Translations under genes and position numbers: made by a program
The notes under the pieces: model-generated
Seen by the model: only the letters and a program-made list of their open reading frames with translations
Database searches by the model: none
What the model was told of the DNA's origin: nothing
In this document: positions 1 to 64,000 of the stretch, piece by piece
Layout of the letters: every line of letters starts with the position of its first letter
How positions within the stretch are numbered: position 1 is the first letter of the stretch
NCBI RefSeq assembly: GCF_029919115.1
Contig: NZ_CP123990.1
Coordinates: forward strand, 372,001-436,000
DNA from: Variovorax paradoxus
GTDB taxonomy: Bacteria > Pseudomonadota > Gammaproteobacteria > Burkholderiales > Burkholderiaceae_C
DNA: 64,000 nt
Reading direction: 5' to 3'

Positions 1-2
1 TC

Positions 3-962
3 CACAGCAAGTGGCCCGGCTTCGGCGCCGCATGGGCCGCGTGGGTGGCCGATGTCGAGGTGAACCGCAAGACCGGCGAAGTGCATGTGCGCCGCGTGGT
101 GGTGGGCCACGACGCGGGGCTGATGATCAACCCCGCGGGCGTCGAGCACCAGGTGCATGGCAACGTGATCCAGACCACGAGCCGCGCATTGAAGGAAGAG
201 GTGCAGTTCGCACCGCCGCAGCAAGGCGAAGGCTCTAACGGTGGCGCGCAGCTGCCGGGTGTGTTGCCCACCGGCGTGGTCGCCAGCCGCGAGTGGGGGA
301 GCTACCCGATCATCAGCTTCCGCGAAGTGCCGGTGATCGAGGTCATGCACATGCCGCGGCCCGGCGAGCCTTCGCTGGGTGCGGGCGAATCGTCTTCGGT
401 GCCGGGGACTGCGGCCATTGCGAATGCGATTTTCGACGCGACGGGAGTGAGGTTCCGTGAGCCGCCGTTCACGCCGGAGAAGGTGCTGGCCGAACTGAAC
501 CGGGTTTTGCTCCCTCCCCTTCCGGGGGAGGGCGGGGGTGGGGGCGAGCGGCGCTCGAAGGGTGACGCTGCCGTGCCCCCATCCCAACCTTCCCCCGGAA
601 GGGGAAGGGGCAATGCACCTTGGCCTCGGCGCAAGGGCCTCTTCGCCACCGGCGCCGTCCCCCGGAAGGGGAAGGGGCAATGCACCTTGGCCTCGGCGCA
701 AGGGCCTCTTCGCCACCGGCGCCGCCCTCTTCATCGGCGGCATCGGCCTCGTCGCCGGCCTGCTCGGCTGGCGCTCCGCCATCGCCCCCGTTTCGCTCAG
801 CGCCCCGGTCTACAGCGAAGCCACCATCGAACGCGGCCGCGTGCTCGCCGCGCTCGGCGATTGCGCCGTGTGCCACACCGAACCGGGCGGCGTGCCCAAT
901 GCGGGTGGCCGTGCGATGGAAACGCCCTTCGGCACGCTCTACACCACCAACCTCACGCCTGA
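3..962 (+). CDS. NicB-like molybdopterin-binding subunit, C-terminal part (5' truncated, frame lost after duplication)
   Basis: The open frame enters from the left edge, so only the C-terminal end of a xanthine dehydrogenase/isoquinoline oxidoreductase large subunit is present. True homology runs to about base 507. It includes the typical GAGE motif, whose Glu (codon at 387) is the catalytic glutamate in this family, followed by AIANAIFDATG. After base 507 the frame crosses a palindromic repeat and then a 67-bp duplication, and reads out of frame to a stop at 960-962. If one duplicate copy is removed the frame runs directly into the cytochrome c domain at 725-1998. That architecture matches nicotinate dehydrogenase NicB: a molybdenum domain fused to a tri-heme tail. 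The substrate is unknown. The family call is firm; the substrate assignment is not. Confidence 0.8.
   Translation, partial: HSKWPGFGAAWAAWVADVEVNRKTGEVHVRRVVVGHDAGLMINPAGVEHQVHGNVIQTTSRALKEEVQFAPPQQGEGSNGGAQLPGVLPTGVVASREWGSYPIISFREVPVIEVMHMPRPGEPSLGAGESSSVPGTAAIANAIFDATGVRFREPPFTPEKVLAELNRVLLPPLPGEGGGGGERRSKGDAAVPPSQPSPGRGRGNAPWPRRKGLFATGAVPRKGKGQCTLASAQGPLRHRRRPLHRRHRPRRRPARLALRHRPRFAQRPGLQRSHHRTRPRARRARRLRRVPHRTGRRAQCGWPCDGNALRHALHHQPHA
509..611. repeat. REP-like palindromic element inside the nicB-like linker
   Basis: The left arm (about 509-546, rich in CCCTCCCC and GGGGGAGGGCGGG) is an imperfect reverse complement of the right arm (about 575-611). A loop of about 28 bases lies between them. 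Similar GC-rich REP-type palindromes are common between genes in Comamonadaceae (from memory, not searched). Here the element lies between two protein domains and is read through as a Pro/Gly/Arg-rich linker. Confidence 0.7.
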
Positions 963-1998
963 CGCCGACACCGGCCTGGGCCGTTGGTCATTCAGCGCCT
1001 TCCAGCGCGCGATGCGCGAAGGCGTCTCTCGCGACGGCCATCACCTGTACCCGGCCTTTCCGTACACGGCATTCGCCAAGACGAGCGATGACGACCTGCA
1101 AGCGCTTTATGCGTACTTCATGTCCATGCCCGCGGTGCGCGCCGAAACGCCGAAGGCCGAGCTGAAGTTTCCATTCAGCATGCGGCCGTTGATGGCCGGC
1201 TGGAACGCGCTCTTTCATGACCCGGCACCGCTGCAGCCGGTGGCCACGCAAAGCGCGGAGTGGAACCGCGGCGCCTACCTGGTCAACGGCCTGGGCCACT
1301 GCGGCGCGTGCCATACGCCGCGCAATGCGCTCGGCGCGGAACAAGGCGGCAGCGCGTTCCTTTCGGGCGCAATGATCGACGGCTGGGAAGCGCCCCCGCT
1401 CACCGGCCTTTCAAGATCGGCCGTGCCTTGGGACGCCGACGAGCTCTACCGCTACCTGCGCCAGGGCCACACGCAGCGCCACGGCATTGCAGGCGGCCCC
1501 ATGGCCGAGGTGGTGCGCGAACTGGCGCAGGTGCCCGACGCCGACGTGCGCGCCATGGCCACGTACCTCGCTTCTTTCAACCCGGCGCCCGTGGCACAGC
1601 CGCAAGCCGCGGCGCAGCAGGTTGTCGACACCGCCGCGCGCAGCCAAGGCCGATTGCTCGGCCCCGCGCAGCGCATGTTCGACAGCGCCTGCGCGTCATG
1701 CCACCACGACGGCGACGGCCCCACGCTGCTCGGCGTGAACACGCCGCTTGCGCTGAACAGCAACCTCACGAGCGCACGGCCCGACAACCTGCTGCGCACC
1801 ATTCTCGACGGCGTGCGCGAACCCGCGAGCCGCGACATCGGCTTCATGCCGGCGTTCCGCGAAGCGCTCGACGACCGGCAGATAGCCGAACTCGCCGGCT
1901 ACATGCGCGCACGCTTCGCGCCGCAGGAGCCGGCGTGGACCGACCTGCAGGCGCAGGTGGCACGCGCGCGGGCCGCGTCGGGGCAAACAGGCCGGTGA
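538..1998 (+). CDS. Three-heme c-type cytochrome domain of the NicB-like dehydrogenase
   Basis: This frame carries three heme c attachment motifs: CAVCH (bases 862-876), CGACH (1300-1314) and CASCH (1690-1704). A hydrophobic segment near bases 715-770 precedes them and probably serves as a membrane anchor or transfer signal. Cytochromes of this kind pass electrons from a periplasm-facing or membrane-bound molybdenum hydroxylase to the respiratory chain. The ORF start at 538 lies inside a repeat and is unlikely to be real. The first domain residues begin near 725. Without the 67-bp duplication this segment is in frame with the upstream molybdopterin domain, so it is best read as the C-terminal half of one fused protein. 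As written it could only be made as a separate polypeptide. Confidence 0.8.
   Translation: MGASGARRVTLPCPHPNLPPEGEGAMHLGLGARASSPPAPSPGRGRGNAPWPRRKGLFATGAALFIGGIGLVAGLLGWRSAIAPVSLSAPVYSEATIERGRVLAALGDCAVCHTEPGGVPNAGGRAMETPFGTLYTTNLTPDADTGLGRWSFSAFQRAMREGVSRDGHHLYPAFPYTAFAKTSDDDLQALYAYFMSMPAVRAETPKAELKFPFSMRPLMAGWNALFHDPAPLQPVATQSAEWNRGAYLVNGLGHCGACHTPRNALGAEQGGSAFLSGAMIDGWEAPPLTGLSRSAVPWDADELYRYLRQGHTQRHGIAGGPMAEVVRELAQVPDADVRAMATYLASFNPAPVAQPQAAAQQVVDTAARSQGRLLGPAQRMFDSACASCHHDGDGPTLLGVNTPLALNSNLTSARPDNLLRTILDGVREPASRDIGFMPAFREALDDRQIAELAGYMRARFAPQEPAWTDLQAQVARARAASGQTGR
591..724. repeat. Exact 67-bp tandem duplication (copy 1)
   Basis: Bases 591-657 and 658-724 are identical. The flanking bases differ on both sides, so the period is exactly 67. 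The length is not a multiple of three, and the frame changes across the junction. It is one of four 67-bp duplications in the window. Confidence 0.95.
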
Positions 1999-2028
1999 CG
2001 CGCCGCCAGAACGCGCGTCAAGCCATCC

Positions 2029-2847
2029 TCAGCGTGCCGATGCCGCTTCGGCAATCACCTTTATCACCGCATCGGGATGCGACGTCATCACCACATGCGA
2101 CGCGCCCTTGACCACGACGGTCTTCACTGACTTGGCACGCTCGGCCATGAAAGCCATCGCTGCGGGCGGAATGTTCTTGTCAGCACTGCCATAGACGGAC
2201 CACGAAGGCACCGACTTCCATGCCGGTGCTTCGGAGGGCTCGTTCAATGCCGCCTCGGCAACGGGACGTTGCCCCACGGCCATCAGGCGGGCCTTGCCGA
2301 CTGGCACGTCGGCCGCGAACTGTGCGGGAAACTTGTCCTGCTGGATGTACAGGTCCTTGCCCCCGTCGGCCAACGGCACCGCGGGCGCGAGCGTCGGGCC
2401 GAGCGTGCTGCCCGGAAACTTTCCGGTCAGGCTGAGCGCCGTCTCGCCCGCATCGGGCGCGAACGCCGCCACAAAGACCAGCGCCTTCACATTGCTCTTC
2501 CCGCTGGCGGCCGCCGAGATGACCGAGCCGCCATACGAATGGCCGACCAGAACGACGGGTCCCTTGATCGAATCGACGACGCTGGCAACTGCTGCGGCAT
2601 CGAACTTGGGCCCGCGCAGCGGGTTTGCAGCGGCAACCACCGGATAGTGCTGCGCCTGCAGGCCGCGCACCACGCCGTCCCAGCTGGACGAATCGGCGAA
2701 GGCCCCATGCACCAGCACCACCGTGGGCTTTGCCCGCTGCTGCGAATTCGCAGCCGGCTGCGCAACGGACTGAAGTGGCACGAGTGCGGCCAGGCCTGCG
2801 GCACCGGCAACCAGGGCCATGCCAATGCGGCGGGAGAACTTTGTCAT
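2029..2847 (-). CDS. Secreted alpha/beta hydrolase
   Basis: A 272-residue protein with an N-terminal signal peptide (hydrophobic segment about residues 8-27, likely cleavage after AQP near residue 31). The alpha/beta hydrolase core shows HGAF (47-50, oxyanion side), the nucleophile elbow GHSYGG with Ser104, a probable acid at Asp223 and His251 in GASH. The pattern resembles the small secreted esterases often annotated alpha/beta hydrolase or salicylate-esterase-like. The substrate cannot be deduced. It is divergent from the next hydrolase gene, and the 345-bp gap between them holds a palindrome at 2882-2899. Export to the periplasm is inferred from the signal peptide. Confidence 0.85.
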   Translation of the reverse strand: MTKFSRRIGMALVAGAAGLAALVPLQSVAQPAANSQQRAKPTVVLVHGAFADSSSWDGVVRGLQAQHYPVVAAANPLRGPKFDAAAVASVVDSIKGPVVLVGHSYGGSVISAAASGKSNVKALVFVAAFAPDAGETALSLTGKFPGSTLGPTLAPAVPLADGGKDLYIQQDKFPAQFAADVPVGKARLMAVGQRPVAEAALNEPSEAPAWKSVPSWSVYGSADKNIPPAAMAFMAERAKSVKTVVVKGASHVVMTSHPDAVIKVIAEAASAR

Positions 2848-2881
2848 GACGATTTTTTCCTTGTTCGACGTTGAATGAAAG

Positions 2882-2899
2882 GCCGGCTGGACAGCCGGC
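2882..2899. promoter_or_regulatory. Perfect 8-bp inverted repeat between divergent hydrolase genes
   Basis: GCCGGCTG and CAGCCGGC are exact reverse complements separated by two bases. The palindrome sits 35 bp upstream of the minus-strand hydrolase start, in a 345-bp intergenic region (2848-3192) with no other gene. It could be an operator or a short hairpin in the leader. No convincing -10/-35 pair was assigned. Confidence 0.4.
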
Positions 2900-3192
2900 T
2901 ACGTCGAGTCTAGGAGCGCATGCAGCCCGGCAGGCGTTCTCTGTATGCCTGTGTGTCTACGGAGGGGTTTGCGACATTACCTTTCGAACGAGTGGCGCCT
3001 CACTCCTCTCCCGGTTGCCGCGATTTGAAATTTATTGTTGGCAAGACCGGCGCAGATACAGAGGCATACGAAAGCCGCCCGCCTCGCGCGCGCTGCGCCG
3101 AACAATCGCTTCCATCAGTTGGGAGATGCGCATCGATCCGGCTGACAAACCTCTTCCAGATTGCCATCACCTACCACCTAAAGGAATTCCAG

Positions 3193-4215
3193 ATGACCGC
3201 TTCGCTCCAGTTGCCCCGCCGCTCCTTTCTTGCCAAGGCCGCATTCGGCATGGCCGCCGTGCAGCTGACTTCGATGGTGCCCGCTTTCGCTCAATCCGCC
3301 GGCGCAGGCAGCGCCAGGCGGCTCGAGCCGCTCAAGAGCATCGAAGCCGGCAGCCTCGACATCGGCTACTACGAAGCGGGCCCGGCCAACGGCGCCCCCG
3401 TCATCCTGCTGCACGGCTGGCCGTACGACATCCACATGTTCGTGGACGTTGCACCGCAGCTTGCCGCCGCGGGCTTCCGCGTGATCGTGCCGTATCTGCG
3501 CGGCTATGGCACCACGCGCTTTCTCTCGGCGGACACACCGCGCAATGGACAACAGTCGGTGGTCGCCGTCGACATCATCGCGTTGATGGATGCATTGAAG
3601 ATCAAGACCGCCACCGTGGCCGGTTGCGACTGGGGCGCGCGCACGGCGTGCATCATGGCGGCGCTGTGGCCGGAGCGCGTGAAGGCGCTGGTGTCGGTGA
3701 GCGGCTATCTCATCGGCAGCCAGGCGGCCGGCAAGAACCCCCTGCCGCCCGAGGCCGAGCTGCAATGGTGGTACCAGTACTACTTTGCAACCGAGCGCGG
3801 CCGCGCCGGCTACGAGAAGAACCGCCATGATTTCGCCAAGCTCATCTGGCAGCTCGCATCGCCCAAGTGGAACTTCGATGCGGCCACGTTCGAGCGCAGC
3901 GCCGTGGCATTCGACAACCCCGACCACGTGGCCATCACCGTCCACAACTACCGCTGGCGCCTTGGCCTGGCCGATGGCGAAGCGAAGTACCAGGCCCTGG
4001 AGGACCGGCTGGCCAAGGCGCCGGCGATCGGCGTGCCGACCATCACGCTCGAAGGCGATGCCAACGGCGCGCCGCATCCGCAACCGAGCGCCTATGCGAG
4101 CAAGTTCTCCGGCCGCTACGAGCACCGGCTGGTCAGCGGCGGCATTGGCCACAACCTGCCGCAGGAAGCGCCCGAAGCCTTTGCCAAGGCCGTCATCGAC
4201 GTGGCGCGCGGATAA
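3193..4215 (+). CDS. Alpha/beta hydrolase with Asp nucleophile (epoxide hydrolase/dehalogenase type), exported
   Basis: The ATG at 3193 is preceded by AAAGGAA at good spacing. The longer open frame upstream is intergenic. The 340-residue product starts with a twin-arginine-like signal (RRSFLAKAAFGMA, residues 9-21; cleavage likely after AFA-QS). The core has HGWP (74-77) and the elbow GCDWGA with Asp146 in place of serine. An Asp nucleophile is typical of epoxide hydrolases and haloalkane dehalogenases. The C-terminal GIGHN supplies the catalytic histidine. An aldehyde dehydrogenase follows after 11 bp, so the two are probably co-transcribed and may act in sequence. The exact substrate is unknown. 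Confidence 0.85.
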   Translation: MTASLQLPRRSFLAKAAFGMAAVQLTSMVPAFAQSAGAGSARRLEPLKSIEAGSLDIGYYEAGPANGAPVILLHGWPYDIHMFVDVAPQLAAAGFRVIVPYLRGYGTTRFLSADTPRNGQQSVVAVDIIALMDALKIKTATVAGCDWGARTACIMAALWPERVKALVSVSGYLIGSQAAGKNPLPPEAELQWWYQYYFATERGRAGYEKNRHDFAKLIWQLASPKWNFDAATFERSAVAFDNPDHVAITVHNYRWRLGLADGEAKYQALEDRLAKAPAIGVPTITLEGDANGAPHPQPSAYASKFSGRYEHRLVSGGIGHNLPQEAPEAFAKAVIDVARG

Positions 4216-4226
4216 GGGCCAGCGCG

Positions 4227-5648
4227 ATGTGGAGCATCGACCACGCATACATCGACGGCGCGTTCGTGCCCGTGCAGGGCAGCGAGCGCCTGGAGATCGC
4301 CAACCCTGCAACCGAGCAGGTGATCGGCACGGTGACGCTGGCCAACCGTGAAGACGCGAAGCGCGCAATTGCTGCGGCCACCCGCGCTCAGCCGGCGCTC
4401 GCGGCCAGCACCAAGGCGCAGCGCATCGAAATGCTCAGGCAGCTCGAAGCCGCCGTGCTGGCGCGCACGGATCGGATCCGCGATGCCACCATCGAGGAGT
4501 ACGGCGGCCCTCAGGCCCGTTCTCAGTGGGTGAGCAACTACGCTTCGCAGTGCTTTGCCACCACGGCACAGGCGCTGCGCGGCTATGACTTCGAGCGCCG
4601 TTTGGGCGGGGCCACCGTGGTGATGGAGCCGGTCGGCGTTGCCGGCCTCATCGCGCCCTGGAACGCCGCGGCCGGAAGCATTTGCAGCAAGTTGGCCTCG
4701 GCCATTGCCGCGGGCTGCGCCTCGGTCATCAAGCCCAGCGAGCTGGGGCCGTTGCAGGCGCAGGTTGTCACCGAGGCCCTGCACGACGCTGGCCTGCCGG
4801 CCGGCGTCTTCAACACGCTGCTCGGGCGCGGCAACGACGTGGGCGATGAAATCTCCACCAGCCCGGACATCGCGAAAATCTCGTTCACCGGTTCCACGCA
4901 GACCGGAAAACTCATTGCGCGCGCGGGGGTAGACACCATGAAGCGCGTGAGCCTCGCGCTTTCTGGCAAGTCGGCCACCGTGGTGCTCGACGACGCCGAC
5001 CTGCCGGCAGCGGTGCCCATGGCGCTGAATGCCGCCTTCATGAACAACGGGCAGGCTTGCGTGGCCGGCACCCGTCTGCTGGTTCCGCACGTGCACATGG
5101 CCGAGGCTATCGAACACTTGCAGGCAGCCGTGGCCGCCATGCGCGTGGGCGACCCGCGCGACCCTGCCACTGCCATCGGGCCGCTCGCGAGCAAGGCGCA
5201 GTTCGAGCGTGTGCAGCATTTCATCCGACGTGGACTGGTGCAGGGCGCAACACTGTTGGCCGGCGGCGAAGGCCGTCCGAATGGTTTTGAAAAAGGCTGG
5301 TTCGTGCGGCCCACCGTGTTTGCCGATGTTCGCAACGACATGGACATTGCGCGCGAGGAAATCTTCGGCCCGGTGCTTTCGGTGATCGGCTATGGCGACG
5401 AGGACGAAGCCATCGCCATCGCGAACGATTCCGCCTATGGCTTGCAGGCCTATGTCTTCTCGTCGCAGGCGGAGCGCGCTCTGCGCGTGGCTTCGCAATT
5501 GCGCGCCGGCACGGTGCTGGTCAACCGCATCGCGCCCGAGTTGAGTGCTCCGTTCGGCGGCGTCAAGCAGTCGGGCATCGGCAGGGAGTTCGGCGTCTTT
5601 GGAATGGAAGCCTTCCTGGAGCCCAGGACCATTGCTGCAGCGATCTGA
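4227..5648 (+). CDS. Aldehyde dehydrogenase family protein lacking the usual general-base Glu
   Basis: A 473-residue member of the NAD(P)-dependent aldehyde dehydrogenase superfamily. It shows the oxyanion Asn146 in APWN, Lys169 in the cofactor site (IKPSE), the nucleotide loop FTGSTQTG and the catalytic cysteine Cys278 in NNGQAC. The motif that normally reads LELGGK reads LALSGK here (Ala244, Ser246), so the conserved Glu that activates water is missing. It may use another base, work as an acylating enzyme, or have lost hydrolytic activity. It starts 11 bp after the epoxide-hydrolase-like gene, suggesting one transcript. The family call is strong and the chemistry uncertain. Confidence 0.88.
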   Translation: MWSIDHAYIDGAFVPVQGSERLEIANPATEQVIGTVTLANREDAKRAIAAATRAQPALAASTKAQRIEMLRQLEAAVLARTDRIRDATIEEYGGPQARSQWVSNYASQCFATTAQALRGYDFERRLGGATVVMEPVGVAGLIAPWNAAAGSICSKLASAIAAGCASVIKPSELGPLQAQVVTEALHDAGLPAGVFNTLLGRGNDVGDEISTSPDIAKISFTGSTQTGKLIARAGVDTMKRVSLALSGKSATVVLDDADLPAAVPMALNAAFMNNGQACVAGTRLLVPHVHMAEAIEHLQAAVAAMRVGDPRDPATAIGPLASKAQFERVQHFIRRGLVQGATLLAGGEGRPNGFEKGWFVRPTVFADVRNDMDIAREEIFGPVLSVIGYGDEDEAIAIANDSAYGLQAYVFSSQAERALRVASQLRAGTVLVNRIAPELSAPFGGVKQSGIGREFGVFGMEAFLEPRTIAAAI

Positions 5649-5661
5649 AGCACGGGGGCTT

Positions 5662-5717
5662 GTTACAAATGTCACGACCAGAAAGGACAAAACGGCGATT
5701 GACGCGGATTTTGTAAC
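5662..5717. promoter_or_regulatory. Inverted repeat GTTACAAA/TTTGTAAC upstream of the cupin-like gene
   Basis: GTTACAAA (5662-5669) and TTTGTAAC (5710-5717) are exact reverse complements, about four helical turns apart, in the 112-bp gap before the gene at 5761. The arrangement suits two half-sites for a regulator or a looped leader. This is a sequence observation only. Confidence 0.35.
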
Positions 5718-5760
5718 GCCTAGTCTCTGCTTGCAGACCCCATAACAACCGGAGACAACC

Positions 5761-6723
5761 ATGATTCCCAAGCTGCGCAATCCTCGCGTTGGCCAGCATG
5801 CTGCGTCCGGCCTTATCCGGCACGATGAAGAGGGGGCTTGGGAACAACTCAACGAGCAGCCTTTCGCGTTTCGGCACGGCCTTGCCGACCATCCCCTCTT
5901 GTCGATAGAGCGCCTGGCGCGCCTTTCAGAGCGCGCATTCGACGGCGACCACTACAAGCGCTACTTCAAGGCCTGCGACTTGAAGTTGCCGCGCGACACG
6001 CTCAAGGCCCGGTTCCGCGAAGACATCGAGCAGATCCGCGAGAACGGCAAGTGGATGGCGCTGCATTACATCGACGAGATGGACCCCGAGTACGGCGACC
6101 TTTTCGATCTGCTGCTGGCCGACGTCGAGGAAATCACCCGCCGGCCTGTGCGCAGCCAGATGACATGGGGCAGCCTCTCGGTGTTTCTCAGCGCGCCCTG
6201 CCTGGCGGTGCCCTATCACTTCGACCACGAGACCAACTTTCTCATGCAGGTGCAGGGCGAGAAGGACTTGTGGCTCTATCCGCGCGAGTTCGGCGCGCTG
6301 ACGGCCGCCGAGATCGAAGACTTCTACCGGCACAACCCCGTGGCAGGCATCTACCGCGACGAGCTCGCGGACGCCTGCAGCGTCTGGAGACTCAAGCCCG
6401 GCATCGGTGTTCATCATCCGCCTCTTGCACCGCACCGCATCCTGAACGACAAGAACGTGTCGGTGAGCCTGGCTCTCTACTACGCAATGCCCGAGATGGA
6501 AGAGCGCGGGCACGTCTACCAGGTGAACTACTGCATGCGCAAGCTGGGCCTGCATCCGCGCGCACCGGGTGAATCGGCGCTTTCGGATGGCATGAAGATC
6601 AAGTTCATGCGCGCACTCTCGACCTCGAACCCACGCACGCACGACGAGCTGCTTTATTCGGGCGTCTCGCGACTTGCGGCGCCGTTCCGATGGGCCAAGC
6701 AGCTGCGGCAGGGCCGCGCGTAG
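5761..6723 (+). CDS. Cupin/JmjC-like Fe(II)-dependent oxygenase family protein
   Basis: A 320-residue protein with a JmjC-type cupin core. His153 and Asp155 in YHFDHE, plus His225 in APHRIL, give an HxD...H metal triad typical of Fe(II)/2-oxoglutarate enzymes. There is no DNA-binding domain, signal peptide or membrane helix. Proteins of this type are often annotated as cupin-like or transcriptional regulator without evidence. Protein or small-molecule hydroxylation is the most likely activity, by family. The start ATG at 5761 is preceded by CCGGAGAC. It stands alone, with its own upstream gap containing an inverted repeat, and the next gene is on the opposite strand. Confidence 0.75.
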   Translation: MIPKLRNPRVGQHAASGLIRHDEEGAWEQLNEQPFAFRHGLADHPLLSIERLARLSERAFDGDHYKRYFKACDLKLPRDTLKARFREDIEQIRENGKWMALHYIDEMDPEYGDLFDLLLADVEEITRRPVRSQMTWGSLSVFLSAPCLAVPYHFDHETNFLMQVQGEKDLWLYPREFGALTAAEIEDFYRHNPVAGIYRDELADACSVWRLKPGIGVHHPPLAPHRILNDKNVSVSLALYYAMPEMEERGHVYQVNYCMRKLGLHPRAPGESALSDGMKIKFMRALSTSNPRTHDELLYSGVSRLAAPFRWAKQLRQGRA

Positions 6724-6732
6724 CGGCATCGC

Positions 6733-7338
6733 TCAAGCCGACTCGCCATCAGAGTCCCACTGCGCCGCGTCTTCCACCGGCCGTGGCAGCCGACCCTCCA
6801 GTGTTTCGGCTATCAACGCGGGGTCGATGTAGTTGTAGGTCGATTCGATCACCCAGGAAAGAAACTCGTGCGGGCCGCCGTTCATATACGGCGGCGGCGA
6901 AACGGGCTTGAAGACGGTGGGCAGTTTCTCGTTCAGCGATATGTAGTTGAGAACGAAGCCAAGCTCCTGAACCACCTGCCAGGCGAATCGGTGTTCAAGA
7001 TCGAGGTTGAGCTTTACCCACCAATAGGCATCCGCAGTCGAATCCGACGAGAGCACCGTAACGCCGGGCACCCGTGACAGAAAGGCGACCAGCTTGGGGA
7101 GGCCCGCCGTCACTACCTGCCGCTTCACTGCCTCGACGGGCGGCGTGACCGACTCCAGCTTCTTGATGATGTGTGCGTGCAAGCTTCGTCCCGCATCGGA
7201 AGCTTCACGCTCCAGTGCTTTGCGAAGCTTGCCGGGAAGTTCGAGATCCATAGGGTTCCTGGGCGGACGGCGTGGGTTTGGCGAAGGTTGCCGTTCGATC
7301 ACCGCGACGACTCTGCGCATCGTTCTGGTCATCGACAT
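6733..7338 (-). CDS. Arc-like ribbon-helix-helix domain protein of unknown role
   Basis: Up to 201 residues. The stretch from MDLELPGK onward (KLRKALEREA...RSLHAHIIKKLE) resembles an Arc/MetJ ribbon-helix-helix DNA-binding unit: a short strand followed by two helices. The remaining 130 residues are soluble and unrecognised. An internal ATG at 7251 has a better ribosome site (AGGAACCC at about 6 bases) and begins right at the putative strand, so the true product may be 172 residues. The gene is divergent from the FAH-family gene and could regulate it, but nothing shows this directly. Confidence 0.6.
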   Translation of the reverse strand: MSMTRTMRRVVAVIERQPSPNPRRPPRNPMDLELPGKLRKALEREASDAGRSLHAHIIKKLESVTPPVEAVKRQVVTAGLPKLVAFLSRVPGVTVLSSDSTADAYWWVKLNLDLEHRFAWQVVQELGFVLNYISLNEKLPTVFKPVSPPPYMNGGPHEFLSWVIESTYNYIDPALIAETLEGRLPRPVEDAAQWDSDGESA

Positions 7339-7449
7339 CGTCGGCTCTCTGTAGTATTGGTTGGCCGGCGCTTGGCGCGCCGCATTTTTGCATCAAAGCT
7401 CGGCGCTACGATCACCCATCTACCGACAAACCCAAGAGAGACAATTCCC

Positions 7450-8637
7450 ATGCCGCTGAACCTCGACACTCCCTCGAGCCTCCCGCAAGACGCCGCGCGC
7501 GCCACGCTTGTCGGCCGCCTTTGGCAACCCGGCGTCGGACCGGTGCTGGTGGCCGTCCATGAGGGCGGGCTGCACGACCTTTCCAGGCTTGCGCCCACGA
7601 TGAGCGACCTGCTCGAAGCGAAGGAATCGCCCTCCGATGCGGTGCACCGCGCGCTGCAGGGCGGACAGGCCCCGCGCATCGCCTCGCTCGACGAGGCCAT
7701 TGCCAACAGCGATGCAACGGCGCACGACGAATCCAGGCCCTGGCTGCTCGCGCCTTGCGACCTGCAGGCCATCAAGGCCAGCGGCGTAACGTTCGTCGAA
7801 AGCCTGCTCGAGCGCGTGATCGAAGAGCAGGCGCGCGGCGACGCGTCGCGTGCCGAGGCCACTCGCGCCGCGCTGGGCGGTGTGCTCGGCGACAACCTCG
7901 CGGGCATCGTGCCCGGCTCGGCCGAGGCCGCAAAGGTGAAAGAGGTGCTGCTGGCGCAAGGCGCATGGTCGCAGTACCTCGAAGTGGGCATCGGCCCCGA
8001 CGCCGAGATATTCACCAAGGCTCCGGTTCTTTCTTCGGTGGGCACCGGTGCCGACATCGGCATTCATGCCGCTTCAGTGTGGAACAACCCCGAGCCCGAG
8101 GTCGTGCTTGCCGTGAACAGCCGCGGCCAGACCCTGGGCGCGGCGCTCGGCAACGACGTCAACCTGCGCGACTTCGAAGGCCGCAGCGCGCTCTTGCTCG
8201 GCAAGGCGAAGGACAACAACGCTTCCTGCGCGATCGGCCCGTTCATCCGCTTGTTCGATGCGCACTTCGGCATCGACGACGTGCGGCGCATCACGGTTGC
8301 GCTCGAAGTCACGGGCCCCGAAGGCTTCAAGCTCGAGGGCTCGAGCTCGCTCTCGAAGATCAGCCGCGATCCGCTCGACCTGGTTTCGCAAGCCATTGGC
8401 GTGCACCACGACTACCCCGACGGCCTCATGTTGTTTCTGGGCACGATGTTCGCGCCGACACAAGACCGTCATGGTCCAGGGCAAGGATTCACCCATGTCG
8501 TCGGCGATCGCGTGCGCATCGCCGCGCCGGAACTCGGCGCGCTGGTGAATCGCGTGGTTCATTCGGACCAGGCGCCACGGTGGACTTTTGGGTTAAGCGC
8601 GTTGATGCGCAATCTTGGCGCGCGCGGACTGCTGTAA
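7450..8637 (+). CDS. Fumarylacetoacetate hydrolase family protein
   Basis: A 395-residue protein with the C-terminal FAH fold. EPEVVLAVNSRG, followed by GNDVNLRDFEGR and KAKDNNASCAIGP, is the usual arrangement of acidic metal ligands and substrate loop. Members cleave C-C bonds in acylpyruvates or act on 2-keto-3-deoxy sugar acids; this longer type often belongs to sugar acid catabolism. The start ATG at 7450 is preceded by AAGAGAGAC. No pathway partner lies beside it, so the substrate cannot be assigned. Confidence 0.8.
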   Translation: MPLNLDTPSSLPQDAARATLVGRLWQPGVGPVLVAVHEGGLHDLSRLAPTMSDLLEAKESPSDAVHRALQGGQAPRIASLDEAIANSDATAHDESRPWLLAPCDLQAIKASGVTFVESLLERVIEEQARGDASRAEATRAALGGVLGDNLAGIVPGSAEAAKVKEVLLAQGAWSQYLEVGIGPDAEIFTKAPVLSSVGTGADIGIHAASVWNNPEPEVVLAVNSRGQTLGAALGNDVNLRDFEGRSALLLGKAKDNNASCAIGPFIRLFDAHFGIDDVRRITVALEVTGPEGFKLEGSSSLSKISRDPLDLVSQAIGVHHDYPDGLMLFLGTMFAPTQDRHGPGQGFTHVVGDRVRIAAPELGALVNRVVHSDQAPRWTFGLSALMRNLGARGLL

Positions 8638-8656
8638 ACGTTCTTTCTACGCTTTA

Positions 8657-8675
8657 AAAGGAGTTGTACTCCTTT
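8657..8675. promoter_or_regulatory. Perfect palindrome upstream of the T6SS operon
   Basis: AAAGGAGT-TGT-ACTCCTTT: two exact 8-base arms with a 3-base spacer, 76-94 bp before the tssA start. It lacks a T-run, so it looks more like an operator than a terminator for the upstream FAH gene. A second weaker hairpin (AGCAA-TGTG-TTGCT, 8696-8709) follows. Together they fill the 113-bp gap before tssA. Confidence 0.45.
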
Positions 8676-8750
8676 GTCATTCATAGGCAGCACGTAGCAA
8701 TGTGTTGCTGTTGACCGCGCTTCGCGTTCCCCTCAAGATAACCATTGTTG

Positions 8751-9854
8751 ATGGTTGTAAATAAAAGGGAGATGGCGTTGCCGCCAAGCGAGATCGAACT
8801 ACTGCAGTCGCCTGTTGAAGGCCCGTTTCCGTGCGGCGAAGACCTCGAATACGACCCCGACTTCATGGCGTTGCAGCAGGCGACGACCGGGAAGCGGGAG
8901 CAGCAGTTCGGCTCGACCATCATTCCGGCCGAGCCGCCCGACTGGGCTCGCGTCGAACGCATTGCAAAGCAGCTGTGCCAGCGCACGCTCGACCTGCGCG
9001 TGCTGGTTCCGCTCACGCTGGCGTGGACCGAGAGCCGCGGGTTGCCCGGCTATGTCGACGGCCTGCGCGTGGTCGACGGTGTGCTGCAAAAGTTTTGGGA
9101 CGACGTGCATCCGCGCGTGGTCGATGATGGTTTCGAAGACCCGCTGCCGCGCATGAACGCGCTGGCCGCATTGGCCGAAGCCGAGGGATTGGGACGCAGC
9201 GTGCGCGATGCGCGCCTGCTCGAAGACGCCGGCGTGTCGATGAGCCTGCGGCAGGTCGAGGCGCTGCTCGATTCGAGCAAGGCCGACCAGATCGACTATC
9301 CCGGCGGCATCGGCCGGCTGCGCGAAGTGGCACGCCGTGCGCAAGAAAAAGCGGCGCCGCCGGTGCTTGCATTGCATGCAGCACTGGAGCTGCTGCAGCG
9401 CATTCGCGAGACCTCCGAGCGGGCGCTGGGTCAAAGCTGGGCACCCGATTTTTCCAGGCTCGAGCGTTCTCTTCGCACCGTGGTGCAGTTGTTGCCCGAG
9501 CAGGCCCAGCAGGCACTGGCCGATGCGCCGGAAGTTTCGCAAGGTGGTGACGCGGCGCAATCTGCCTCGCATGGGCAAGGCTCTGCCGGTGCTGCGAATG
9601 GTGCGAGCGGCCAGCGCCTGGCGGGCATTCAAGATATTGAAATATCGAATCGTGATGATGTGCAGGTGCTGTTGGAAAAGGCGTGCCAATACATGGAGCG
9701 CACCGAACCCAGCCATCCGGCACCCATGCTCATCCGAAGGGCGCAAAGACTGCTGGACCTCAATTTCTTCCAGATCATCGAAGAGCTCGTACCCGAGGGC
9801 TTGCAGAAGATAGAGAGCCTGGCGGGGCGGCCCCTGGGCAATAGCGCCGAATAG
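8751..9854 (+). CDS. tssA: T6SS protein TssA (ImpA family)
   Basis: About 367 residues. The N-terminal ImpA domain (roughly 10-130, with PVEGPFPCGEDLEYDP) is followed by a low-complexity Ala/Gly/Ser hinge near residues 265-290. The C-terminal part (ISNRDDVQVLLEKACQYMER, then LLDLNFFQIIEELVPEG) is typical of TssA proteins that cap the growing sheath at the baseplate. It is first in an operon that continues into tssB after 51 bp. The start is uncertain: TTG 8745, ATG 8751 and ATG 8772 are all in frame, and none has an ideal ribosome site. Confidence 0.9.
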   Translation: MVVNKREMALPPSEIELLQSPVEGPFPCGEDLEYDPDFMALQQATTGKREQQFGSTIIPAEPPDWARVERIAKQLCQRTLDLRVLVPLTLAWTESRGLPGYVDGLRVVDGVLQKFWDDVHPRVVDDGFEDPLPRMNALAALAEAEGLGRSVRDARLLEDAGVSMSLRQVEALLDSSKADQIDYPGGIGRLREVARRAQEKAAPPVLALHAALELLQRIRETSERALGQSWAPDFSRLERSLRTVVQLLPEQAQQALADAPEVSQGGDAAQSASHGQGSAGAANGASGQRLAGIQDIEISNRDDVQVLLEKACQYMERTEPSHPAPMLIRRAQRLLDLNFFQIIEELVPEGLQKIESLAGRPLGNSAE

Positions 9855-9905
9855 GGCAACCGAGTCAGCTCCGACCCAAACGCATAGAGATTCAAGAGGA
9901 AGCTT

Positions 9906-10475
9906 ATGGCAGACAACCGTGTCAGAAACAGTGGTCAGAAGTTCATTGCGCGCAATCGCGCGCCGCGCGTGCAGATCGAGTACGACGTCGAGATCTACGG
10001 CAGCGAACGCAAGATCCAGTTGCCCTTCGTGATGGGCGTCATTGCCGATCTCGCGGGCAAGCAGGTCGACCCGATGCCCGACTTGGCGGAGCGCGACTTC
10101 ATGGCCGTGGACATCGACAACTTCGACGACCGCATGAAGGCCATCAAGCCGCGCGTGGCCTTCCAGGTGCCCAACACGCTCACGGGCGAAGGGCAGATGA
10201 ACGTCGACATCACCTTCGACAGCATGGACGACTTCTCGCCCGCGCGCATTGCACGCCAGGTGGGCGCGCTGCAGCACCTGCTCGAAGCGCGCACCGAGCT
10301 TTCCAACCTGTTGTCCTACATGGACGGCAAGAACGGCGCCGAGCAGCTGATTGCCCAGGCGCTGCAGAACCCGGAGCTGCTCAAGTCGCTCGCGTCCGCG
10401 CCCAATCCCGCCGTTGCCAAGGCGGTGGAAGCGGCAAACGAGAAGTCCGGCGGCCCCGGCACCTCTTCCGAATAA
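9906..10475 (+). CDS. tssB: T6SS contractile sheath small subunit TssB (VipA)
   Basis: A 189-residue TssB/VipA homologue beginning MADNRVRNSGQKFI, with the family's VQIEYDVE and LPFVMGVIADLAG near the N-terminus. It pairs with TssC to form the contractile sheath that drives the Hcp tube out of the cell. A strong ribosome site (AAGAGGAAGC) precedes the ATG. The C-terminus extends beyond the core with an Ala/Gly/Ser tail. tssC follows after 27 bp, consistent with the fixed sheath gene pair. Confidence 0.96.
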   Translation: MADNRVRNSGQKFIARNRAPRVQIEYDVEIYGSERKIQLPFVMGVIADLAGKQVDPMPDLAERDFMAVDIDNFDDRMKAIKPRVAFQVPNTLTGEGQMNVDITFDSMDDFSPARIARQVGALQHLLEARTELSNLLSYMDGKNGAEQLIAQALQNPELLKSLASAPNPAVAKAVEAANEKSGGPGTSSE

Positions 10476-10502
10476 GCAGCGCAAGCCGACAGGACGTCCA
10501 TC

Positions 10503-12011
10503 ATGAGCACCGCACCCAAACAGACAGCGCGCGCACAAGCCGCCACCATCGAAGCGCTCGAGCCCAACGAGTTCTCCGACCTGCTGCAGCGAGAGTTCAA
10601 GCCCAAGACCGACCAGGCCCGCGAGGCGGTGCAAAGCGCCGTCAAGACGCTGGCGGTACAGGCGCTCGAAAGCACCGTCACCATCTCGAACGACGCCTAC
10701 CGCACCGTGCAGGCGATCATCACCGAGATCGACCGCAAGCTTTCCGAGCAGATCAACCAGATCCTTCACCACGAGGACTTCCAGCAGCTCGAAGGCGCAT
10801 GGCGGGGCCTGCACTACCTGGTCAACAACACCGAGACCGACGAGCAGCTGAAGATCCGCGTGATGTGCGCATCCAAGCGCGAAGTGGCGCGCTCGCTCAA
10901 GCGCCACAAGGGCATCGGCTGGGACCAGAGCCCGCTGTTCAAGAAGATCTACGAGGCGGAGTACGGCCAGTTCGGCGGCGAGCCGTTCGGCGCGCTCATC
11001 GGCGACTTCCACTTCGACCACAGCCCGCCCGACGTGGAGATGCTCGGCGAAATGGCCAAGATTGCCGCAGCCGCGCACTGCCCCTTCATCGCCGGCGCAT
11101 CGCCCACGGTCATGCAGATGGATTCGTGGCAAGAGCTTTCGAACCCGCGCGACCTGACCAAGATCTTCCAGAACACCGAGCACACCGCATGGCGGTCGCT
11201 GCGCGAATCGGAAGACGCGCGCTACATCGGCCTGGCCATGCCGCGCTTTCTTGCGCGCCTGCCGTACGGTGCGCGCACCAATCCGGTCGACGAGTTCGAG
11301 TTTGAAGAAGAAACCGATTCGGCCCTGCACAACCGCTACACGTGGGCCAACTCGGCCTACGCCATGGGCGTGAACATCAACCGCTCGTTCAAGCAGTTTG
11401 GCTGGTGCACGTCGATCCGCGGCGTTGAGTCTGGCGGCGCGGTCGAGAACCTGCCCACCCACACCTTCCCGACGGACGACGGCGGCGTGGACATGAAGTG
11501 CCCGACCGAAATCGCCATCAGCGACCGGCGCGAGGCCGAGCTCGCCAAGAACGGCTTCATGCCGCTGGTGCACCGCAAGAACTCCGACTTTGCGGCCTTC
11601 ATCGGCGCGCAGTCTCTGCAGCAGCCGGCCGAGTACTACGACGCCGATGCCACGGCCAATGCCAACCTGGCGGCGCGCCTGCCGTACCTGTTTGCATGCT
11701 GCCGCTTTGCGCACTACCTGAAGTGCATCGTGCGCGACAAGATCGGTTCGTTCCGCGAGCGCGAGGACATGGAGCGCTGGCTCAACGACTGGATCATGAA
11801 TTACGTGGACGGCAGCCCAGGCACGTCGTCCCAGGATACGAAGGCAATGAAGCCGCTGGCGGCGGCCGAAGTCCAGGTGGAAGCCATCGAGGACAACCCC
11901 GGCTACTACGCCGCCAAGTTTTTTCTCCGGCCGCACTATCAGCTCGAAGGGCTGACGGTGTCGTTGCGGCTGGTTTCGAAGCTGCCATCCAACAAGAAGG
12001 ACAGCAGCTAG
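10503..12011 (+). CDS. tssC: T6SS contractile sheath large subunit TssC (VipB)
   Basis: A 502-residue TssC/VipB protein. Recognisable family segments are RAIITEIDRKLSEQ-like helices near residue 75, LEGAWRGLHYLV, and a C-terminal block with NPGYYAAKFFLRPHYQLEGL. It assembles with TssB into the sheath, and ClpV recycles the contracted form. Length is normal for the family and the frame is intact. It lies between tssB (27 bp upstream) and hcp (47 bp downstream). Confidence 0.96.
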   Translation: MSTAPKQTARAQAATIEALEPNEFSDLLQREFKPKTDQAREAVQSAVKTLAVQALESTVTISNDAYRTVQAIITEIDRKLSEQINQILHHEDFQQLEGAWRGLHYLVNNTETDEQLKIRVMCASKREVARSLKRHKGIGWDQSPLFKKIYEAEYGQFGGEPFGALIGDFHFDHSPPDVEMLGEMAKIAAAAHCPFIAGASPTVMQMDSWQELSNPRDLTKIFQNTEHTAWRSLRESEDARYIGLAMPRFLARLPYGARTNPVDEFEFEEETDSALHNRYTWANSAYAMGVNINRSFKQFGWCTSIRGVESGGAVENLPTHTFPTDDGGVDMKCPTEIAISDRREAELAKNGFMPLVHRKNSDFAAFIGAQSLQQPAEYYDADATANANLAARLPYLFACCRFAHYLKCIVRDKIGSFREREDMERWLNDWIMNYVDGSPGTSSQDTKAMKPLAAAEVQVEAIEDNPGYYAAKFFLRPHYQLEGLTVSLRLVSKLPSNKKDSS

Positions 12012-12058
12012 TTCAACGGTGTCCCGCAATCGGGCATATATAACTTTGGGGGTTAATC

Positions 12059-12541
12059 ATGGCAGTAGACATGTTCATGCGCGTCGAGGGCGCAAACGGC
12101 GAATCCAAGGACTCGAACCATAAGGACTGGACGGATATCAAGTCGTTTGCATGGGGAGCGACGCAGCCTGGAAACATGGTCAGCGGCGGTGGCGGCGGTG
12201 TGGGCAAGGCAAGCTTCAACGACCTGCAGGTTCTTGCGCGCATCGACAAGGCGGCCCCGTCCGTCATGAAGAACTGCGCAAGCGGCAAGCACCTGAGCAA
12301 GGTCGAAGTGTCGGTGTGCAAGGCCGGCGGCTCGCAGATCGAATACACCCGCGTCACGCTCGAAGAAGTGCTGGTCACCTCGGTGCAATACACGGCCGAG
12401 CAGGGCAGCGATGCGGTGCTGGTGCAGTTCGCCTTCCAGGCCGCCAAGGTGAAGCAGCAGTACTGGGAGCAGACGGACAAGGGCGGCAAGGGCGCCGAAA
12501 CCGTTCTGGCCTGGAACATCAAGGAAAACCGGGAAGCCTGA
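12059..12541 (+). CDS. hcp: T6SS tube protein Hcp (TssD)
   Basis: A 160-residue Hcp1-type protein (MAVDMFMRVEGANGESKD at the start) that forms hexameric rings stacked into the expelled tube and can carry effectors in its lumen. A GGGGG ribosome site and a TATATAA stretch (12037-12043) lie just upstream. Hcp genes are usually expressed above their neighbours, and the 124-bp gap after this one holds strong hairpins that could stabilise or terminate a short hcp message. It is co-directional with tssC and tagJ. Confidence 0.96.
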   Translation: MAVDMFMRVEGANGESKDSNHKDWTDIKSFAWGATQPGNMVSGGGGGVGKASFNDLQVLARIDKAAPSVMKNCASGKHLSKVEVSVCKAGGSQIEYTRVTLEEVLVTSVQYTAEQGSDAVLVQFAFQAAKVKQQYWEQTDKGGKGAETVLAWNIKENREA

Positions 12542-12556
12542 TTTCCCTTCTTGCCT

Positions 12557-12606
12557 GACCGGCTCCGCGCGCGCCGCATTGCGGCGTGCCGCGGGGTTCT
12601 CCGGTC
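12557..12606 (+). terminator. GC-rich hairpin 3' of hcp (no T-run)
   Basis: GACCGG (12557-12562) pairs with CCGGTC (12601-12606) around an inner perfect stem CGCCGC-ATT-GCGGCG (12572-12586). A second perfect hairpin, GCGGCC-AAC-GGCCGC, follows at 12628-12642. There is no U-tract, so it is more likely a 3'-end-protecting or attenuating structure than a classical terminator. Confidence 0.45.
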
Positions 12607-12665
12607 ACCCGCAGCAGATATTCAACGGCGGCCAACGGCCGCGTGCGAGTCAATGAGGAAGTTTC

Positions 12666-13532
12666 ATGGGCGATGGGTTTGCAGTGCTGGGCGAGCGCTC
12701 CGTGGCCGAGCACACCGAATGGGTACAGCGGCAGATCCGCGCCAAGCCCCAGAACGCCAGCCTGCGGCTTGCCCTCGGCCACTTTCTTGCGCTGCGCGGC
12801 GAATGGCAGCGGGCTGAAGACCAGCTCAAGCTCGCCGCAAAGATCGATCCTTCCTTTGCTCCTGCCAGCGCCACCTGCGCGATGGCCCTGGCAGCCGAGC
12901 GCCACCGAACCGAATTCTGGAACGGCGGCCGTGCGCCGGCCGTCATTGCCGGCGATGCCGACTGGGTCGCGGGGCTGATTGCCGCCGCGGCGCTGCCGCC
13001 CGACCAGGCCGCGCAAGCGGCCGACCTGCGCGAAGCCGCGCGCCGGGCCGCGCCCGCCTTGCAGGGCACCCTGAGCTGTGTCGACCGGTCCGATTCGCGC
13101 GCCGCGCAGGCCATCGACGGCGAGCCGGTGCAAAGCATCGAGTTCGCATGGCTTTGCGACGGCGACGTGCGCATTGGCGCCGTGCTCGAACTGCTCACGC
13201 CTTCGGGCTACGCATGGCTGCCGCTGCCGGCGGTGCGGCGCCTCAAGTTTTCGCGTCCGCAGCACTTGGTCGACCTGCTCTGGGCGCCAGCCGAAATCGT
13301 GCTGCACGACGGCCGTGGGCTCAACGGCCTGGTGCCGGTGCGCTACCCCGGCGCGCTCGACGCGCTGGAAGACGAAGCCGCGCTGGGCCGCCGCACCGAC
13401 TGGCTGCCGCTGGCCGGCGAAGAGCAGTACGCCGGCGTGGGCCAGCGCACGCTGATCAGCGAAGCCGGCGACCATTCGCTGCTCGACATTCGCCTGGTCG
13501 AGTTTGCCGCCGCGGAGAGTGTTGCCCAGTGA
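12666..13532 (+). CDS. tagJ: T6SS accessory protein TagJ (HsiE1/ImpE type)
   Basis: A 288-residue protein of the TagJ/ImpE family. The N-terminal half is helical and TPR-like (LRLALGHFLALRGEWQRAEDQL) and the C-terminal half has the family's AWLPLPAVRRLKF segment. TagJ binds the sheath small subunit in some systems and is found beside tssE in them. The start ATG at 12666 has AGGAAG upstream. Its stop codon overlaps the GTG start of tssE, indicating translational coupling. Confidence 0.9.
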   Translation: MGDGFAVLGERSVAEHTEWVQRQIRAKPQNASLRLALGHFLALRGEWQRAEDQLKLAAKIDPSFAPASATCAMALAAERHRTEFWNGGRAPAVIAGDADWVAGLIAAAALPPDQAAQAADLREAARRAAPALQGTLSCVDRSDSRAAQAIDGEPVQSIEFAWLCDGDVRIGAVLELLTPSGYAWLPLPAVRRLKFSRPQHLVDLLWAPAEIVLHDGRGLNGLVPVRYPGALDALEDEAALGRRTDWLPLAGEEQYAGVGQRTLISEAGDHSLLDIRLVEFAAAESVAQ

Positions 13533-14092
13533 GTGCACTCCTGCCAGCCAGCCGCTCGCCCATGGAGGCCGAGGGCGACCACCAGCAAGAAAGCGTTGCA
13601 CGCGACCGCCTGCAGCCGGTGCTGCTCGACCGCCTGACCGACAAGCAGCCGCAGACCCGCCAGGAGCGCGCGGGCGCTTTCCTGATGAGCGGCAAGCTGC
13701 TGCGCGATTCGGTGCTGCGCGACTTGCAGTGGCTGCTCAACACCACGAACTTCGGCGCTGACCACAACATCAACACCATGCCGCGGGCCCGGCGCTCGGT
13801 GGTGAACTACGGCGTGCGCGGCTGGGCCGGCGGGCGCATGTCGGAGGTCGACTTTGCCGACGTCGAGGCCGCCATTCGCGCGGCCATCATCGACTTCGAG
13901 CCGCGCATCATGAAAGACAGCATCGACGTGCGCTGCGTCACCGACTCCACCGACCTGGAGCACCACAACCTGCTCGCACTCGAGATCCGCGGCACGCTGT
14001 GGTCGGTGCCCTACCCCATCGAATTCATCCTGCGCTCCGAGCTCGACCTCGAAAGCGGCCACATGGTGCTTCGCCCGACGGGAGGGCTCTGA
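13529..14092 (+). CDS. tssE: T6SS baseplate protein TssE (gp25-like)
   Basis: A 187-residue protein read from GTG 13529, which overlaps the tagJ stop (GTGA). An ATG at 13562 is an alternative. It has the gp25-like lysozyme-fold core with LLNTTNF, SVVNYGVRG and the C-terminal IEIRGTL-type strand (LEIRGTLWSVPYP). TssE is the baseplate wedge component with TssF, TssG and TssK. The 3' end overlaps the tssF start by one base (TGATG), continuing the coupled series. Confidence 0.93.
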   Translation: MSALLPASRSPMEAEGDHQQESVARDRLQPVLLDRLTDKQPQTRQERAGAFLMSGKLLRDSVLRDLQWLLNTTNFGADHNINTMPRARRSVVNYGVRGWAGGRMSEVDFADVEAAIRAAIIDFEPRIMKDSIDVRCVTDSTDLEHHNLLALEIRGTLWSVPYPIEFILRSELDLESGHMVLRPTGGL

Positions 14093-15963
14093 TGGACGCG
14101 CGGCTGCTCGACTACTACAACCGCGAACTCACCTACATGCACGAGCTCGGTGCCGAGTTCGCGCAGCGTTATCCCAAGATTGCCGGCCGGCTGGGCATGC
14201 GCGGCATCGAGGTGAGCGACCCGTATGTGGAGCGCCTGCTCGAAGGCTTCAGCTTTCTGACGGCACGCATCCAGCTGAAGATGGATGCGGAGTTTCCGCG
14301 CTTCTCGCAGCGCCTGCTCGAAGTGGTGTACCCGAACTTTCTGGCGCCGCTGCCCGCCATGGGCGTGGTGCAGATCGACGGCAACCTGAACGAAGGTTCG
14401 CTGAAGGCCGGCTACGAGCTGCCGCGCCACACCATCCTGCGCGGCCGCATGATCAAGGGCGAGCAGACGGCCTGCGAATTTCGCACGGGCCATGCCGTCA
14501 CGCTGTGGCCCATCAAGATCGCCGAGGCGAGCATCGGGCCCGTGCCGGCAGAGATTGCGCACGCCATGCCCGTGGTTGCGCGCCAGGCCAAGAGCGCCAT
14601 CACCATCAAGCTCGAAGCGGTGGGCGGCGCCCGGTTTGCAGAGATGCCGCTCGACCGGCTCGAGTTCTTTCTTTCGGGCGCCGAGCTGCATGCGCTGCGC
14701 GTGCTCGAACTGGCGGTGCACCACAGCGTGGGCACCGTGTGCCGCAGCGGCCCGGGCGGCACCGCGCGCATCGTGCCGCTGGGCGACGAGGCCATTCGCC
14801 ACGAAGGCTTCGACCCCGACCAGTCGCTGTTGCCCTACGACGCGCGCTCGTTCCAGGGCTACCGGCTGCTGCACGAGTACTTCGCCTTCCCTGATCGCTA
14901 CCTGTTCTTCAGCGTGAAGAACCTGCGCGCGGCGGCCGCCGCCATGAGCGGCAGCACGATGGAAATCGTGATCCTGCTCGACCGTGCCGACAGCGACCTG
15001 GAGCGGGTTGTCGATGCGCGGCACTTCTCGCTGTTCTGCACGCCCATCATCAACCTGGTGCCGCGCCGCAGCGACCGCATTCCGGTCGGGCCGGGGCAGC
15101 ATGAGCACCATGCGGTGATCGACCGCACGCGGCCGCGCGACTTCGAGATCTTCACCGTCGAACGCGTCACGGGCCACATGAGCAACGGCTCCGAGGAGCG
15201 CGAGTTCAGGCCGTTTCTCGGCTCGTTCGCGGCCGACGACGGCGACTTCGGCTCGTACTTTTCGCTGCGCCGCGAGCCGCGCCTTGTGTCGGACCGTGCC
15301 CGCGCGCAAGGCACCCGCACCAGCTACACCGGCAGCGAGGTGTATGTGGCGCTGGTCGACCAGCACGACGCGCCGTTTCCGCACAGCCTGCGGCACATCA
15401 CCATCGATGCGCTGTGCACCAACCGCGACCTGCCGTTGCTGTTGCCCACCGGGCTCGAATCCGATTTCACCCTGCGCGTCTCGGCGCCGGTGCGCGCGGT
15501 GCGCATACTGCGCGGCCCGTCGCGGCCGTATCCCGCGCTGGCGGAAGGCGCGCTCACCTGGCGCCTCATCAGCCACCTGGGCCTCAACTACCTGAGCCTG
15601 ACCGATGTCGATGCCAACCAGGGTGCGGCCGCGCTGCGCGAAATGCTCGACCTGTACGGCAACCTGGCCGACCCGGCGGTGCGGCGGCAGATCCAGGGCG
15701 TGCGCTCGATGGCGCTCTCGCCCGTGTTCCGCCGGTTGCCCGAGCCGGGCCCTATCGTCTTCGGCCGCGGCGTCGAGGTGGCGCTGAAGATCGACGAAGT
15801 CGCCTTCTCGGGGTCGAGCCCTTATCTTTTCGGTGCCGTGCTGGAGCAGTTCTTCAGCCGGCATGTGTCGCTCAACGCGTTCACCGAATTCGCGCTCTCC
15901 AGCCTGCAGCGCGGAGAAATCGCGCGGTGGACGCCGCGCATCGGCCGCCGCCCCGCCGTATGA
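14092..15963 (+). CDS. tssF: T6SS baseplate subunit TssF
   Basis: A 623-residue TssF/ImpG protein. The N-terminus LLDYYNRELTYMHE and LGMRGIEVSDPYVERLLEGF are strongly conserved in the family. TssF forms the baseplate wedge with TssG and TssE. The ATG at 14092 overlaps the tssE stop, and its own stop overlaps the tssG start at 15960. Length is normal and no frame problem was seen. Confidence 0.95.
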   Translation: MDARLLDYYNRELTYMHELGAEFAQRYPKIAGRLGMRGIEVSDPYVERLLEGFSFLTARIQLKMDAEFPRFSQRLLEVVYPNFLAPLPAMGVVQIDGNLNEGSLKAGYELPRHTILRGRMIKGEQTACEFRTGHAVTLWPIKIAEASIGPVPAEIAHAMPVVARQAKSAITIKLEAVGGARFAEMPLDRLEFFLSGAELHALRVLELAVHHSVGTVCRSGPGGTARIVPLGDEAIRHEGFDPDQSLLPYDARSFQGYRLLHEYFAFPDRYLFFSVKNLRAAAAAMSGSTMEIVILLDRADSDLERVVDARHFSLFCTPIINLVPRRSDRIPVGPGQHEHHAVIDRTRPRDFEIFTVERVTGHMSNGSEEREFRPFLGSFAADDGDFGSYFSLRREPRLVSDRARAQGTRTSYTGSEVYVALVDQHDAPFPHSLRHITIDALCTNRDLPLLLPTGLESDFTLRVSAPVRAVRILRGPSRPYPALAEGALTWRLISHLGLNYLSLTDVDANQGAAALREMLDLYGNLADPAVRRQIQGVRSMALSPVFRRLPEPGPIVFGRGVEVALKIDEVAFSGSSPYLFGAVLEQFFSRHVSLNAFTEFALSSLQRGEIARWTPRIGRRPAV

Positions 15964-17107
15964 GTGCGCTGCACCTTACCGACGATTCACCGGCGGCACC
16001 ATCGGACGTGCCCGATGAGCCGGCTGCGGTTGCCCAGCCCGCGCGGCGCGGTGCGCCGGAGGCCGATCCGGTCTTGTGGGCGGGCCTCGTCGACCAGCCT
16101 TTCGAGCATGACCTTTTCATGCTGCTGCGCCGCCTCGATGCGCAAGGCGGCCATCCGTTGCTGGGCCGCGCGCCGCGCCCGCTCGACGAGCCGCTGCGCC
16201 TGGGGCAGGAGCCCTCGATGGCATTCGCGCCGTCGAACGTCTCGGGCGTGGATGTGGACGGCGACGGCCCGCCCCGCATCTCGATCTACGGCTTTGGGCT
16301 GTTCGGCCCCAACGGGCCGCTGCCGCTGCACCTGACCGAGTACGCGCGCGAACGCAAGCGCCACCACAGCGACAACACGCTCAGCGCCTTTGCCGACCTG
16401 TTTCATCACCGGCTGATCCTGCTGTTCTACCGGGCCTGGGCCGATGCGCAATCGGTCAACAGCCTCGACCGCCCCGACGGCCATCGCTTTGTCGACTACG
16501 TGGCCAGCCTCATGAACATGGGGCAGCCCGGCCTCAAGGAGCGCGACCGCATTGCCGACCACGCGCGCACCTTCATGGCCGGGCACCTGGTGCGCCAGAC
16601 GCGCAACCCCGAAGGCCTGATCCAGATCCTCAAGCTGTACTTCGACGTGCCTGTGCGCGTCGACGAATTCGTGAGCGACTGGGTGATGATCGACGAGCGG
16701 CAGGTGAGCCGGCTCGGCCTCTTCGGGCGCAACCACCAGCTGGGCGGCGGCGCGACCATTGGCTTGGCGGTGCGCGATGCGCAAAGCAAATTCCGCTTGG
16801 AGCTGGGCCCGCTCTCGCAAGACGAGTTCCGCCAATTCCTGCCGGGCAGCAAGCGGCTCCAGCAGGTGGTCGACTGGGTGCGCCAGTACGTCGGCATCGA
16901 GTTTGCCTGGGAGCTGCGGCTGGTGCTCAAGAAAGAAGAAGCCCGCGGCATGCAGCTGAGCGGCGGGCAGCGCCTGGGCTGGGGCAGCTGGCTCGGCACG
17001 CGCCTTTCAGACACCGATGCAGGCGACATGGTGTTCCAGCCCGAAGCATTGTTTTCCCGTTCCGCATCGGCAGCTTCCGTGGCGGCTGAAGTTTCTTCCA
17101 TGGCCTT

Positions 17108-17111
<4 letters not shown>
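15960..17111 (+). CDS. tssG: T6SS baseplate subunit TssG
   Basis: A 383-residue TssG/ImpH protein. Characteristic segments are FEHDLFMLLRRLDAQGGHP, PRISIYGFGLFGPNGPLPLHLTEYA and LGRNHQLGGGATIG-like residues in the C-terminal half. The N-terminal 40 residues are Ala/Pro-rich and poorly conserved. The start overlaps the tssF stop, and its stop overlaps the clpV ATG at 17108, so tssE-F-G-clpV form a chain of overlapping genes. Confidence 0.95.
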
Positions 17112-19919
<2,808 letters not shown>

Positions 19920-19939
19920 GCGAAGAAAGGGAGTAAGCC

Positions 19940-22309
19940 ATGGCCAACCGCATCGTCAAAGCCCACACGCCGCTGGCGGAAGACCAGCTGATATTCCGCT
20001 CGATGCACGGCGCCGAGGGGCTGTCGCAGTTGTTCGAGTTCGAGGTGGATCTGTTGAGCCCGAGCGTGTCGCTCGACATGAAGTCGGTGTTGGGCAAGCC
20101 GCTCTCGCTCGAGATACAGACGGTTGGCGAACCGCGGTTTCTCAACGGCCAGATCGTGCGGTTCACCATGGTGGGCAGGGAGAGCAGCACGTCGCGCTAC
20201 GTGGTGTACCGCGCCACCGTGCGGCCCTGGCTCTGGTACCTGACGCGCACCAGCGACTGCAAGATCTTCCAGAACAAGTCGGTTGTCGACATCCTCGATG
20301 AAGTGTTTGCCGACTACAAGTTCGCGGTCGAGAAAAAGCTCAGCGGAAGCTACCGGCAGTGGGAATACTGCGTGCAATACCAGGAAACCGACTTTGCCTT
20401 CGTGAGCCGGCTCATGGAGCACGAGGGCATCTACTACTACTTCAAGCACGAGAAGAACCAGCACACGCTGGTGCTTGCCGACGACATCGGCGCGCACGAA
20501 ACCCTGCCGGGCTATCCCAAGATCAGCTATCTGGCTGCCGACCGCGACCCGGATCCTTTCCAGGAAGTGATCGACCAATGGCAGGTGACGGAAGAAATCC
20601 GCCCCGGCACCTATGTGGTGGACGACTACGACTTCAAGAAGTCGAAGGCCGACCTGATGGGCATGCGCAGCCAGCCACGCGGAAATCCGCACGACACCTA
20701 CGAAATCTACGAATGGCTCGGCGGTTTCAGCGAGGTGGAGCAGGGCGAGCATTACTCGCGCATCAGGCTCGAAGAGGCGCAGTCGCAGGCCGAGCGCGAC
20801 GTTGGCCACAGCAGCGTGCGCGGCATGGCGCCCGGCTACCGCTTCACCATGCAGAACTGCCCGCGGCAGGACGACAACCGCGAATACTTGATTGTCTCGG
20901 TGGCCTATGCATTGCGCGAAGGCGGCTACGAGAGCGGCGCGGCCGACAGCCACTACAGCTTCAGCTTTGCGGTGCAGCCCACCTCGTACCCGTTCCGTCC
21001 GCCGCGCGTAACGCCGATGACCCGCACCAACGGACCGCAGACCGCCACCGTGGTGGGCAAGGCCGGCCAGGAGTATTGGGTCGATCAATACGGCCGCGTG
21101 AAGGTGCAGTTTCGCTGGGACCGCTATGGCAAGAGCGACGAGAACAGCTCCTGCTGGGTGCGCGTTTCCAGTGCCTGGGCCGGCTCGAACTACGGCGCCG
21201 TGAACCATCCGCGCAAGGGGCAGGAGGTGATCGTCGACTTCATCGGCGGCCACCCTGACCGTCCGATCATCATCGGCCGCGTCTACAACTCGGACCAGAT
21301 GCCGCCGCTGGAACTGCCCGCGAAGGTGACCGTGAGCGGCTTCGTGAGCCGCAGCCAGGACGGCACGCCGGCGAACGCCAACGAGTTCATCCTGGACGAT
21401 GCGCCGGGCTCCGAGCTGGTGCGGATCCATGCCGAGAAGAACTTCGAGCTCGACGTGGAAGCCGATGAGGCCGACACGGTCGCAGGCAAGAGAACCACGA
21501 CCATCGAAGGCGCGGACAAATACACCACCAACACCTCCCTGGACGAGACGGTCAACGGGCCGCACACGCTGACGGTCAACAAGGGCGGGCCGCAGAAGAT
21601 CACTGTCAACGGCGGCGACCAGTTCATCAAGGTGGACGGCGGCAACCAGCAGGTCGATGTCATCGGGAATCAGACCATCCACGTCACCGGCAAGCGCAAG
21701 GACACGGTGGACAGCGGTGAAGAGCGAATCATCGGCACGTCGCTCAAGGAAGACATCGATGGCCCCCAGACCACCAAGGTGGTCGGTCTGTATACCGAAG
21801 ACACCAAGGGAAAGAAGGTGACGGTCGACGGCGACGAGGACTATCTCGTCAAGGGCGCGCAAAAGGTGCATGCGAACACGTCGTTGAACGCAACGACGGA
21901 TGGCCCCATGAACCTGGAAAGCACCAAGTCGGACATCACGGTCAAGTCACCGACCAAGATCGTCCTGGATGCACCTCACGTGGAGGACAAGTCGGCAAAG
22001 AAGGTCACGTTCACGGACTGGGGCATTGCCTTCAAGGGCTTCAACATGGGGATCAACGGTATGACCGTGAGCATCAACGGGGTCGCCGTCTTCGCCAACG
22101 TGGCGGTGATCAGCGTCGCCGCCCAGAACCTGGGCTTCAACGCCTACTCGATCACGGGCGCCATCAACAAGTTCGACATGTATTCCGCCAGCGGTGCGGT
22201 CGGCCTCTTTACCACCACCCAGACGGTTTTCACGGCGGACAACAAGGCGACAAAAATCGACTTGTCCCAGATCAAGGTGAACCCTCGAGGCATCACCGTC
22301 TATCTCTGA
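19940..22309 (+). CDS. vgrG: T6SS spike protein VgrG (TssI)
   Basis: A 789-residue VgrG. The gp27-like and gp5 OB-fold parts occupy about residues 1-470 (IYYYFKHEKNQHTL, QYGRVKVQFRWDRYGK, HPRKGQEVIVDFIGG). A beta-helix needle follows (about 480-690), with three TSL...GP repeats near residues 531, 600 and 646. The last 100 residues (about 688-789) form a Gly/Val/Ile/Phe-rich tail that is not part of the core. It starts 21 bp after clpV with a GAAAGGGAG ribosome site and heads a six-gene cargo module. The tail could dock cargo or be an evolved domain; no enzymatic motif is visible. Confidence 0.94.
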   Translation: MANRIVKAHTPLAEDQLIFRSMHGAEGLSQLFEFEVDLLSPSVSLDMKSVLGKPLSLEIQTVGEPRFLNGQIVRFTMVGRESSTSRYVVYRATVRPWLWYLTRTSDCKIFQNKSVVDILDEVFADYKFAVEKKLSGSYRQWEYCVQYQETDFAFVSRLMEHEGIYYYFKHEKNQHTLVLADDIGAHETLPGYPKISYLAADRDPDPFQEVIDQWQVTEEIRPGTYVVDDYDFKKSKADLMGMRSQPRGNPHDTYEIYEWLGGFSEVEQGEHYSRIRLEEAQSQAERDVGHSSVRGMAPGYRFTMQNCPRQDDNREYLIVSVAYALREGGYESGAADSHYSFSFAVQPTSYPFRPPRVTPMTRTNGPQTATVVGKAGQEYWVDQYGRVKVQFRWDRYGKSDENSSCWVRVSSAWAGSNYGAVNHPRKGQEVIVDFIGGHPDRPIIIGRVYNSDQMPPLELPAKVTVSGFVSRSQDGTPANANEFILDDAPGSELVRIHAEKNFELDVEADEADTVAGKRTTTIEGADKYTTNTSLDETVNGPHTLTVNKGGPQKITVNGGDQFIKVDGGNQQVDVIGNQTIHVTGKRKDTVDSGEERIIGTSLKEDIDGPQTTKVVGLYTEDTKGKKVTVDGDEDYLVKGAQKVHANTSLNATTDGPMNLESTKSDITVKSPTKIVLDAPHVEDKSAKKVTFTDWGIAFKGFNMGINGMTVSINGVAVFANVAVISVAAQNLGFNAYSITGAINKFDMYSASGAVGLFTTTQTVFTADNKATKIDLSQIKVNPRGITVYL

Positions 22310-22320
22310 GACGGGGGCGC

Positions 22321-22752
22321 ATGTTGGATCTTTTCGCCGTGTGGTTCACCAAGTACTGGTATCTGATTGTCCCCATCGCTGTCGTCGCGCTGCTGGCGTT
22401 CGTGATGATCACGCTGGGCAAGCGCCATGTCTTCCGCATGATGCACATGCAGGGTGTGGTCAACCGCGAGGTGATGGGGGCGGATCGCGCCGAGCGGGTG
22501 CTTCGTACGGGCCAGCCGGCCGTAGCGACGGTGCTCGAGAGCTATGACACCGGCGTCCGGGTCGAGCGCATCTACATCATCGTGCGGCTCAAGCTCCAGG
22601 TACGGCCCGAGGGCGGATTGCCCGCCTACCAGACTGAACTGGACGCCCCGATCAGTCCGGTGAAGCTCGCCGACTTCGCTCCGGGGCGCTCCGTGAAGCT
22701 GCGCTTCGATCCGGTCTCGCGCGAGATCGCCATCGACCAGCCGATGCGCTGA
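22321..22752 (+). CDS. Small single-pass membrane protein in the vgrG module
   Basis: A 143-residue protein with one N-terminal membrane helix (about residues 11-31, YWYLIVPIAVVALLAFVMI) and a soluble C-terminal domain. The domain (VATVLESYDTGVRVERIYIIV, then PGRSVKLRFDP) resembles small beta-rich DUF3592/SHOCT-type domains. It starts 12 bp after vgrG and lies 17 bp before the DUF2169 gene, so it is co-transcribed with the spike genes. It could be an immunity protein or a membrane partner of the cargo; the sequence does not decide. No known name. Confidence 0.7.
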   Translation: MLDLFAVWFTKYWYLIVPIAVVALLAFVMITLGKRHVFRMMHMQGVVNREVMGADRAERVLRTGQPAVATVLESYDTGVRVERIYIIVRLKLQVRPEGGLPAYQTELDAPISPVKLADFAPGRSVKLRFDPVSREIAIDQPMR

Positions 22753-22769
22753 AGCAGGTCCGCTGCCCC

Positions 22770-25481
22770 ATGAAGACCATCAAGCCCTTTCGCCTGAGCA
22801 TCCTCACGCGGCCCTTCCGGCGGCAGCGGCAAGACCTGCTGGGCGTCTCGGTCTTCGCGATGGCGAGCCTGGCGCCCGAGCCGCTGCTGATGCCCGACCA
22901 GGATCTCTGGAAGCTGGCGGCCGACGAGATCGGGCCCGGCAACGTGCTGGACCTGGGCGTGCCCAAGATCGAGCCGGAGTGGCTGGTCAGCGGCTATGCG
23001 TACACGGCGCACCAGGACGACAAGACGCTGTGCGCGGCCCAGGCCGTCTTCCATGGCCAGGCCAAGTCGTTGCTGGTGAGCGGTGATCGCTACTGGCTTG
23101 ACGGCCGCGCTACGCCTCCCCAGCCTTTCGAGCGCTTGAGGCTGGATTGGGGACATGCCTATGGCGGCCCGGGCGAGTCCGAAAACCCCGAAGGCATCGG
23201 CAGCTTCGATGAAACGGTCAACGGCGTGCATACGCGCCGGCTTCCCAATGTCGAGTTGCCCGGCGCGCGCCAGGATGCACCCGGGCGGCGCATCGTGCCT
23301 GCGGGTTTCGGCGCCGTACCCCCCGATCGGCCGCAGCGGCTCTCGCTGATGGGGCGCGCCTACGACCAGCAGTGGCTGCAGCACGACTACCCGGGTTTCG
23401 CCGACGACATGGACTGGCGCTACTTCAATGCCGCGCCTGCCGACCAGCGCCTGCCCGGCCAGCGCGAACTACCGCCGGGCGCCGGCTACGAACTGTGGAA
23501 CATGCACCCCCGGCAGCCGGTGATGCGCGGCCAGCTGCCCGATTGGCAGGCGCGATGCTTCGCCAGCTTCCAGAAAGACGGTGGCGCGCTGTCGGAAATT
23601 TCGCTGCGCCTGAGCACGGCCTGGTTTTTTCCGCACGCCGAGCGAGTCATCCTGATCTGGCACGGTGCATCGCCCATCGCCGAGGACGACGCGGCCGACG
23701 TCAAGCACATCATGCCCGCGCTCGAGTTGCGCGGGCAGCCGCGGCCGCTCGCCCACTACCAACAGGTGCTGCAGCAACGCATCGATCCAGCCAAGGCGGT
23801 GCTGGTCCTGCGCGACAGCGACCTGGTCCCCAAGGAGGTCATGGGGCCGTGGGCCGGCGACCAGATGCCCGATATCGCCTCGCTTCCGCTGGTGCGCAAC
23901 CTGCGCGCAGGCCGGCAGCGCGAGCACGAACGCCTGCGCGCCCGCCTGCTGGCGCAGGGCCTGGATCCCGAGCAGCATCTGCCGCCACTGTCCGAACCGG
24001 ACTTGCAGCCGCCTGCCTCCGTGGACGATCTGCCCGACTTTGCCGAGAAGGCCGATCGGGCCCTCGAGCAAATGCGCGAGGCGGCCCTTGCCCGCAGCGC
24101 CGAGAGCCGGGCTCAGGCCGTCGCGCACGGGATGCCCGCTGCGGTTCAACCCGATATCGCTATCCCGCCGCTGTCGCAGATGGATCCGCACAAGCTGTCC
24201 GGCGAGATCAAGGCGAGCATCGACAAGGCCATGGCGGAGGTGGCGTCTCGGACCGGCAAGCCTGTGCAGCGCCGGTTCGACCCGGACCGCCTGCTGCGCG
24301 ACCTCGCGCGCCTCGAGGAAGACGCGGCGCGCGAGCGCCGGACGCCCCTCACATCCGACGAGGCCGCCGAAAGCGCGCGGCTGCGCGAGCAGGCCGGGCG
24401 CAGCGCGCGCATGGGACACCTCTACGGCGCACACCTGCTCGAGCCGGCGCCGCCGGCCAGCAGCCTGCGCTCCAGACGGCTGCGTCGGCGTCTCGAGGCC
24501 GCAGCCAGCGGTGAGCGTCGTTTCGCAGGCATGAGCTTCGTCGGTGCCAACCTCTCGGGCCTGGACCTGCGCGGTGCCGACTTCACGGAAGCGAACCTCG
24601 AAGACGTCGACTTCAGCGACGCGCGGCTCGACGGCTGCAACTTCACGCGCGCGGTGCTTGCGCGCACGCGGCTTGTCCGGGCTTCGCTCACCGATGCACG
24701 GCTGGACGAGGCCAACTTGGGTGGCGCGCAGTGCGAAGGCGCGAACTTCACGGGTGCGAGCTTCGTGCAGGCGCGTTGCAGCAAGACCATTTTTCGTTCC
24801 TGCGTGCTGGCGAAGGCCGTGTTCAACCAAGCCGATCTGGCCGAAAGCGAATGGGTGCGTTGCGATGCGCGCGGCTCGCACTGGGAGCAGATGGCGATGG
24901 CCAAGCTGGCACTGGAAGACATGGCTTTCGACGACGCCACGTTCAAGCAGGTGAGCTGGATCGAGTGCAGCTTCAGGGGGGTGTCTTTCGTACGCGCCGC
25001 GCTGAACGCCTGTGCTTTCGTCACCGTCGATGCGCAGGAGGGGGTCGACTTCACCGAGGCCAGCCTCGTCACCTGTTCCTTCGTCCATGGCTGTAGCCTG
25101 GTGCAGGCCGTGTTCTGCGCCGCTTCGCTCAGGCAGTGCGGCCTGCGCGGCGCCCTATTGGTCGGCGCCGATCTCGCGAAGGCACGTCTTGAAGGCTGCG
25201 ACCTCTCCGAGTGCGACCTGCGGCGCGCGCGGCTGGAGGGATTGCATGCCGGCGAGAGCCTGTTCATTCGCGCGGACTTGCGCGAAGCCTCGTTGCGCGG
25301 TGCCAACCTCATCGATGCCAATCTTTCCAAGGCCGACCTGCGCTTTGCCAGCCTGCAGGACGCCAATTTGTTTCGCGCCGACGTGTCGCAGGCCGCCATG
25401 GATGGCTCGACCACCTTCACCGGCGCCTACACCCAGGGAGCCAAGACCTTGCCTGCACGAAGGACTGAGCCGGTTCGATGA
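22770..25481 (+). CDS. DUF2169 adaptor domain fused to pentapeptide repeats
   Basis: A 903-residue two-part protein. Residues 1-about 330 match DUF2169, a T6SS-associated family shown in Agrobacterium to help load effectors onto VgrG. Residues about 586-885 are pentapeptide repeats (A[D/N]LxG pattern: GANLSGLDLRGADFTEANLE), predicted to form a right-handed quadrilateral helix. A charged, Ala/Arg/Glu-rich linker joins the two. The stop overlaps the start of the next pentapeptide gene. The likely role is as an adaptor in spike loading, by family knowledge; the function of the repeat half is unknown. Confidence 0.85.
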   Translation: MKTIKPFRLSILTRPFRRQRQDLLGVSVFAMASLAPEPLLMPDQDLWKLAADEIGPGNVLDLGVPKIEPEWLVSGYAYTAHQDDKTLCAAQAVFHGQAKSLLVSGDRYWLDGRATPPQPFERLRLDWGHAYGGPGESENPEGIGSFDETVNGVHTRRLPNVELPGARQDAPGRRIVPAGFGAVPPDRPQRLSLMGRAYDQQWLQHDYPGFADDMDWRYFNAAPADQRLPGQRELPPGAGYELWNMHPRQPVMRGQLPDWQARCFASFQKDGGALSEISLRLSTAWFFPHAERVILIWHGASPIAEDDAADVKHIMPALELRGQPRPLAHYQQVLQQRIDPAKAVLVLRDSDLVPKEVMGPWAGDQMPDIASLPLVRNLRAGRQREHERLRARLLAQGLDPEQHLPPLSEPDLQPPASVDDLPDFAEKADRALEQMREAALARSAESRAQAVAHGMPAAVQPDIAIPPLSQMDPHKLSGEIKASIDKAMAEVASRTGKPVQRRFDPDRLLRDLARLEEDAARERRTPLTSDEAAESARLREQAGRSARMGHLYGAHLLEPAPPASSLRSRRLRRRLEAAASGERRFAGMSFVGANLSGLDLRGADFTEANLEDVDFSDARLDGCNFTRAVLARTRLVRASLTDARLDEANLGGAQCEGANFTGASFVQARCSKTIFRSCVLAKAVFNQADLAESEWVRCDARGSHWEQMAMAKLALEDMAFDDATFKQVSWIECSFRGVSFVRAALNACAFVTVDAQEGVDFTEASLVTCSFVHGCSLVQAVFCAASLRQCGLRGALLVGADLAKARLEGCDLSECDLRRARLEGLHAGESLFIRADLREASLRGANLIDANLSKADLRFASLQDANLFRADVSQAAMDGSTTFTGAYTQGAKTLPARRTEPVR

Positions 25482-26527
25482 CAGTCGAAGAACTTCTGGA
25501 CAAGATTCGGCATGGCGAACCGGTGATCAAGGCGAGTTTCGCGGGCCAGGACCTCAGCGGCGTCGACTTGTCGGGGGCACAGATGGAGCACGTCGACCTG
25601 AGCCGGACGAATCTGCGTGGCGCCAGCCTCGACGACAGTTCGCTGGCGCAATGCAACTTCGATCAAGCGAACCTCTCGGCGGCCAGCTTGAGAGGCGTGC
25701 GCGCGTTTCGGTGTCGGTTGGAAGCCGCGCAACTCGGCCGCGCGTTCATGCAGGACAGCAACTTCTTCGAGTCTTCGCTGGCTCACGCGGATTTCGAGAA
25801 GGCGCAAATGGAGCGGGTGGCTTTTGTCCGGTGCGAGCTCGGGCACGCGGTGTTGAAACCCGGCATCTGCGATCAGATCGTCATCACCGAATCACGGGTC
25901 GATCAGCTCGATTGCCGTGGGGCCCAGCTGTTGCACCTGATGTTCTTTCGCATGGACCTGCGCACGGTGGAGTTCGCCCAGGCCCGATGCGATGGTTCGA
26001 TCCTGATGGAGTGCAATCTCGAAGGCCAGCGCTTGCCGCACACCGCCTTCCTGCGCTGCCAGTTCACCGACAGCGCGATGGCAGGTGTCGACTTCAGCGG
26101 GGCCGTGCTGACCCAGAGCAACTTCAAGGGCGCCGTGCTGACCAAGGCGAACTTCAGCGGGGTGGATGCCGCCCAGACGATGTTCCCGGAGGCCGATCTG
26201 CGTGAAGCGAATTGCAGCGGTGCCATCTTCGATCAGTCGATCTGGGCCGACGCCAAACTCGAAGGTGCCGATTTCAGCCGCTCGCGCCTGCCGCTGAGCG
26301 TGTTCCATCGCGCGCAGGCCGGGGGGGCCAGCTTTCGCGACGCGGACCTGCAGGATGCCGATTTTTCCTATGCCCGACTTCATTCCGCGGATTTGCGCGA
26401 GGCACGTTTTCTGCGCACCCGCTTTCATCGGGCCGCGCGCACAGATGCGCGCTTTTCGGGAAGCGGTGGCATCATCGAAAACGATCCGGAGCTGTTCAAG
26501 GCTCAAGAGATCCTTCCGCCGCGCTGA
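25478..26527 (+). CDS. Pentapeptide repeat protein
   Basis: A 349-residue protein made almost entirely of pentapeptide repeats after a short N-terminal helix (MTVEELLDKIRHGEPV). There are two repeat blocks: about 18-125 and 200-325. No signal peptide, membrane helix or catalytic motif is visible. Its ATG overlaps the stop of the DUF2169 fusion gene, whose C-terminal half is the same fold, so the pair may have arisen by duplication and may interact. It could be a structural partner of the adaptor or the delivered cargo. Confidence 0.8.
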   Translation: MTVEELLDKIRHGEPVIKASFAGQDLSGVDLSGAQMEHVDLSRTNLRGASLDDSSLAQCNFDQANLSAASLRGVRAFRCRLEAAQLGRAFMQDSNFFESSLAHADFEKAQMERVAFVRCELGHAVLKPGICDQIVITESRVDQLDCRGAQLLHLMFFRMDLRTVEFAQARCDGSILMECNLEGQRLPHTAFLRCQFTDSAMAGVDFSGAVLTQSNFKGAVLTKANFSGVDAAQTMFPEADLREANCSGAIFDQSIWADAKLEGADFSRSRLPLSVFHRAQAGGASFRDADLQDADFSYARLHSADLREARFLRTRFHRAARTDARFSGSGGIIENDPELFKAQEILPPR

Positions 26528-26580
26528 TGCCGCCAGGCCTGTCCGTTCCACTGTTTACCCATCGAAACAAGGAAATCTCC

Positions 26581-27225
26581 ATGACAGTCGTTTCACTGCA
26601 CAAGGTCTCGAAGCTGACGGCTCCGGTTCACTTCCAGGGGGTGGTCGCCGCATTGCTGCCGGACGGGCGTGTCACCGTCGACGACGAGCAGGGTGCTGTC
26701 TGGGTCTGCCGGCGCGCGGCGAGCTGCCTGCTCAAACCGGCCCGCGGCGATACCGTGCTGGTGTCCGGTCCCGACAGCGCGCGAGCCTACCTGATCGCCG
26801 TGATCGAGCAGGCCGATGCGTCGTCGAGCTGCATCGAGGCGGCGGGCGACGTCACCTTCGCGTCTGCCGGCAACGGCCGGGTGACCATTGCGAGTGCCTC
26901 GGAGCTCAGGCTTCGCGCGGACAGGCGCTTCGTACTCAAGGCGGAAGAGGGCGAGTGCGACATCGGTGAACTGCGGCTGGTGACGCGCGCCGTGCAGGCC
27001 GCGGCCGGAAGCGTGCGGCTGGTCGGCAAGGTATTCGAGACCGTGGCCGATCGCATCGTGCAGATGGCGCGCCAGACGCTGCGCCTGACGGATGAAGTCG
27101 ACCAGGTGCGTGCCGGCCACATCGACCACAAGGCCAGCGAGACAGTGCGCATTCATGGCCACCACACCATGGTCACCGGCCAGGAGCTGGTGAAGGTGGA
27201 CGCGGCCCAGATCCACATGGGCTAG
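26581..27225 (+). CDS. DUF3540 domain protein of the vgrG module
   Basis: A 214-residue protein of the DUF3540 family, which co-occurs with DUF2169 and DUF4150 genes. The N-terminal strand-rich part (HFQGVVAALLPDGRVTVDDE) resembles an OB fold. The C-terminal half has short strand repeats ending VRIHGHHTMVTGQELVKVDA, like the beta-helix of VgrG/gp5. It may extend or decorate the spike (inference). The start ATG 26581 has ACAAGGAAAT upstream, and the next gene begins 16 bp later. Confidence 0.8.
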   Translation: MTVVSLHKVSKLTAPVHFQGVVAALLPDGRVTVDDEQGAVWVCRRAASCLLKPARGDTVLVSGPDSARAYLIAVIEQADASSSCIEAAGDVTFASAGNGRVTIASASELRLRADRRFVLKAEEGECDIGELRLVTRAVQAAAGSVRLVGKVFETVADRIVQMARQTLRLTDEVDQVRAGHIDHKASETVRIHGHHTMVTGQELVKVDAAQIHMG

Positions 27226-27240
27226 ACAAGGAGAGACAAG

Positions 27241-27621
27241 ATGTTTGCCAACTGCCAGCTCATGGGAATGGACATGGCATTCCCCGACGTCTGCAAGACG
27301 CCGGTGCCCATTCCATACCCGAACATGGCCATGGGACCGATGGCTGTTCCGAATGCCTGGAACATCCTCTTCATGGCGATGCCCGCGCACAACATGGCGA
27401 CGACCACGCCCATCACCCTGGGGGATCAGCCGGGGGTATTGGGCGGCGTCGTGTCGCAGACGTTCATGCAGCAATCGCGTCATGTGACAGGCGCGTTCAC
27501 CGTGCTTCTGAAGGGTACGCCGGCCACGCGGGTCACCAGCATCACGGTGCAGAACCGTTGCAACATCGTCGGCATGCGCGTCGTGCCGAGCCAGTTCAAG
27601 GTGCTGATGCTCGCAGCTTGA
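27241..27621 (+). CDS. DUF4150/PAAR-like spike tip protein
   Basis: A 126-residue protein matching the DUF4150 (PAAR-like) family: MAFPDVCKTPVPIPYPNMA near residue 12 and repeated short strands with Gly turns. PAAR proteins sharpen the VgrG tip and often carry C-terminal toxins. This one ends at the core with no extension, so it is a stand-alone tip. It is last in the vgrG module, with an AGGAGAGAC ribosome site. The next gene is convergent, 27 bp away. Confidence 0.85.
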   Translation: MFANCQLMGMDMAFPDVCKTPVPIPYPNMAMGPMAVPNAWNILFMAMPAHNMATTTPITLGDQPGVLGGVVSQTFMQQSRHVTGAFTVLLKGTPATRVTSITVQNRCNIVGMRVVPSQFKVLMLAA

Positions 27622-27648
27622 AAAAGCCCCGCTCCGGCGCAGGCCGAG

Positions 27649-28461
27649 TCAGGCGGATGGGCGCGGCGCAGCCGTTCCCGCCAGCGTGACCTGCTGCGGA
27701 AATCCCACCCACACCGCCAGCGCCGAGTAGTTGTCGCGCGATTCGTCGGCCTTGGCTTCGGCCGCGCGGCGCAGCAGCGCGAGCCATTCTTCGGCGCTGT
27801 CGGCGAGCTGCAGCGAGCGTTCCATCACTTGCTGCGAGATGAGCTGCCACAGGCCGTCGGTGCACAGCAGGAACGCGTCGCCATCGGCGAGGCGCTGCGG
27901 TGTCGACACCGTGGTCTCGGCCGTGGCACGCGCGCCAAGTGCGCGGTACAGCAGGTTGGTCTTCACCAGCCGCTCGCCGCCGTTGACGCCGTTCTCCATG
28001 GCGGCTTCGCCTGAGCGTTCCGACAGGCTGTGGTCTTCGGTGCGCTGCATCAGCGCGCCGCGGCGGAACCAGTAGAGGCGGCTGTCGCCCACGTGGGCCC
28101 AGCAGGCCTGGCCGCTGGTGCGGTCGACGAAGAGCGAGACGATGGTCGCGCTCATCCGGCTCTGGTCGGCAAGCTCCCGCTGCTTTGCAAGGATGGCGTC
28201 GTTGGCTGCCTTTACCGCGTGCTGGATGTCTTCCTTCTCGACCGACGGATTGTCCACGAAGGTGTTGAGCGCGGTGTCGACCGCAATGCGCGCGGCCAGT
28301 TCGCCGCCCGCGTTGCCGCCGACGCCGTCGCTCACGACGAAGCAGGCGTTGTATTCGTCGAGGTGGTAGCCGATGGCGTCCTGGTTGCCGCTGCGCTCGC
28401 CCACGCAGGAGAACTGCGAGGTGGAAATGGGAACCGCGAAGGCACGGGTGGTCTCAAGCAC
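27649..28461 (-). CDS. pppA: T6SS Ser/Thr phosphatase PppA (PP2C family)
   Basis: A 270-residue PP2C-type phosphatase with the metal-binding signatures: GNQDAIGY (motif 1), VSDGVGG (motif 2), VGDSRLYW, CTDGLWQ and a C-terminal DNYSALAVW. In threonine-phosphorylation-controlled systems PppA reverses PpkA phosphorylation of the FHA protein and turns secretion off. It is last in the minus-strand operon tssQ-tagH-pppA. Its start overlaps the tagH stop by 8 bp. The ORF is complete. Confidence 0.93.
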   Translation of the reverse strand: MLETTRAFAVPISTSQFSCVGERSGNQDAIGYHLDEYNACFVVSDGVGGNAGGELAARIAVDTALNTFVDNPSVEKEDIQHAVKAANDAILAKQRELADQSRMSATIVSLFVDRTSGQACWAHVGDSRLYWFRRGALMQRTEDHSLSERSGEAAMENGVNGGERLVKTNLLYRALGARATAETTVSTPQRLADGDAFLLCTDGLWQLISQQVMERSLQLADSAEEWLALLRRAAEAKADESRDNYSALAVWVGFPQQVTLAGTAAPRPSA

Positions 28462-30394
28462 GGCGTGCCTCCTTCAGTCGTTCCATCTCCTTGTCGTAGG
28501 CCTGCTGGAAGGCGCGGCCGAAGACGGCCTGGAAGTCGTCTTCGACGGCTGCGGTGGTTTCCGCATGCAGCTTCTGCAACTGGCGCCACAAGCGCGCCTC
28601 GCGCCCGCCGGGCAGCAGCTTTTCGCCGAGGCCGCCGTCGTGCGGCGTGGCGTCGTTCAGCGCGGTGGGGTCGAAGCGCTTGAGCACCGTGAGCAATGCG
28701 GCGCGCATGCCGGCCACCATGCCGAGCTGGTGCGACTGCAGGTCGCCGAGCGCGTCGTGCACGGCCGCTTCGGGCGACAGGAAGCCGGGCATGCGCGCGC
28801 CGAACATCTGCATGAGCACGGCGCGCCCGTTGGGAAGAATCTTGAACGGGTTGTTTTCCTCGTCGACGATCATCGTGATCTCGGCGCGCACTTCGCGCTT
28901 GAGCATGGCGCGCGACGAGAGCAGCTCGATGGTGCCGTCGGTGAACGCACGCATGAGCCGGCCGAGGCGCCGCATGGCTTCGGCGTCGAGCGGCTGCTGG
29001 CCGGCGACGTCGGGCACACCGGCACCTTCGAGAAAGGCCCTGAAGAGCTCGTCCGATGAGGACGGCGATGTGGGCGCTCCAGCTGCGGCCACCGGGGCTT
29101 GTGCGGTGGCAACCGGCGCAGGTGCGACAGGCTCGGGTGGCGGCGCAGCCGGTTCAGGCGGTGCCACGGGTCTGGACGCCGATACCGCCGGTGCTGGTGC
29201 TGGCGGTGGCGGCTCCACCGGCACTGCCACCGCCTCCACCTTCTTCGGCTTCTCGTGAGGCGGTGGATCGAAGGCCACGGGGTTGGGCGGCCTGAACTGC
29301 GCGGACACTTCCCGCGCATGGTTCGAATGGCTGTGCCCTTGCGGTGCGGTGGCCGGCTTTGCAAGCAGGTCGAGTGCGGGATGCACCTCGCGCAGCGGGT
29401 CTTCGTGGGTCAGCGCGGTCGGGCGCGGATCGGAAAGCGGCGAGGGCGCGTTGCTGTCGGCTGCAAAGAAAGAAAGCGGGTCGACGCCGCGCTTCAACGC
29501 GACGTCGGACATATCGTTGCCCGGCTGGGTGGCGCGTGGGCTCAGTTCGGAGAGTGGATCGACCGGGTTCCTGCGCGCCTGCGAGGGCAGTTCGAACGGT
29601 TCGTGCGCCAAGGGGTCGGGCATGGGCTCGGGCGCGCTCTTTTCGCGGCGCGGCGCATTGGCAAGAATCGCATCCCAATCGGCCGCAGAAGGAATCTGCG
29701 ACGCGGCACTTGTGCGAGTGCTTGCCTGTGACGGTGGCGGCACTGCCGCTGGCGGTGGAGCAAATGCAGGTGCGGCAACAGGCGTTGCCGGCATGGCAGG
29801 GGCCGCAGGTGCTTCGGCGCGCGGCGTTGCCGATGCGGGTGGAGGCATTGCCACAGTGACAGCTTGCGCTTCGCCGATGGGCAGCGCGCCCGCGCCGAAG
29901 AGATCCGAGAACACATCGGAGACCGGCGCGGCGGGCAGCAGCGAATCCACGGGAGTCGTGGCCATTGCGTGCGGTGCGGGAACCCCGCGCACAGGTGCCG
30001 GTGCGGCGGCCGGTTGCGAGAACGATGGCGGCGGCACCATGGCTGCAACAGGTGCGACCGGTGCGGCCGCAGCAATGCGATTGCCACTCGCCGCTTCGAG
30101 CACATAGCTGCCGATGGTCACGCGGTCGCCATCGGCAACGGGCGCCTCTTCTTCGTGCTGCAGCGTGCGGCCGTTCACGCTGATGGGCAGCACCGCGCTC
30201 ATGTTGCGCAGCACTTCGACGCCGTGCTCATCGAAGCGCACGGTGGCTTGCAGGCGCGAGATCTGGCGTTGCTCGTCGGGCAGCACCAGGTGGTTGTCGG
30301 GGCTGCGGCCGATGGTTCCGCCCGGTGCCGCAAGCAAGGCCGAGGGCCCCGATGTCACCGGCTTGCCGGCATGTTCGATCACCGTCCAACGCAT
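28454..30394 (-). CDS. tagH: T6SS FHA-domain protein TagH (Fha)
   Basis: A 646-residue protein. The N-terminal FHA domain (about 1-100; TIGRSPDNHLVLPD and SRLQATV) binds phosphothreonine. A very long Pro/Ala-rich low-complexity region follows (about 110-450). The C-terminal type VI FHA domain (about 455-640; MRRLGRLMRAFTDGTIEL, NPFKILPNGRAVLMQMFG) is diagnostic of the family. It is the usual PpkA substrate that licenses assembly. A CGGAGATG ribosome site supports the start at 30394. It is translationally overlapped with pppA downstream and follows tssQ by 58 bp. Confidence 0.93.
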   Translation of the reverse strand: MRWTVIEHAGKPVTSGPSALLAAPGGTIGRSPDNHLVLPDEQRQISRLQATVRFDEHGVEVLRNMSAVLPISVNGRTLQHEEEAPVADGDRVTIGSYVLEAASGNRIAAAAPVAPVAAMVPPPSFSQPAAAPAPVRGVPAPHAMATTPVDSLLPAAPVSDVFSDLFGAGALPIGEAQAVTVAMPPPASATPRAEAPAAPAMPATPVAAPAFAPPPAAVPPPSQASTRTSAASQIPSAADWDAILANAPRREKSAPEPMPDPLAHEPFELPSQARRNPVDPLSELSPRATQPGNDMSDVALKRGVDPLSFFAADSNAPSPLSDPRPTALTHEDPLREVHPALDLLAKPATAPQGHSHSNHAREVSAQFRPPNPVAFDPPPHEKPKKVEAVAVPVEPPPPAPAPAVSASRPVAPPEPAAPPPEPVAPAPVATAQAPVAAAGAPTSPSSSDELFRAFLEGAGVPDVAGQQPLDAEAMRRLGRLMRAFTDGTIELLSSRAMLKREVRAEITMIVDEENNPFKILPNGRAVLMQMFGARMPGFLSPEAAVHDALGDLQSHQLGMVAGMRAALLTVLKRFDPTALNDATPHDGGLGEKLLPGGREARLWRQLQKLHAETTAAVEDDFQAVFGRAFQQAYDKEMERLKEARRA

Positions 30395-30452
30395 GGCATC
30401 TCCGTGTTCATGTCGAGCTGCGGTGTGCCGCCGCTCAAAGCGTTCCAGGCGC

Positions 30453-30857
30453 TCAACGCTTCATCCGCTTGGCTGCCTCGAACGCGGGGCCCCACACCGG
30501 GTGCTTGCGTTCGGCAACGCTCAGGTCGAAGTTGGGAAAAGCATCGAGCAGCTTGCGGAACTGCGTGCGGCATTCGGGCACCTGGTTGGCCACGCAGTAG
30601 CTGAACGCCTCGAGCTTCATTGCATCGAGCCGCGTGGCGGGCTCCGCGGCATCGAACACCGAGACGCCGCCGCTCTTCAGGGTGGTAATGGCCTTTGCAT
30701 AGTCGCCTTCGTCATACGCCTGCTGCGCGCGTTCGAGCGTGGTGCGCGCCACTTGCTGGCTCAGGCGCTCGGGTTGCGGCGGTTCGGGCGCAGGCGTGGT
30801 GGTGCAACCGGCAGCTAGAAATAAGGTGAGCGCCAAAGCAGGCAGACATGACTTCAA
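30453..30857 (-). CDS. T6SS-associated lipoprotein (TssQ type)
   Basis: Read from TTG 30857, which has GGAGAGAAG just upstream. A longer frame from 31013 would run through the divergent promoter and is unlikely. The 134-residue product starts with a lipoprotein signal (LFLAAGC, lipid-bearing Cys18) and then a small TPR-like helical domain (ARTTLERAQQAYDEGDYAKA). Small lipoproteins of this kind sit next to tagH in related clusters and are annotated as TssQ family. The position supports an outer-membrane or periplasmic role; its exact function is not established. Confidence 0.75.
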   Translation of the reverse strand: MKSCLPALALTLFLAAGCTTTPAPEPPQPERLSQQVARTTLERAQQAYDEGDYAKAITTLKSGGVSVFDAAEPATRLDAMKLEAFSYCVANQVPECRTQFRKLLDAFPNFDLSVAERKHPVWGPAFEAAKRMKR

Positions 30858-30875
30858 TCTTCTCTCCAACCTTGC

Positions 30876-30895
30876 GAAAGGCAATGAAAGGCAAT
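30876..30895. repeat. Two tandem copies of a 10-bp direct repeat
   Basis: GAAAGGCAAT occurs twice in immediate succession in the leader of the minus-strand lipoprotein gene. It could be slippage-prone or a paired binding site. It is noted as a sequence fact only. Confidence 0.5.
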
Positions 30896-30938
30896 GCTTG
30901 ATAAGACTCGCGATGTTGCACGAGATATGCGACTGCGT

Positions 30939-30960
30939 TCGTGCGCACGACTTCGATAAT
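30939..30960 (+). promoter_or_regulatory. Palindrome and -10-like box before tssJ
   Basis: TCGTGCGCACGA (30939-30950) is a perfect 12-bp palindrome. It lies 4 bp before GATAAT (30955-30960), a good -10 candidate for tssJ, whose start is 30990. The palindrome occupies the space between -35 and -10, where a bound repressor would block polymerase. The region is the 132-bp divergent gap between the tssQ-tagH-pppA and tssJ-K-L-M operons. Confidence 0.45.
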
Positions 30961-30989
30961 ATAGGCCGCGAACCATTGAGGGAGATCCC

Positions 30990-31505
30990 ATGCATCGACG
31001 AACCTTGCTTCAAGGCGCACTTGCAACCGCACCGTTGTTTGGTGGCCTCAGTGGATGCGCATCGACTGCGAAGTCATTGCCTACACCCTATGCAGTCACC
31101 ATTCGCATCGACGATGGCGTCAACCCCGACGGACGCGGCCAGCCGGCGCCGATTCTCGTCAAAGTCTTCGAACTGAAATCTTCCGGTAACTTCGAGACGG
31201 CAGACTACTTTGCACTACAGGACCGCGATCGCGAAACGCTCATGACAGAGCTCGTGAACGCCGACCAAGCCATCATGCGCAGCGGCGAAGAGCGCATCTT
31301 CAAGCGGGAAGCGGGGCTCGACTCGCGGGCCATCGGCATCATTGCCGGCTACCGCAAGCTGGAGGCTTCGCGCTGGCGCATCGTCTTGCCGCTCAAGGAG
31401 CCGAAGCAAACCAATCTCTACAAGGTGTGGCAGTTTTCGCCAAGCGAGCAAACCGTGCGAGTCGCCATCCGCAAGACGGGCATCGAGTTACTACCAAGTC
31501 GTTAA
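30990..31505 (+). CDS. tssJ: T6SS outer-membrane lipoprotein TssJ
   Basis: A 171-residue TssJ/SciN lipoprotein. The signal begins MHRRTLLQGA and ends in the lipobox LSGC (Cys23). The mature domain has the family's two-sheet fold motifs (TIRIDDGVNPDGRGQP, VFELKS). It anchors the TssJLM membrane complex in the outer membrane. GAGGGAGAT precedes the ATG at 30990. It is the first gene of the tssJ-tssK-tssL-tssM-tagF-ppkA series and is divergent from the tagH operon. Confidence 0.93.
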   Translation: MHRRTLLQGALATAPLFGGLSGCASTAKSLPTPYAVTIRIDDGVNPDGRGQPAPILVKVFELKSSGNFETADYFALQDRDRETLMTELVNADQAIMRSGEERIFKREAGLDSRAIGIIAGYRKLEASRWRIVLPLKEPKQTNLYKVWQFSPSEQTVRVAIRKTGIELLPSR

Positions 31506-31627
31506 CTTCTGAGCTTTGTAGCTAAAAAGTGCGAGCAATTCGCACGAGAAATTCGGTGCAAAACGTAAGAAGCGCCGTGTAGCATCAGAGAAAAATAACG
31601 AATCAATCGGGAGGACGTCAGCAAGCG

Positions 31628-31660
31628 CCTCCTGCTTCAGTGTGGGCACTCCCCAGGAGG
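31628..31660 (+). promoter_or_regulatory. Hairpin sequestering the tssK ribosome binding site
   Basis: CCTCCTG (31628-31634) is an exact complement of CAGGAGG (31654-31660), the ribosome site of tssK. Between them a second perfect stem, AGTG-TGGG-CACT (31639-31650), closes the loop. The folded form would hide the Shine-Dalgarno sequence, so tssK translation could be gated by temperature, an RNA or a protein. It lies at the end of a 162-bp leader after tssJ that contains no gene. Confidence 0.5.
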
Positions 31661-31667
31661 TTCTTTG

Positions 31668-33044
31668 GTGACAGTTCGCAATCCGGGCGCTGGCAGGCAG
31701 GGCGCCCACCCGCAGGCGTTGGCGAATCGCGTGGTGTGGTCCGAAGGCATGTACCTGCGGCCCCAGCACTTCCAGCAACTGGAGCGCTATGTCGAGCAGT
31801 ACGTCACTCGCCGCACGGCGGGCCTGCAAGGCGCCTATTGGGGATGGCTTCACCTGGACATCGACCGCGACGCCTATGCGCTCGGCCGCGTGTCATTGCT
31901 TGGCGGTGCCGGCGTGCTGCCCGATGGCACGCCGTTCTCGTTTGGCGCCGAAGATGCGCCGCTGCCTTATGAAGTGCCGAGCGACCTGACCGATGAACTC
32001 ATCGTGCTCGCATTGCCGCTGCGGCGCACCGGCAGTGAAGAAGTCATCTTTTCCGAAGACGAAGGTTCTGCCGCGCGCTTCGGCGTGATCGAGCGCGAGG
32101 TGGCCGACGGCAATGCGGTGGCGCTCGGCCCCGCGGTGCTGCAACTCGCAAAGCCGCGCCTTCGCCTGGCGCGCGCATCGTCGTTGTCGGCGGAGTGGCA
32201 GGCCATTGGCGCGGTGCGCGTGATAGAGCGCCGCACCGACCACAAGCTGGTGGTCGATGCCAACTACATTCCGCCGGTGCTCGATGCCTCGGCCCACGCC
32301 ATGCTGCGCAGCATGATTGCCGAGCTGCATGGGCTGCTCACGCAGCGCTCCGAAGCCTTGGCATCGCGCCTTTCGCAGCCCGGCCGCGGCGGCGTGAGCG
32401 AGGTGTCCGACTTTCTTTTGCTCGAGCTGGTCAACCGCTATCTCGCGACCACATGGCATGCACAGCAGGCGGTGCAGGTGCACCCCGAGCAGCTGTTCAC
32501 CGATTGGTTCAAGCTGGCGTGCCACCTGGCCACGCACACATCGCCCACGCGGCGCCCCGTGGTGTGGCCGGTGTACGACCACGACAACCTCAACGAGAGC
32601 ATCCGGCCGCTGATGGAAGAGCTGCGGCGATCGCTGTCGGCGGTGCTCGAGCAGAGCGCCATTGCCATCGAGCTCGAAGAACGCAGCCACGGCGTACGCG
32701 TGGGCCGCATGCCCGACCCGGTGCTGGTGCGCAACGCGGGCTTCGTGCTCGCGGTGCATGCGGACCTGCCCGCGGATGCCATCCAGCAGCGCTTTCCCAC
32801 GCAGGTCAAGATCGGCTCGGTTGAGCGCATTCGCGACCTGGTGCAGTTGCAATTGCCCGGCGTCACGGTGCGGCCGCTACCTGTGGCACCGCGGCAGATT
32901 CCATACAACGCGGGCTACCACTATTTCGAGCTCGACAAGAGCGGCGACATGTGGCGCCAGCTCGAAAAATCGGGCGGCGTTGCAATGCACCTGGCTGGCG
33001 ACTTTCCAGGCCTGGCCATGGAGTTCTGGGCCATTCGTCCGTGA
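31668..33044 (+). CDS. tssK: T6SS baseplate subunit TssK
   Basis: Read from GTG 31668, 7 bases after a perfect AGGAGG; the in-frame TTG at 31665 is closer to it and less likely. The 458-residue TssK/ImpJ protein has VVWSEGMYLRPQHFQQ at the N-terminus, the family hallmark. TssK connects the baseplate wedges to the membrane complex. It is followed after 8 bp by tssL. The ribosome site is inside a predicted hairpin. Confidence 0.95.
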   Translation: MTVRNPGAGRQGAHPQALANRVVWSEGMYLRPQHFQQLERYVEQYVTRRTAGLQGAYWGWLHLDIDRDAYALGRVSLLGGAGVLPDGTPFSFGAEDAPLPYEVPSDLTDELIVLALPLRRTGSEEVIFSEDEGSAARFGVIEREVADGNAVALGPAVLQLAKPRLRLARASSLSAEWQAIGAVRVIERRTDHKLVVDANYIPPVLDASAHAMLRSMIAELHGLLTQRSEALASRLSQPGRGGVSEVSDFLLLELVNRYLATTWHAQQAVQVHPEQLFTDWFKLACHLATHTSPTRRPVVWPVYDHDNLNESIRPLMEELRRSLSAVLEQSAIAIELEERSHGVRVGRMPDPVLVRNAGFVLAVHADLPADAIQQRFPTQVKIGSVERIRDLVQLQLPGVTVRPLPVAPRQIPYNAGYHYFELDKSGDMWRQLEKSGGVAMHLAGDFPGLAMEFWAIRP

Positions 33045-33052
33045 GGGACCCT

Positions 33053-34441
33053 ATGAACGGTGTCAACGACATGGCTGTCGGTCCGGGAGGCTTTGTGCCT
33101 CCGAATCCGGGCGGCGGCAACAACGGCAATGGCGGCAACCCGGGCAGTGGCGATGCGTCGGGTATGCCCTCCGCATCGCGCGGCCTCGGCCAGCAGCCCC
33201 AGTCATTCACCGCATGGCACGACGCGCGGCGTCCGCATGCGGGCGACACGGCGCTCGCGGGCAACAACCCGCTCGTCGCGGCGGCCAACCCGCTGCTCGA
33301 CCTGATTCCGCAGATTCGCGCCACAGGCCACCACGATGCGCCCGCGCAATTGCGCGAGCACCTGGTCGACGAGGTCAGGCGCTTCGAAACGCGCGCGCAG
33401 CAAAGCGGCATTGCACCCGAGGTGATCATCGGTGCGCGCTACTGCCTGTGCACTGCCGTCGACGAGGCCGCAGCGCTCACGCCGTGGGGCGGCAGCATCT
33501 GGTCGTCGCAAAGCCTGCTCGTGATGTTCCACAACGAGACCTGGGGCGGCGAGAAGTTCTTCCAACTGCTGTCGCGCCTGGTGCAGAACCCGCAGCAGCA
33601 TCTGCAGCTCATCGAACTCATCTACTTCTGCCTGGCCATGGGCTTCGAAGGGCGCTTCCGCGTCATCGACAACGGCCGCACGCAGCTTGAAACGCTCAAG
33701 CAGCGGCTGCTGCAGATCATTCGGCAGACGCGCGGAGAAATTGCCGTGCCGCTGTCTCCGCACTGGCAGGACGCGACGGCGCCGGTGCGCCGCACGCGCA
33801 ACTGGCTGCCGCTGTGGGCCGTGGGCGCCGTGGCGGCAGTGCTGCTGGTGCTGGTGTTCGGTGTGCTCACATTCAGCCTGGCCGGCCGCTCCGACGGTGC
33901 CTTTGCGGCGGTCAACGCGGTGCGCCTGCCGCAAACCGCGCGTGCCGTCGCCTTGCCGGCCGCGCAGCCGCGCCTGCAGCGTTTTCTCGAACCCGAGATT
34001 CGCGACGGCCTGCTGACCGTGCGCGACGAGGCCGACCGCAGCGTGGTGGTGCTGCGCGGCGACGGCCTGTTCGCATCGGGCTCCGACCGCGTGCTCGACC
34101 GCTATGCGCCGGTGCTTGCGCGCGTGGCCGATGCGCTCAATTCGGTCGAAGGCAACGTGCTTGTCAGCGGCTTCAGCGACGACCAGCCGATTCGAAGCGT
34201 GCGCTTCCCATCCAACTGGCAGCTCTCGCAGGCGCGCGCCGATGCCGTCAAGAAAATGATTGCCACGCGCGTCACGCGGCCCGAGCGCCTGCGCGCCGAG
34301 GGCCGCGGCGATGCCGACCCGCTGGTGCCCAACGATTCGGCCGCCAACCGTGCGCGCAACCGGCGTGTGGAAGTGACGCTGCTCGTGGCGCCCGTGGCCG
34401 CGGCCAACACCACCACAGCGCCGCAGGGAGGAGCCCGCTGA
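33053..34441 (+). CDS. tssL: T6SS inner-membrane protein TssL with C-terminal OmpA domain
   Basis: A 462-residue extended TssL (DotU/ImpK). After a Gly/Asn/Pro-rich N-terminus, the cytoplasmic DotU helical domain spans about 75-235 (ARYCLCTAVDEAAALTPWG, the family core). A single membrane helix (about 252-275) follows. The periplasmic OmpA-like peptidoglycan-binding domain occupies about 320-455, with NWQLSQARADAV and the NRARNRRVEV ending. The fused OmpA domain provides cell-wall anchoring that some systems place on a separate protein. The stop overlaps the tssM ATG (TGATG). Confidence 0.95.
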   Translation: MNGVNDMAVGPGGFVPPNPGGGNNGNGGNPGSGDASGMPSASRGLGQQPQSFTAWHDARRPHAGDTALAGNNPLVAAANPLLDLIPQIRATGHHDAPAQLREHLVDEVRRFETRAQQSGIAPEVIIGARYCLCTAVDEAAALTPWGGSIWSSQSLLVMFHNETWGGEKFFQLLSRLVQNPQQHLQLIELIYFCLAMGFEGRFRVIDNGRTQLETLKQRLLQIIRQTRGEIAVPLSPHWQDATAPVRRTRNWLPLWAVGAVAAVLLVLVFGVLTFSLAGRSDGAFAAVNAVRLPQTARAVALPAAQPRLQRFLEPEIRDGLLTVRDEADRSVVVLRGDGLFASGSDRVLDRYAPVLARVADALNSVEGNVLVSGFSDDQPIRSVRFPSNWQLSQARADAVKKMIATRVTRPERLRAEGRGDADPLVPNDSAANRARNRRVEVTLLVAPVAAANTTTAPQGGAR

Positions 34442-37400
34442 TGCTGCGCGCGATTTTCCGTTTTCTCGTGAGCCGCGACCTGTGGGTCTTTTTCGGTCTG
34501 CTGGCTGTCGCGTTCCTGATCTGGGTCATCGGCCCCGTCATTGCGGTGGGCCGCTACCGGCCGTTCGAAAGCGAGTTCGTCCGCATCGTGGTCATCGCGC
34601 TGATGTTCACGATCTGGATTGCGCGGGTGCTCTACCGCAAGTGGCGCGAGCGGCGGCTCAACGCGCAACTGCTCAACCAACTGCGCACCCCCACCGCGAA
34701 GGAAAAGGCTGCCAAGCCCGAAGACGCGCCCGAGATCAAGGAGCTGCAAAGCGGCTTCACCGATGCCACGGCCATACTGAAGAACATGCGCTTCGGCTCG
34801 GGTGCCGAAGGCAAGGCCGCGGGCCGCTTCGCGGTGTTCGACCGGCAGTACCTGTACCAGCTGCCCTGGTACATCTTCATCGGCGCGCCGGGTTCGGGCA
34901 AGACCACCGCGCTGGTCAACTCCGACCTCGACTTTCCGCTGGCCGACCAGCTCGGCAAGGCCGCGGTGCGCGGCATTGGCGGCACGCGCAACTGCGACTG
35001 GTGGTTCACCAACGAGGCGGTGCTGATCGACACCGCGGGGCGCTACACCACGCACGAGAGCAACCGCGAAACCGACGAGAGCGAGTGGAAGGGCTTTCTC
35101 GACCTGCTGAAGAAGTTCCGCCCGCGCCAGCCGATCAACGGCGCAATCCTCACCATCAGCATTGCCGACCTGCCGCTGGCCGACGACGCACAGCGCGCGC
35201 GCCACGCCATGGCGCTGCGCAAGCGGCTGCTCGAGCTGCGCAACGACCTGGGCATCAACTTTCCGGTGTACGTGCTGGTTACCAAGACCGACTTGCTGGC
35301 TGGCTTCAACGAGTACTTCGGCTCGCTGGGCCGGGCCGAGCGTTCGCAGGTCTGGGGCTTTACCTTTCCCATCGACGCCAACCCGGCCGACCCCGCCAAG
35401 GCGGACCTGCGCGAGCGCTTCCACCAGGAATACAAGCTGCTGCACCAGCGCCTGGACGAGCGCCTGCCCGAACTGCTGGCCGCCGAGCCCGACCAGATGC
35501 GCCGCGCGCAGGCCTACCTGCTGCCGCAGCAGTTCGCGAGCTTCGAGGACATCCTGGGCACCTTCCTGGCCGACGTGTTCAACCCCTCCAAGTTCGAAGT
35601 GGCGCCGATGCTGCGCGGCGTTTACTTCACCAGCGGCACGCAGGAGGGCACCGCCTTCGACCGTGTGATGGGCGCCATCAAGCGCTACCTGCAAGTCAAC
35701 GCGCCGCCGGCGCCGCCGCCGGGCCCGGGCAAGAGCTACTTCCTGAAGGAACTGCTGCAGCAAGTGATCTTCCGCGATGCGGGCGTGGCCGGCACCAACC
35801 TGCGCTGGTACCGGCGCAAGCGGGCCATCGACCTGGCCGGCTACAGCCTCATCGGCGTGCTGCTGGTGGTGCTGCTGGGCGCCTGCGTCAACAGCTGGCG
35901 CAACAACAGCGACTACGTGGCCGAAGTGGACAACAACGCCAAGGCCTTCAACAAGGCGGCTGCGCGCGGCGAGCTGCCGACGGTGGTCGATTCGAACAGC
36001 GACATCGCCAGCTCGCTGCTGGTGCTCGACCGCCTGCGCGACCTGCCCAAGTCGAGCCACTTCGACATCGGCGATCCGCCTGTGAGCTACCGCTTCGGCC
36101 TCTACCAGGGCGAGAAGCTGCAGGCGGCCACTGACGGCGTCTACCAGCGAGCGCTCGAAAGCGTGCTGTTGCCGCAGGCGGCCCAGCGCGTGGAGCAGGC
36201 GCTGCGCGAAGCCTCGAAGACCGATGCCGAAGCTGTTGCCGCAGGCGGCCCAGCGCGTGGAGCAGGCGCTGCGCGAAGCCTCGAAGACCGATGCCGAATA
36301 CAGCTACGAGGCGCTCAAGGCCTACCTCATGCTGTACGACGCCGAGCGCTACGACGCCGACTTTCTGCAGGCTTGGCTGCTCACCGACGTGGACCGCAAG
36401 ATAGGCGCAGCCCTTACGCGCGAGCAGCGCGCCAACCTCGAGACGCACCTGCAGGCGCTGTTTGCGGGCCGCGTGGTGACATCGCCCTTTGCCAAGGACG
36501 ACCGGCTGGTGGTGCAGACGCGCGACCGCCTGGCCGGCGTGCCGCTGGCGCAGCGCTCCTATGCGCGGCTGCGCCGCATCCTGCTGCAGACCAGCCCGCC
36601 CAACGCCTTCAGCATTGCCGAGGCGGGCGGTGCCGAATCGGCGCTGGTCATCAAGCGCGCAAGCGGCAAGCCGCTGACCGACGGCATTCCCACGCTGTTC
36701 ACCTACCGCGGCTACTGGGACATCTTCGACAAGCGCATGGCCGAGACCACGCTCGCGCTCGAGCAGGAAGACCGCTGGGTGCTGCAGATCCGCGCACCGG
36801 GCATGACGGACATCACCTCGCGCGAGCTGCTGCTGCGCGAGGTGCGCCGGCTGTATCTCACCGACTACATCCGCGTCTGGGACGAGTACCTGGCCGACAT
36901 TCGCCTGGCCGACAGCCGCTCGCTGCTGCAGAGCATCCAGATGACGCGCGTGCTTTCGACTTCGGAATCGCCGATGTCCCGGCTCATTCGCGGCGCCGCG
37001 CGCGAGACCGACCTGCTGCGCAACCACGACGAGGCGGCGCGCAGCCTGCTCGACCAGGCGCAGAACCGCGTGGCCAGCACGCGCGAGCGCATCGAGCAGC
37101 TCATCGGCCAGCCCGACGGCAGCCAGCGCCGCAACACCGCGCCGGACCGGCCCGAGTCGCTGGTGGACAACCACTTCGCGCCGCTTCGCCGCATGGTGAC
37201 CGCGCCCAAGGCCGGCGGGCAGGCGCCCATCGACGCCACTGCGGCGCTCATCAACGAGCTCTACACCTTTCTTACCGCCACCGACACGGCATTGCGCAGC
37301 GGCAACATTCCGCCGTCGGGCGATGCCGTCACCAAGGTGCAGGCCGAGGCGGGCCGCCTGCCGGTGCCGTTCCAGGGCATGCTGAACGATCTCTCGGCCA

Positions 37401-38143
37401 CCGCGTCGTCCAAGGCCGCGGCCGTGACGCGGCAGAACATCGGGCAGAGCGCGGCGGCCACCATCGGCCAGTTCTGCAACCAGGCCATTGCGGGGCGCTA
37501 TCCGTTTTCGCGCGGCTCCAACCGCGATGTGGCGGCCGGCGACTTTGCTCAGCTGTTCTCGCCGGGCGGCATGATGGACGACTTCTTCCAGAAGAACCTC
37601 GCCTCGCAGGTCGATACGTCCGTCAACCCATGGGCGTTCAAGAAGGGCGTGGACGGCAGCTCACCGGGGCGCTCGTCGTACCTCGACTCGTTCCAGAAGG
37701 CGCAGGCGATCCGCGATGTCTTCTTTACCGGCATGGCCGGCGGACGCACGCCGTCGTTCACCATCGACATCCGGCCCGAGGACATGGACGCCGCGCTCAC
37801 CCAGTTCACGCTCGACATCGACGGGCAGACGGTGCGCTATGCGCATGGTCCGCAGGCGCCCAGCACTGTGAAGTGGCCCGGCCCGCGCAACAGCAACCAG
37901 GTGCGGCTGCAGGTGACCACCGCCAACGGCACGCCGGCCGGCGGCATCGTGACCGAAGGGCCTTGGGCGCTGCACCGGCTTTTCGACAAGGCCTCCGTCT
38001 CGGCCGGCAGGTCGCCCGAGTCGTTCAACGCAACGTTCGACATGCAGGGAAAGAAGGTGGTGCTGGTCGTGACCGCGAACAGCGTCTACAACCCGCTTCG
38101 GCTGAGTCAGATGAACGGCTTCTCATGCCCGGGAAAGTCTTGA
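34441..38143 (+). pseudogene. tssM: T6SS inner-membrane protein TssM (IcmF), frame broken by a 67-bp tandem duplication
   Basis: TssM spans the inner membrane and contacts TssJ. The N-terminal part has two membrane helices (within residues 10-65), Walker A GAPGSGKTT near residue 150 and Walker B VLIDTAGRY, so the NTPase motif is intact. A third helix lies near residue 468. The true frame runs from 34441 to about 36231. The rest is in another frame, from 36224 to the stop at 38143, because bases 36165-36231 are repeated. Collapsing the repeat restores a 1,211-residue protein of normal length. Artefact is more likely than mutation. As written, the original frame would read nonsense to 38148. 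Confidence 0.92.
36165..36298. repeat. 67-bp tandem duplication inside tssM (copy 3)
   Basis: Bases 36165-36231 and 36232-36298 are identical, with no extension on either side. The unit is unrelated in sequence to the other duplications. It shifts the tssM frame by one. Confidence 0.96.
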
Positions 38144-38144
38144 C

Positions 38145-38861
38145 ATGAACAGCGGCTTTCCTTCGGCGCGCGCGTGGGTGCCGGCCGACGAGCAGATCGG
38201 CTGGTACGGCAAGCTGCCCGCCGCCGGCGACTTTCTTTACCGGCGCATGCCGCGCGAACTGCAGGCCTGGTGGGACCGATGGATGCAGAACGGCCTCGGT
38301 TCCTTCAAGCGCTGGCCCGATGCCATGACGCGGCACTACGTTGTCGCGCCTGTCTGGAACTTTGCGATTCCGGCAACGCAGGGCGTGGACGCGGTGCAGT
38401 TCGGCTGCATTGCGCCAAGCTGCGACCGCGTGGGGCGCTATTACCCGGCTTGCGTCACGCTGCAGGTGGCTGCATCGAGCTACCGGCCTTCCATGCTCGA
38501 AGGCTCGGCCGCGTGGTACTGGCAATGCGGCACCGCGTTGCTGCAGGCCATTCGCCACAGCGTGGCGCCGGACCAGTTCGACCAGCAGGTGCTGGCCGCG
38601 GCGCACGGCGGTTTCCACACCGCAAGCGGCGGCTCGGACGACATCCTTTCGATCCTCGGGCCCGCCGCCTCGGACGCAGGCGCGCAGCAGCGCCTGGGCT
38701 GGCCCGAGCTTCCGCTGTGCTTCGATGCATTCGGAAGCACCAGCTACTGGTGGACCAACCAGGCGGACGGCTCGCCGCTGCGCACCGCCGCGCACGGTGG
38801 AGGCCTCAACACGCCATTGTTTTCGAAGTTGTTTTCACAGGGGCATGTGCCATGGGCATGA
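38145..38861 (+). CDS. tagF: T6SS regulator TagF
   Basis: A 238-residue TagF/ImpM protein beginning with the typical IGWYGKLPAAGDFL, the hallmark of the family, and followed by LQAWWDRWMQNGL. In Pseudomonas aeruginosa TagF blocks T6SS assembly post-translationally by acting on Fha; both Fha (TagH) and PpkA are encoded here. The ATG at 38145 begins right after the tssM stop. The kinase gene follows after 31 bp. Confidence 0.92.
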   Translation: MNSGFPSARAWVPADEQIGWYGKLPAAGDFLYRRMPRELQAWWDRWMQNGLGSFKRWPDAMTRHYVVAPVWNFAIPATQGVDAVQFGCIAPSCDRVGRYYPACVTLQVAASSYRPSMLEGSAAWYWQCGTALLQAIRHSVAPDQFDQQVLAAAHGGFHTASGGSDDILSILGPAASDAGAQQRLGWPELPLCFDAFGSTSYWWTNQADGSPLRTAAHGGGLNTPLFSKLFSQGHVPWA

Positions 38862-38892
38862 CTGAACAGACCCCCGCCGCGGGAGGACATGC

Positions 38893-40974
38893 ATGACGAC
38901 CAACGCCAGCAGCAATGCCAGCAGCAGTGCGCCGGCCGAACCGCAAGAGCGGCCGCATCCACTGGGCACGGGCCACAGGCTGGACGAGTTCGAGCTGCTC
39001 GAAGTGATCGGCGAAGGCGGCTTCGGCATCGTCTACCGCGCCTACGACCACTCGCTGCAGCGCGAGGTGGCCATCAAGGAGTACATGCCTTCGATGCTCG
39101 CACGCCGCGTGGGCGACGACAGCGTGCATGTGCGTTCCGACCGGCTCACCGCCACGTTCCAGGCGGGCCTGCGCAGCTTCATCAACGAGGCGCGCACGCT
39201 TGCGCAGTTCAGCCATCCGGCGCTGGTGCGGGTGCATCGCTTCTGGGAGGCGAACAGCACCGCCTACATGGCCATCCAGCTCTACCGCGGCCGCACGCTG
39301 CGCCGCCTGGCCGAGGAAGAGCCATCGAAGATCACCGAGGCCTGGCTGCTCGGCATGCTGGGCCCGCTGCTCGGCGCGCTCGAAACGCTGCACCGCAGCC
39401 AGTGCTTTCACCGCGACATCGCGCCGGACAACATCTTCATCCAGCAGGACGACCTGCCGGTGCTGCTCGACTTTGGCGCCGCGCGCAAGTCGATTGCCGA
39501 CCTGGTCGACGAAGTGGCGGTGATGGTGAAGTCGGGCTATTCGCCCATCGAGCAGTACGCCGACGACAACACGCTGCTGCAGGGCGCATGGACCGACCTC
39601 TATGCGCTGGGCGCCGTGCTGTACCGCGCGGTCACCGGGCATCCGCCGCCCTCGGCCGTGGTGCGCAGCGTGCAGGACGCATACGTGCCGCTGTCTTCGC
39701 TGGGCCGCGGCGACCTGAGCCCGGGGTTCTGCGCCGCGGTCGACCACACGCTGGCGGTGCACAGCAAGGACCGCACTCAGACCGTGGCGGCGTTTGCGGC
39801 CGAGCTGGGCCTTGCCAAACTTGGCGACACCTACGTGAGCGGGCTGGCGGCGCCGGCCGTGATTGTTCCGCCATCCGCCAAGCCGGCACCTGCAGCGGTG
39901 CCCGAGCCGCAGAGGGCTGCGCCCGCTCCGGCACCCGCAGTGGCTGCAGCGGCCACTGCATCGGCGGGCGCTGCACGCGCCGAGGCCGCCGCACCGGAAC
40001 CGGCCAGGCCCAGGCCGCCCCAACCCGAAGCCACCTCGGAGCGGGTGGAACCACCGCAGGCCAAGGCCGCCGCAGCGCGCGAAGCAGCCGCCCCGGTGCG
40101 CGCGGCACCCGCCGCCGGAAAGCAGCAGCCCGCGCCCGCGAGCAAGTCGTCGCGGCCACCATGGAAGCTGGTGGGCGTGCTGGTGATTGCACTGGTCGCC
40201 GTGGGCAGCTGGATCGGCCTTCGCCTGAGTTCCGGCCGGCAAGAGACCTCGACCGCCATGGTGCCGGTGCCTCCGCCCTCGGGGCCGATGTCCGCCAACG
40301 CGCCGCCGCCGGCCGTGCCGCCTGGCGAAAACGCACCCAGCAGCAACGTGGCCGCAGCCCCGGGTGGCGCCACGCCTGCCGCACCTGCGGCCAGTGCACC
40401 GGCCGCTTCGCTGACGCCGCTGGACAACGTGCCGGTCATCGCGCCTGCACCTGCAGCGCCCCCCACCGCGGCAGCCCCACCGACACCGGCCGCACCGGCC
40501 ACACCCCCCGAGCCCGCGCTTGCCACCTCGGAGGTCGAGGACTGGAACCTCGCCCAGGCCGAGAACACGCGCGAAGGCTATGAGGCCTACCTGCGCCGGT
40601 ATCGCCGCGGCCTGCATGCACGCGAGGCGCGCAACGCCATTGCCGAGCTGAACCGGCTCTCGCCCACCATCCCCGCAGCCCCCGGCACCACGCCGACCAC
40701 TGCGGTTCCCACCGTGGTGGCCGGTGGCGCCACGCCGCCTGCGCCGCCGGCCGCTCCGCCCGGCAACGGGCGCGTGGTGCTCAACATCCGTCCCTGGGGC
40801 CAGGTGTTCGTCGACGGTGCCGACCGCGGCGTGAGCCCGCCGCTCAAGTCACTCTCGCTGCGGCCGGGCATCTACAACATCGAAGTGCGCAACGGCGATC
40901 TCGATGTGTTCCGGCAACGCGTGACGGTGCAGGACAGCCGCTCGGCGCCCGTGGTGAGCCACGAGTTCAAGTAG
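38893..40974 (+). CDS. ppkA: T6SS Ser/Thr kinase PpkA (TagE) with PEGA-type periplasmic end
   Basis: A 693-residue membrane kinase. The kinase domain (about 33-300) has the glycine loop GEGGFG (40-45), Lys62, HRDIAPDN (Asp175, Asn180) and DFG at 193-195; the activation segment ends SPIEQY. A long Pro/Ala-rich stretch precedes one membrane helix (about 424-444). The periplasmic part ends in a PEGA-like domain (about 625-690). The kinase phosphorylates TagH to promote assembly. It is the last gene of the T6SS locus, and its stop overlaps the convergent MFS gene by 8 bp. Confidence 0.93.
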   Translation: MTTNASSNASSSAPAEPQERPHPLGTGHRLDEFELLEVIGEGGFGIVYRAYDHSLQREVAIKEYMPSMLARRVGDDSVHVRSDRLTATFQAGLRSFINEARTLAQFSHPALVRVHRFWEANSTAYMAIQLYRGRTLRRLAEEEPSKITEAWLLGMLGPLLGALETLHRSQCFHRDIAPDNIFIQQDDLPVLLDFGAARKSIADLVDEVAVMVKSGYSPIEQYADDNTLLQGAWTDLYALGAVLYRAVTGHPPPSAVVRSVQDAYVPLSSLGRGDLSPGFCAAVDHTLAVHSKDRTQTVAAFAAELGLAKLGDTYVSGLAAPAVIVPPSAKPAPAAVPEPQRAAPAPAPAVAAAATASAGAARAEAAAPEPARPRPPQPEATSERVEPPQAKAAAAREAAAPVRAAPAAGKQQPAPASKSSRPPWKLVGVLVIALVAVGSWIGLRLSSGRQETSTAMVPVPPPSGPMSANAPPPAVPPGENAPSSNVAAAPGGATPAAPAASAPAASLTPLDNVPVIAPAPAAPPTAAAPPTPAAPATPPEPALATSEVEDWNLAQAENTREGYEAYLRRYRRGLHAREARNAIAELNRLSPTIPAAPGTTPTTAVPTVVAGGATPPAPPAAPPGNGRVVLNIRPWGQVFVDGADRGVSPPLKSLSLRPGIYNIEVRNGDLDVFRQRVTVQDSRSAPVVSHEFK

Positions 40975-42199
40975 CAGGCGCGCCTGGCACGCGGCGCCAG
41001 CGCTGTGCGCCGACCAGCGCCAGCACCGCGACGACGCTGGCCGCCAGCAGCACCCAGAGGCCCGGCGTGTAGCCGGTGCCCGGCTGCCACAGCACGCCTA
41101 GCATCAGCGGCGCCAGGGCACGGGCGATGGCGCTCGGCAGCCCCAGTGCACCGTTGAGCGTGGCCACGTGATCGCGGTTCACGTATTGCGCAATCGCGGT
41201 GCCCTTCACGATGGTGAGCATGCCGTTGCCCATGCCGTAGAAAAACACGAACAGCAGCGCGGCGCCCGGGTGGCCCGCACCCGCGAGCAATGCAAGCAGG
41301 CCGAGCGGAATCAGGCAGGGAATCAGCCGGTTCGCCAGATGCAGGTCGAAGTGGTGCTCGAAGAAATACAGCAACGCCCGCCCCAGCACCTGCACCAGCC
41401 CGATGCTCGCGGGCACGGCAATGGCCCACGATTCGCTGAGCCCCGCACCGCGCAACAGGCTCACCATGTGCGGCGGCAACGCGGCCGTGACCGCCATCAG
41501 CAACACTGTGAAAACGCCCACCAGCAGGAACGGGGCGGTGCGCATGTAGTGGCCTGCGGGCGCTACGGCCGCCGCTTCGCCTGCGTTGGGCCGCCCGGCT
41601 TTCGAACCCGCCGCGGGAGCGGGTGCATGCCGCAGCACCCGCGCATGCAGCGGCGCGCAAATGAAAAGATGAATGGCCGCGAGCACCCACAATGCGTGCC
41701 GCCAGCCGAGCTCCGCAATAAGCCAGGCTACGAGCGGAATGAATACCGTGCTCGCCAGCCCGCCGAGAAACGTCAGCGTGATGATCGCGCGTCGAAAGTC
41801 GTTGGGGAAGCGCCGCGTGACGATGGAGAACGCAGGGCTGTAGAGCGTGGCCGCCAACCCCGCGCCGAGCAGCGCCCAGGCCGCGTAGAAGCCCAGAGCG
41901 CTGTGCACCATGCTCTGGAGCAGCAGGCCGGCCACGATGACCAGCGAGCCGCCGGTCATTACCGCCCGCTCATGGCCGCGATCGATCCAGCGCCCCACCG
42001 GCCACGCCAGTGCACCTTCGGCCAGCAGCGCAAGGCTGAACGCCAGTGACGACTGCGCCCGGCTCAGCCCCAGCTCGCGTTCGACCGGCTCCATCAGCAG
42101 CGCGAAGCCGTAGAAGACGCTGCCCCAGGTGATGAGCTGGCCGAGCGAGAGCCAGCCGACCATGCGGCGGTTGTAGAGCGTTGGGGCGGGTGTGTTCAC
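40967..42199 (-). CDS. MFS transporter
   Basis: About 410 residues from GTG 42199 (ATG 42163 is an alternative; neither has a strong ribosome site). It has 12 predicted membrane helices, and the first reads LGQLITWGSVFYGFALLM. The motif GRWIDRGHERAV lies in the loop after helix 2, typical of the major facilitator superfamily. Substrate unknown. Its 3' end overlaps the ppkA stop region, and its start is 11 bp from the comM stop, so it could be read through from comM. Confidence 0.85.
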   Translation of the reverse strand: MNTPAPTLYNRRMVGWLSLGQLITWGSVFYGFALLMEPVERELGLSRAQSSLAFSLALLAEGALAWPVGRWIDRGHERAVMTGGSLVIVAGLLLQSMVHSALGFYAAWALLGAGLAATLYSPAFSIVTRRFPNDFRRAIITLTFLGGLASTVFIPLVAWLIAELGWRHALWVLAAIHLFICAPLHARVLRHAPAPAAGSKAGRPNAGEAAAVAPAGHYMRTAPFLLVGVFTVLLMAVTAALPPHMVSLLRGAGLSESWAIAVPASIGLVQVLGRALLYFFEHHFDLHLANRLIPCLIPLGLLALLAGAGHPGAALLFVFFYGMGNGMLTIVKGTAIAQYVNRDHVATLNGALGLPSAIARALAPLMLGVLWQPGTGYTPGLWVLLAASVVAVLALVGAQRWRRVPGAPAT

Positions 42200-42209
42200 T
42201 GCTGGAGAG

Positions 42210-43748
42210 TCAGTTTCGCAACCCCCGACGGTACTGCACAGCCTCCGCCACATGCACGGCCTGCACCGATTCGGCGCCGGCCAGATCAGCCACCGTGCGC
42301 GCCACCTTGAGCGCGCGGTGCGTGCTGCGCGCCGACCAGCCGAGCTTGGCTGCGGCGTTGACCATGAACTTGCGCGCGGCGTCGTCCAGTGCGGCGTGCC
42401 GGTCGATGGCGCCGGCTTGCAGTGCCTGGTTCGGGCTACCCTGGCGCTGCACCGCAAAGTTGCGCGCGGCAACCACGCGGGCGCGGATGCTGCCGGTCGC
42501 CTCGCCGGCCGGCGCACCGAGCAGTTGGTGCGCCGATACCGCGGGCACTTCGATGTGCAGGTCGATGCGGTCGAGCAGCGGGCCGCTGAGCTTGCTTTGG
42601 TAGCGCGAAACCTGGTCGGGCGTGCAGCGGCAGGCCTTCAGTGCCGAGCCCTGGTAGCCGCAAGGACAGGGGTTCATGGCAGCGATGAGCTGGAAGCGCG
42701 CGGGAAACTCGGCGCGCCGGGCGGCCCGCGCAATGGTGATGGTGCCGGTTTCGAGCGGCTCGCGCAGCGCCTCGAGGGCGGACCTTGCGAACTCCGGGAA
42801 TTCATCGAGAAAGAGAACCCCGTGGTGCGCCTGTGAGATTTCGCCGGGGCGTGGAGGGGAGCCGCCGCCCACAAGCGCCACCGCACTGGAGGTGTGGTGC
42901 GGCGCAGAAGTCGGCCGGCTCATCCAGCGCTCGGTCGAGAAGCTGCCGCCCAGGCTGGCCACGGCCGCGGTCTCCAGCGCCTCGTCGATGCTCATCGGCG
43001 GCAGCAGCCCGGCAAAGCGCTGCGCCAGCATCGACTTGCCCGAGCCGGGCTCGCCGACCATCAGGAGGCTATGCCCGCCGGCGGCGGCAATTTCCAATGC
43101 GCGCTTGGCGCTTGCATGTCCCTTCACGTCGGCCAGGTCGGCATATCGGGGGGTAGCGCCCGCCTCGGCGGCCTGGATGCGTGCCCAGCCGTCCGCGCTG
43201 GGCGGCTCGGCCGGCTGCGCCGCGCCGCCTTCAGGCATGAAGCGCTGCACCACATCGAGCAGGTGCCTGGCCCCGTACACCTCGCCGCCGGGCACCAGGG
43301 CCGCTTCTTTTGCGCTTTCGGTAGGCAGCACCAGCCGTGTCGCGATGCCGCGGGTGTGCAGCGCAAGCGCCATGGCCAGCGCGCCGCGCACGGGCCGCAG
43401 CTCGCCTGAAAGGGAAAGTTCGCCCGCAAATTCGTGCCCGGCCAGGCTTGCAGCCTGGATCTGCCCGCTGGCCGCGAGGATGCCAAGCGCAATGGGCAGG
43501 TCGAAGCGGCCGGAGTCCTTGGGCAGGTCGGCTGGCGCCAGGTTGACGGTGATCCGCTTGTTATTTGGAAACTCGAGGCCGGCATTCTGTATGGCCGAAC
43601 GCACGCGTTCGCGCGCCTCCTTGACCTCGGTTTCTGCCAGCCCGACCAGCGTAAAGCTGGGCAGGCCGTTGGCCAGATGCACCTCGACCGTGACACTGGC
43701 CGCTTCCAGCCCAAGCAAAGCGCGGCTTTGCACCAAAGACAAGCTCAT
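42210..43748 (-). CDS. comM: YifB/ComM family Mg-chelatase-like AAA+ protein
   Basis: A 512-residue protein starting MSLSLVQSRALLGLEA at ATG 43748; the longer frame is intergenic. The N-terminal Lon-like domain (about 1-165) is followed by an Mg-chelatase AAA+ module with GEPGSGKSM (Walker A) and FLDEFPEF (Walker B), then a C-terminal region with a zinc-like cluster NPCPCGY. ComM is a helicase that promotes branch migration in natural transformation. The family call is strong. Confidence 0.93.
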   Translation of the reverse strand: MSLSLVQSRALLGLEAASVTVEVHLANGLPSFTLVGLAETEVKEARERVRSAIQNAGLEFPNNKRITVNLAPADLPKDSGRFDLPIALGILAASGQIQAASLAGHEFAGELSLSGELRPVRGALAMALALHTRGIATRLVLPTESAKEAALVPGGEVYGARHLLDVVQRFMPEGGAAQPAEPPSADGWARIQAAEAGATPRYADLADVKGHASAKRALEIAAAGGHSLLMVGEPGSGKSMLAQRFAGLLPPMSIDEALETAAVASLGGSFSTERWMSRPTSAPHHTSSAVALVGGGSPPRPGEISQAHHGVLFLDEFPEFARSALEALREPLETGTITIARAARRAEFPARFQLIAAMNPCPCGYQGSALKACRCTPDQVSRYQSKLSGPLLDRIDLHIEVPAVSAHQLLGAPAGEATGSIRARVVAARNFAVQRQGSPNQALQAGAIDRHAALDDAARKFMVNAAAKLGWSARSTHRALKVARTVADLAGAESVQAVHVAEAVQYRRGLRN

Positions 43749-43901
43749 TTTTATTACTCTCCCCATTGTGGTGCGCCCGTTTTTGGTCGGACTTGTGCAC
43801 CGCGGGCCCCCGGAAGGGCACCGCAACTGAACACTCTTGTAACTTTTCACGCGGACTGCGGAGGCCGGGGCTGCAGCCATGCAGCAGGCGGAACGAGCAC
43901 T

Positions 43902-43918
43902 TTGGCACGCTCCCTGCT
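43902..43918 (+). promoter_or_regulatory. Sigma-54 (-24/-12) promoter for torF-glnK-amtB
   Basis: TTGGCACGCTCCCTGCT matches the RpoN consensus TGGCACG-N4-TTGCW, with GG (43904-43905) and GC (43916-43917) separated by exactly 10 bases. Transcription should start near 43929, 37 bp before the porin ATG. Upstream candidate NtrC half-sites are TGGTGCG (43769-43775) and GTGCAC (43795-43800). This fits nitrogen-limitation control of glnK-amtB. Confidence 0.75.
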
Positions 43919-43965
43919 ATGAGACGGTGTCCCCCCAACGATCCAACCAACTCCGAGGAGTCTCG

Positions 43966-45202
<1,237 letters not shown>

Positions 45203-45223
45203 TCAGCCCGGAAAAAAACAACC

Positions 45224-46819
45224 ATGAAAAAACTGCTTGTTTCTCTTGCGCTCGGCTTGAGCGTGCTCGCTGCCGGCACCGCCTCGTTCGCACAGGCGCC
45301 GGCGGCTGAAGCGCCGGCTGCCACGGCACCGGCTGCAACCGCCCCGGCTCCCGCTGCAGCCCCCGCGGCCGCGGCACCTGCCGCCGCCCCCGCTGCTGCT
45401 GCCGAAGCAGCGCCCGCCGCGGCTCCCGCTCCTTCGTTCAACAAGGGTGACACCAGCTGGATGATGCTGTCCACGCTGCTCGTCATCATGATGACCATTC
45501 CCGGCCTGGCGCTGTTCTACGGCGGCCTGGTGCGCAGCAAGAACATGCTGTCGGTGCTGATGCAGGTGATGGTCACCTTCTCGCTGATCGTCGTGCTGTG
45601 GCTCATCTATGGCTACAGCCTGGCCTTCACCGAAGGCAATGCCTTCATCGGCGGCTTCGACCGGCTCTTCATGAAGGGCGTGTTCGATCCGGCCACCGGC
45701 GTGTTCGCGCCCGGCGCCACCTTCAGCAAGGGTGTGTACATCCCCGAGCTGCTGTTTGCCGCCTTCCAGGCCACGTTCGCCGGCATTACCTGCTGCCTGA
45801 TCGTGGGTGCCTTTGCAGAGCGCGCCAAGTTCTCGGCCGTGCTGCTGTTCATGGTGATCTGGTTCACCTTCAGCTATGCGCCGCTGGCCCACATGGTCTG
45901 GTTCTGGCTTGGCCCTGACGCCTACACCGCCGCCAACGTGGTGGATGCCAACAACGCCAAGGCCGGCCTGATCTGGCAATGGGGCGCGCTCGACTTCGCG
46001 GGCGGCACCGTGGTGCACATCAATGCAGCCGTTGCAGGCCTGGTCGGCGCCTACGTCATCGGCAAGCGCGTCGGATACGGCAAGGAAGCCTTCACGCCTC
46101 ACTCGCTCACGCTCACCATGGTCGGCGCCTCGCTGCTGTGGGTCGGCTGGTTCGGTTTCAACGCAGGTTCGGCCCTCGAAGCCGGCACCAGCGCCGTGCT
46201 CGCCTTCATGAACACCTTTACCGCCACCGCCGCAGCAGTGCTTGCATGGTGCATCGGTGAAGCGCTGATGCGCGGCAAGGCCTCGATGCTGGGTGCCGCT
46301 TCGGGCGCCGTTGCAGGCCTCGTGGCCATCACCCCGGCCGCCGGCAACGTCGGCCTGATGGGCGCCATCATTATCGGCTTCATCGCCGGCTTCGCCTGCC
46401 TCTGGGGCGTCAACGGCCTCAAGAAGCTGCTCGGCGCTGACGACTCGCTCGACGTGTTCGGCGTGCACGGTGTCGGCGGTATCGTCGGCGCGCTGCTCAC
46501 CGGCGTGTTCAACACCCAGGCACTCGGCGGCCCCGGCCTCGTGGGCGACTGGGTCACGGCCAGCGTGGTGTCCAACGGCATCGGCGCACAGGTCTGGATC
46601 CAGCTCAAGGGCGTGCTGCTGACCATCGTGTGGTCTGGCGTGGTGGCGTTCATCGCCTTCAAGATTGCCGATCTCACCATCGGCCTGCGTGTGTCGGAAG
46701 AAGAAGAGCGCGAAGTTCATCGCCTTCAAGATTGCCGATCTCACCATCGGCCTGCGTGTGTCGGAAGAAGAAGAGCGCGAAGGCCTCGACATCTCCTCGC
46801 ACGGCGAGACCGCATATAA
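45224..46819 (+). CDS. amtB: Ammonium transporter AmtB, C-terminal tail shifted by a 67-bp duplication
   Basis: The protein has a signal peptide (LGLSVLAAGTASFAQA), an unusual 45-residue Ala/Pro low-complexity stretch, then the Amt core beginning MMLSTLLVIMMTIPGLALFYGG, with the twin-His residues in VHINAAVAG and VHGVGGIVG. The core is complete. Bases 46648-46714 are repeated at 46715-46781. The frame therefore changes near the end and stops at 46819 after an altered tail; without the repeat the protein would end normally with GLDISSHGETAYN at a TAA at 46824-46826. The C-terminal tail is important for GlnK control, so the difference would matter if real. Confidence 0.93.
   Translation: MKKLLVSLALGLSVLAAGTASFAQAPAAEAPAATAPAATAPAPAAAPAAAAPAAAPAAAAEAAPAAAPAPSFNKGDTSWMMLSTLLVIMMTIPGLALFYGGLVRSKNMLSVLMQVMVTFSLIVVLWLIYGYSLAFTEGNAFIGGFDRLFMKGVFDPATGVFAPGATFSKGVYIPELLFAAFQATFAGITCCLIVGAFAERAKFSAVLLFMVIWFTFSYAPLAHMVWFWLGPDAYTAANVVDANNAKAGLIWQWGALDFAGGTVVHINAAVAGLVGAYVIGKRVGYGKEAFTPHSLTLTMVGASLLWVGWFGFNAGSALEAGTSAVLAFMNTFTATAAAVLAWCIGEALMRGKASMLGAASGAVAGLVAITPAAGNVGLMGAIIIGFIAGFACLWGVNGLKKLLGADDSLDVFGVHGVGGIVGALLTGVFNTQALGGPGLVGDWVTASVVSNGIGAQVWIQLKGVLLTIVWSGVVAFIAFKIADLTIGLRVSEEEEREVHRLQDCRSHHRPACVGRRRARRPRHLLARRDRI
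46648..46781. repeat. 67-bp tandem duplication in the amtB 3' end (copy 4)
   Basis: Bases 46648-46714 repeat exactly at 46715-46781, with one extra matching base. The unit has no sequence similarity to the other three duplications, only the same length. It moves the frame and alters the last residues of AmtB. Confidence 0.96.
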
Positions 46820-46845
46820 CAGGTAACCCCCAAGCAATAGGCAAC

Positions 46846-46941
46846 CCCCCAGTCTTCGCGCACTTCGTGTCGCTTCGCCAACCCCCCTGCTGGGGGCAAC
46901 ACCAGAGGCCCGGCAAAGCCGATTCCTCGGTGTTCCACGAA
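46846..46941 (+). repeat. Dispersed repeat, copy A (downstream of amtB)
   Basis: A segment of about 96 bp resembles the reverse complement of 55061-55159. The shared core reads CGCGCACTTCGTGTCGCTTC, then a CCCCC/GGGGG mini-hairpin and CGGTGTTCCACGAA. It lies 20 bp after the native amtB stop. It is likely a Comamonadaceae intergenic repeat family (from memory). Confidence 0.7.
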
Positions 46942-47020
46942 GGGGGCATACGAGGCGCGGGCTGGTGGTGAGAAGAAGAAAAACAGTAACGATTTTTCAG
47001 CGAGTCTCCTTTGGATGTTC

Positions 47021-47057
47021 AGCCCGCGAGCGCTTCGGCGCCAGCGGGCTTTTTTTT
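47021..47057 (+). terminator. Rho-independent terminator after amtB
   Basis: AGCCCGC (47021-47027) pairs with GCGGGCT (47044-47050), followed by a run of eight T residues (47050-47057). It probably ends the torF-glnK-amtB transcript, about 195 bp after the native stop, with the dispersed repeat lying between. It ends only 17-35 bp before the next gene's start codons. Confidence 0.8.
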
Positions 47058-47091
47058 GTCTGCGGGGCGGCGGATGCACAATGCCGGGATC

Positions 47092-48024
47092 ATGTGGACC
47101 ACCCTCGAAGACAGCCTTTGCGAACTCGGCGAATCGCCGTTCTGGCACCCGCACGAACGCTCGCTTTACTGGCTCGACATTCCGGGGCGCGCGGTGCTGC
47201 GCACGCGCGGGGAAATCGGCATGCCCGACGCCAAGGTGGAGCGCTGGGCGTTGGCCACCGAGCCAGGTTGCATGGCTCCGGCGCGGAGCGGCGGGCTGGT
47301 GATTGCGCTGCGCGACGGCATCTACCGGGCGCGCGAGTGGGGTGGTGAACTGGTTGCGGTGGCGCGTGTGGAGCACGACGCGCGCACCATGCGCTTCAAC
47401 GACGGCAAATGCGATGCGCTGGGCCGTTTCTGGGCCGGTTCGCTCAACGAGGCCAAGGACCAGGCCAACGCCGCACTCTATTGCTTCGATGCCCGCACCG
47501 ACACCGGTGTGTCGCCCACGTTGACGCAAATGGCCAACGAGTCCACCACCGGCAACGGGCTCGCTTTCTCGCCCGATGCCAGCACCCTCTACTGGGCCGA
47601 CACCGCCGCACATGTGGTGTGCGCCTGGGACTGGGGCTCCGAGGCCAATTCGCTTTCGCACGCACGCGTGTTCCACCAGTTCGAGCCGAAACCCCAGGGC
47701 TGGACGCCCGATTCATCCCTGCGCTACGAAGGTCGGCCCGATGGCGCGACGGTCGACGCAGAGGGCCACTACTGGGTTGCGATGTTCGAAGGGGCACAGC
47801 TGCTGCGCCTCGCGCCGTCCGGTGAAATCGTGGCTTCTGTTCCCGTTCCTGTTCAGTGCCCGACCATGCCGTGTTTTGGTGGGGACGACTTGAAGACGCT
47901 CTTCGTCACCAGCGGGCGCAAGGGCCGGCCTGCTGCAGAGATCGAGCGGTTGCCTGCATCGGGTACGGTGATTTCCATGCGCGTCGATGTGCCTGGATTG
48001 CCTGTCAGCTTCTTTGAGGACTGA
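47092..48024 (+). CDS. SMP-30/gluconolactonase family protein
   Basis: A 310-residue six-bladed beta-propeller of the SMP-30 (senescence marker 30/regucalcin) family. The metal ligands are recognisable: Glu in LGESPFW, Asn in MRFNDGKCDALGRFWAG, Asn in TTGNGLAFSPD and Asp in GRPDGATVD. Members hydrolyse sugar lactones. The start is taken at ATG 47092; ATG 47074 in the same frame is possible. It begins right after a terminator, so its promoter must be very close or overlap it. Confidence 0.85.
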   Translation: MWTTLEDSLCELGESPFWHPHERSLYWLDIPGRAVLRTRGEIGMPDAKVERWALATEPGCMAPARSGGLVIALRDGIYRAREWGGELVAVARVEHDARTMRFNDGKCDALGRFWAGSLNEAKDQANAALYCFDARTDTGVSPTLTQMANESTTGNGLAFSPDASTLYWADTAAHVVCAWDWGSEANSLSHARVFHQFEPKPQGWTPDSSLRYEGRPDGATVDAEGHYWVAMFEGAQLLRLAPSGEIVASVPVPVQCPTMPCFGGDDLKTLFVTSGRKGRPAAEIERLPASGTVISMRVDVPGLPVSFFED

Positions 48025-48064
48025 GGTGAGCCATTCACGGCGGCTGTTGATCGGCGGTTCACCA

Positions 48065-48185
48065 GCAGCGCGCCCCGGTGCACAGGGCATCGGGTGCTCC
48101 GCGCAGCGAAATAAAGGAGGAGGGGCGCAGCCCCGGGGGACATTCGCGGAGGGGAGTACCCGGTGGCCTTTGCACAAGCCCTGGA
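48065..48185. repeat. Structured GC-rich intergenic element before the LysR gene
   Basis: TGCACAGGGCATCGGGTGCT and the region near 48152-48178 are imperfect inverted copies (about 25-30 bases each arm). Between them lies GGGGC-GCA-GCCCC. The element fills most of the 197-bp gap between the SMP-30 and LysR genes. It resembles a repeated element common in Variovorax (from memory, unsearched). Confidence 0.55.
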
Positions 48186-48221
48186 CAGCGGCGACAACAA
48201 AACCCCCCGGAGGTTAGACAA

Positions 48222-49106
48222 GTGGCCCTCCAGCACATCCCACCCATCCAGTGCCTTTTGACTTTCGAAGCCGTGGCAAGGCTGCGCAATGCCGGCAGAG
48301 CCGCGGACGAACTGTGCGTTACGCCAAGCGCCGTGAGCCACCGCATCCGGCAACTCGAATCGCATGTCGGCTTCAAGCTCTTCGGCCGCAGCGACTTCAG
48401 CCTCACGGCTGACGGCGCCGCCTACTTGGCCAACGTGCGCACCGGCCTTGCGGCGCTGCAAGCCATGCCCACCGGCAATGCGGCGCAGCAACGCGCCACC
48501 CGCCTGCGCATTGCAGTCACGCCCACCTTCAGCCGGCAGTTCCTCATGCCGCGGCTCGAACTGTTCCGCAACATCTATCCGGACATCGAGCTGGTGCTGC
48601 AGGTGTCCATTCCACTGCTCGACGTGACCGCCGAGCAGGCCGATCTTGAAGTGCGCTACGGCACCGGCGCATACGCCGACTGCGAACACCGGCTCCTGCT
48701 CGAAGAAGAAGTGGTGCCCGCCTGCAGCCCGAGCTTCCTCAACGAGTTCGGGCCCTTCGACGGCTTTCGTACCGCCGCCGAGATTGCCGGCGCACGCCTC
48801 ATTCGCAGCCCGCTCGAGCCCTGGAACACCTGGTTCGCAAGCTGCGGTATCGACCAGCCCGAGCCGCACGTCGGCTCGCAATTCAATGACCTGGGCCTGG
48901 TCTACGACGCGGCCGCCAGCGGATTCGGCGTGGCCCTCGTGCGGCTGAAAATGGGCGCCGCATGGCTCGAATCGGGCCGGCTGGTGCCGCTGTCTGACAG
49001 GCCCGTGCCATCGCCGCACCGACACACCATCTGCTGGCAGCCCGGCACGCTCGACCGCTGGGAATGCGCAGCCTTTGTCGACTGGCTGGCGCAAAGCCTG
49101 CGCTGA
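48222..49106 (+). CDS. LysR-family transcriptional regulator (GcvA-like)
   Basis: A 294-residue LysR regulator read from GTG 48222, with GGAGG 9 bases upstream. The N-terminal winged helix (about 8-65: FEAVARLRNAGRAADELCVT, then SAVSHRIRQLE) and a periplasmic-binding-type effector domain (about 90-290) are clear. The GcvA-like form is suggested by the SxSAVSHRI pattern. It precedes glcDEF in the same direction by 138 bp and could control it, although LysR genes are more often divergent from their targets. Confidence 0.88.
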   Translation: MALQHIPPIQCLLTFEAVARLRNAGRAADELCVTPSAVSHRIRQLESHVGFKLFGRSDFSLTADGAAYLANVRTGLAALQAMPTGNAAQQRATRLRIAVTPTFSRQFLMPRLELFRNIYPDIELVLQVSIPLLDVTAEQADLEVRYGTGAYADCEHRLLLEEEVVPACSPSFLNEFGPFDGFRTAAEIAGARLIRSPLEPWNTWFASCGIDQPEPHVGSQFNDLGLVYDAAASGFGVALVRLKMGAAWLESGRLVPLSDRPVPSPHRHTICWQPGTLDRWECAAFVDWLAQSLR

Positions 49107-49244
49107 AGAAAAATAAAAAGAAAAGGCGCCGAGCGGCAAAGTTCTCTCAAGCGCCGCGCAAAAAAGCTTCAACCCGGCGCCGCCGCATTTGCGTAGAGTG
49201 CGCCACACCACGAGACACTTTGCCCGACTAAAGAGGCTTGCCGC

Positions 49245-50747
49245 ATGAACGCGCCGCTTACCCCTGCCCAGCACGATTCGCTGCAGAAATCCGAACGCCA
49301 ATCGCAGGTCGTGCGCGCCCTGCAGGCCCACCTGCCGGCGCATGCGCTCATCTGGCACGCCGAGGACACCACGCCCTACGAATGCGACGGCCTCACCGCC
49401 TACCGCCAGCGCCCGCTGGTGGTGGCACTGCCCGAAACCGAGGCCCAGGTGGCAGCCGTGCTCAAGACCTGCCATCAGCTCGGCGTACCTGTGGTGGCAC
49501 GCGGCGCCGGCACGGGGCTCTCGGGCGGCGCCATGCCGCATGCGCTGGGCGTGACGCTCTCCCTGGCAAAGTTCAACCGCATCCTGAAGATCGACCCGGT
49601 GAGCCGAACGGCCGTTGTGCAGTGCGGCGTGCGCAACCTCGCCATCAGCGAGGCGGCCGCGCCTTTCAACCTTTACTACGCGCCCGATCCGTCAAGCCAG
49701 ATCGCCTGCACCATCGGCGGCAACGTGGCCGAGAACTCGGGCGGCGTGCACTGCCTGAAATACGGCCTCACGCTGCACAACGTGCTGCGCGTGCGCGGCT
49801 TCACGGCCGAGGGGGAGGCCATAGAGTTCGGCGGCGAGGCGCTCGATGCACCGGGGCTCGACCTGCTCGCACTGGTCATCGGCAGCGAAGGCATGCTGGC
49901 CGTGACCACCGAGGTCACCGTCAAGCTCGTGCCCAAGCCGCAGCTCGCGCGCTGCATCATGGCCAGCTTCGACGACGTTCGCAAAGCCGGCGATGCGGTG
50001 GCCGCGGTGATTGCCGCCGGCATCATTCCCGCAGGGCTCGAGATGATGGACAAGCCCATGACCGCCGCGGTCGAAGACTTTGTGCGCGCGGGCTACGACC
50101 TGGATGCGGCGGCCATTCTGCTGTGCGAATCCGACGGCACGCCCGAAGAGGTGGAAGAAGAAATCGGCCGCATGACCGCCGTGCTGCGTGGCTGCGGCGC
50201 CACCGCCATCGCGGTGAGCAACAGCGAAGAAGAGCGCATGAAATTCTGGAGTGGCCGCAAGAACGCTTTTCCGGCATCGGGCCGCATCAGCCCTGACTAC
50301 ATGTGCCTCGACTCGACCATTCCGCGCAAGCGGCTCGCGGACATCCTGCTTGCCATCCAGCAGATGGAGCAGAAATACAACCTGCGCTGCTGCAACGTGT
50401 TCCACGCGGGCGACGGCAACCTGCACCCGCTGGTGCTGTTCGACGCCAACGACCCCGATGAGCTGCACCGCTGCGAGCTTTTCGGCGCGGACATTCTCGA
50501 GACCAGCGTGGCCATGGGCGGCACCGTGTCGGGCGAGCACGGCGTGGGCGTGGAAAAGCTCAACAGCATGTGCGTGCAGTTCACCGCGGCCGAGAACGAG
50601 CAGATGTTCGGTGTGAAGCGCGCCTTCGATCCAGCCGGCCTGCTGAACCCCGGCAAGGTGATTCCCACGCTGCAGCGCTGCGCTGAATATGGCAAGCAGG
50701 TGGTGCGCGGCGGGCAACTGCCGCACCCCGACCTGCCGCGCTTCTGA
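49245..50747 (+). CDS. glcD: Glycolate oxidase FAD-linked subunit GlcD
   Basis: A 500-residue FAD-binding oxidase. The FAD-binding PCMH domain (about 50-230) contains ARGAGTGLSGGAMPH, and the C-terminal oxidase domain has the FHAGDGNLHP motif. GlcD is the catalytic flavoprotein of glycolate dehydrogenase, converting glycolate to glyoxylate, with GlcE and GlcF as partners. The start ATG 49245 has AGAGG upstream, and the 138-bp gap before it is A-rich. glcE follows after 13 bp. Confidence 0.93.
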   Translation: MNAPLTPAQHDSLQKSERQSQVVRALQAHLPAHALIWHAEDTTPYECDGLTAYRQRPLVVALPETEAQVAAVLKTCHQLGVPVVARGAGTGLSGGAMPHALGVTLSLAKFNRILKIDPVSRTAVVQCGVRNLAISEAAAPFNLYYAPDPSSQIACTIGGNVAENSGGVHCLKYGLTLHNVLRVRGFTAEGEAIEFGGEALDAPGLDLLALVIGSEGMLAVTTEVTVKLVPKPQLARCIMASFDDVRKAGDAVAAVIAAGIIPAGLEMMDKPMTAAVEDFVRAGYDLDAAAILLCESDGTPEEVEEEIGRMTAVLRGCGATAIAVSNSEEERMKFWSGRKNAFPASGRISPDYMCLDSTIPRKRLADILLAIQQMEQKYNLRCCNVFHAGDGNLHPLVLFDANDPDELHRCELFGADILETSVAMGGTVSGEHGVGVEKLNSMCVQFTAAENEQMFGVKRAFDPAGLLNPGKVIPTLQRCAEYGKQVVRGGQLPHPDLPRF

Positions 50748-50760
50748 AAAAAAAGAGACC

Positions 50761-51867
50761 ATGGATCAAGCCCTCAGCCAAGTCGTCGAACGCATCCGCG
50801 CCGCAGTTGCCGACGCCGCGCCGCTGCGCATTCGCGGCGGTGGCACGAAAGACTTTCACGGTGAGTTGCTGCAAGGAGAATTCCTCGACACCACCGCCCT
50901 CGCTGGCATCACGAGCTACGAACCGAGCGAGCTGGTCGTTACCGTGCGCGCCGGCACGCCGCTTGCCGAACTCGAGGCCGTATTGGCGGAAAAGGGGCAA
51001 TGCCTTCCTTTCGAGCCGCCGCACTTCGAAACCGGCGGCACCGTGGGCGGCATGGTCGCGGCCGGCCTCAGCGGCCCCGCACGCGCCAGCGTGGGCGCGG
51101 TGCGCGACTACGTGCTCGGCGCCAAGCTCGTCAATGGCCGCGCCGAGCTGCTCACCTTCGGCGGACAGGTCATGAAAAACGTGGCCGGCTACGACGTTTC
51201 ACGCGTGCTGGCGGGTTCGCTCGGCACGCTGGGCCTGATCGCGGAGGTCAGCCTCAAGGTGCTCCCCGTTGCTCCCGCCGAAGCCACGCTCGCGTTCGAC
51301 TGCAGCCAGGCCGATGCCCTGCGCCTGCTCAACGAGTGGGGCGGCCGGCCGCTGCCGCTCAATGCGAGCTGCTGGTTGGAACACGCAGGCGTTGGCACTT
51401 TGTACCTGCGCCTGCGCGGCGCGATGGCAGCGGTGGAAGCTGCTTGCGCGCACCTTGGTGGCGACAGGCAGGACAACGCTACTGCCGCGGCCATTTGGCA
51501 AATGCTGCGCGACCAGCAGCACCCTTGGTTTGCGGCCGATGACGGTTCCACTGCGCTCTGGCGCCTGTCGGTGCCGCAGACCGCGCCGGTACTCGCCATC
51601 GATGGCAGCGCGCCTCTTGTCGAGTGGCACGGTGCGCAGCGTTGGTACAAGGCGCCGCCGGAAGATGCCGCGCACATCCGCGGTATTGCGCATGCGGCGG
51701 GAGGGCACGCCACGCTGTTCAGGATGCCCGCTTCGCACACGACGGATGCAGCGGTACCTCGCTTCGACGCCATGAGCGCCCCGGTCGCCCGCATCCATCG
51801 CGCATTGATGCAGGAGTTCGATCCGCAGCGCATCTTCAACCGCGGCCGGCTCCTCGCAGCCGAATAA
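50761..51867 (+). CDS. glcE: Glycolate oxidase FAD-binding subunit GlcE
   Basis: A 368-residue FAD-binding subunit, shorter than GlcD. It has the FAD loop RIRGGGTKDFHGE and GGTVGGMVAAGLSGPARAS, matching the PCMH half. A purine run of A and G (AAAAAAAAGAGACC) lies before the ATG at 50761. It works with GlcD and GlcF. The order D-E-F is the standard one, and no glcG or glcB follows. Confidence 0.93.
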   Translation: MDQALSQVVERIRAAVADAAPLRIRGGGTKDFHGELLQGEFLDTTALAGITSYEPSELVVTVRAGTPLAELEAVLAEKGQCLPFEPPHFETGGTVGGMVAAGLSGPARASVGAVRDYVLGAKLVNGRAELLTFGGQVMKNVAGYDVSRVLAGSLGTLGLIAEVSLKVLPVAPAEATLAFDCSQADALRLLNEWGGRPLPLNASCWLEHAGVGTLYLRLRGAMAAVEAACAHLGGDRQDNATAAAIWQMLRDQQHPWFAADDGSTALWRLSVPQTAPVLAIDGSAPLVEWHGAQRWYKAPPEDAAHIRGIAHAAGGHATLFRMPASHTTDAAVPRFDAMSAPVARIHRALMQEFDPQRIFNRGRLLAAE

Positions 51868-51892
51868 AAAACAAACGACGACCCCAACCGCG

Positions 51893-53125
51893 ATGCAAAC
51901 CGAACTCGCCCCTGAATTCCGCGACACCGACGAAGGCCGCGAGGCCGAAGCCATTCTGCGCAAATGCGTGCACTGCGGCTTCTGCACCGCCACCTGCCCC
52001 ACCTACCAGTTGCTCGGCGACGAACTCGACGGCCCGCGCGGACGCATCTACCTGATCAAGCAAGTGCTCGAAGGCAAGGAGCCCACGCGCAGCACGCAAC
52101 TGCACCTGGACCGTTGCCTCACCTGCCGCAACTGCGAAAGCACCTGCCCGAGCGGCGTGCAATACGGTCACCTGGTGGACATCGGCCGCAAGATCGTCGA
52201 CGAGAAAGTGCCGCGGCCCGCCATGGAATCGGCCACGCGATGGTTGCTGAAGGAAGGCCTGCCGTCGCCGCTCTTCGCGCCCGCCATGAAGCTCGGCCAG
52301 GCGGTGCGCGGGCTCTTGCCCGATGCGCTCAAGGCCAAGGTTCCCGCCAGGCAGGAAGCAGGCGCCTGGCCCACCGCCACGCACGCGCGCAAGGTGCTGA
52401 TGCTCGCGGGCTGCGTGCAGCCGTCGATGATGCCCAACATCAACACGGCGACGGCACGCGTGCTCGACGCGGCGGGCATCCAGGCCGTGGTCGCGAAAGA
52501 GGCGGGCTGCTGCGGCGCCGTGAAGTTCCACCTCAACGACCAAGAGGGCGGCAAGGCGCAGATGCGCGCCAACATCGACGCCTGGTGGCCGCAGGTCGAA
52601 CGCAACGAGGTCGAAGCCATCGTGATGAATGCTTCAGGCTGCGGCGTCACCGTGCGCGAGTACGGCCACATGCTGCAGCACGACCCGGCCTACGCGGCCA
52701 AGGCGGCACGCATCAGCCAGCTGACGCGCGACCTGAGCGAGCTGCTGCCCGCCCTGGTGCCGGCGCTGAAGGCGCGCGTGCGTGCGCCCGAGGGCGTGGT
52801 GGCCTACCACCCGCCGTGCACGCTGCAGCACGGCCAGAAGCTGCGCGGCGGTGTCGAGACGCATTTGCGCGCGCTGGGTTTCGAGGTGCGCGTGGCCATG
52901 AACGAAGCTCACCTGTGCTGCGGATCGGCGGGCACCTATTCGGTACTGCAGCCTGAACTTGCGTACCCGCTGCGCGACCGCAAGCTCGGCCATTTGCGGC
53001 AGTTGCAGCCGAGCGTCATTGCTTCGGCCAACATCGGCTGCATCACGCATCTGCAAAGTGGCAGCGAGGAAACCCCCGTGCGCCACTGGGTGGAGTTGCT
53101 GGACGCCGCCCTGGCAGCGGCCTGA
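51893..53125 (+). CDS. glcF: Glycolate oxidase iron-sulfur subunit GlcF
   Basis: A 410-residue protein with two [4Fe-4S] ferredoxin motifs at the N-terminus (CVHCGFCTATCP, about 23-34; CLTCRNCESTCP, about 75-86). Two CCG (cysteine-rich) domains follow in the C-terminal half (AGCCGAVKFH and LCCGSAGTYS). It passes electrons from GlcD/GlcE to the respiratory chain. It is the last gene of the operon. Confidence 0.94.
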   Translation: MQTELAPEFRDTDEGREAEAILRKCVHCGFCTATCPTYQLLGDELDGPRGRIYLIKQVLEGKEPTRSTQLHLDRCLTCRNCESTCPSGVQYGHLVDIGRKIVDEKVPRPAMESATRWLLKEGLPSPLFAPAMKLGQAVRGLLPDALKAKVPARQEAGAWPTATHARKVLMLAGCVQPSMMPNINTATARVLDAAGIQAVVAKEAGCCGAVKFHLNDQEGGKAQMRANIDAWWPQVERNEVEAIVMNASGCGVTVREYGHMLQHDPAYAAKAARISQLTRDLSELLPALVPALKARVRAPEGVVAYHPPCTLQHGQKLRGGVETHLRALGFEVRVAMNEAHLCCGSAGTYSVLQPELAYPLRDRKLGHLRQLQPSVIASANIGCITHLQSGSEETPVRHWVELLDAALAAA

Positions 53126-53217
53126 GATCGCACACCGAAGAGCGCCCTGGTCCGACTCGGGCGGAAGGTGCTTGCACCGCATCATGGCGGCACCGATTCT
53201 TCCAAGGAGAAAGCCTC

Positions 53218-53649
53218 ATGTCTTCCGTTCAAGCTTTCATCGTCCAGGCGAACTTGCGGCGCGCCTTGCTGGCCCTTGCCTGCGCATTGGGCGCCGTCGG
53301 CGCACAGGCCCAGTCGGCCATGCCGCAGTGGAAGGGAGAGGGCGCGGTGCGCTATGTGTGCGGCGGCATCGGCTCGGACGAGTCGAACGCCATGCGCGCG
53401 GCCATGAAGGAGCATCCGCTGGCCCTGCTTTTTGCGCGCTCCGACGGGGCCTACCTGGCGGATGTGCAAGTCGACATCAAGGGCGCCGGTGGCGCGCCTT
53501 CGCTGGCGTTGCGCGCCAGCGGGCCGGTCTGCCTGGTCGATTTGCCCGCGGGCCGCTACACGGTCGACGTAGCCACGGCAGGCGGCAGTGCCCAGAGCCA
53601 GTCGGTAACAGTGGGTGGCAGCCCCAAGACCGCCAGCTTCCGCTTCTGA
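53218..53649 (+). CDS. Small secreted protein of unknown function
   Basis: A 143-residue protein with a signal peptide (ALLALACALGAVGAQAQ). The mature part is strand-rich, ends ASFRF and has a GRYTVDVATAG segment like a carboxypeptidase-regulatory/DUF-type beta fold. AAGGAGAAAGCC precedes the ATG. It is a periplasmic or secreted protein with no recognised family name. It stands alone, with the convergent gpx gene 7 bp downstream. Confidence 0.75.
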   Translation: MSSVQAFIVQANLRRALLALACALGAVGAQAQSAMPQWKGEGAVRYVCGGIGSDESNAMRAAMKEHPLALLFARSDGAYLADVQVDIKGAGGAPSLALRASGPVCLVDLPAGRYTVDVATAGGSAQSQSVTVGGSPKTASFRF

Positions 53650-53656
53650 CCCGGCC

Positions 53657-54145
53657 TCAGCCCGCCGCCAGCGCCGCTTCGATGTCCGTCGCGAGCGAAG
53701 CGGGCGTGTCGAGCGGCGCATAGCGCTTTTGCACCTTGCCGTCGCGCCTCACCAGAAACTTGGTGAAGTTCCACTTGATGGCGGTGCTGCCCAGGAGGCC
53801 CGGCTTCTCCTTGGTGAGCCACCGGTAGAGCGGTGCGGCGCCGCTGCCGTTGACGTCGATCTTTTCCATCATCGGAAAACTCACGCCGTAGTTGGTGGTG
53901 CAGAAGGCGCCGATTTCCTCGTTGGTGCCCGGGTCTTGCGAGCCGAACTGGTTGGATGGAAAACCCAGCACCACCAAGCCCTGGTTCGCATACTTTTCAT
54001 GCAGCGCCTCCAGGCCCGCGAACTGCGGCGTAAAGCCGCACTTGCTGGCCGTGTTGACGATCAGCAGCACCTTGCCCCGGAAGTCCGAGAGCTTCACGCT
54101 CTTGCCGTCGATCTGCCTGGCTTCGAAGTCGTAGATGCCGGTCAT
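53657..54145 (-). CDS. gpx: Glutathione peroxidase
   Basis: A 162-residue protein of the thioredoxin-like glutathione peroxidase family. Cys36 in NTASKCGFT is the peroxidatic residue (selenocysteine in animals). FPSNQFGSQ (Gln71) and WNFTKFLV (the Trp of the triad) are present. No selenocysteine is used. Members reduce hydroperoxides, often using thioredoxin in bacteria. It lies 9 bp from the EamA gene, on the same strand. Confidence 0.93.
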   Translation of the reverse strand: MTGIYDFEARQIDGKSVKLSDFRGKVLLIVNTASKCGFTPQFAGLEALHEKYANQGLVVLGFPSNQFGSQDPGTNEEIGAFCTTNYGVSFPMMEKIDVNGSGAAPLYRWLTKEKPGLLGSTAIKWNFTKFLVRRDGKVQKRYAPLDTPASLATDIEAALAAG

Positions 54146-54154
54146 GCGCGTACC

Positions 54155-55048
54155 TCAGGTGGTGGAAGACGAAAGGCGATCATCGCCCTGCGCGGGCGTT
54201 CGTGCAAACGCCGACCACACGGCCGCCAGCACGATCAGCGCGCCGCCGGCGAGGATGCGCGGGCTCATGTCGGCCGCGCCCAGCGCCACCGACGAAACGC
54301 TGGCGAACAGCACCTCCGACAGCATGATCACCGCGGTGGCGCTGGCCGCCATCCGCGCCGCGCCGTATTGCAGGCAGAAGTTGGCCGCCACGAAGCCGAC
54401 GCCCAGCAAGGCGGCCCATCCGATCCAGCCGGGATCGGCCGACAGGGGGGAAACAAACGCACCGAGCAGGGTGCCCGTGGCCGCCGCGATGCCGGACACC
54501 AGCGCGCAGCCGCAGAACATGGCCAGCGCGCGCGATTCACCGGGAGCGCCGTGCAGATGGCGCAGCAAGATGTTGGTCACGGCAAAGCTGAAGCCGGCCG
54601 CCACGCCCAGCCAATCCGGCAGGCTGGAAGGCACAGGCCAGTCGACGCCCGGCGCCTTGAGCACCACCACCACGCCGGTGAGCGCCAGCGCCACGCGCGC
54701 AAGCGCGCCGGCCGTGGGCCGCTCGCCCAATATCGCCCAGCCCAGCAGCACGCTCCACAGCGGCATCAGGTAGAAAAGCAGCACCACACGCACCACGTCG
54801 CCCTGGGTCACGGCCCAGTTGAACCCCAGGTTGGTAAAGCCGGCCGCAAGGCCCAGCGCCGCCAGCATCGGAAACGCCGCAAAGCCGCGCCAGGCATGGC
54901 GCCTGAAAAAGCCCATCGCGAGCGAAATTGCCACGTAGATGAGGCAGGTGGTCCACACCGGGTGCAGCCCATGGCCTTCGATGTGACGGAACGGAAACCA
55001 AGAAACGCCCCACACAAAGGCGTTGAAGATGAGTGCAAGCGCTGGCAT
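54155..55048 (-). CDS. EamA/DMT-family transporter
   Basis: A 297-residue membrane protein with ten predicted helices in two five-helix repeats. Each EamA half has the characteristic short pattern (for example FVWGVSWFPFRH and FCLQYGAARM). It belongs to the drug/metabolite transporter superfamily; the substrate is unknown. Co-directional with gpx, 9 bp away, so probably one transcript. The upstream gap to lplT contains the dispersed repeat. Confidence 0.87.
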   Translation of the reverse strand: MPALALIFNAFVWGVSWFPFRHIEGHGLHPVWTTCLIYVAISLAMGFFRRHAWRGFAAFPMLAALGLAAGFTNLGFNWAVTQGDVVRVVLLFYLMPLWSVLLGWAILGERPTAGALARVALALTGVVVVLKAPGVDWPVPSSLPDWLGVAAGFSFAVTNILLRHLHGAPGESRALAMFCGCALVSGIAAATGTLLGAFVSPLSADPGWIGWAALLGVGFVAANFCLQYGAARMAASATAVIMLSEVLFASVSSVALGAADMSPRILAGGALIVLAAVWSAFARTPAQGDDRLSSSTT

Positions 55049-55060
55049 AGGGCGGAGTTA

Positions 55061-55159
55061 TTCGTGGAACACCGTGGAACCGGCTTCGCCGGGCCACCGG
55101 TGTTGCCCCCGGTGAGGGGGTGGGCGAAGCGACACGAAGTGCGCGCAGCCTGGGGGAGA
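55061..55159 (-). repeat. Dispersed repeat, copy B (between the EamA gene and lplT)
   Basis: About 99 bp matching, in reverse orientation, the element at 46846-46941. It contains a CCCCC...GGGGG mini-hairpin (TTGCCCCCGGTGAGGGGGTG). It fills the gap between the EamA gene start (55048) and the lplT stop (55160) almost completely. Confidence 0.7.
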
Positions 55160-56464
55160 TCAATGATGCTTGTCGCTGCGGGCGATGGCGAGCAGGTGCT
55201 CGACTTCTTCTGGGTATTTGCGCAGGTTGTGATGATGCCAGCGCTGGATGATCCACATGCAGCCCGCCACCACCCCGCCGAAGGCGCCGATGGCCGCATA
55301 GGCCGACAGGCCCAGCCCGGTGCAGGCGCTGTAGAAGCCGCCAAGCAGCAGGATGCAGGCCTGTTCGTTGAAATTCTGCACGGCAATGGAACGGCCGGCG
55401 CCCATGAGGTTGTGGCCACGGTGCTGCAGCAGCGCGTTCATCGGCACCACCAGGAAGCCGCCCAGCCCGCCCAGCAGAATGAGGAACGGCACGGCGATCC
55501 ACACGTTGCCGATCAGGTTCATGCTGATCACCAGCAGGCCCATGGCAATGCCCATCGGAATCACGCGCGTGGCCATGTCCAGGCGCATGCGCATCGAAGC
55601 GACGATGGCGCCCACCGCCATGCCGATGGTCACCACGCCGGTGAGCGCCGTGGCCTGCGTGGTGTTGTAGTTGAGCGCAAGCGAGGCCCAGGCCAGCACG
55701 ATGTACTTGAGGTTTGCGCCGGCGCCCCAGAAGAGCGTGGTGGTGGCCAGCGAGATCTGTCCCAGCTTGTCGCGCCACAGGCGTGCATTGCAGTGCCAGA
55801 AGTCTGGCAGCAGCGAGAACATGTTGCGAACCAGCCCATGCTCCGGGTTGGCGCGCAGCGGCCGCATCTCCACGCCGGTGTGCGGAATGCGCGTGTTGAA
55901 CCAGGCTGCCAGTGCGTAGACAAAAATCAGCACTGCAATGGCCGCTTCAGCCGGCGAATCGATGCCGGTGTCGATGAGCGGGATGTCGAACGACAGCAGC
56001 TGGGTCGACACCGCGTGCCCCACCAGCGAGCCGCCAAGCACGATGCCCAGAAGGATCGAGGCGATGGTGAGGCCTTCGATCCAGCCGTTGGCTTTTACCA
56101 ACTGCGAAGCCGGCAGCAGCTCGGTCAATATGCCGTACTTGGCCGGCGAATAGGCCGCAGCGCCAAGCCCGACGATCGAATAGGAGAGCAGCGGGTGCGA
56201 GCCGAACAGCATCATCAGGCAGCCGATCACCTTGATCGCGTTGCTGATGAACATGACCCGCCCCTTGGGCAAGGCATCGGCGAAGGCGCCCACCAGCGGT
56301 GCCAGCACCACATAGAAGACGGCGAAGATCGGCACCAGGGCCGCGCGTTGCCATTCGGCCGCTCCCGAGCTGCGCATGAGCTCGACCGCCACGACAAAGA
56401 TCGCGTTGTCGGCCAGCGACGAAAAGAACTGGGCCGACATGATCGTGTAGAAACCGCGCTTCAT
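55160..56464 (-). CDS. lplT: Lysophospholipid transporter LplT
   Basis: A 434-residue MFS-type protein. The ATG at 56464 (MKRGFYTIMSAQFFSSLADN) is preferred to the longer frame from 56611. The N-terminus SSLADNAI and the segment AAYSPAKYGILTELLP are typical of LplT, which flips lysophospholipids across the inner membrane for re-acylation. No aas acyltransferase gene lies beside it, unlike the enterobacterial arrangement. It is divergent from alr across a 170-bp gap. Confidence 0.9.
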   Translation of the reverse strand: MKRGFYTIMSAQFFSSLADNAIFVVAVELMRSSGAAEWQRAALVPIFAVFYVVLAPLVGAFADALPKGRVMFISNAIKVIGCLMMLFGSHPLLSYSIVGLGAAAYSPAKYGILTELLPASQLVKANGWIEGLTIASILLGIVLGGSLVGHAVSTQLLSFDIPLIDTGIDSPAEAAIAVLIFVYALAAWFNTRIPHTGVEMRPLRANPEHGLVRNMFSLLPDFWHCNARLWRDKLGQISLATTTLFWGAGANLKYIVLAWASLALNYNTTQATALTGVVTIGMAVGAIVASMRMRLDMATRVIPMGIAMGLLVISMNLIGNVWIAVPFLILLGGLGGFLVVPMNALLQHRGHNLMGAGRSIAVQNFNEQACILLLGGFYSACTGLGLSAYAAIGAFGGVVAGCMWIIQRWHHHNLRKYPEEVEHLLAIARSDKHH

Positions 56465-56634
56465 CGATGGGCTGGCTGGCCAGTAGGTGCTGGCAGTAGT
56501 GAGAAAGTGTCGCGTCTTTTTGGCGAATGGGCGGTTATAGCATGGGGGTACGACCGCGAAATCAGCGTTCCCACCCTGGACGGCCCGACGCGGGAAGATG
56601 CTAAAACCCATCTATTCACCAATCGACGTCTCCC

Positions 56635-57732
56635 ATGCCGCGTCCCATCCTCGCCACCGTCCATACCGCCTCACTTCGCCACAACCTCGACCGGGTGCGC
56701 CGCGCCGCGGTCGATGCCCGCGTCTGGGCTGTGGTCAAGGCCAATGCCTATGGCCATGGCATCGAACGGGTGTATGAGGGCCTTCGCGGCGCCGACGGCT
56801 TCGCGCTGCTCGACCTGGCCGAGGCAGAGCGCGTGCGCGCACTGGGCTGGCGCGGCCCCGTGCTGCTGCTCGAAGGCGTGTTCGACGTACGCGACCTGGA
56901 GCTGTGCTCGCGGCTCGACCTGTGGCACACGGTGCACTGCGACGAGCAGATCGACATGCTCGCGGCCCACAAGACGCTCAAGCCGCAACGCGTGTTCCTC
57001 AAGATGAATTCCGGCATGAACCGCCTGGGCTTCGCGCCCGAGCGTTTCGGCTCGGCCTGGACGCGCCTCAACGCCCTGCCGCAGGTCGACGAGATCTCGC
57101 TGATGACGCATTTCAGCGACGCCGACGGCCCGCGCGGCATTGCGCACCAGCTCGAGGTGTTCGAGCGCGTCACGCGCGACCTGCCGGGCGAGCGCTCCAT
57201 TGCGAACAGCGCCGCCACCCTGCGCCATGCCTCGCAGACCCGCGGCGACTGGGTGCGCCCGGGCATCGTGCTGTATGGCAGCGCGCCGGACTTTCCGCAG
57301 CACGACACCGCGCATTGGCAACTGCAGCCCACCATGACGCTGTCGACAAAACTGATCGGGGTTCAGCAGCTGAAGGCGGGCGACACCATCGGCTACGGCT
57401 CCAACTTCACGGCCGACGGGCCGCTCACCATTGGCGTGGCGGCGGTTGGTTACGCCGACGGCTATCCGCGCCACTGCAACACCGGCACGCCGGTGCTGGT
57501 GAACGGCGTGCGCACCCGCATGGTGGGCCGCGTGAGCATGGACATGATCACCGTCGACCTCACGCCGGTGCCCGATGCGAAGTTCGGCACCGAGGTCACG
57601 CTGTGGGGCCGCTCGGCCGTGACCGGCGCGGTGCTGCCCATCGACGAGGTCGCGCAGGCGGCCGGCACCGTCGGCTACGAACTCATGTGCGCGGTGGCGC
57701 CGCGCGTGCCGTTCGCTCCCGCCGACGAATGA
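56635..57732 (+). CDS. alr: Alanine racemase
   Basis: A 365-residue PLP enzyme. Lys35 in [10 protein letters not shown] forms the internal aldimine; the catalytic tyrosine lies in VGYADGYPR, and the C-terminal domain has [10 protein letters not shown]. It makes D-alanine for peptidoglycan. The start ATG 56635 lies in the divergent gap with lplT. The stop overlaps the next gene's ATG by three bases (ATGA). Confidence 0.95.
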
Positions 57733-58463
57733 AGGTTCTCTCCAACTGGCGATCGGTGCGCCTTTGGGAAACGCAGCTCGAGCGCGACCTTCACCGCAAC
57801 TACAGCCTGCGCACGCACGGCATCCTGATCGGCACCTTCACGCTGCTGCTGATGTGGGGGGTGTCGGCGTTGCAGATGCACGTGTTCGACGTGCAGTCGC
57901 TGGCCGTGCGCTATTTCCTCACGCTGGGCGTGGGATATCTCGGCTACCTGCTGGTGCTGCGCTGGTGGGCCAGGCGGCTGGTCGAGCGCCGCAGTGCCGA
58001 CCTGGACGTCGATGTGCCCGACGTCGACCTGGGCGGCGGATCGCAGCAACACCCATCCACCACCGGCACCGCTGACGAGGGCGGCGTGCTTTCCGATGCG
58101 GCCAGCGGCGCGCTCGAGGTCGCGGGCAGTGCGGACGAAGGCGCCATCATCGTGGTGCCCGTGGTTGCCATTTTCCTGATCTGCGTGGCCGTCGTGCTCG
58201 GCGCCGGTTCGCTGGTGCTGCTCTACTTCAGCTGGGACGCGCTGCTGGCCGTGGCCATCGAAGTTGCGTTCTCGTACGTGTCGGCCCGCGCCGCGGTGCG
58301 CGTGGTGCGCGAAGGCTGGCTGATGGCTGCCGTGCGGCTGACCTGGAAGCCGCTGCTCGGTGCGGTGGTCTGCGCCGTCGCCCTCGGCGCCGTGCTCGAC
58401 CACTTCATGCCCCAGGTCAACTCCTTGCCCGAGGCCGTGCGGACCCTGCTGAAGAAGCACTGA
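57729..58463 (+). CDS. Membrane protein of unknown function, coupled to alr
   Basis: A 244-residue membrane protein whose ATG overlaps the alr stop. About four to five membrane helices are predicted (for example residues 31-50, 60-80, 139-165 and 210-225), with an acidic Asp/Gly-rich segment (about 95-135) between them. A Gly/Ser/Thr-rich loop ([17 protein letters not shown]) is a conspicuous low-complexity part. No family name recognised. The coupling suggests a cell-envelope role. Confidence 0.7.
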
Positions 58464-58584
58464 GTGCGCTTCCGGTTGCCGCCGCCTGTCGCGCCGCGCA
58501 CACACGCCTGAATTTTTCAGGGCGTGGACCTGTCGGGCGCACTTCCGGCCAAGGACAATTCCGGCCGGAGGAAAAGCTGTTCAC

Positions 58585-59409
58585 ATGACTTTGAAAAAAC
58601 AACTGCACGCCGCTTTCACCTGCGGCATGGTGCTGGCCACCGGCGGGTTTCCGGCGCATGCCGCCGAGCCCGAAGCATCGGTATCGGCAACCCCGTCCGC
58701 GACGGCTGCCGCTGACGCCCCAGCCACCCCACCGCTGCCACCGGCCGCTCCGGCTGCACAGGAGGCTGCGGCCCCGCAAACCCGGCTGCGCTTCACTCGC
58801 GGCGTCTACAAGCCCGGCATCGAGCGGCTGCGCGTGGTTCGGCGCGAAGACACGGGCAATCACGTCGCGACACAGGTCGCGCTGAACGTGGCAACGACCT
58901 TGATCGCGGGCAGGCTCGCCATCGGCGCACAGAGTTTTTCGAAGGACGACCTGGGCGGCGTGACTTTGGAAGAACTGAAGGACGATCCCTTGGCCGTCAA
59001 CCCGGCCATGACCGAGCTGAACGATGCCTTGAGCAAGGTCGCCACCGGCATCTATCGCAAGCGCGCTGAAGCGGCGTATGCAACGGCCCTGACGGATGGC
59101 TCGACGCCCGAGGAAATCGAAGAGGCGCGAAAGGTCCAGAAAGAAGCCGACACGCCGCTGAACTCGGGGCCGTGGCACCTTGTCTACGAAAACCTGACCG
59201 GCTCGGACGAACTGTTCCGCCTGAAGTTCGGCGCCGAGCTGGGCCGCCCGGGCTTCATGCGCCCGCCGCTCGAGTGCTTCTATCAGTCGGAGCCCGTGGC
59301 GTGGACGCAGTGGAAGGCCGACAACTGGCAGCGGCTGCGCGAGGAGCGCGCGAAGGCGGTGGCCACCTGCACCGAGACGCTGGCAGCCGCGCCCGAGAAG
59401 CGGTGGTGA
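58585..59409 (+). CDS. Secreted protein of unknown function
   Basis: A 274-residue protein with a signal peptide (cleavage after AHAA, near residue 27) and a 40-residue Ala/Pro/Ser linker. A helical and mixed domain follows (residues about 65-270), with YKPGIERLRVV and LECFYQSEPVAWTQWKADN. No known motif. It is probably periplasmic. It stands alone between the membrane protein gene and the convergent reductase gene. Confidence 0.7.
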   Translation: MTLKKQLHAAFTCGMVLATGGFPAHAAEPEASVSATPSATAAADAPATPPLPPAAPAAQEAAAPQTRLRFTRGVYKPGIERLRVVRREDTGNHVATQVALNVATTLIAGRLAIGAQSFSKDDLGGVTLEELKDDPLAVNPAMTELNDALSKVATGIYRKRAEAAYATALTDGSTPEEIEEARKVQKEADTPLNSGPWHLVYENLTGSDELFRLKFGAELGRPGFMRPPLECFYQSEPVAWTQWKADNWQRLREERAKAVATCTETLAAAPEKRW

Positions 59410-59424
59410 GCCGGGCAGTCGGGC

Positions 59425-60402
59425 TCAGTACAGCCCGAGCTGCCGCATCCGCAGCCGCGCCAATCCCAGCAGCGCATCGGTGAACGGCGTGGCCACCGCA
59501 GTCAGCTCGCCCAGTTCTCGCACCACGGTCACCAGCGCATCGAGTTCCACCGATCGCCCGGCCTCCACGTCCTGCAGCATCGAGGTCTTGAACGCGCCGA
59601 GCTTCATCGTCACCGCGTGCCGGTCTTCGGGGCTCTGCGTGATCTCGATGCCGATGCGGCGGCCGATTTCCTTGGCCTCGAGCATCACGGCCGAGATGAA
59701 GCCGCGCACATAGTCGTCGCCCATGATGAGGTCGGTGGTGGTGCCCGTGAGCGCGCTGATGGGGTTCACGGTCATGTTGCCCCAGAGCTTGAACCACACG
59801 TCTCTCTGAATCTGCGGCGAGAGCGTGGTGTCGAAGCCGCCGTTCTTGAGCAGCTCTACCAGCTTCTTCACACGCGGCGTGGCCTCGCCCGAGGGCTCGC
59901 CCACGATCAGCCCATTGCCGAAGTGATGCCGCACCACGCCTGGCCCGTCCAGCGAGCAGCTCGCGTGCACCACGCAGCCGATCACGTTGCGCGCCGGAAT
60001 GGCCTTGGCAATCGCTCCGTCCGGATCGACCGCCGCCAGGCGGTGGCCGGTGATGGCGCCGCCGAAGCCGCCTTCGAGAAACCACCAGGGCACGCCGTTC
60101 ATCGCGACCAGCACGATGGTGTCGGGCCCGATCAGCGGGCCGATGCGCTCGGCCACCCCGGCCAGCGCGGGCGCCTTGACGGCAATGACCACCAGGTCTT
60201 GCGTGCCGAGCGATTCGGGGTCGGCCACCGCGTTGACCGGCACGCGCGTGCGCAGGTCGCCGCGCATCACGGAGAGGCCGTCTTGCTGCAGCGCCTCGAG
60301 CGTGGCACCGCGTGCCACCACATTGAGCCGCTCGCCGGCCTGCGCCAGGCCGGCGCCGATCCATCCGCCGATTGCGCCGGCACCGTAGATGCAAATCTTC
60401 AT
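59425..60402 (-). CDS. Ketopantoate reductase-like (2-dehydropantoate 2-reductase family)
   Basis: A 325-residue protein starting at ATG 60402 (longer frame rejected). The N-terminal Rossmann motif is GAGAIGGWIG (residues 7-16), and the catalytic-site segment WFKLWGNMTVNP is present in the C-terminal domain. The fold belongs to the PanE/ApbA family. In this operon it follows a class II aldolase, a Bug receptor and an IlvD-type dehydratase, so it may reduce a keto acid in catabolism rather than make pantoate. Confidence 0.85.
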   Translation of the reverse strand: MKICIYGAGAIGGWIGAGLAQAGERLNVVARGATLEALQQDGLSVMRGDLRTRVPVNAVADPESLGTQDLVVIAVKAPALAGVAERIGPLIGPDTIVLVAMNGVPWWFLEGGFGGAITGHRLAAVDPDGAIAKAIPARNVIGCVVHASCSLDGPGVVRHHFGNGLIVGEPSGEATPRVKKLVELLKNGGFDTTLSPQIQRDVWFKLWGNMTVNPISALTGTTTDLIMGDDYVRGFISAVMLEAKEIGRRIGIEITQSPEDRHAVTMKLGAFKTSMLQDVEAGRSVELDALVTVVRELGELTAVATPFTDALLGLARLRMRQLGLY

Positions 60403-60415
60403 GAAAAAGGCCGCC

Positions 60416-61210
60416 TCAGTTCTTGTAGCTGGGATCGATGCGGTCGACCTGGCGTACCAGCGCATCGAACACGTCTTGCCCGGCGCCATGCTCGGGACTG
60501 AACTGCAAAGCATCGCGCGTGCAGCGCTCGGCGATTTCCTCGCTCACCGGAATGGCGGCGCCCATCGAAAAGGTGGCCATCTGCACTTCGCAGGCGCGCT
60601 GCAAGGTCCACAGAATGGCGAAGGTCTGCGGCAGGGTCTGGCCCCAGGCCAGCAGCCCATGGTTGCGCAGGATCACCGCATTGCGGTTGCCGATGCTCTT
60701 GAGGAGGCGCGGACCTTCGTCGGCATGGATGGTGATGCCCTCGAAGTCGTGGTACGCCACCATGCCGTGCAGCTGGGCGGTATAGAAATTGGTCTGCTGC
60801 AGGCCGCCCTGCAGGCAGGCCACGGCCACGCCGGCGGTGGTGTGCGTGTGCATCACGCAGTGCGCGCCGGGCAGGCCGTCGTGAATCGCGGCATGCACCG
60901 TGAAGCCGGCCGGGTTGACCGGCCAGGTCGAGCCGTCGAGCACCTTGCCCTGCAGGTCGATCTTCACCAGGTTGCTGGCCGTGACCTCGCTGTAGTGCAG
61001 GCCGAAGGGGTTGATGAGGAACTGCTTCTCTCCACCCGTCACGCTGTCGGGCAGCCGCAGCGTGATGTGGTTGTAGATCATCTCGGTCCAGCCCAGCATC
61101 GCAAACACGCGATAGCAGGCCGCAAGCTGTTCGCGCGCGGCGCGCTCGTCCGGATGGATCGACGGATGGACCAGCGCCGATGGCGCCGCGGGAGTGGAGA
61201 GTGTGTTCAT
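60416..61210 (-). CDS. Class II aldolase/adducin family protein
   Basis: A 264-residue protein with the class II aldolase fold. The metal-binding histidines lie in VMHTHTTAG (about residues 119-127) and in LRNHG. Members cleave or epimerise sugar phosphates and related keto/aldo acids using zinc. It is 13 bp upstream of the reductase gene on the minus strand and 18 bp after the Bug receptor gene, forming one probable operon. Substrate unknown. Confidence 0.87.
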   Translation of the reverse strand: MNTLSTPAAPSALVHPSIHPDERAAREQLAACYRVFAMLGWTEMIYNHITLRLPDSVTGGEKQFLINPFGLHYSEVTASNLVKIDLQGKVLDGSTWPVNPAGFTVHAAIHDGLPGAHCVMHTHTTAGVAVACLQGGLQQTNFYTAQLHGMVAYHDFEGITIHADEGPRLLKSIGNRNAVILRNHGLLAWGQTLPQTFAILWTLQRACEVQMATFSMGAAIPVSEEIAERCTRDALQFSPEHGAGQDVFDALVRQVDRIDPSYKN

Positions 61211-61228
61211 TGCAGTTCCTTCATACGG

Positions 61229-62218
61229 TTAACCCTCCGCGGTGAAGCCGACTTCCTTGACGATCGGCGCCCACTTCGCGGTGTCTTTCTTGAGCAGGTC
61301 GGTCAGCTCGCCGGGGGTGGAAGACATGGCTTCCAGCCCGAAGTTGCCGAGACCTTCGATCACATCCTTGTGTGCGAGTGCGGTCTTCATCGATGCGTTC
61401 AGCCGTGCCACCACGTCGGGCGAGGCCTTGGCGGGCAGGAAGAAGGCGAACCATTCGCTGTGTGCCATGTCCTTGATGCCCTGCTCGCCGAAGGTGGGTA
61501 CGTCGGGCGCGAAGCGGCTGCGCTTGGAACCCGAGACGCCCAGGATGCGAACCTTGCCCGAGGCCAGGTGCTGCGTGATGTCGCCGATGGGGCCCGACAC
61601 CGCCGAGATGTTGCCGCCCAGCAGGTCGAGCATGGCCGGCTGCGTGCCGCGGTAGGCGGCATGCTTCAGCTCGACGCCGCTCTTCTTGCCCAGGAGCGCG
61701 CCGATGAAGTGCGGGGTGGAGCCCGCGGCGGGCGAGCCGAAATTGGCGCCGGTCGGGTTGGCCTTGGCCCAGGCCAGGAACTCGGGCACCGTCTTCACGC
61801 TGGCGGGCACGGCGGGGCCAACCGCAAAGCCGAAGTCGAAGATGCAGGCAAGGCTGACCGGCGTGAGGTCGACCATCGGGTCGTACGGCAGCTTCTTGTA
61901 GATGTGCGGATAGATCGTGAGGATCGAGGTGGGCGTCTGCAGGATGGTGGCGCCGTCGGCGGGCCGGCCCTTCACATAGCTCACGGCAATTTGCCCGCCC
62001 GCACCGGTGCGGTTTTCGACCACGGCCGACTTCGCGTAGTCGGGGCTGAGCTTCTGCGCGATGCGCCGGCAGGTGGTGTCCGAGGTGCCGCCGGCCGCAA
62101 AGCCGGTGACGATGGTGGCGGTTTCGAGCGAGGCTTGCGCAAAGGCGTGCTGGCCCAGGCTGGCAAGCAGCGCCGAGGCGCCGGTGGTCTGCAGCATGTG
62201 GCGGCGGGTGAATGTCAT
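61229..62218 (-). CDS. Bug-family tripartite tricarboxylate receptor (periplasmic)
   Basis: A 329-residue protein with a twin-arginine-like signal (TRRHMLQTTGASALLASLG). The Bug (TctC) fold motifs IVTGFAAGGTSDTTCR and the Bug-typical AAGSTPHFIGALLG are clear. Bug receptors capture small carboxylates in the periplasm; many copies are typical of Burkholderiales and most have no dedicated permease. It lies 35 bp from the IlvD-like gene and probably brings in the acid that the operon degrades (inference). Confidence 0.88.
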   Translation of the reverse strand: MTFTRRHMLQTTGASALLASLGQHAFAQASLETATIVTGFAAGGTSDTTCRRIAQKLSPDYAKSAVVENRTGAGGQIAVSYVKGRPADGATILQTPTSILTIYPHIYKKLPYDPMVDLTPVSLACIFDFGFAVGPAVPASVKTVPEFLAWAKANPTGANFGSPAAGSTPHFIGALLGKKSGVELKHAAYRGTQPAMLDLLGGNISAVSGPIGDITQHLASGKVRILGVSGSKRSRFAPDVPTFGEQGIKDMAHSEWFAFFLPAKASPDVVARLNASMKTALAHKDVIEGLGNFGLEAMSSTPGELTDLLKKDTAKWAPIVKEVGFTAEG

Positions 62219-62253
62219 GGCGTGTCTCCGGGTGTTGGTGGTTGGTTGCGGGT

Positions 62254-63990
62254 TTACGACTCGTCGCGCAGCCAGGTGACTGCGCCCGAATGGGTCACTG
62301 CGCCCTGATGGGCAGGACGCACGGTGAGCGCATATTTTTCCAGCAAGCCGCGGTGCGCTACCCCCGCGTTTACCTCACGTTTGGAGAGCCGGAGCGCAAT
62401 TTCTTCCGCCGTGAGTTCCACCGAAATGCTGCGTGCGCCCGGGCGCGCATCGATGGCCACCACATCGCCGTCGCGCAGCACCGCAATTGGCCCGCCGTCG
62501 GCGGCTTCCGGGCCCGCATAGCCGATGCACAGCCCGCGCGTGGCGCCCGAAAAGCGGCCGTCGGTCAAAAGGGCCACCTTGTCGCCCATGCCCTGGCCGT
62601 AGAGCAGGGCGGTAATGCCCAGCATCTCGCGCATGCCGGGGCTGCCCTTGGGGCCTTCGTTGCGGATCACGATCACATCGCCGGGCTCGTAGCGGCGGTT
62701 TTGCACCGCCGCCTGGGCTTCTTCCTCGGAGTTGAAGACGCGCGCCGGTCCGCGGTGCACCAGCGTCTGCAGGCCCGCGGTCTTGAGCAGCGCGCCGTCA
62801 GGGCAGAGATTGCCCTTGAGCACGGCCAGCCCGCCGTCGCGGGTGATCGGGTTGCCGGCTTCGCGCACCACGCGGCCGTCGGGCGCGGCGGCATCGGCCA
62901 GCTCTTCGGCCATGGTGCGGCCGGTGAAGGTGAGCGCATCGCCGTGCAGAAAGCCCTGCTCCATCAGCGTGCGCAAGATGACGCCCGCGCCGCCGATGTA
63001 GAACACGTCGCGCGCCAGGTATTGGCCGCCCGGGCGCAGGTCGGCAATGAGCGGCGTGCGCGCGAAGATCTCGGCCACGTCGTCCAGGTGGAACCTGATG
63101 CCCGCTTCGTGCGCGATGGCCGGAAGGTGCAGCGCGGCGTTGGTCGAGCCGCCCGTGGCCGACACCACGGCGCAGGCGTTTTCGAGCGCCTTGCGCGTGA
63201 CGATGTCGCGCGGCAGCGGGCTGTCGCCCATCACCGCCTTCATGAGGTTCTTCGCGGCGCGGCGCATCAGCGGCGCCCGTTCGCTGAACACCGCGGGCAC
63301 CATGCTCGAGCCGATGGGCGCAAGCCCCAGCGCCTCGGACACCATGCCCATGGTGTTGGCCGTGAACTGCCCGGCACAGGCGCCCGCCGTGGGCAGGCAG
63401 GCGCGGCTCATGGCGTCGAGTTCGCCGTGGGTGGCGGTGCCAGCCAGCACCTTGCCGATGGTTTCGTACGTATCGACCACGTTGAGGTCGCGGCCGTCCG
63501 GTCCCGGCATCTGCCCCGGCAGCGCCGAGCCGCCATGCACGAACACGCTCGGCACGTTGCAGCGCACCATGCCCATCATCAGTCCCGGCAGGTTCTTGTC
63601 GCAGGCACCGATGGCAAAGATGCCGTCCCACTGGTGGCCGCGCGTGGAGGCCTCGACGCTGTCGGCAATCAGCTCGCGCGAGATCAGCGAGAAGCGCATG
63701 CCCGAATGCGCCATGGTGAGCCCGTCGCTCACCGACACCACCGGGCATTCGTGCGGCGTGCCGCCGCCGGCGTAGATGCCCGTCTTCGCGTGCTGCGCCT
63801 GCTCGCGCAGGTTGAGATTGCACGGGCTCATTTCGCCGCCGGTGTGGAACACGCCGATGTGCGGGCGCTCGATGTCCTCGTCGTCCTGGCCCAGCGCATG
63901 CAAGAAGCTGCGCGTGGTGGCGCGGATCGTGCCTTCGCGGATGGTGGCGGAGCGGAAGCGCTTGGGCTTGGGGTCGGTCGGGGAAGTCAT
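62254..63990 (-). CDS. ilvD: IlvD/Edd-family dehydratase
   Basis: A 578-residue dihydroxy-acid dehydratase family protein. The cluster cysteines are Cys57 (SPCNLN), Cys130 in GACDKN and Cys205 in PTAGACAGQ. The length matches IlvD. Biosynthetic IlvD acts on 2,3-dihydroxy-isovalerate; related enzymes (AraC/XylD types) dehydrate sugar acids. Its place at the head of an aldolase/receptor/reductase operon favours a catabolic sugar-acid dehydratase, but the sequence alone does not separate the two. Its C-terminus carries an 18-base imperfect repeat. The start ATG is at 63990. Confidence 0.85.
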
Positions 63991-64000
63991 GGCGCAGGAA

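Follow-up and report, generated by a model that had tools for sequence, protein, structure and literature searches.

Exact 67-bp tandem pairs in a single-contig Variovorax paradoxus genome are almost certainly untrimmed assembly overlaps

We analysed a 64,000-bp stretch (the window, bases 372001-436000) of the one-contig, 5,810,675-bp genome of the soil bacterium Variovorax paradoxus. The genome is rated as 100% complete with 0.6% contamination, and its closest named relatives are Variovorax (64 loci found with part of tssM). The window contains four exact tandem pairs with a 67-bp unit. The first (591-724; copies 591-657 and 658-724) lies in the linker that connects a frame for a molybdopterin-binding oxidase with one for cytochrome c; the others are located at 18897-19036 (copies 18897-18963 and 18964-19030), 36165-36298 (36165-36231 and 36232-36298) and 46648-46782 (46648-46714 and 46715-46781). 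The period-67 match runs starting at 591, 18897, 36165 and 46648 are 67, 73, 67 and 68 bases long, the match at the second site continuing for 6 bases beyond the unit. A direct scan and Tandem Repeats Finder, which recovered all four pairs at 100%, agree on the starts given by the first-pass annotation, and a scan of periods 10-599 lists no further exact tandem pair in the window. The four units had been described as unrelated to one another, and they have no 11-mer in common on either strand.

Three of the pairs break a forward-strand gene. The tssH/clpV-type AAA+ ATPase gene (17108-19919) is split into two frames at the 18897 pair, with Pfam domain AAA_lid_9 in one part and AAA_2 and ClpB_D2-small in the other; residues 1-524 of the protein of a relative (L145) match frame 2 and residues 501-817 match frame 3. 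The tssM/icmF gene (34318-38148) is likewise split at the 36165 pair, with IcmF-related_N in one part and IcmF-related and IcmF_C in the other, and residues 1-637 and 616-1251 of a second relative (L029) match frames 1 and 2. In the amtB ammonium transporter gene (45224-46826, Pfam Ammonium_transp), translation of both frames shows that the shift past the 46648 pair is confined to the last 14 codons. These three genes are falsely frameshifted in a genome presented as complete. The 591 pair is flanked by Pfam MoCoBD_2 on one side and cytochrome c on the other, and a single open frame is kept across this stretch in 10 of 11 relatives' loci, the exception being relative G004 (locus L133). The earlier claim that all four pairs change a reading frame thus holds for tssH/clpV, tssM/icmF and amtB, whose parts lie in different frames, and is likely for site 591, as judged from the reading frames. 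A dispersed, C/G-rich REP-like element of about 110 bp is located at 501-617 inside the open oxidase/cytochrome frame; this genome and those of other Variovorax contain dozens of copies, roughly 76-89% identical, on either strand.

We compared the distance between the flanks of a pair with that in relatives at 8 of 20 sites, four in the window and four outside. At site 18897 the flanks are 67 bp apart in every relative's locus with both flanks (39/39), and at site 36165 the distance is exactly 67 bp in 46/49 loci (63, 68 and 68 in the others). Site 46648 gives 67 bp in 10/11 loci, the flanks in the remaining one (L046) being matched far apart, and at site 591 the 11 loci give distances between 40 and 73, with 67 in four. 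Relatives have a single copy at the sites in the window. Outside the window the four sites give a mixed result, with 67 in 10/21 rows, values from -8 to 166 in the others, and 134 in none. By site, the distance is 67 in 4/5 rows at 1891572 (three genomes; the other row 64), in 2/6 rows at 1242958 (one row at 73, three at 165-166), in 1/5 rows at 5022133 (-8 to 28 in the others) and in 3/5 rows at 5024021 (then 64 and 163).

The first-pass annotation had predicted many more period-67 repeats across the genome, and these were found. We searched about 2.13 Mb in stretches, including an evenly spread set of 80 (1.6 Mb), for pairs with an exact run that spans no fewer than 60 bases or no less than 95% of the period, a criterion that diverged pairs escape. 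This identified 20 exact period-67 pairs, with runs of 67-73 bases and identical copies in all 20, at genome coordinates 372591, 390897, 408165, 418648, 469336, 542748, 663236, 1242958, 1579856, 1891572, 2237865, 2604818, 3314109, 3461754, 3723611, 3724495, 5022133, 5024021, 5201878 and 5475009. The evenly spread sample holds 13 of these pairs, which extrapolates to about 47 genome-wide. Only 3 of the 190 pairings of the 20 units have an 11-mer in common, which makes the units essentially unrelated. Intervals of 10-18 kb, earlier read as a typical contig size, hold inside the window but not elsewhere, where neighbouring pairs are between 884 bp (3723611 and 3724495) and 120,488 bp (542748 and 663236) apart.

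In 2.04 Mb of the genome scanned for every period, 11 exact tandem pairs have another length: 64 bp in one case and 21-41 bp in the other ten. The 64-bp pair is the only exact pair of at least 60 bp with a period other than 67; it neighbours a 41-bp pair (genome 3858416 and 3858575), and the two probably form a real tandem repeat.

Such small tandem duplications of varied length are what ordinary replication slippage or short-homology recombination would leave, and the 67-bp pairs could in principle be recent duplications that have their length in common by chance; one pair with 6 and one with 4 bases of extension agree with this explanation. Slippage produces varied lengths, however, and chance cannot account for 20 pairs that all have the same one. 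The excess of homology that slippage predicts is also absent: over all 20 pairs the match extends beyond 67 bp by a mean of 0.80 bases, where random positions give an expectation of 0.75 (P(sum ≥ 16) = 0.38), and we rejected microhomology on this basis, homology at the junction being not beyond chance. We regard slippage as next to impossible here.

A second biological explanation is a process in this Variovorax strain that makes tandem duplications of exactly 67 bp, by a fixed-length staggered cut with fill-in or by template-switching over a fixed distance. The pairs are indeed exact, of a single length and dispersed. Against such a process, the pairs show no microhomology, and the copies have not diverged in any of the 20. 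No such pair occurs in 400 kb of the relative G004, in which we found no exact tandem pair of any period from 20 to 999, where 3.25 period-67 pairs would be expected at the rate of this genome. Among 104 relatives' loci (1.43 Mb, many from one gene neighbourhood) there was likewise no clean period-67 pair; these loci contain one 66-bp pair, with N between its copies.

The length of 67 bases also appears at the edges of longer repeats. At genome 5022134-5024154 a 1,887-bp piece of an autotransporter gene, in a region whose open reading frames encode ESPR, autochaperone and autotransporter-beta domains, has a 67-bp pair on each side. At a diverged second site (1617012-1617145), exactly the first 67 and the last 67 bases of this piece abut and the middle is missing; on either side the very next base is already a mismatch. 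G004 has a stretch that matches the 1,887-bp piece at full length in two places. The abutment at 1617012-1617145 indicates that one repeat copy was omitted and that contig ends reaching 67 bases into the repeat were joined directly.

Two 67-mers also abut at 2238578|2238645, where the counterparts lie around the 3723611 and 3724495 pairs, and at 4315953|4316020 (4315953-4316086). In the latter, the left 67-mer recurs inverted at 4224320, a match to G004 starts exactly at base 4316020, and the last 67 bases of the contig (5810609-5810675) are identical to 4316020-4316086. The segment 4315953-4316086 is another hidden join of two contig ends. In an extension test of seven position pairs, five matches are maximal at exactly 67 bases and two extend by 1 or 3 bases.

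A further structure is a pair of perfect inverted copies (3461821-3510030 and 3510154-3558363), with arms of 48,210 bp and a spacer of 123 bp that we take to be part of a pilT-like gene. The first base of its left arm is also the first base of the second copy in the 3461754 pair. Past the far end of the inverted repeat, the sequence starts with a 67-mer that recurs at the repeat centre, in a match that is maximal at exactly 67 bases. The inverted repeat is most likely a foldback misjoin in the assembly. The same 67-base quantum governs the abutments without the repeat, the end of the contig and the border of the false inverted repeat, and a genuine duplication process would not yield it. A biological process of exactly this length fails to explain these three kinds of site, and we consider it extremely improbable; it is just as doubtful that this strain made even some of the pairs by duplicating exactly 67 bp in tandem.

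We conclude that the 67-bp pairs are almost certainly an assembly artefact, in which contigs with a 67-base overlap would have been concatenated untrimmed, and not biological. This was the simplest reading offered by the first-pass annotation, and the recurrence of the pairs across the genome, the single copies in relatives at the window sites, the abutting 67-mers, the contig end and the edge of the inverted repeat all support it. In the mechanism that we propose, the contigs of a de Bruijn graph would have been strung together into one pseudo-complete chromosome with the overlap left in, so that each correct adjacency of contigs A and B with overlap O would read A-O-O-B instead of A-O-B. A collapsed repeat contig would be placed once, and the other site would then read as the first 67 bases joined to the last 67, with the repeat missing. 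Foldback joins like that at 3510 kb would make the graph branch in unique sequence; none of this kind is visible within the window. The assembler, the joining step and the cause of branching at the mostly unique window loci are all parts of this proposal that we infer.

An overlap of 67 bases would arise with K = 67 in an assembler such as SPAdes, in which adjacent edges have K bases in common, or with k = 68 in a k-1 convention. The Unicycler paper states that SPAdes creates such overlaps between contigs and that their removal is required (PMC5481147). The contig-end overlaps of such assemblers resemble ours in being fixed between neighbouring contigs and equal to the k-mer length; they differ in that the overlap has been kept in the Variovorax genome, giving rise to tandem duplications, and the assembler behind this genome may be another one.

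A related technical explanation is that the fixed overlap stems not from a short-read de Bruijn graph but from long-read polishing or from consensus windows that were joined at a constant overlap. That the genome forms a single contig, with no N in the scanned stretches, fits this explanation and points to a probable role of long reads or manual joining. Against it, the 67 bases fall exactly at the ends of repeats, where identity breaks off, as the edges of a k-mer graph do and polishing windows do not, and the pairs are irregularly spaced (884 to 120,488 bp apart). Polishing or consensus windows are thus a very unlikely source of the pairs.

Some observations count against the untrimmed-overlap explanation itself. 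The units in the window are mostly without long exact repeats elsewhere; window positions 18400-19600 have their longest match elsewhere in the genome with an 82% paralogue. The match extends past 67 bp by 6 bases at one site and by 4 at another; a maximum of at least 6 among 20 has a probability of 0.049. Exact repeats longer than 67 bp also occur without adjoining 67-bp pairs (111129/2971179 and others), indicating that the assembly is not a plain list in which each graph edge is used once. We rejected that plain model, in which every contig is used once, on account of these repeats and of the 48-kb stretch that is present twice.

We also considered a missing 16S rRNA as a sign of dropped repeats. 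None was found in this genome, but of 14 control genomes only 9 were positive in the same search, and the exact 16S pattern is also absent from 5 of 7 relatives. The search is uninformative, and we dropped it as evidence. Six genomes (G000, G011, G037, G043, G050 and G059) give no match to the exact standard 16S pattern despite a near-complete rating; the gene is perhaps missing or withheld in the copies searched.

The 67-bp pairs hold no new biology, and their importance is for quality control only. By our estimate the genome contains 47 false 67-bp insertions; it has also lost one repeat copy or more and gained a false inverted duplication of 48 kb, and comparative studies would take the broken tssH, tssM and other genes for pseudogenes. 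Other genomes labelled complete can be checked for the same error in a simple way, by searching them for exact tandem pairs that all have one length. Our literature search for a published account of a constant-length tandem-copy artefact yielded only general assembly papers. Among comparable cases, an account of false duplications in vertebrate assemblies (PMC9516828) likewise describes assembly errors that appear as duplications and alter gene content.

A closer case is scaffold12 of Xenophilus sp. E41 (NZ_QPIB01000012.1; locus L090, positions 6184-6316), where two tandem copies also stand at a scaffold join; in contrast to the Variovorax pairs, these copies are 66 bp long and have N between them. 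Another assembly under the same strain name, E41 (QAIB01000011.1; locus L084), has one copy of the 66 bp at 100% identity. This case suggests that the untrimmed-overlap error occurs beyond the Variovorax genome.
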